IMG/VR virus record: IMGVR_UViG_3300032731_001234
Location: 1-24,778 of that record
Strand: one strand, 5' to 3'
Source of the DNA: a virus
Length of the DNA: 24,778 bases
Shown: positions 1 through 24,778 of the stretch, piece by piece
Numbering within the stretch: the first letter of the stretch is position 1
How the letters are laid out: each line of letters opens with the position of its first letter
Position numbers and translations under genes: made by a program
Notes under the pieces: model-generated
The model's input: only the letters and a program-made list of their open reading frames with translations
Told to the model about the DNA's origin: nothing
Databases searched by the model: none

Positions 1-150
1 CTCGAACGGGCACTTCGCCGGGATGGCGGCCACCCACCGCTCTGCCAATTCGACCGTCCACAAGTCCGGCTCGATGCCGGGGAGGTCGAACTTGGGGAGT
101 AGGGCCGTCAGGCGGCCCCACCAAGCTGGCGACCTGACCCTTTTATTCAT
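1..150 (-). CDS. Partial unknown protein (N-terminal 50 codons)
   Basis: This reading frame is open from an ATG at 150-148 on the minus strand to the window edge. The peptide begins MNKRVRSPAWWGRLTALLPK and goes on to an amphipathic stretch containing PGIEPDLWTVELAERWVAAI. The start overlaps the stop of the pentapeptide gene as ATGA, a typical translational coupling arrangement, which is the main reason to call it. GC-rich codon use matches the bulk of the window and contrasts with the AT-richer gene just upstream. I do not recognise the family and the rest of the protein lies outside the window. It is the third gene in the fibre transcription unit, so a virion or tail-assembly role is only an inference. 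Confidence 0.7.
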   Translation of the reverse strand, partial: MNKRVRSPAWWGRLTALLPKFDLPGIEPDLWTVELAERWVAAIPAKCPFE

Positions 151-548
151 AGCTCAGGAAGACCCTTGGTGTTTTCGTTTACGCTTATATCTCTCAAATC
201 AGCTCCCGTTAAATTAGCACCGGTCAGGTCAGCTCCCTCCAGATGACAATACCTCATTTTAGCATTGCTCAGGTTTACAGAAGTTAGATTGGAGTACTCC
301 ATGCTGGCTCCAGAAAGTTCGCACTCTGACATATCAGAGTCAGTAAAGTTACATCCTCTTAAGTTAGCTCCTAGCATAAAAGCCCTATTTAAGTTGCAAT
401 TTTTTAGACTAGAGTCCTCTAACTGTGCATACTTTAAAAAAGTTTCAGATAAATCAGAATTGTCTAAATTCGATCCTGGAGAAATTTCGTGGTTGTTTAC
501 GTTCATTGGTTTGGGGGTCCGTTTACAGATTAAACAGCTTTCTGACAT
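147..548 (-). CDS. Pentapeptide-repeat protein
   Basis: The 133-aa protein has a short N-terminus with a CxxC pair (ESCLICKR), then about 95 residues of A(D/N)Lxx-type pentapeptide repeats, for example GADLTGANLTGADL near the C-terminus and GANLRGCNF in the middle. Such repeats fold as a right-handed quadrilateral beta-helix. Some family members mimic DNA and bind gyrase; most have no known activity. There is no signal peptide or membrane segment. It lies 23 nt downstream of the fibre stop in the same direction, and the next gene starts within its stop codon. No Shine-Dalgarno precedes the ATG. Base composition is clearly more AT-rich than the fibre body, suggesting separate acquisition. The repeat class is certain; the role is not. 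Confidence 0.88.
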   Translation of the reverse strand: MSESCLICKRTPKPMNVNNHEISPGSNLDNSDLSETFLKYAQLEDSSLKNCNLNRAFMLGANLRGCNFTDSDMSECELSGASMEYSNLTSVNLSNAKMRYCHLEGADLTGANLTGADLRDISVNENTKGLPEL

Positions 549-571
549 TATGGCACACTACTAGGATGATG

Positions 572-3500
572 TCAAGACGTCCTCATGATGTAGGCCAGTG
601 AGAGGTAGGGAGGCAGATTAGCGTTGGTTGCTGAGGAACCCATAGTTGAAGTACTACCGGAAACAGCGTGAGAGTGAGCACCTCCCCCTAGAGTTTTAAC
701 TCCACTATTCTCAATAACTTGTCCACAACAACTAGCACCAGGCCCAGGTCCGTCACCAGATCCGTTAGTCTCATAGTTCTGTTCGACGTGGGTGTGATTT
801 GGCTCTTCGTTGGTGCTACCAGATATGGTGTGAGCGTGTTCCACTAGGGTTGCATTAGCACTACCTCCTGTGCCACCAACCGAGTACGTGGTACCGGCTC
901 CAACAACAAACCGGTCACGGAGATTCGGTGTACCTCCGACACCGTCGCAAAGGCGCCAACCGGCTGGGATCGATGGGATAGACCCGGACCACATTACAAT
1001 TGTACCGATCGGGATTGTCTGATCGACGAGAGTTTTTACAAACTGAGCAATCGCACGCTCGGTCGCCACCTTCTGATCCGATCCAGCCGTCGGGCTGATC
1101 CCCACACTAGATGTCACCGCCGATGTAAGTGCGGCGGCTGTCTCGCTACCAAGACGGATACCCCCAAACGGTACAATGCTGTTGTTGAGAGGTAGGCCGA
1201 TGTTAATAGCAAACTGAGTTATGTCGTCATTCGGGTCATTGGGGTCGCCACCGGGCAACTCAACAGAGTTAGTAGTGACTGTTACACCATTACCACTCGC
1301 AACACTATTTGTGAACCGGACATCGAGTTCGTTAGCCAGGTCGAGTGCAGTAACGGCCACCTTATCACTGACACCTGACGAAGACGAACCCTTCGCCCCC
1401 CGAATCATAGAGGCATCGGCCAGTTGCACTAGTCCGGCCTTGGCTCGGCTCGCATAGACAGCAGGCGGGTTGCGGCTAGCCACAATATCACCGGTCGTCA
1501 ACGACTTAAACTCAGTGTCGTTGCTGAAGAACAGAGTGGTGTCCCGGCCCATAACCAGGCTGGAGCCATCCTGCATGAGCAGGGTGTTGCGGACGATTAC
1601 GTTATTCAGGACCTGGTTGGTGACGTTCCCGGGCTCGCCCCCAGACGACAGTGGAATCGCGAACTGCTCACCGGATCGCAGGTCGAAGACCGTAGTCCCC
1701 AGGTAGTAGTTGCCCTCCTCGTTCATGCCGGTAGCGTACACTCGCCCGCCATTCTCCTCAACGATAATCTTGCCGAGGGCGAAATCCTGCTCGAGAGGAT
1801 CGCCTTGGAAGGTGGGGAACGCAGTATCGTAGTTCAGGTATCCAGTCCATTCCCACGTGTGGCCCGAGGCACGGATTACGGACGGGCGGCGGAGGCCGAT
1901 CCGGAACCCGACAGTGCTGGCACTAGACGATGTTTTGATCGTGATCGGGGTGACTGATGGCCCGAGGGGGCTCGAACCAATGCTGAACCACACACCCGCC
2001 CTGGCCCGCATAGCCTCTAGGGCCACCTTAGTCGAGCTGTTATCAGGGTTCTCAGTCAGCTCGGGGTAGTCCCGGTCTTGGCTGGGGTAGTGATCGGCCG
2101 TAAAGACCTCGCGAGCCTTGGACCCTTGAGTGAGGTAGGTCACGTACTGGCCGGGAAACTGGACATCGAGCTTACCGGGCCTAAACACCTCATCGTATGT
2201 CCGGACTTGCGTGATGGTCAGCGGGTCGAGTAGGAGATCGGTACCGGTGTTAAGTGGGTACCCCGCCACACCCTCCTGCTTCTCCATGATGTAGTAGGGC
2301 TGAGGGCGGCGGATGCCACGACCCTCCTTGATAAATCCTTCCAGGATTACGCGATACACCCGGTCATCGTCCTTACGTGTGTCGCTTGCCCGGATAATTT
2401 TTACCGGGGACTTGTCGAAGATAAAATCGAGAGAGGAGAATACTGCCTCGGAGCCGGATGGCGACTCGAGAAGTTTGTATCGGAACGCATAGTCAAAACG
2501 TTTCAACAGGTAGCCGTCGTCGTCCAGATCGGTCTCCTCTTCGAGGATATTGGAGTACGTGACGGGGATATACCACGCACCAGAACCGACGATGGTGTTG
2601 GGGAGTTCGTTAACGCCCCCCGGAGTGCCGCTGTAGTCCTCAGGGGCCGGGTCCCACACAAAGATCTTGGACCGGTCGTCGAGGGCTGAGAACCCCCCGG
2701 ACGAGATGGGATCGGGTTGGACCAGGTTACCCGTATACAGGATGGAGTTACCCAGCTCGTCAAAACCACTCACATAGATCCGTTTGCGATTGGCTTGACT
2801 GGGTCCGCCGGCCAGCTCCCACACCCCCTCACTGACCTTCCGGGTATACGAGAATTGTCCGAACGCGATGTCGGAAGCGGAGGGCGGATTGACTAGCGAT
2901 AATATCGATGCGATATTGGAATTCTGAACATATACCCTAATGGTGCTAGGAGCATCCCCATCCGGAGTACGATTCTTGTACGTATAAGCCAGGGTCTTAT
3001 TGTAGTCAATCGTCAATCCCGTATTGATCTCGGTGTCTTCGAGGGTGGCGGGGCGACCGTCGGGCAAGGGGTCGTAGCTTAAGGGGAGGGGGGGGATGAT
3101 CTGGGTGATGCGGGTGCCGCTGTACCCAGGGGCGGTGGTCGCCTCATCCTGACTGAAGGATTTGTCTTTGTAGCCGATACCACGCAGTGAGATGTCGCCA
3201 AAATCACTACAGGAGTTGGTAATCGACAAATCGGCTCCGCTCTCGGATACAAAGTGGTCGGAGTTGCCGATAACAAACACAGACACGATCTGGATGGCGG
3301 CATCGTTCGAGCCGCGCATACCGAAGCTACGGTATTTGAACAGGTCGGTATTGCACGTCTTGTATTGCTTACCTGCACCGGATTCTTTGTTGGTAGGGGG
3401 ATCCTGGAAGTATGTGGTGGGGGCGAAACAGTTGGGGTCGGTTTGCAGCGATACCTGAGTGAAATTCGCGGTCACCATGGACTTGAAGCCGGCTACGCGG

Positions 3501-5875
3501 CTACCTTCAGCCCACAGGCCGTTCAGGCCGAAGATGGAGCGAACGGAGCAGTTAAATACGTAGGGGGAGCTGGACCTGGTCGAGTTGATATCCGGCAACG
3601 GGAGGATCGATCCGTCTGTGTCACGGATCCTGGTGGCGCCAGGGTACGAGAGTGGGGCGTTGGACCTGCTGTCTCCCCCCACCAACCCAGTCTGGTTCTC
3701 TTCTAGATCCTGACCCCGGTTGGCTTTACTATTTGCGATCGGAGCCACGATGGTGGTTTCGGCCGGAATCGGCTCGAGGCCCTCAGATCCCCAGTTGTCG
3801 ATCTCCCGGAACAGGTTGTTTAGCCGCGAGTAATACGGGGTTTCGGTTCCGCTACCGTTGATCTCGGCCTGAGAGGCGAAGACTACTGACGTGACGGTGT
3901 TGTGGCTGCGGGAGTATTGCGGGTTGTCGGTAAAGGTAAGTAGCGAAACATACGTGCCGCCGGTCACTTTCAACATCGCGGTCCGGCTGGTTTGCGGATC
4001 GTTCTGGACTGGAGTCAGCTCGGGCACGTACATCGGGTGGAGCCTAACCTTCCTCAGGTCGACACCATCGATCGAGATGCCGCGAGGCACAATTAGGCCA
4101 CCGGTCTGAGGGTTGACAACAGACAGGTTGTCGTAGTACAGTTCGTCGTTGACACTAAAAGCGCCGTTAACATACTCAAGGGTGACGATCCAGTTCGAGC
4201 TGGACGGCGACTGCTTTTCGATCCGGGCGATGTTGCCGACCCCACCGGATTCGCTGTACAGGACGCGGCCGAGGTTTAGAGCGCGTGGTGGCTGGGTTGA
4301 TACCGGATCACTTACATCGATAGTCAGGTGAGTGACGCGATCACCGGCTTGAACACTACCGATTGTGTATCCGACATTAGTGCGTTGGATGAGTCCGGTA
4401 TCTTCGGTGATCGATAGGGTCGCTAGGGAACCCGGTGCATTGTCAATATAGTAGTCGCCAGGGGCGAGTTCGATCATCACCCTGTCGTAGCGGTCATTGG
4501 ATTGCCCGGATCGTCTTGACTCCCGTACCGCCTCGATGATCGCCCGCTCGAGGGTTCGGAAGGGACGGTCAGAGTCGAAGCCCGCGTTACCAGTGGAGTC
4601 GTCACCGATACTCAAGTCGACGAAAATAGTGTTGCGGGTCGTCGATAGGGAGCTGGCTACACCAGTGCGGTCGCAACGGGGTACATTGGCTATACTGATT
4701 AGTCCGCCGGTCCCATTGGCGTAAAGGGAGACTAGGTTGTTGTAAACTCGGTAACATTTACCGAGAGTGGGGTCGGACTGGGAGGGTTCGAAGCTATAAG
4801 TGCCGGGGCTGGCTTCGGGGTAACGGGAGGGGAGAATGGCACCATCCGGACACTCGGTAGCGACCCTATCACCAATGAACTCCCGCCCACCGCAAGACAG
4901 AAACGTCCCCAGTACCGGATTGCACTCGGATCCCGGGGCCTCTTCAAATTTCCACTGTCCCGTCGCCGCGTGGTAAAAGAGTTCGAGGTGCGCGTCGCGG
5001 ATGTTGACGATCCAATCGTCCACTGACCCATTAAGCATCTCGGTGCTGGTGGGATTCTGTCGAATGATTATCGGAAAACGATCAAATGTTCCACTTATAT
5101 CAACAATAGCAATCCGATCCGAATCGTTAGGAGACTCGGGCAACGTGACAATGATGCTACCGCTGCTGGTGTCAGCAATGACCCTCTCCCAGATAAGGGG
5201 GGTGTAGTCCGCTGACTTGATCGATGTGTTGGTGAGGTTTTGGGGATATGTGTTGAGATTACCTACAAACGTGTTGGGGCGGATATCAATATAGCCGGTG
5301 CCGACAACTTGACCCGATACCGGGTCAGTGGCTAGAGCGGTCCCGGTACTATTGAGCCGGATTCGGGCCAGGGGGATATGGGCCTGAGTCACACTGGGCA
5401 GTGAATTGCCCATCGAAACCGTGAGCGGAGTGCTGCCGTCGTCCAGGACGTACAGGTATGAGACGGAGTTAACGCCCCCCAGGATCTGGACAAGCTGACG
5501 CGACCAGGATACCTGGTTACCACCGCGGCCGATAAAGGTGCCGGCCTCGACGGTTACGCCGATGCCACCGGATCCTGCGGGACGGGTAGCGGGCACACCC
5601 GGTACCACCACTTCCGAGGTTGTCGCGTCCCAACCAAGTACGATGCCGTCGTGGGCGGAACGGCCCAACGCCGATTCGATATCTACCCGCGGATCGGCAA
5701 TCTCCCAGTCCTTGATACCATCACGTTGACCGATCTCCCACCCGGCTTCGTCACCGGAGGTAGGGTCGGTGTAGTAGTTGGTGCGGGTGTCGCCGGTGAA
5801 CTTAGCCCCCTCCTGTACGGAATTAAGGTAAGAACTGGAGACTGCGCGGCCGTTCTGAAATACGATTCTTTCCAC
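572..5875 (-). CDS. Giant tail fibre with C-terminal tail-collar domain
   Basis: A 1767-aa structural protein. The N-terminus (FQNGRAVSSSYLNSVQEGAK) looks like the baseplate-attachment type of fibre N-terminus. Residues about 230-315 form a beta-rich segment (VADTSSGSIIVTLPESPNDS onward) of a kind I associate with phage fibre proteins. From about residue 414 a pectin-lyase-like/DUF1565-type beta-helix start is visible (IFVDLSIGDD, then RPFRTLERAIIEAV). A long beta-rich shaft follows. Residues 1621-1767 are a phage tail collar domain: IPIGTIVMWSGSIPSIPAGW, NLRDRFVVGAG, HAHTISGS, HSHAVSGS and a PPYLSLAYIMR-type end. The start is a GTG, 25 nt below the predicted start point of the element at 5897-5915, with no Shine-Dalgarno. 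The collar end is more AT-rich than the shaft, which fits exchange of receptor-binding tips. It probably acts at the tail in host recognition. Confidence 0.93.
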   Translation of the reverse strand: MERIVFQNGRAVSSSYLNSVQEGAKFTGDTRTNYYTDPTSGDEAGWEIGQRDGIKDWEIADPRVDIESALGRSAHDGIVLGWDATTSEVVVPGVPATRPAGSGGIGVTVEAGTFIGRGGNQVSWSRQLVQILGGVNSVSYLYVLDDGSTPLTVSMGNSLPSVTQAHIPLARIRLNSTGTALATDPVSGQVVGTGYIDIRPNTFVGNLNTYPQNLTNTSIKSADYTPLIWERVIADTSSGSIIVTLPESPNDSDRIAIVDISGTFDRFPIIIRQNPTSTEMLNGSVDDWIVNIRDAHLELFYHAATGQWKFEEAPGSECNPVLGTFLSCGGREFIGDRVATECPDGAILPSRYPEASPGTYSFEPSQSDPTLGKCYRVYNNLVSLYANGTGGLISIANVPRCDRTGVASSLSTTRNTIFVDLSIGDDSTGNAGFDSDRPFRTLERAIIEAVRESRRSGQSNDRYDRVMIELAPGDYYIDNAPGSLATLSITEDTGLIQRTNVGYTIGSVQAGDRVTHLTIDVSDPVSTQPPRALNLGRVLYSESGGVGNIARIEKQSPSSSNWIVTLEYVNGAFSVNDELYYDNLSVVNPQTGGLIVPRGISIDGVDLRKVRLHPMYVPELTPVQNDPQTSRTAMLKVTGGTYVSLLTFTDNPQYSRSHNTVTSVVFASQAEINGSGTETPYYSRLNNLFREIDNWGSEGLEPIPAETTIVAPIANSKANRGQDLEENQTGLVGGDSRSNAPLSYPGATRIRDTDGSILPLPDINSTRSSSPYVFNCSVRSIFGLNGLWAEGSRVAGFKSMVTANFTQVSLQTDPNCFAPTTYFQDPPTNKESGAGKQYKTCNTDLFKYRSFGMRGSNDAAIQIVSVFVIGNSDHFVSESGADLSITNSCSDFGDISLRGIGYKDKSFSQDEATTAPGYSGTRITQIIPPLPLSYDPLPDGRPATLEDTEINTGLTIDYNKTLAYTYKNRTPDGDAPSTIRVYVQNSNIASILSLVNPPSASDIAFGQFSYTRKVSEGVWELAGGPSQANRKRIYVSGFDELGNSILYTGNLVQPDPISSGGFSALDDRSKIFVWDPAPEDYSGTPGGVNELPNTIVGSGAWYIPVTYSNILEEETDLDDDGYLLKRFDYAFRYKLLESPSGSEAVFSSLDFIFDKSPVKIIRASDTRKDDDRVYRVILEGFIKEGRGIRRPQPYYIMEKQEGVAGYPLNTGTDLLLDPLTITQVRTYDEVFRPGKLDVQFPGQYVTYLTQGSKAREVFTADHYPSQDRDYPELTENPDNSSTKVALEAMRARAGVWFSIGSSPLGPSVTPITIKTSSSASTVGFRIGLRRPSVIRASGHTWEWTGYLNYDTAFPTFQGDPLEQDFALGKIIVEENGGRVYATGMNEEGNYYLGTTVFDLRSGEQFAIPLSSGGEPGNVTNQVLNNVIVRNTLLMQDGSSLVMGRDTTLFFSNDTEFKSLTTGDIVASRNPPAVYASRAKAGLVQLADASMIRGAKGSSSSGVSDKVAVTALDLANELDVRFTNSVASGNGVTVTTNSVELPGGDPNDPNDDITQFAINIGLPLNNSIVPFGGIRLGSETAAALTSAVTSSVGISPTAGSDQKVATERAIAQFVKTLVDQTIPIGTIVMWSGSIPSIPAGWRLCDGVGGTPNLRDRFVVGAGTTYSVGGTGGSANATLVEHAHTISGSTNEEPNHTHVEQNYETNGSGDGPGPGASCCGQVIENSGVKTLGGGAHSHAVSGSTSTMGSSATNANLPPYLSLAYIMRTS

Positions 5876-5896
5876 AGACGGGATGGGATAATTGCT

Positions 5897-5915
5897 CTTC
5901 TACAAGGCTTTCAAC
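5897..5915 (-). promoter_or_regulatory. Predicted phage late promoter P1 (fibre)
   Basis: On the minus strand this reads GTTGAAAGC-CTT-GTAGAAG, one of eight copies of the window-wide element. It sits in the short gap between the 158-aa gene and the fibre. If transcription begins at the G of TAGA, the leader to the GTG start is about 25 nt. It would drive the fibre, the pentapeptide protein and the downstream partial gene. Confidence 0.75.
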
Positions 5916-5924
5916 GTGTGAGTG

Positions 5925-6401
5925 TTAGGGCAGGCGATACCAGATGACGCGGCCTAGCCAGGCGGGGCTGGGGCCGAAGGAACACAACTCGACAAGTACG
6001 AGGGCGCCGGTCTCGGCGTAGGTGCTGGGATCTACCCCCTCGCCCCAATCAACATCGTAGTCGAAATACGTGGTAAACGTCTCCAGCGGGGTGCCGACAA
6101 ACCGCAACAGGATCCGGATCTCGCGATAAAAGCCCGCCGGGATATCGCTGGGGTTGGGGACTGGCACCGGCAAGTTGTCCGGATTGGTGACATCGAGATC
6201 GATGTAGTTTCCGGCGAACAAATTGCCGTTGATGGGGTGGTTGACGCATGCGCCACCCAACTCGATTGGGTTTCCGGCAACATCCGCCACCCACACCCGG
6301 CCATCCGCCGTATTGGTAATCAATTCCCCATCGGCGCCATCACCGATAAACGGCTCCTCGCCGGGAAGTGATGTAGTGAGTGTTTGTACGGTTGCTTCCA
6401 C
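5925..6401 (-). CDS. Putative virion protein (158 aa), fibre-associated
   Basis: A beta-rich 158-aa protein that I cannot assign firmly. Its N-terminal part has the pattern GELITNTADGRVWVADVAGN, like the GEl-x-N-xx-dgrLyv-xd-xxG motif found at the N-terminus of many phage tail-tip and major-tropism-type proteins. A similar motif (RGELFLNEVHEELYYVGADG) occurs in the 110-aa protein at 21544-21876. The start is GTG directly after TATCCC, only about 15 nt from the predicted transcription start of its own promoter, with no Shine-Dalgarno. It lies upstream of the fibre in the same direction, separated by the fibre's own promoter. A baseplate- or fibre-connecting role is inference from position. Confidence 0.8.
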   Translation of the reverse strand: MEATVQTLTTSLPGEEPFIGDGADGELITNTADGRVWVADVAGNPIELGGACVNHPINGNLFAGNYIDLDVTNPDNLPVPVPNPSDIPAGFYREIRILLRFVGTPLETFTTYFDYDVDWGEGVDPSTYAETGALVLVELCSFGPSPAWLGRVIWYRLP

Positions 6402-6412
6402 GGGATAAATAG

Positions 6413-6431
6413 CTTCTACCCTGCTTTCAAC
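6413..6431 (-). promoter_or_regulatory. Predicted phage late promoter P2 (158-aa gene)
   Basis: The minus strand reads GTTGAAAGC-AGG-GTAGAAG. It lies back to back with P3 on the plus strand; the two nine-base cores form GCTTTCAAC-C-GTTGAAAGC at 6423-6441. The predicted leader to the GTG at 6401 is about 15 nt. Confidence 0.75.
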
Positions 6432-6432
6432 C

Positions 6433-6451
6433 GTTGAAAGCCCTGTAGAAG
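6433..6451 (+). promoter_or_regulatory. Predicted phage late promoter P3 (baseplate operon)
   Basis: The plus strand reads GTTGAAAGC-CCT-GTAGAAG. The predicted leader to the GTG at 6466 is about 18 nt. No other copy of the element, and no obvious terminator, was seen from here to the terminase stop at 15315, so the whole baseplate-terminase block may be one transcript. Confidence 0.75.
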
Positions 6452-6465
6452 ACTGAATTTACGCC

Positions 6466-7485
6466 GTGGCAACGTACCTGACCGATTCCTGGTCGACAAT
6501 ATCCGGCCTGGCAGCGGTAGCCTACGGCTCCCCGGATCGGTATCCGGAGGTGGCTAACCAGGTTCGGCGCAAATCGGTCACGGGCTTCCTCGGACCGACA
6601 CCCCCCAGCGATGTGATCGGCAACCGCCTCGATCGGATCAGTATGGGGGATGCGCTGACGGCCGAGTACGGTCGGGGTCAGGACTTCGCCCGGTTTATAG
6701 ACGGCCAAGGCCAACCGCTATCTGTGTGGTCCGATAGGATTTACTCGGGGGTGTTGCAGGCCTATAACGAATTCGCGACATACGAGTCATCCCTAACCGA
6801 TGCGTTTGAATACGTTTTCGATGGGTTGGGGATAACACTCGACACTCAGCGGGTAAAAGACCACCTCGTTGGTTCGGTATCCGACCTCGATCTGTACAGT
6901 CAGTTGGCGTCGAGTGTCACCTACAACAAGCTGGATAAGTTGCCGGCCGGGACCCGCATTGATCTCGATGACAGCACCGGTCTCGATAGCGACTCCGCCG
7001 GTGTGGGTTTTCCTACCGGGTATCTGACCCCCGCTAACTACTTCAGCGGGGTTGCGTATCCGGGCATGGGGACAGACGGTACCAATCTGCCAGACAGCAT
7101 TGTTAAGTCGGTTACTGAGGGGTACCAGGGATACGCCACTCTCCAACCGCTCGACGACCTCCTACGGCCCGGAATCGCCGCGCTGATGTCGCTAGCGGAT
7201 ATCCGAGATGTCCGTGGTACGAATCGGGCGATAGCCGGGCTGGGTACGATTGGCACCCTGAAAGATCTGAGCGGTATCGGCTCTATGAGTCCGGCCGACC
7301 AGATCATGTACAGCGTAAATCTCTCCGAGATTGTTGTCGGGATGAACGGGTACACAGTGTACGATCCGGCCACCGACTCAAACGGTGATTTTATCGACAC
7401 CTCCCTGGTGCCGGATTACGCCGCTGATAACGCCGACACCGGTCTGCCCTACTCCCAACGTCCCCGCACTACCACCTTCGATTGA
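6466..7485 (+). CDS. Putative baseplate protein with LysM-like N-terminus
   Basis: A 339-aa protein starting at GTG. Residues about 7-35 (DSWSTISGLAAVAYGSPDRY, then PEVANQV) match the pattern of a LysM-like repeat (dT-x-x-IA-x-x-YG-x-x-xxx-x-I-x-xxN), as found in small baseplate proteins such as T4 gp53 and P2 gpX. The remainder is soluble, glycine- and aspartate-rich, without recognised motifs. It is the first gene of the baseplate block and is followed after 12 nt by the gpJ-like gene, the position expected of a wedge or hub component. No Shine-Dalgarno is visible. The structural role is well supported by context; the LysM match is moderate. Confidence 0.82.
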   Translation: MATYLTDSWSTISGLAAVAYGSPDRYPEVANQVRRKSVTGFLGPTPPSDVIGNRLDRISMGDALTAEYGRGQDFARFIDGQGQPLSVWSDRIYSGVLQAYNEFATYESSLTDAFEYVFDGLGITLDTQRVKDHLVGSVSDLDLYSQLASSVTYNKLDKLPAGTRIDLDDSTGLDSDSAGVGFPTGYLTPANYFSGVAYPGMGTDGTNLPDSIVKSVTEGYQGYATLQPLDDLLRPGIAALMSLADIRDVRGTNRAIAGLGTIGTLKDLSGIGSMSPADQIMYSVNLSEIVVGMNGYTVYDPATDSNGDFIDTSLVPDYAADNADTGLPYSQRPRTTTFD

Positions 7486-7497
7486 TAACTAACTACC

Positions 7498-8790
7498 ATG
7501 GCAACTGAGATATTCGGACCGTTACTCCCGTTACAGCTTGATAGCCGAAATGTGAATGAGTTGGTGCGGGCGATTCAGTCCCGGATCCATATCGAGTCGG
7601 GCGGTCAGTTGACCGATTTCACACCGGCATCACCCCTAGCGGCCATCAGCGAAGGGCAGGGATTTGCCCAAGCCGAACTGTTGTACTATTTGAATTCGCT
7701 GCCGGAGGCCGTCACCATCCAGTGGTTGCGTAGTCTGGGGGTTCAGCGTCGAATCGGGTCCAGGGCGCTTGTCGATGTGACGTTTTTTCGGGTCCCTGGG
7801 TACACCCGGCCCGTCACCATCCCCTCCGGCACGAAAGTCTACGCCAACTCCGGTCAAGTATTCGTACTCCTGGATCAGGTGCGGATGACCGAATCGAGTG
7901 CGACCGTTACGGCTCAATCGGAGCGGTGGGGCACTGTGTATAATGTGCCGGCCGGGAGTATCGGACGTGTTGAGCGTAACTTTCTCGGGCTCGATCTGGT
8001 AACGAATAACGCTCCGGCCGCCGGTGGCACCGATCTCGAGACCGTTGATGGGATGAAGCTGAGGGCGTTTGAGTTGTTTGGTAGGCGTAACTTGACCTCC
8101 CGGACTGACTTTGAGGGCGAAGTGTCCGCCATCGCACCCGAGGCAACACTGGTCCGGGTGATGCCATACGAGGAGAGGTTTGGTATTGAATCTCGGGGGG
8201 TGTATGTGGTGGCGGGTGGTGACGATGGCAGCCAGCTTAGCGTGCCGACTCAATCCCTACTTCTGACATCACTGCGGGATCGCGTTCCCCTAGATGTCAA
8301 GGTGTACTTGTCGGCGCCGACCGTATTGCCGGTAGAGGTGGTCGCTAGCATCCAATGGGACCCGAGGGTGACGACCACCTTCACTGACACCCTCGCTAAT
8401 CAGATCAAAACCCTGCTGGCCGATCTCATCTACCCATCAGCTATCGGACTAGGTAACAACCTACCCGGCTCGAGCGTACTTAGGGAGTTGCTGGCGCTCG
8501 ATTTCGTAGTCGACATACCTGTGCTGGATATTAAGCAGATGGCGCTCGATCCGGACATTACCGGGGCGACTGATGGGTATTGCGGGAGGTTCCTAGGAAC
8601 GGAGGACGAAGTAAATGATACGTGTACGTATGAGTACGAGCAAGTAATTGATAGGGTATCGGCCACCCCCCTCTCGGTACCTGATTCAACATCCGGATTC
8701 AGACTTTACAGGGTGATAGTTTCACTCACATCGGTAGTTGACTTCAGCACACTGACCTATACGTACGAGGACCTGTACCGTGTTGTCTAA
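7498..8790 (+). CDS. Baseplate J-like wedge protein
   Basis: A 430-aa protein with the course of a Baseplate_J family member (P2 gpJ / T4 gp6 type). A helical N-terminus (PLAAISEGQGFAQAELLYYL) is followed by a beta segment with VDVTFFRVPGYTRPVTIPSG, the typical 'TIPSGTkv' core. Later come NVPAGSIGRV and the AGGTDLETVDGMKLRAFELF region, matching 'gGtDaEsdealR-xR', and finally the LPVEVVASIQ segment with a helical DTLANQIKTLL. These proteins form the wedge that links hub to sheath. The gene ends in an 11-nt overlap with the next one. A short Cys-containing stretch near the C-terminus (YCGRFLG, NDTCTYEYE) is a local extension not usual for gpJ. Confidence 0.92.
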   Translation: MATEIFGPLLPLQLDSRNVNELVRAIQSRIHIESGGQLTDFTPASPLAAISEGQGFAQAELLYYLNSLPEAVTIQWLRSLGVQRRIGSRALVDVTFFRVPGYTRPVTIPSGTKVYANSGQVFVLLDQVRMTESSATVTAQSERWGTVYNVPAGSIGRVERNFLGLDLVTNNAPAAGGTDLETVDGMKLRAFELFGRRNLTSRTDFEGEVSAIAPEATLVRVMPYEERFGIESRGVYVVAGGDDGSQLSVPTQSLLLTSLRDRVPLDVKVYLSAPTVLPVEVVASIQWDPRVTTTFTDTLANQIKTLLADLIYPSAIGLGNNLPGSSVLRELLALDFVVDIPVLDIKQMALDPDITGATDGYCGRFLGTEDEVNDTCTYEYEQVIDRVSATPLSVPDSTSGFRLYRVIVSLTSVVDFSTLTYTYEDLYRVV

Positions 8791-10717
8791 TAGCACGTGG
8801 GACCGAGGAGCGGCGAAAAAACTCCTGTCACCTGCCTTTGTTAAAGGGTATGGACGGGTGGTTTATGAGTTCGAGAATCGCCAATCCAGCAAGATATTTT
8901 CCCACACCCTAGGGCGTGTTGACTTCCGGACCGGTCTAGACGACAAGTTGACATCGGGCCGTAACGAGCAGATTGAGGCGGTGTACGGGGAGAGGGGTGT
9001 GAATGGGTACCGGTATAAATCGGTCTCGCACACCCATATCCGCCCCGTTCTAATCGGTAGTGGGCTAACGGTCCTGGGGCATGGTATTTCAGTCGCCAGT
9101 GGCTGGGAAAACTGCGCGATGGCCGGGGCGACATGCGCAAATGGTGAAAGCGACACCCGGTGTGAGGTGGGGAAGTGCCGGATTGGTACGTTGACACGGG
9201 TGGCCGGTGACCGTTGGAGGTACGACTCCCTGACGGTGTCGGGCCTGTACTATTTCGTATTCGGCAGGGATAGGGTAACACTACGTAGTGTTACCCGTGG
9301 GCGGTTTAGCTTGCCGGCTGGATCCGGTACGGTGAACGTTTCCCGGGTAGCGAGCATCCCCGCCACCATATATCTGCCACCGAACACATACTCGGAGGAG
9401 ACATTTACGAGGAGGGTAATTACTACCCGCTACGCGGACCTGGTTACGGTTCGTTCACTTACCGATTCGGTTGACGACTTCGTCCGGGCGTTGCTGGGAA
9501 TGAACCAGGCGACAGTGAAGGTAGAAACGGAGGTCAGGGACCGGTTACTTGATACGTTACAGGGAGTTCTCGACCCGGCCTGGTACGAGTTTGTGTCAGA
9601 CGAAATCGATGAGTTGTGGGATCAGAGATTTACGGGGATTAATAAGACAAATCGAGATTTCCTAATCACTGCGTATGGGGCGTTAACAACCCTGTATCAA
9701 TCAGGGATTGAAGTGATGATGTCGGGTATTCGGGGGTCGAAGGTTGCGGTCGATGACAGGATCGGGAGGCCGGTATACGGGAGATTGCCTGGGGTCGAGG
9801 GGGCATATAACAATCCCGACGAGCCGGACACCCCGGCAAAGTGGCTGACGTCCGGGTCCGACGATCTGCTGTCCGGGACCAAACACACCTTGGATAATTT
9901 CTACCGGACATATCTCGACCCGGATACCTGCTACCCCCTCAACCTGGACTGGCTGGCCCAGCACCTCGGGTTTGTAGGCGGACTATGGAACCTGGAGTGG
10001 CCCAATGCCACCAAACGCCTCTTGCTCCGGAACGCCCATGTCAACGCTGTGTCCGGATCGATGTGGACCCAGGACTCCTCACTGGATACGCTGCGCCGTA
10101 TCGATACGGGACGGATCGAGCGGGTCCAAGTGAACTCGGGCACCGGAGTGGTCACTACTGCGTATAGGTATAGCGGCCGAGTGTACAACACCACAACCGA
10201 CCTAACCACTATCGGGACCTTTAACAACCTGGTTGTAGATGTGTCTCGTTGGCAGGGAATCTTACCCTCCCGCGGTAGCATGCTGACCTTGCTGTTTATG
10301 TTTTGGGCGCTGGGGATAAAAGCCCACACCCCCGGCGAGTTGAGGTACGACTCGGCCACAGGCACTTTTGTTATCCGTAGCGGGCTGCGGGATCGCGAGC
10401 TCAGTGCCCCCATCAACGTGCCGTATATCGTAGATGTGTTGAGGGCTGGAACCGACACAGACGCGGAAGTAGCCAATTACCCCAACCAGCTCATCTCCGG
10501 TGTCGGTACGTGTCAGGACGAGCTGTCAGCTAATACAACAATCATACGCATGCCCTTTTACTACAACCGGAACGGTCGTAGCTGGGACGCTGCTGTGTCC
10601 GTAATGGATAACTACGCCCCCAGTACATCTTTAAACCGTGTACAGTATGCGTATTCGGTGGCCGATTTGCTGGTTGCCGATGATGTGTTCTTTGAACCGG
10701 AAGTGGTAGTTAACTAA
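8780..10717 (+). CDS. Baseplate protein with gpI-like domain
   Basis: A 645-aa protein beginning at a GTG inside the end of the gpJ-like gene. Residues about 377-415 (YLDPDTCYPLNLDWLAQHLG, then NLEWPNATKRLLLRNA) match the core of phage tail protein I (P2 gpI), whose members follow gpJ in many myoviruses: 'C-x-xxLp-LA-x-x-l-x-vd-x-W-x-xxW-x-x-xxkR-xll'. gpI proteins are normally near 200 aa, so this is much longer, with large N- and C-terminal beta-rich additions. The N-terminal part has a cysteine pair cluster (NCAMAGATCANG, RCEVGKC) that may bind metal or form disulfides. Likely a wedge component on the baseplate periphery. Confidence 0.82.
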   Translation: MLSNSTWDRGAAKKLLSPAFVKGYGRVVYEFENRQSSKIFSHTLGRVDFRTGLDDKLTSGRNEQIEAVYGERGVNGYRYKSVSHTHIRPVLIGSGLTVLGHGISVASGWENCAMAGATCANGESDTRCEVGKCRIGTLTRVAGDRWRYDSLTVSGLYYFVFGRDRVTLRSVTRGRFSLPAGSGTVNVSRVASIPATIYLPPNTYSEETFTRRVITTRYADLVTVRSLTDSVDDFVRALLGMNQATVKVETEVRDRLLDTLQGVLDPAWYEFVSDEIDELWDQRFTGINKTNRDFLITAYGALTTLYQSGIEVMMSGIRGSKVAVDDRIGRPVYGRLPGVEGAYNNPDEPDTPAKWLTSGSDDLLSGTKHTLDNFYRTYLDPDTCYPLNLDWLAQHLGFVGGLWNLEWPNATKRLLLRNAHVNAVSGSMWTQDSSLDTLRRIDTGRIERVQVNSGTGVVTTAYRYSGRVYNTTTDLTTIGTFNNLVVDVSRWQGILPSRGSMLTLLFMFWALGIKAHTPGELRYDSATGTFVIRSGLRDRELSAPINVPYIVDVLRAGTDTDAEVANYPNQLISGVGTCQDELSANTTIIRMPFYYNRNGRSWDAAVSVMDNYAPSTSLNRVQYAYSVADLLVADDVFFEPEVVVN

Positions 10718-10721
10718 CAAC

Positions 10722-13700
10722 ATGCAAAAGAATCCGTTTATCCCTATAGCGTCGATGGCGCAAGCCCAGACCCGGATCATCGAGACTCTAGGTGTCCCAT
10801 ACGCCGACCCATTCAATGAGGAGGGAGTGATAGCAGATGTCAACGACCCCCTTAAGTTGGGCAGGGTCAAGGTGACGACCGACGATCAGATCACATCATC
10901 CTGGATACCCGTCTCCGGATCGAATAGCGGGACGCTGAGTGCTAGGTATATCGGTGCTCAGGTACTGGTTGGTAAAAGGCGTGGCCGTTCGGATGATATG
11001 TATGTGATCGGGGTAGTCCGGAGCGATCCGGGCGTGGGGGTTAACGGAAACCCGCTGCAACTTCCGGTGATCGATGAGAGCATGGCGGTGTGGAATGGGT
11101 CCACCGACCCGGGAATGTCGTGTAACGAGGGTAATCAGGGGCGGGTATACATCCTCAGCAATGAGATGAATCAGGATGTCGTGGTGTGTTTGCGCCGCAC
11201 CAGTAAGCAGGTAGGGTCGAAACCGGCCTGGGCCTGGAAGTCCATTACCAATGGGTTGTGGGTCGAGAAGGGGGTGAACCCCGGCAACGAGACCACATTG
11301 GCGATCGAGCAGGGGCAGAAGAGGAACCCGGGCATCCCGGAGTGCAGTGAGGCGCTAGCCGGTGAAGAACACGAGTTCTCCGAGGATCGGGGGTTCCGCA
11401 CCATCAAGATGATATGTCAACGGGATGAGAACAAGTCGTGGAGTTGGCGTCCCAGCAGTGCGGTCCCTACGTACTTCCGGACCACAATGCCCAACTGCAC
11501 TGAGAAACTCCACGGTATGGAGGCTCTACTCGATGATGGTAATAACTCCGAGCTGTTGATATGTCAACGGTATCAAGGTTCGATGAAGTGGGTGAAGCAG
11601 GGTCAGCGTCTCCCGCACAAATTTCACACCCAGGATAAACCGCTAAGCCGTGTCGAGTTCACGACCAGCTACAAGCCGGTCAAGGCGCTGGAGGAGGAGG
11701 CGGTAGCGGCTACAAATTATGACTGGGTCGCTGGAGATGTGGCCGGGGTAGTTTTCGACACTGTGATTGGGAACATCCCACTCACCGGTACGGACCCCGC
11801 CCTACGAGCCCTACTGGAGTCCGCATCGCTGGTTCCGGCAACCGCGTTTGATGGGGCCGATACGCTGCAGCAGGCGGCCCGGGAGGCATTGTCTAGCCGG
11901 ACTGGAATCCCCGTCGAGACGTTGTTCCAGACGATACGGGACGAGCTCGACGACAACGGCTCACTGACACTGGAGACCGGGACCGTCTTGGCGGGGGTGG
12001 GTGCCGCAGCGGACGTATTGGTGAATGGGGTTGTGGCGGGGGATACCGGCGCCGCATTGCTCCAGATCGGGCAAGACACCCTCCGCAATGCGCTACTCAC
12101 TTTGGAGCCTCGGGCCGCATCGGTAATGACCGGGCTGATGAGTGGGGGTATAGCCGGAGCCATAGATAGTGCGGTGGCGGTTGGGTTGGATGAACTACCC
12201 CCCGAAGTAAGCAAGTATGTCGGACCGGCGATCGATATTGCGCAGGGCTTGTTGGCGTCAGCGTACCCCACTTCCCTAGGTACCATCCTTAACTCCGCCT
12301 CGGGTGGCGGGTTGCTGGGGGCAATCACCAGCACCATTAATATCGCTGTAGGAAATAATGTGGTGACTCCGGCACTGCTGGAGAACATAGCGACAGGACT
12401 AACCACGGGGTCGTTTGGGGAGATACCGAAGCTGTTCGGGTCGTTATCCAATCTCGATGCGGTGTCAAAGTTAGCGCCCGGATTGGGGTCATTGCCGGTC
12501 TTAGCCACTACGGCCCTGGGCCTTATTGGTCAGGGCGAATCGATGACAAAACTGCTAGGGGCTGGCGGTCTGGGTATCGACCAGCTCAGCGAACTTGTCG
12601 GTGGTGATTTTAATGCCGCCGCGACCATTATTAGTGGGGTTGAGGGACTGAAAGGGGTATTTGGATCGGGGTCCCCTTCGGCTTCTGATTGCCCTTGCGG
12701 ACCCAAGTGCCGCAAAGTCTCTCACGGGGAAGATAGTGATGGAAATAACATCCTTGAGAAGTGTGGAGCGTTGACGGCCAATAACTCCAACGCGTATAGT
12801 CCGGGCGGAGCCCCAGTACCTAACAATACGGGCCCGGTAGCACAGGCCCAAGGGCTCACCAATACGCTGGTGGGGTCGAACCTGATCCCGTCGAATCGGA
12901 CCGACCTGACCAAGATGGTTGAGCAGGTCAGCCGGGTGAAGGATATGGCTGAGCGGTTCAACGCCTCGAGGTTCGCGGACCTCCCCGAGCATATGGCCGA
13001 AATGGCATATACCTTCGAGGCCGTTGAGAAGTCGTTTAAGACCGCCGACAACAACATCACAGGGGTGGAGTCGGTAGAGCGAAAACTGATTGACTCGATG
13101 TACAATCTGCTCACGAACATTGTGTACAAGAAGGGGGGCGGGGTTCTCCCAGATATTATCAACGATGCTCGGGAGAACGCTCAGGCCATCCGAGACCTGT
13201 ACAAGTTTGTGAAAAAGCTGGATCAGGTTAAGAGGGGGGGTAGTGCGGGGGTCAGGTTGACTCGGAATCTGGCTGACTCGTTTGGTAATATACCCGGCTT
13301 GGCGGCTCTGGGTAAAAAGAATCGCACCGAAGCCCTGAAGATCTTGAGGGGGGGAATTACTCCGGCGGACCGGGAATGGCGCAGCCTGACACCAGGTGTC
13401 GACTTCGGCTCGGTGCTGGGAACCTACGGGCCGGCTATCCCCGCCCCCTATCCCTCCGAACGCACACTGTTCGACCGGGACCGGATCCTGGCAATCAGCG
13501 CTGAGTCGAAACTGGGCGAGACATCACCCCAGCCCCGGCAACTCCTGGATTCGGTGCTGTCGCCCAGCCAGATTAAAAGATTGAAGGGGACGGGTGTGGG
13601 TGAATCTTTGGGGTCTAATATCCTTAATGGAGCTGTGCCCCCCTCCGTACCAGGTGCCGTGGACCCCCTCTCCTCCGCACCGGGTGAAAGCTCGATATAC

Positions 13701-13742
13701 GACGCCATTACGGCTCGAGAGGGAAAGACGGCTTGTGAATAA
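10722..13742 (+). CDS. Baseplate spike/hub protein with OB-fold N-terminus
   Basis: A 1006-aa protein. Residues about 30-105 (GVIADVNDPLKLGRVKV, SSWIPVSG, GAQVLVGKRRG, YVIGVVRSDP) fit the OB-fold domain of T4 gp5 / P2 gpV / VgrG spikes. Unlike those, it continues into a 300-residue alanine/glycine-rich hydrophobic helical region (about residues 340-650) and then a Cys/His cluster: C657, C659, C663, H668, C681. The C-terminal third is helical. Spike proteins of this fold pierce the outer membrane; the cluster could bind Zn or Fe as in some spike tips, but this is inference. Start ATG is 4 nt after the previous stop. The terminase GTG overlaps its end. Whether the middle region sits in the tail lumen cannot be told. 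Confidence 0.82.
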   Translation: MQKNPFIPIASMAQAQTRIIETLGVPYADPFNEEGVIADVNDPLKLGRVKVTTDDQITSSWIPVSGSNSGTLSARYIGAQVLVGKRRGRSDDMYVIGVVRSDPGVGVNGNPLQLPVIDESMAVWNGSTDPGMSCNEGNQGRVYILSNEMNQDVVVCLRRTSKQVGSKPAWAWKSITNGLWVEKGVNPGNETTLAIEQGQKRNPGIPECSEALAGEEHEFSEDRGFRTIKMICQRDENKSWSWRPSSAVPTYFRTTMPNCTEKLHGMEALLDDGNNSELLICQRYQGSMKWVKQGQRLPHKFHTQDKPLSRVEFTTSYKPVKALEEEAVAATNYDWVAGDVAGVVFDTVIGNIPLTGTDPALRALLESASLVPATAFDGADTLQQAAREALSSRTGIPVETLFQTIRDELDDNGSLTLETGTVLAGVGAAADVLVNGVVAGDTGAALLQIGQDTLRNALLTLEPRAASVMTGLMSGGIAGAIDSAVAVGLDELPPEVSKYVGPAIDIAQGLLASAYPTSLGTILNSASGGGLLGAITSTINIAVGNNVVTPALLENIATGLTTGSFGEIPKLFGSLSNLDAVSKLAPGLGSLPVLATTALGLIGQGESMTKLLGAGGLGIDQLSELVGGDFNAAATIISGVEGLKGVFGSGSPSASDCPCGPKCRKVSHGEDSDGNNILEKCGALTANNSNAYSPGGAPVPNNTGPVAQAQGLTNTLVGSNLIPSNRTDLTKMVEQVSRVKDMAERFNASRFADLPEHMAEMAYTFEAVEKSFKTADNNITGVESVERKLIDSMYNLLTNIVYKKGGGVLPDIINDARENAQAIRDLYKFVKKLDQVKRGGSAGVRLTRNLADSFGNIPGLAALGKKNRTEALKILRGGITPADREWRSLTPGVDFGSVLGTYGPAIPAPYPSERTLFDRDRILAISAESKLGETSPQPRQLLDSVLSPSQIKRLKGTGVGESLGSNILNGAVPPSVPGAVDPLSSAPGESSIYDAITAREGKTACE

Positions 13743-15315
13743 GGTCCAACTGGTTCATGAAAGACAGCTCGTTGCCGAAATGAGTTTGAAGGTTGAGGAC
13801 TTGAATCCTGACCAGAGGAAGGAGTTACTCCGTTTGAGGTGTCGGACCGAATTTCTTATCTACTCAAAGTTTATTACTCGGGAAGTGCCTGGAAGTGGGG
13901 TATTTCAACCTTACGACGTCCACAGGTTGATTTGCGACTGGGCACAGAAGGTTAGTGACGGGGATATCGACTATCAACGTACCGCCATCTCTCTTCCTCC
14001 ACGTACTGGAAAATCCTTACTGATATCCAGACTGCTACCAAGCTTCGCTTTCGGCAGATCTCCCACTTCTCAGCACATTTTGGCTAGTTACGCTCTCAAA
14101 CTAACCACCGAAAACTCCCGCTCGATCCTGGAATTTGTAACCTCGGAAGCGTTTCAGTGGTTGTTTCCGGAGTTTACAATCAAAAGGGCTGACTGCAATC
14201 TGAAGGTAATTAGGAGTCAGCAGGGGGGGATTATCATGAGTGCTTCGGCTGGCAGTGGAGTAACGGGTTTCGGTTTTGGTTCTATCAGCAACGACGATAT
14301 GCCCGGACTAGGTATCCTAGATGACGTTATCCAGGACGGTACTAGTCCTCAGGTTCTAGAGAGTACTTGGGGCTGGGTAAGTCAGCAGTTTGGCACTCGT
14401 ATGTTGCCCAACTACGCGCTGATGTCAGTTGGTACGAGATTTCATGTCCATGACACTACAGGAAGACTGATCGAGTCTGATCCGGATCGGTGGAGGGTTC
14501 TGAATGTTCCGGCCCTTTGCATTAATGAGGAAAACGATCCCATGGGTAGGAAGCTAGATGAGTCCCATTGGCCAGAATTCTTTCCGTCATCAGTACTAGA
14601 GTCTATTAAGAAGCAAGATCAAAAGACCTTTAACGTCCTGTACCAGGGGCAGCCCAGGGGTGAAGACGGATCGATCTACAAGCTGCACTGGTTCGAGCAG
14701 CATGAGAAAAATAGGGAGTCGTATGAGTTTGTGTACGCCACAGCCGATACAGCCCTTAAAAAGGGAGAGCAGAACGACTCATCGGTTATTTGTATCTTTG
14801 GGGTTGTTCGAAAGACCCGAAAACTCCACCTGATCCACGTGTTTAAGGAAAAAATGGAGTTCCCGGACCTTCTGAAGATGATGCCCATGCTTATGAAAAG
14901 TTGGAAAGTCCGTTCTCTCTACATTGAAGCTCGAGCGTCGGGCCTTCCACTCATACAAATGCTCCGGAAAGAGATTCAAATCCCTGTCAAGGAGATCATC
15001 CCCAGCAAGGATAAGGTTTTGAGGGCAAACGAGGTTGCTCCTATAGCTGAGGATGGACGAGTCTCAGTTTACGCCGGAATCCCTGGCTTGGCAGAGCTTA
15101 TGTCCGAACTATGCTCTTTCCCTTATGTTAAGGGGGATGACTTTGTAGATTCTTTCTGCAGCGGTTTGAAGATATATAGGGATGAGATTATGGGTTCGGC
15201 CAAGGCTGCTCACGGCGGTAGTCGTATCCACTTGCCAATGGCAAACCATCGAGGGGGGCAGCAACGGATTACGGGGAGACTGGAGCGCGGATCGATACGG
15301 ACAAACTACTTGTAA
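13735..15315 (+). CDS. terL: Large terminase subunit
   Basis: A 526-aa packaging ATPase-nuclease. The Walker A-like loop is PPRTGKS (residues about 88-94). Walker B is LGILDD with D196 and D197, preceded by a coupling-like segment (GSGVTGFGFG). The C-terminal RNase H-type nuclease shows YATADTALK (D338) and DDFVDSFCSG (D472). I chose the GTG at 13735, which overlaps the spike gene stop and has AGAGGG about 10 nt upstream; the frame is open further 5', but that part runs inside the spike gene and lacks family features. An ATG at 13780 is the alternative. Codon and base use differ from the baseplate genes before it (more AAG, AGG, TTG), so it may have a separate history. No small subunit is seen nearby. 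Confidence 0.95.
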   Translation: MNKVQLVHERQLVAEMSLKVEDLNPDQRKELLRLRCRTEFLIYSKFITREVPGSGVFQPYDVHRLICDWAQKVSDGDIDYQRTAISLPPRTGKSLLISRLLPSFAFGRSPTSQHILASYALKLTTENSRSILEFVTSEAFQWLFPEFTIKRADCNLKVIRSQQGGIIMSASAGSGVTGFGFGSISNDDMPGLGILDDVIQDGTSPQVLESTWGWVSQQFGTRMLPNYALMSVGTRFHVHDTTGRLIESDPDRWRVLNVPALCINEENDPMGRKLDESHWPEFFPSSVLESIKKQDQKTFNVLYQGQPRGEDGSIYKLHWFEQHEKNRESYEFVYATADTALKKGEQNDSSVICIFGVVRKTRKLHLIHVFKEKMEFPDLLKMMPMLMKSWKVRSLYIEARASGLPLIQMLRKEIQIPVKEIIPSKDKVLRANEVAPIAEDGRVSVYAGIPGLAELMSELCSFPYVKGDDFVDSFCSGLKIYRDEIMGSAKAAHGGSRIHLPMANHRGGQQRITGRLERGSIRTNYL

Positions 15316-15325
15316 CGGAAATTTG

Positions 15326-15345
15326 TGCTATAGTACGTACGTACT
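15326..15345 (+). promoter_or_regulatory. Host-type extended -10 promoter with palindromic operator candidate
   Basis: An extended -10 box, TGC-TATAGT, lies at 15326-15334; no good -35 is present at the usual distance. Directly over the expected start point is a perfect 14-bp palindrome, AGTACGTACGTACT (15332-15345). A palindrome here would suit a repressor dimer that blocks initiation. It precedes the thioredoxin-sigma-HNH unit, and no copy of the GTTGAAAGC element is nearby. Confidence 0.6.
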
Positions 15346-15355
15346 CGTAACTAGC

Positions 15356-15362
15356 GGGAGGA
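15356..15362 (+). promoter_or_regulatory. Strong Shine-Dalgarno (GGGAGGA)
   Basis: GGGAGGA sits 3 nt before the ATG of the thioredoxin-like gene. It stands out because most genes in the window, notably those behind the GTTGAAAGC element, lack any Shine-Dalgarno. Confidence 0.75.
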
Positions 15363-15365
15363 ACT

Positions 15366-15683
15366 ATGAGCGAATTTAAGTACAGAGTGGTTTTATTCGG
15401 TCAGCCGGGCTGCCCGGCGTGCGATGCCATGGCCCCCATCTGGGCGAAGGTGGCAGGTGAAGTGGCGGAGGAGTATCCCGAGCTCCAGGTGGGCTGGGGA
15501 GAAATGGACGTCCAGGAGGATGGTTGGGAATTCCTGGAGTCGTTAGTGCCCGGCCAGTCCGGTAACGGCACCCCGGAGATAGCCATCTTCGACGATGAGT
15601 GCGAGCTGGTCGCCTTCAACGGTGATGGGATCATGCCCGCCTCACAACTCAAGGACTTTGTAATCAAATCATGCAAAAACTAA
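15366..15683 (+). CDS. Thioredoxin-like protein (CPAC active site)
   Basis: A 105-aa thioredoxin-fold protein. The first strand (YRVVLFGQPGCPACDAMAPI) carries a CxxC active site with C16 and C19 as CPAC, and the conserved cis-proline is P70 in GNGTPEIAIF. The size is that of a single thioredoxin domain without signal peptide, so it should act in the cytoplasm as a dithiol-disulfide reductant, possibly serving phage ribonucleotide reductase or another enzyme encoded elsewhere. The CPAC dipeptide differs from CGPC of classical thioredoxin and is nearer to glutaredoxin/NrdH-like variants. It is the first gene behind the host-type promoter and is followed after one base by the sigma factor ATG. 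Confidence 0.9.
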   Translation: MSEFKYRVVLFGQPGCPACDAMAPIWAKVAGEVAEEYPELQVGWGEMDVQEDGWEFLESLVPGQSGNGTPEIAIFDDECELVAFNGDGIMPASQLKDFVIKSCKN

Positions 15684-15684
15684 C

Positions 15685-16404
15685 ATGCGACCTATAGAGC
15701 TCGAACCGTTAAAGGGTGTCCCCAGGTCGGAGTACGAACGGACCCGGGACAAACACATCCGGGAGAATATGTGGAAAGCGGGCAACACGGCCCGCAAGGT
15801 GTCGCAGTTTAGCGGGTTGCCGTATGACGACCTGAGGTCTGTGGCTCTCGAGGCGATGGTTAAGCTTTACGACAAATGGGACCCGGGTAAGGCGAACTTC
15901 AGTACGTGGCTGAATCGCTCACTCACCTTCCAGGTACTTAACTACTTGCGTGATCACTCTCGGATGATCCGGATCCCCCGAACATACGCCGACTGCTACA
16001 TGAAGATCCGGAAGTACATCGGATCCGACCCCAACATATCGAATCAGGAGCTCTCGAGGCTAACGGACATCCACGTCTCGTTGATCTCTGAGACCCGGTC
16101 CGCTTACCAGACCACTTTCCTAGAGATCAACGAAGACACGGAAATGCCCGTGGATGCAATCGACATCAATGATGATAGCTTGGGGAAGATGTTAGATGAC
16201 TATGGGGATGTTACGGAAAACTTGATGTCGTTGTCCCAACCCGACCTGGAGTTTTTAACCGACACGTATGTGGATAAGCGGGCAAATTCTACGTTGTTTC
16301 GGAAGTACCCTGGTATTAACTCTTCGGATAAGATTCGGGAACGTACTAGCGAGTTGATGGAGCGGGTATTGGGAGGGTCGGAGTGTCGGCAAGAAGGTAC
16401 GTAG
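15685..16404 (+). CDS. Phage-encoded sigma-70 family factor
   Basis: A 239-aa protein with a clear sigma region 2 at residues about 47-99: PYDDLRSVALEAMVKLYDKW, GKANFSTWLNRSLTFQVLNY, then LRDHSRMIRIPR. Region 3-like helices follow (SNQELSRLTDIHVSLISETR). The C-terminal 80 residues are acidic and only weakly resemble region 4 (KYPGINSSDKIRERTSELM), so the factor may be a reduced one recognising mainly a -10 element, or need a partner as T4 gp55 does. It would direct host core RNA polymerase to a subset of phage genes. It lies between the thioredoxin-like and HNH-like genes, has no Shine-Dalgarno, and its end overlaps the next start by 22 nt, so its translation is probably coupled. Confidence 0.9.
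   Translation: MRPIELEPLKGVPRSEYERTRDKHIRENMWKAGNTARKVSQFSGLPYDDLRSVALEAMVKLYDKWDPGKANFSTWLNRSLTFQVLNYLRDHSRMIRIPRTYADCYMKIRKYIGSDPNISNQELSRLTDIHVSLISETRSAYQTTFLEINEDTEMPVDAIDINDDSLGKMLDDYGDVTENLMSLSQPDLEFLTDTYVDKRANSTLFRKYPGINSSDKIRERTSELMERVLGGSECRQEGT
16371..16377 (+). promoter_or_regulatory. Shine-Dalgarno deciding the GTG at 16383
   Basis: GGGAGGG inside the sigma gene lies 5 nt before GTG 16383 and supports that start for the HNH-like gene in place of later ATGs. Confidence 0.65.
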
Positions 16405-17105
16405 AGGTAGCGGGCACCCAGTACAACAAGAAGGGGTTTGGGGCGAGATGGTCGGCGATAGTATCGGGGTATGAGATTGGTTTGACCGTGTCACCCGACG
16501 ACTCATCGTTCGTGTCGGATGTCCTGCGGCGGATTTTGCGATTCGCCCGGATCATGGATCGTGGTCAGGTGCAGTTCCGGGTCGTGCAGAGGTCGTTTAA
16601 CGGGAAGCGAGTCAAAGGGATTGCGCTTGTAACTCCGAACTCCGGGCATGAGGTGTGGGTGGGGAAGCAGGTAGTCGTCCGAGCGATGTTCCCCAACACC
16701 AACACACCCGATCAGGGGAAAGTTAATCGTCGGGACGTGTTGAGGTCGCTACGGGATATTGTCGAGCCGCAGATCCGAGAATACCGGAGGCGGTTTGCGG
16801 GCAAATCGGTCATAAAGTCGTCGTTGACTGGCCGCCCCATCCTGGGGCCGTACCACGTCGATCATGTGTATCCGTTTATACGGTTGGTGGAGGAGTGGTG
16901 TAGGGAGAACGGGTTGGATCTGGAAACCATAGCAGTGAGGTGTCGGGGGACCGTGTGTCGGCTGGAGTCGGTCGAAATGGCCGAATCGTGGTTCGATTAC
17001 CATGCCCTGCACGCGGAGTTCCAGGTCCTGGATGCGGCGGAAAATACTTCAAAGGGGGCTCGCTATGTCGGGCGAAGCGCTGAACAGCCGGTCGAAGATT
17101 CTTGA
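16383..17105 (+). CDS. HNH/DUF3223-like protein
   Basis: A 240-aa protein. The C-terminal half resembles the second part of DUF3223 (DCL-type) proteins. It has a helix of the RxxVxxQI kind (RDIVEPQIREYRRRFAGKS), then TGRPILGPYHVDHVYPFIRL with H158, D160 and H161, and finally WFDYHALHAEFQVLDAAENT (H, N), the layout of a beta-beta-alpha metal/HNH-like motif. The cysteine often seen before TG in that family is replaced by serine (KSSLTG), so metal binding may be altered. The N-terminal half is basic and beta-rich. Nucleic-acid binding or nicking is plausible but not shown. It is the last gene of the trx-sigma unit, and its final 57 nt overlap the convergent 181-aa gene. Confidence 0.7.
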   Translation: MSARRYVEVAGTQYNKKGFGARWSAIVSGYEIGLTVSPDDSSFVSDVLRRILRFARIMDRGQVQFRVVQRSFNGKRVKGIALVTPNSGHEVWVGKQVVVRAMFPNTNTPDQGKVNRRDVLRSLRDIVEPQIREYRRRFAGKSVIKSSLTGRPILGPYHVDHVYPFIRLVEEWCRENGLDLETIAVRCRGTVCRLESVEMAESWFDYHALHAEFQVLDAAENTSKGARYVGRSAEQPVEDS

Positions 17106-17594
17106 TGCTTCGGTGGCCAGGATCTCTCCGATCTCGGGGGAGTCCTTCAGTACACGGTTGAGCCAGGGCTGATCGGACTGGGCGGATTCGGAATAACCCG
17201 ACAGCATTGAGTACACCGGGCGTTGTTGCAAACCCACCACAGAGGCGGTGTCTCGTCCCCCATACCTCTCCTGCAGGTACTTGATGACCGGGGAGTCGGG
17301 ACCCTGACGTTCCAACTCAACCTCGAGGTTTTTCAGCGAACTCTGTAGGGCGGTGTACAGCCGTTCTCCGGTGTTGTCGCTTGACACCACCACGGACATG
17401 GCCTCGACCGAGCGGACATATTGTCCGATGTTGTGCGTGATCTCGCGGGTGTATCCCTCGGCTACGGTCCGGAGAAATTCCACCCTGACCGATTCGGACA
17501 GTTGTGCCACCGCTTCGCGTTTGGCGACACTCCGTACCGAGTCCTCGATGACGTCGCGCATGAACATGCCGAGGATGGACTTGATGAGGAGCAT
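17049..17594 (-). CDS. Unknown protein (181 aa), downstream of hub
   Basis: I do not recognise this family. The protein is mainly helical and charged. The N-terminal region (IEDSVRSVAKREAVAQLSES, then VRVEFLRTVAEGYTREI) looks amphipathic and could form a coiled coil; LYTALQSSLKNLEVELERQG is a second helix. There is no signal peptide; MLLIKSILGMFM is a short hydrophobic start but too short for a firm membrane call. It starts 6 nt after the hub stop, without Shine-Dalgarno, so it is probably translated with the hub and may be a tail-assembly or chaperone protein. Its end runs 57 nt into the opposite-strand HNH-like gene, so the two transcripts would be complementary there. Confidence 0.75.
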   Translation of the reverse strand: MLLIKSILGMFMRDVIEDSVRSVAKREAVAQLSESVRVEFLRTVAEGYTREITHNIGQYVRSVEAMSVVVSSDNTGERLYTALQSSLKNLEVELERQGPDSPVIKYLQERYGGRDTASVVGLQQRPVYSMLSGYSESAQSDQPWLNRVLKDSPEIGEILATEASRIFDRLFSASPDIASPL

Positions 17595-17600
17595 GGTGGG

Positions 17601-20600
17601 TTAGGGGTTAACCCGTTGACATTCCAGATCGTTAAAGATCTCCCGGGCATAGGCTTCTCTCTTCCCTCGGTCTTGCAGAGTATTTGGTACGTTGTTTATA
17701 ATAGCCCTCTCAAATTTGGTACCGAATAGAAAAGCAGCTTGGGACGGATCTGAGGAACTATTTAACAGCTTTACTGTTTCTGGGCCAGCAAAGTCACCAC
17801 CTTGGAGCTCTTTAACGAACCATTGCATTTGTACGTCAAAATTTGTAAACGATTTTCCTTGACCAGAGGCAAATTTTTCTAGTGAAGCTCTTCTACCCTT
17901 ACACCATTGCAAAATACCTATACACCCTGCACTATTAGGAATGGAGGGATCTAATCTAACAGTGGATTCAGCCAGCGCATTGCCGACAACCCCAGCGTAT
18001 CCCGCCTTTGTATTGATACCGCCCTGCCTTGCCGCATTGATGATTGCGTTGACCCGGTCGCGGGGGTACTTGGACCCAGTGTATTGGCAATTAGCCGCGG
18101 GATAGCTGCTTGTTACCGACGGGTCGGCCTGGTCCTGGCCCGCCCTCAGGTAGTTCTGAAACTGCTGAGCATCTGCACAGAACACTTCGCAGGACGTTTT
18201 TCCATCCGTCAGCAACCAGCACAAGTCGCCAGCCGATCGGATGTATCCGTAATAGTCCTTAGTCTCCTTGAAGTCTCCGGATTTCTGAAACGCTGCCATA
18301 TACTCCTCAAACGTCGGCGTATTCACCCGCGATGTGATGTTACCCCAGTCGGTGATACCGGATACCGTTACTCGAAGGTCACCTTGTCCCCACTGGTAGT
18401 TCGCCCCATTCACGAACCACCGCGAGAACCGCCCAGCGATCCATACTCCCGGATCGATACTGGCCGGTCGGCCCTGCTCAACCCACTCATCGTACTTGGT
18501 GACAAACGACAGGATGGTGCGGCCCGGGATGATCCGAAGGGCACGGGGAATCCCCCGAAACGATGTGCTGATGTTGGCGCCGAGTGAGGTGGGGGCGGTC
18601 TGGACGCCCGTACCAACCTTCGATCCCGTACCGACCTGGGTTCCGGTGGTTACACCAGAAGTAGATCCTGAGGCCAAGTGGGCTAAACGTATCTTACCGC
18701 CTGGTGTATCTATGTCAACAAAGTTTCCAAATCCCCCTTCACACCCCCTGTCACCCTCTTTACATTTATCTGATTTACCTATTACTGCCCCATTGAGCAG
18801 CTCGATTGGTTGATTATTAATACTTCCCCCCATATCAACACCCTCGTGTGCACTACGGCGAAAAGACTCTTTTGCTCCAAACGTCGACGTAGTTGTCCAA
18901 GAAGAGGGGGATTTACCACCAATAGATATAATACCGTCAAGATCTTTGGCTGTTATTGGCCCCGGGGGAATACGCTCAGCGTGTAGATGTGGTGCACCAC
19001 TGCGACCAGTATTACCAACTCGGCCTATAGTTGTACCCGGACCAGATCCGGCAGGTAGAGAGGGCTGTTTAGGGCCACTAGGAGTATCGGCCGTGCTCTC
19101 CAGCCCTATATTCTTCTTCTCCTCATCGGTGAGTTTTTCCACCGGTATGGCGTACTTCCACACCAACCCCGGGGTGATCGTTACCTCACGTCCCCTCGAG
19201 CCATTCCCCCCCACATAAAACCGAACGAACTCTGGCTTCTCGCTGGTCGCCGTCCCGATCACTTCACCGATCTTGACCTTCGAGTACGCCTTCAGCCCCT
19301 CAGCAACAGTGGTCAGATTGACTGACTCCTGCATGATGGCGGTATTCCAGCACACCTTGGGGTCGGCACGATTACAGTACCGGAGAAAATAGTTGGTGGC
19401 GATGACAACACGTCCCGCCTCGTTGGGGGGAGTGATAACCGTACCGTCCAACAACGCCTTGGGGGCATCGCCACCACTAATAATTCCGTACAGGTTGATG
19501 TTCTGCTCTCGACGGGTTGTAACATTCGCCACTGACTCGCGCCAAATATACCCGCTGGTGCTCAGTTTATTCGAGTAACGGTTGTTGTATTTGGCGAACT
19601 GCTCCGACCCGAACACCTCCACCTTATTGGCGTTGCGGAGCTTCTCTTCGCGTTCTTTAGCCCGAATCGAGAACAGTGTGTAGTTCTCCCCATCCCGTAA
19701 CGGCACATCGGAGTAGTTGTATCCCAACCCCCTTTCTGTGCTGAACTCGGCGTTCAGGTTCCAGATATTCGGGTCGACGTTTCCGGTAATCGTGTAGTTC
19801 TCGTATAGGCCTTTGCCAAGATAGAAGACCGAGCAGCCCTGATTCAGGTTGGCCCGGGTGCACAGAGATATTTTCTTGGCGTATTCGCGGGTCGGCAAAG
19901 ACTGCATCGTGCCACCCACACTATCCAGGTACTTTTTCAACACCTCCGCCGCCGTGACGTTCTTTTCCTTAAACGACTTGGGCATCAAGTACCGCTTGGT
20001 TTCTTTGTTCTCCGGATCGGTGCAGAACGACACCTCGTAGTCGTATTCGTTAACTATCTCGGTAAGGTTCTCCTCGAGGGTTTTGTTCTCCTCGAGTTGG
20101 TAGTTGATCAGATTCTGGTTGAAGACAACCGTCTGCGGATTGACCCCCTGCAATGAGACCTGCGGGTAGGTACCCCCGTGCTGGATCGTAAAGTTCTGTA
20201 GCCGGAAGTACGTGTCCAGCCCGAACTTCGTCCCATTCACATCATAGTAAAACGATATTAGTATATGGGCGAAGTCGCCGAATCCCCCCTTACGCGTCAG
20301 CGGGTCATCGATCTCCGGATATTCGCGACACTTGCCCGATGCCTCGTTCTCCCCCTCACCACACGGCGGCAGCATGATGCTGTTCCATGCCGCTTGGGTA
20401 GAGTTAGTGTAGGCAGCGGCCGAATCGAACAAAGCGGCCCAGGCTATTCCTGTCATATAGGGGTCGGACAGCGTGACATTGGCTGTAGACCCGGTCAACG
20501 CGTTAACGTACTGGCCGGCTTCGGTGTTACCGTCCATGTTGAGGGTGATGTTATTGGCATCCCACTTCAGGTTGACGCTGACACTCGCTACCTGCCTCTC

Positions 20601-20675
20601 ACTAAACACGATCAGTCGATCGCTGGCATACGGCCTATACCCTACAACACACCGACACCGGTATAGTCCATTCAC
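17601..20675 (-). CDS. Baseplate hub/tail lysin: permuted M23 peptidase plus phage tail lysozyme
   Basis: A 1024-aa protein starting at GTG (20675). Residues 1-530 are beta-rich and cysteine-containing, probably the hub part, with no firm match. Residues about 550-690 hold an M23/LytM-type peptidase in permuted order. GRVGNTGRSGAPHLHAER with H563 and H565 comes first; AHEGVDMGG with H610 and D614, GFGNFVDIDTPGG and IRLAHLASG (H666) come after. Residues about 880-1018 match phage tail lysozyme (Phage_lysozyme2 type): AGYAGVVGNALAESTVRLDP with candidate catalytic E903, GCIGILQWCKGRRASLEKF, DVQMQWFVKELQGG. Together they would cut peptide and probably glycan bonds during injection. Both lytic segments (about 18660-19090 and 17640-17965) are markedly more AT-rich than the rest of the gene. 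Confidence 0.88.
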   Translation of the reverse strand: MNGLYRCRCVVGYRPYASDRLIVFSERQVASVSVNLKWDANNITLNMDGNTEAGQYVNALTGSTANVTLSDPYMTGIAWAALFDSAAAYTNSTQAAWNSIMLPPCGEGENEASGKCREYPEIDDPLTRKGGFGDFAHILISFYYDVNGTKFGLDTYFRLQNFTIQHGGTYPQVSLQGVNPQTVVFNQNLINYQLEENKTLEENLTEIVNEYDYEVSFCTDPENKETKRYLMPKSFKEKNVTAAEVLKKYLDSVGGTMQSLPTREYAKKISLCTRANLNQGCSVFYLGKGLYENYTITGNVDPNIWNLNAEFSTERGLGYNYSDVPLRDGENYTLFSIRAKEREEKLRNANKVEVFGSEQFAKYNNRYSNKLSTSGYIWRESVANVTTRREQNINLYGIISGGDAPKALLDGTVITPPNEAGRVVIATNYFLRYCNRADPKVCWNTAIMQESVNLTTVAEGLKAYSKVKIGEVIGTATSEKPEFVRFYVGGNGSRGREVTITPGLVWKYAIPVEKLTDEEKKNIGLESTADTPSGPKQPSLPAGSGPGTTIGRVGNTGRSGAPHLHAERIPPGPITAKDLDGIISIGGKSPSSWTTTSTFGAKESFRRSAHEGVDMGGSINNQPIELLNGAVIGKSDKCKEGDRGCEGGFGNFVDIDTPGGKIRLAHLASGSTSGVTTGTQVGTGSKVGTGVQTAPTSLGANISTSFRGIPRALRIIPGRTILSFVTKYDEWVEQGRPASIDPGVWIAGRFSRWFVNGANYQWGQGDLRVTVSGITDWGNITSRVNTPTFEEYMAAFQKSGDFKETKDYYGYIRSAGDLCWLLTDGKTSCEVFCADAQQFQNYLRAGQDQADPSVTSSYPAANCQYTGSKYPRDRVNAIINAARQGGINTKAGYAGVVGNALAESTVRLDPSIPNSAGCIGILQWCKGRRASLEKFASGQGKSFTNFDVQMQWFVKELQGGDFAGPETVKLLNSSSDPSQAAFLFGTKFERAIINNVPNTLQDRGKREAYAREIFNDLECQRVNP

Positions 20676-20702
20676 AACACTGAGAGCTCCGGTATGGGGG
20701 TA

Positions 20703-21479
20703 TTATACCACTTCGATCACATTGAACGTGATGGTGTTGGGGGTAGCGTCTAGATCGACACCGCCACCCGCCGTACCACCATCATCCTTGACTTGGAACG
20801 TGAACGAAGCGTACGCGGCACCGAAACCACCAAGGGCCGGGGTATACTCTAGCAGGCCGATGTCAGCCACAGGGACGAAGTCGGCAGCGGTAACGGCGAT
20901 ACCGTCAAGCTCCAGGGTTCCGAGTGCGGGCAGGGTTGCGATCTTGACGGAGAAGAACTCGTCGGCAGGGTTGTCGAGCGGGTCGGTGAATCCGAAGTCA
21001 ACCGCGGAGAACGCGTACACCTCGTCCTCATCAATGGTGATGGTCTTGTTGGTGCCGGCCGGCGCGTTGTTAACCGATGCCACGTTGTCGAATATGGAGT
21101 CGAGGGTGACGCTGAGGTTGTAGACGGCCACCATAAAGTTAAAGTCGCCATCCCCCTCCATGCCCACATACCGGGTGACATTGACTAGCTGAGCGTTGAG
21201 GTCGTTGACGTAGGGATCGGTGGGCACATCGACGTTATTGACCAACGCGTCGATTACCAGCTCGAGGACACCATAGGCGAATTGTTTGGCCGAGAAACCC
21301 ATGCTAGGGCCGCAGGCTACGAATTTATTCCGGAGGGCGGTGCGGTGGGATGGGGTGTTAGCGCCAGACGACCAGCCGACAAGCAGATCGTCGGCTAGGA
21401 CGGTGGCAAACCAGGACTGAAGCTCCAGCTTATAGCTGTACTCGATACCGATTAGGCGTTTTAGGGTGGCTACTGACAT
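20703..21479 (-). CDS. Putative virion protein with C-terminal cadherin-like domain
   Basis: A 258-aa protein. Residues 1-135 are an unrecognised, largely helical domain (KLELQSWFATVLADDLLVGW, AYGVLELVIDALVNNVDV). Residues 137-258 are a complete beta-sandwich of the cadherin-like/tandem-95 type common in bacterial surface adhesins: VNNAPAGTNKTITIDEDEVY, then AVDFGFTDP, IATLPALGTLELDGIAVTAA, LLEYTPALGGFGAAYASFTF, QVKDDGGTAGGGVDLD, NTITFNV. In phages, Ig-like domains are usually attached to exposed virion proteins and bind surface glycans weakly. The gene has its own promoter copy and a small hairpin in its leader. It lies just upstream of the hub. Which virion part it belongs to cannot be told. 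Confidence 0.85.
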   Translation of the reverse strand: MSVATLKRLIGIEYSYKLELQSWFATVLADDLLVGWSSGANTPSHRTALRNKFVACGPSMGFSAKQFAYGVLELVIDALVNNVDVPTDPYVNDLNAQLVNVTRYVGMEGDGDFNFMVAVYNLSVTLDSIFDNVASVNNAPAGTNKTITIDEDEVYAFSAVDFGFTDPLDNPADEFFSVKIATLPALGTLELDGIAVTAADFVPVADIGLLEYTPALGGFGAAYASFTFQVKDDGGTAGGGVDLDATPNTITFNVIEVV

Positions 21480-21488
21480 GACGGATGT

Positions 21489-21502
21489 GGGGAATCGACC
21501 CC
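21489..21502 (-). other. Leader hairpin of the 258-aa gene
   Basis: Between promoter P4 and the ATG at 21479, the minus-strand leader contains GGGG-TCGATT-CCCC, a 4-bp G:C stem with a 6-nt loop. There is no U tract, so it is not a terminator. It could protect the 5' end of the mRNA or affect translation. It is short and may be chance. Confidence 0.35.
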
Positions 21503-21513
21503 GGAAACAATGA

Positions 21514-21532
21514 TTCTCATATAGCTTTCAAC
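21514..21532 (-). promoter_or_regulatory. Predicted phage late promoter P4 (258-aa gene, hub)
   Basis: The minus strand reads GTTGAAAGC-TAT-ATGAGAA, the most divergent tail among the eight copies but with a perfect nine-base core. The leader to the ATG at 21479 is about 37-39 nt, longer than at the other copies. The hub and 181-aa genes downstream have no further copy and probably depend on this one. Confidence 0.7.
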
Positions 21533-21543
21533 GAGATCTGAGG

Positions 21544-21876
21544 CTACGCCACACGGACTTTCAGAACGCTTAATGTCCTATATAATCCACCTACCGGGAC
21601 GGCCGGGGTGGCGGCAGCGGCCGCGGAGTCATCGGCGAAGTTCCGCAAGCCCGTGAAGTCGATACGGCCAAATGGGATGGGCCCCGTGCCATTCACGGTC
21701 TTGGCCGTGCCGTCCGCTCCGACGTAGTAAAGTTCCTCGTGGACTTCGTTCAGGAATAGCTCGCCGCGTTTGGCCGCTGCCGCGTCATTATCGTACAGGT
21801 CCTGGACGTATTGCTGGCGGCGGAGGGTATTGGCGGTGTACCGGACTCCCCAGCGGGGACGGGGCGGGATGGTCAT
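21544..21876 (-). CDS. Small putative virion protein (110 aa)
   Basis: A 110-aa protein with a basic N-terminus (PPRPRWGVRYTANTLRRQQY), an alanine-rich helix and the motif RGELFLNEVHEELYYVGADG. That motif fits the GE-L-x-N-x-x-xxxLYvg-x-xG pattern seen at the N-termini of phage tail-tip and tropism-type proteins, and echoes the 158-aa protein at 5925-6401. The second half is Ala/Pro-rich and ends in beta (GGLYRTLSVLKVRVA). It starts at ATG about 19 nt from the predicted start point of its own promoter, with no Shine-Dalgarno. Probably a small baseplate or fibre-linking protein; family unknown. Confidence 0.75.
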   Translation of the reverse strand: MTIPPRPRWGVRYTANTLRRQQYVQDLYDNDAAAAKRGELFLNEVHEELYYVGADGTAKTVNGTGPIPFGRIDFTGLRNFADDSAAAAATPAVPVGGLYRTLSVLKVRVA

Positions 21877-21891
21877 AACGGATTGATAACG

Positions 21892-21910
21892 TCTCTATCT
21901 GGCTTTCAAC
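21892..21910 (-). promoter_or_regulatory. Predicted phage late promoter P5 (110-aa gene)
   Basis: The minus strand reads GTTGAAAGC-CAG-ATAGAGA. It is divergent from the kinase promoter, whose -10 box lies 23 nt away on the other strand. Confidence 0.72.
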
Positions 21911-21929
21911 GACACCGGATCAAGGGGGG

Positions 21930-21938
21930 TGGTATAAT
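21930..21938 (+). promoter_or_regulatory. Host-type extended -10 promoter (kinase)
   Basis: TGG-TATAAT at 21930-21938 is a perfect -10 with the TGn extension; no clear -35 is present. The expected start point is close to 21945, about 16 nt before the ATG at 21961. This promoter differs in type from the GTTGAAAGC elements around it. Confidence 0.65.
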
Positions 21939-21960
21939 AAGCGGAGTTGACAACGGGTCC

Positions 21961-22554
21961 ATGGAATCGATCATTGTGCTTGGAGCCGATCGGGTTGGGA
22001 AAACTACCGCTGTGGGAAATAGCCTCCGGTATCTCGAGGAGACTGGCCTCACTGTGACCGTGTGCCATTTCGGCGGGGTAAGCCCCAAACATCACAGCCC
22101 TGTCCAGCAGTTCGTTGATACGTTGTCCGGGATTGATAACATGGTCGACTATCTCCTCATCGATCGGTTCGTGTCCGACACACTGTTCTATGAGCCGTAC
22201 CGGTACCAGCTACCACCCATCCCGGACTATGTCGCCACTGAACCCGAGTCGATGCTGCTGGAGATGTCTAGTGGGGTTCGGGTTGTCCTCATCGAACACG
22301 AGTGGGATATAGCGATCCGGACCAGGCACGAGCAGGAGATTCGGTCGCTGTGGCCCGGTTGTACGGATTTCTGGGTCCGTAGTCAGCTAGAGAAACGGCG
22401 TCTCGAGCACATCGCGTACTACGAGCACACGAACCGGTATCTGGCATCAACGACCCTCATCCACCGCGTAAATATCTATCGGTTGCCGGGTCATCTCGCC
22501 GGTAACACTCCGAGTCTGGAGATGGCCGGTGGTTTTTCATTCTTCGGGGGTTGA
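21961..22554 (+). CDS. P-loop nucleotide kinase (deoxynucleotide/thymidylate kinase-like)
   Basis: A 197-aa protein with an N-terminal Walker A loop, GADRVGKTT (residues 8-16), at the end of the first strand (MESIIVLGADRVGKTT). A DRF motif follows in YLLIDRFVSDTLFY (D68, R69), which corresponds to the DRY/DRF substrate-site motif of thymidylate- and deoxynucleoside-kinase-like enzymes. An RxxxE-type lid (RTRHEQEIRS) comes later. It probably phosphorylates a (deoxy)nucleotide to feed phage DNA synthesis; the substrate cannot be read from the sequence. The frame is open 150 nt further upstream, but the ATG at 21961 gives the canonical N-terminus and follows the extended -10 promoter. Its stop codon overlaps the next promoter element. 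Confidence 0.82.
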   Translation: MESIIVLGADRVGKTTAVGNSLRYLEETGLTVTVCHFGGVSPKHHSPVQQFVDTLSGIDNMVDYLLIDRFVSDTLFYEPYRYQLPPIPDYVATEPESMLLEMSSGVRVVLIEHEWDIAIRTRHEQEIRSLWPGCTDFWVRSQLEKRRLEHIAYYEHTNRYLASTTLIHRVNIYRLPGHLAGNTPSLEMAGGFSFFGG

Positions 22555-22568
22555 AAGCTATGTAGGGG
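22550..22568 (+). promoter_or_regulatory. Predicted phage late promoter P6 (upstream of phoH)
   Basis: The plus strand reads GTTGAAAGC-TAT-GTAGGGG and overlaps the kinase stop codon. It is the only copy with a long leader (about 90 nt) and with a terminator hairpin before the next gene. Confidence 0.68.
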
Positions 22569-22607
22569 TGAGGACAACTCTTTGCCAAAAAGTTTAACCG
22601 AAACCCG

Positions 22608-22637
22608 GCCGGTCAGTGTTGCACGTCCGGCTTTTTT
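22608..22637 (+). terminator. Rho-independent terminator between kinase and phoH
   Basis: GCCGG (22608-22612) pairs with CCGGC (22627-22631), with an inner GTG/CAC stem around a TTG loop, and is followed directly by six T. It would end host-polymerase transcription from the kinase promoter. It lies about 40 nt below promoter P6 and before the PhoH ATG. Confidence 0.8.
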
Positions 22638-22655
22638 GTAACTACCCGCACTTAC

Positions 22656-23396
22656 ATGACCAAAGCACGGACTCGCAAGGACAAGGCGACAGGTTTCGAC
22701 GAGATTGCTTATGGGTTGCCGCCGACACGCGGAGATGAAGTACGAACTATTAACCCGATGAATGAGAGTCAGCGGGAGGCATTAGACCACTTAAGGAATA
22801 AGACGCTGACGATCTTGACCGGACCCCCCGGTACCGCCAAGACCCTGCTGTCGGTATTCATCGCGTGCGAAAAGTTACAGAAGCGGCAGATCGACAAAAT
22901 CTACTACATCAAGCCGATTGTTGATACGCCGGGTGAAAAGGGGATCGGATTCTTGCCCGGCTCCGAGATGGATAAACTCGAGCCACACGTAGCGTCCCTA
23001 CGTGATGCGTTGAGTGTGTTTATGGTCAAGGGTAAGGCCGAGTATATGGTCGATAAAAAGATCATTGAGTTCCTGCCCATCGAACACCTGAGGGGGCGCT
23101 CGCTCCACCGGTGCATGATCATCGCGGACGAGATGCAGAATGCCACTAGCCACTCCGTGCTGACGATCCTCTCCCGGCTTGGCGACCACAGCACGATCGC
23201 CCTGCTCGGCGATGTGATCCAGCGGGACTTGGCTAACCGGTTTGGGCGGGACGGCTTGTCCGATGCCGCCACCCGGTTGTCTCACCTTGACGGCTTCGTG
23301 GGCCATGTCGAGTTCGGTATGGACGACATCGTCCGGTCGGAGTTCGTCCGAGAGGTGATTAAATCGTATCGGGATCTGTACGAGGGGCGGGGCTAG
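22656..23396 (+). CDS. phoH: PhoH-like P-loop ATPase
   Basis: A 246-aa PhoH family ATPase. Walker A is TGPPGTAKT (G56-T63) in the characteristic setting NESQREALDHL...ILTGPPGTAKT. The family's PIVDTPGEKGIGFLPGS segment follows, Walker B is IIADEMQNAT (D158, E159), and sensor-like ALLGDVIQRD comes after. The length is typical of phage PhoH, which lacks the PIN domain of longer bacterial forms. PhoH-like genes are widespread in aquatic phages; the biochemical role there is unsettled, with suggestions of RNA or phosphate-stress functions. It follows terminator 22608-22637 and lies about 90 nt below promoter P6, without Shine-Dalgarno. Its last codons overlap the minus-strand 81-aa ORF. Confidence 0.93.
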   Translation: MTKARTRKDKATGFDEIAYGLPPTRGDEVRTINPMNESQREALDHLRNKTLTILTGPPGTAKTLLSVFIACEKLQKRQIDKIYYIKPIVDTPGEKGIGFLPGSEMDKLEPHVASLRDALSVFMVKGKAEYMVDKKIIEFLPIEHLRGRSLHRCMIIADEMQNATSHSVLTILSRLGDHSTIALLGDVIQRDLANRFGRDGLSDAATRLSHLDGFVGHVEFGMDDIVRSEFVREVIKSYRDLYEGRG

Positions 23397-23604
23397 ATCC
23401 GCTCCGGCCCTGCAGCGTAGACTGAATTCCAGACGGCATGAAAAGGCCCGCCACGAACATCCACCGGTCGACGCAGTGGTTGACCTCGTACGGGCCTCGT
23501 GTCCAGTTGGGAATCTCGCACATGGACAGGAACGCCAAACAGAAGATAATTTCCCCCACCAGGAACGCCGTGCTCTCGGTCGCTTTTAGCAATTTTTGTG
23601 TCAT
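23359..23604 (-). CDS. Putative small membrane protein (81 aa)
   Basis: This ORF starts at ATG 23604, about 18 nt from the predicted start point of promoter P7, the same close spacing as other genes with this element. The peptide has a probable membrane helix (STAFLVGEIIFCLAFLSMCE) and a second hydrophobic stretch (WMFVAGLFMPSGI). The C-terminal 20 residues overlap the end of phoH and read less like protein. I do not recognise it. A small membrane protein expressed with virion genes might be a holin- or spanin-like factor, but no diagnostic motif is present. The main support is the promoter copy, since the ORF itself is short. Confidence 0.55.
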   Translation of the reverse strand: MTQKLLKATESTAFLVGEIIFCLAFLSMCEIPNWTRGPYEVNHCVDRWMFVAGLFMPSGIQSTLQGRSGSSPAPRTDPDTI

Positions 23605-23618
23605 AGCAATTACTCAAC

Positions 23619-23637
23619 CCTCTACCCCGCTTTCAAC
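23619..23637 (-). promoter_or_regulatory. Predicted phage late promoter P7 (81-aa gene)
   Basis: The minus strand reads GTTGAAAGC-GGG-GTAGAGG. With P8 its core forms the perfect 18-bp palindrome GCTTTCAACGTTGAAAGC (23629-23646). Confidence 0.7.
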
Positions 23638-23656
23638 GTTGAAAGCACTATAGATA
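23638..23656 (+). promoter_or_regulatory. Predicted phage late promoter P8 (23667 gene)
   Basis: The plus strand reads GTTGAAAGC-ACT-ATAGATA. The stretch ACTATAG is the same as in the T7 RNA polymerase promoter core. The leader to ATG 23667 would be about 14 nt with no Shine-Dalgarno. Confidence 0.73.
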
Positions 23657-23666
23657 GTCTACCAAA

Positions 23667-24778
23667 ATGGCAACCAGAATCAGCGGAGAGGCTGGCCTTT
23701 CTAGTTTAGCCCAGGAAACTTTGATCCGGGATCTTAGGAAAAAAGCTGGCAAGAGGGAAGGCGTAAATGATTATATCGGCCTCAAGAGGTCTTCAGCCTT
23801 GTCTGATGTTGAGGACCCCGGAGCGTCCCTGAATAACATACTGGATAAGATTAGCTTACTTGACTCGGCGGAAAGGAACCTATACCGCGGACCGTTTAAT
23901 GCGTTGGATTGGGACGTTACAAGGGAATTTATTAATGACGGCATTGATAGAACCTTTTTAAAAAGGCTATCCGGTACCAGTATAGCTGGTGGGAGTCTGG
24001 GTAGTACGGTAACGACTACTCCGAGAATCCGCATCCAGGACAGGGTAAGCTTACTGAATTCGTTTTATGGGGAGGGGAGTTTTCCCGGGCTTCATAGCGG
24101 CCCAGATGCACAGTTTTATAGGGGCCCTGGGCCTCAACATATCGGATATATCAAGTTTACGTTTGACTCCCTGACCGGGGTGGCTACCGTCACCGAGCTT
24201 AAAGGTGTCGATGGGTCGACCAATCTATCCGGATCTGCAATTCTTTCCGGGAGGACCTCTGTGGTTCTAGACCTCCTCGAGTATGAAATTTCCGGCTCAG
24301 ATCCCCTCTCCCTTAGCGGCCTAGGGCTGTCTTTAAGACTTGACTCCCCAACTACCTGGACAGTTGAGGGAACCGGGAGTATTCCGTCCCTGCAAAGTAT
24401 TGAGGATATTGTGGGATCGGGTGTATTCGGCCAATTGCGGTTTAAACTTGTACGCCCCTACTCCGTAATTAATCTGCCTCTGTGGTATTCTGAGTCCCCC
24501 GGAGACTCAAGTACTTCGGTACCTGGAAGTGCTGATGACAACGACCCCGTTACTACCAGCAAAGTGCTGCAGTCGGTTAATGGCGACATTGTCCCCCGAA
24601 AACAGAAAGGGTACTGGTTTAGTCGAGCGTATGTACCGACCAGATGGACGCCAAGGGAAAGGAGTCTTATCGGGGAAAATAACGTCACTCAAGACTCCAA
24701 TATGAGGTGGCAAACTCCTCCCCCTCAACTAGGGGGGCAGATCTACAATTGGGGTATCCGGTGGGATGGTTATTTAAA
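23667..24778 (+). CDS. Partial large virion protein (first 370 codons)
   Basis: The frame is open from ATG 23667 to the window end with no stop. The peptide starts MATRISGEAGLSSLAQETLI, is helical for about 110 residues (NNILDKISLLDSAERNLYRG), then beta-rich (IGYIKFTFDSLTGVATVTEL). The last visible part, GGQIYNWGIRWDGYL, resembles the beginning of a PA14-type beta-barrel ('f-s-vRW-x-Gyl'), a domain used in carbohydrate-binding proteins; this is tentative because the rest is missing. It has its own GTTGAAAGC promoter, which groups it with virion genes. Codon use (AGG, AGA, CTT frequent) and composition are more AT-rich than the baseplate genes, closer to the terminase and pentapeptide genes. 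Confidence 0.85.
   Translation, partial: MATRISGEAGLSSLAQETLIRDLRKKAGKREGVNDYIGLKRSSALSDVEDPGASLNNILDKISLLDSAERNLYRGPFNALDWDVTREFINDGIDRTFLKRLSGTSIAGGSLGSTVTTTPRIRIQDRVSLLNSFYGEGSFPGLHSGPDAQFYRGPGPQHIGYIKFTFDSLTGVATVTELKGVDGSTNLSGSAILSGRTSVVLDLLEYEISGSDPLSLSGLGLSLRLDSPTTWTVEGTGSIPSLQSIEDIVGSGVFGQLRFKLVRPYSVINLPLWYSESPGDSSTSVPGSADDNDPVTTSKVLQSVNGDIVPRKQKGYWFSRAYVPTRWTPRERSLIGENNVTQDSNMRWQTPPPQLGGQIYNWGIRWDGYL

Follow-up and report, generated by a model that had tools for sequence, protein, structure and literature searches.

The 19-bp element that occurs eight times in the window, GTTGAAAGC-NNN-RTAGARR, almost certainly serves as the start signal of the late genes, those for the virus particle, in a phage lineage related to cyanophage S-TIM5. 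The element is two-part, with an upstream box directly beside a -10-like box, TRTAGARR, 2-3 bases on, and the most likely reader is a phage sigma factor with host RNA polymerase rather than a T7-type polymerase. From the sequence comparisons below, we give a probability of roughly 0.7 to the reading in which a phage sigma-70 family factor on the host core RNA polymerase recognizes this two-box late promoter. Lateness itself we infer from gene content. No published description of the element was found in the literature searched, which did not cover the 2012 S-TIM5 genome paper. The element supplies a promoter map, and from it a prediction of the late genes, for a whole lineage with no late promoter described in that literature, and it points to one sigma-promoter pair that can be tested in a cultured phage (S-TIM5).

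The window, by which we mean the whole stretch of DNA analysed, is a virus record of 24,778 bases whose closest cultured relative is S-TIM5 (Aurunvirus); its terminase is 54% and its sigma factor 41% identical to the S-TIM5 proteins. It carries genes for a tail fibre, baseplate proteins, terminase, a thioredoxin-like protein, the sigma factor, a lysozyme-containing tail protein and PhoH. Close relatives of the sigma factor are encoded in 28 viral contigs, nearly all of which have the element at syntenic places, and the S-TIM5-related lineage is widespread and little studied. One of these contigs (L007) comes from a virus almost identical to that of the window and was excluded from the statistics. 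The psbA gene is present in S-TIM5 and one further relative and was not found in any window-type contig tested. A small protein with pentapeptide-repeat-like sequence, encoded at 147-548 (-), matched PHROG families of unknown function (best match 1e-16).

Eight exact cores were counted in the window, as the preliminary description had reported, against a mean of 0.15 and a maximum of 2 in shuffled sequences. The TAGA-like tail that the same description gave to all copies is present in seven of the eight: five match the full form exactly and two have one mismatch, whereas the copy at 21514-21532 (-) has three mismatches and the tail ATGAGAA. Its account of the siting, with every copy intergenic apart from one stop codon overlap and each pointing at the next gene, was confirmed; the overlapping copy is the one at 22550. 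For seven copies, the start codon aimed at is 30-54 nt away, counted from element base 1; the eighth (22550) aims at phoH, 107 nt off, with a terminator-like hairpin in between (Table 1). The structural operon led by the copy at 6433 holds the baseplate, terminase, thioredoxin-like and sigma factor genes, and the ortholog of the S-TIM5 fibre gene is led by the element in relatives.

Table 1. Proposed late promoter elements and associated features in the window
Feature	Position	Strand	Remarks
Late promoter element	5897-5915	-	Core 5907-5915, -10-like box 5897-5904; for tail fibre gene 572-5875
Late promoter element	6413-6431	-	For gene 5925-6401; head to head with copy 6433
Late promoter element	6433-6451	+	For structural operon 6466-17105
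Late promoter element, weakest tail	21514-21532	-	For virion gene 20703-21479 and operon down to 17049
Late promoter element	21892-21910	-	For virion gene 21544-21876
Late promoter element	22550-22568	+	Overlaps stop codon of gene 21961-22554; putative small RNA or leader before phoH
Late promoter element	23619-23637	-	For small gene 23359-23604; head to head with copy 23638, 0 bp gap
Late promoter element	23638-23656	+	For large gene starting at 23667
Putative structured RNA, about 63 nt	22575-22637	+	Conserved hairpin and TTTTTT end; upstream of phoH (22656-23396); predicted transcript
Sigma-70 family factor, proposed reader	15685-16404	+	Sigma2 aa 16-91, sigma3 aa 99-140, sigma4-like helix-turn-helix aa 166-229

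The pattern extends well beyond the window. Nine lineage contigs contain 176 cores where 5.9 were expected, and a start codon lies 28-43 nt downstream of 133 of 175 (76%, against an 11% background; P = 5e-89). Measured from element base 1, start codons are found from base 28 onward and peak at bases 29-38, with distances reaching more than 60 nt. A logo was built from 188 non-redundant sites, in which the core is exact by construction; after it come three variable bases, a purine at position 13, T14 (.74), A15 (.77), G16 (.64) and purines to position 19, and no conservation was seen further downstream. The triplet TAG begins at base 14 in 90 sites and at any other position in no more than 11. 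When head-to-head pairs were left out, there was no conserved -35 box upstream of the core, and a C was preferred just 5' of it. Most one-mismatch variants of the core are not sited before genes, although G at core base 2 or 7 seems to be tolerated. An unguided 8-mer search recovered GTTGAAAG from the window-type clade and, from the other clades, GTTTAAAG.

The sister form in S-TIM5 consists of GTTTAAAG and, 4-7 bases further on, TATA or TAG/TAGA. It is present in 36 copies, of which 25 lie within 80 nt of annotated starts. A virion or packaging function is annotated for 17 of the 25 genes led in this way, compared with 30 of the 181 remaining genes (P = 2.6e-7). In relatives, the window-type element precedes these orthologs too, among them the portal, sheath and fibre genes. 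The window and S-TIM5 with its metagenomic relatives share homologous two-box sequences ahead of orthologous virion genes; the differences lie in the core, which is GTTTAAAG in S-TIM5 and its closer relatives and not GTTGAAAGC, and in the looser distance to the -10-like box, varying by 1-3 bp in S-TIM5-type clades. As in an S-TIM5-type late promoter, both boxes are found 27-43 nt before virion gene starts. These lineage-wide intergenic copies before virion genes, their near-fixed distance to start codons and the S-TIM5 sister form support the late promoter first proposed for the eight copies, and the scan of relatives for the core likewise placed copies ahead of orthologous virion genes. The class is not strictly "late only", as some copies lead the non-virion genes for NrdA, primase and SAM decarboxylase.

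Two pairs of copies in the window (6413-6451 and 23619-23656) stand head to head with 0-1 bp between their cores. These pairs, and 16 of the non-redundant sites that have a zero-gap partner, make up the palindrome GCTTTCAACGTTGAAAGC, into which one base is inserted in the 6413/6433 pair. Apparently, the two window pairs are minimal bidirectional promoters, and since two full holoenzymes probably cannot share such a pair, they would fire in one direction at a time.

The preliminary description named the sigma factor at 15685-16404 as an alternative reader, and this fits better than the single-subunit polymerase that it favoured. Exactly one sigma factor was found per relative tested; Pfam Sigma70_r2 matched 24 of 24, and Pfam region 4 matched none of these 24. 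The predicted fold contains sigma2, sigma3 and a well-predicted C-terminal helix-turn-helix resembling sigma4, in a model with poor domain packing (pTM 0.34). Core type (G or T) fits the sigma tree with one change (100/100 support, 42 rows), which agrees with recognition by the sigma factor but is weak proof of it because both are inherited with the whole genome.

We infer sigma binding, domain assignment, the start site and the use of host core polymerase as follows. The phage sigma factor, probably on the host core RNA polymerase, would read the element, with sigma2 melting the -10-like box and the upstream box contacted by sigma3, the sigma4-like domain or a phage partner. If T12 of TRTAGARR is set at about -13/-12, the upstream box falls at about -24 to -16 and transcription would start at about base 24-27, a few nt before the start codon, so that leaders would be only a few nt long and Shine-Dalgarno-less. 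The purine tail was considered as a Shine-Dalgarno sequence and rejected, as such 4-mers precede 12% of element-led genes, 10% of shuffles and 16% of other genes. The sigma gene is itself part of an operon headed by such a promoter, an arrangement that would create positive feedback.

The upstream box is about 12 bp closer to the -10 than sigma4 normally reaches, and a second factor may therefore be needed. A more tentative proposal, which we consider possible but would not favour, is a new sigma-70 geometry in which an 8-9 bp box at about -24 to -16, in place of a -35 box, is contacted by sigma3 or by a sigma4 shifted in position, the cores of the window clade and the S-TIM5-type clades having diverged at one base along with their sigma. 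If the sigma factor alone reads the element, this arrangement of two boxes next to the -10 would be an unusual mode of DNA recognition for a sigma-70 family protein.

A phage activator could instead bind GTTGAAAGC and recruit host polymerase with SigA on the -10-like box, in the manner of MotA-like middle or late promoters, leaving the phage sigma to serve other promoters. The box does lie immediately upstream of a -10-like hexamer, and its variable spacing in S-TIM5-type clades is as might be expected of a separate protein. However, a non-exhaustive search found no second promoter class for the phage sigma, TRTAGARR lacks the T expected for SigA at the last position, and the host-type extended -10 (TGnTATAAT) before the kinase-like gene 21961/gp113 looks different, which makes this explanation unlikely.

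We regard it as very unlikely that the element works in RNA, as a motif of the 5' leader serving translation or processing, and that the true promoter lies farther upstream. Such a role would suit the nearness of the element to start codons and the leaders there that lack Shine-Dalgarno sequences, but the start codon distance ranges from 28 to more than 60 nt, and any other promoter of the head-to-head pairs with 0-1 bp between them would fall inside the opposite gene. In addition, the phoH copy precedes a terminator and not a start codon.

It is extremely unlikely that the 19-bp block is recognized by a phage RNA polymerase of the single-subunit (T7/SP6/N4-like) kind, whose transcripts would begin at G16 (+1) with GAAGRR. 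The SP6 promoter is TATAGAAG, and the TA|GAAGRR tail resembles it; like T7/SP6-type promoters, the element is compact and contiguous, about 20 bp long with purines at its end, and leaders of 12-20 nt would fit. Its difference from them is that the cognate polymerase gene was not found in these phages: PF00940 gave no match in the complete 172-kb S-TIM5 genome and 16 relatives, 17 records in all, under conditions in which the T7 control scored E = 1e-109, and the window itself is a fragment. PHROG scans of 18 large S-TIM5 proteins gave no match to an RNA polymerase family. These scans, together with the lack of any beta subunit (PF00562) match in S-TIM5 or the large relatives (controls 14/14 positive), also speak against a multisubunit phage polymerase. 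The preliminary description had drawn attention to the copy at 23638, whose ACTATAG is identical to the T7 core; this is probably due to chance because the bases from core to tail vary widely among the 188 sites.

A host sigma-70 promoter with TTGAAA as the -35 hexamer has negligible probability: TTGAAA does resemble TTGACA, and one copy (23639) scores as such a promoter, but a conserved hexamer is lacking 16-18 nt further on, sigma-70-like matches in the window are about as many as chance predicts (13 vs 12.8), and +1 near base 37 would fall inside most genes, whose start codons peak at bases 29-38, so that start codon positions already refute the -35/-10 arrangement for most copies, in agreement with the poor fit noted at the outset.

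The proposed sigma-dependent late promoter invites comparison with that of T4, in which TATAAATA is read by gp55 with gp33 and the gp45 clamp. A consensus resembling it is reported for other T4-related phages, cyanophage S-PM2 included (PMC2988020). Common to both would be a phage-encoded sigma on the host core, a -10-like box and a short distance to virion genes; the element differs in having a second box directly upstream of the -10-like box, and its sigma differs in having sigma3 and a sigma4-like domain. The T4 late sequence TATAAATA was itself rejected as a candidate: of its 32 sites in nine relatives and 16 in S-TIM5, one in each set lies before a gene. A gp45-type clamp (PF09116) had no match in 9 records, in a weakly controlled search that did not include T4 itself.

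Two boxes about 12 bp apart are also a property of sigma-54 (-24/-12) promoters, which have the consensus TGGCAC-N5-TTGC. The element sequences are unlike it, with GTTGAAAGC/TAGA in the logo as opposed to GG/GC at -24/-12, and the phage factor belongs to the sigma-70 family by its region 2 match; a sigma-54 promoter was rejected accordingly. The Microcystis phage Ma-LMM01 is likewise a T4-like cyanophage with a late promoter class, but its late promoters are reported to be SigA-like and to lack a phage-specific motif (PMC5780444).

On the phoH side, the copy at 22550 probably makes an RNA of 60-85 nt or a terminated leader; it may yield a small RNA, and the structured RNA that follows the promoter within 22550-22656 is a candidate small RNA or attenuator. 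A hairpin directly before a T-run is found upstream of phoH in the window and 11 relatives, two of them S-TIM5-type. The sequences of the stems differ while the stem is kept, and each folds alone; RNAalifold returned no consensus fold because the hairpin sequences differ, and the RNA matched no Rfam family. The T-run continues as TTTTTTGTATCTA in the window-type clade, and as TTTTTTGTAACTA in the window.

A GTTGAAAGC..TATATGG version of the element with ATG at base 15 is kept in five contigs (G003 118207, G005 65265, G007 3368, G015 4092 and G002 58825), where the true start codon is probably further downstream than this ATG. The kinase-like gene at 21961-22554, which is not a virion gene, has the host-type extended -10 TGGTATAAT at window positions 21909-21938, and its S-TIM5 counterpart gp113 has a similar one, TGATATAAT.
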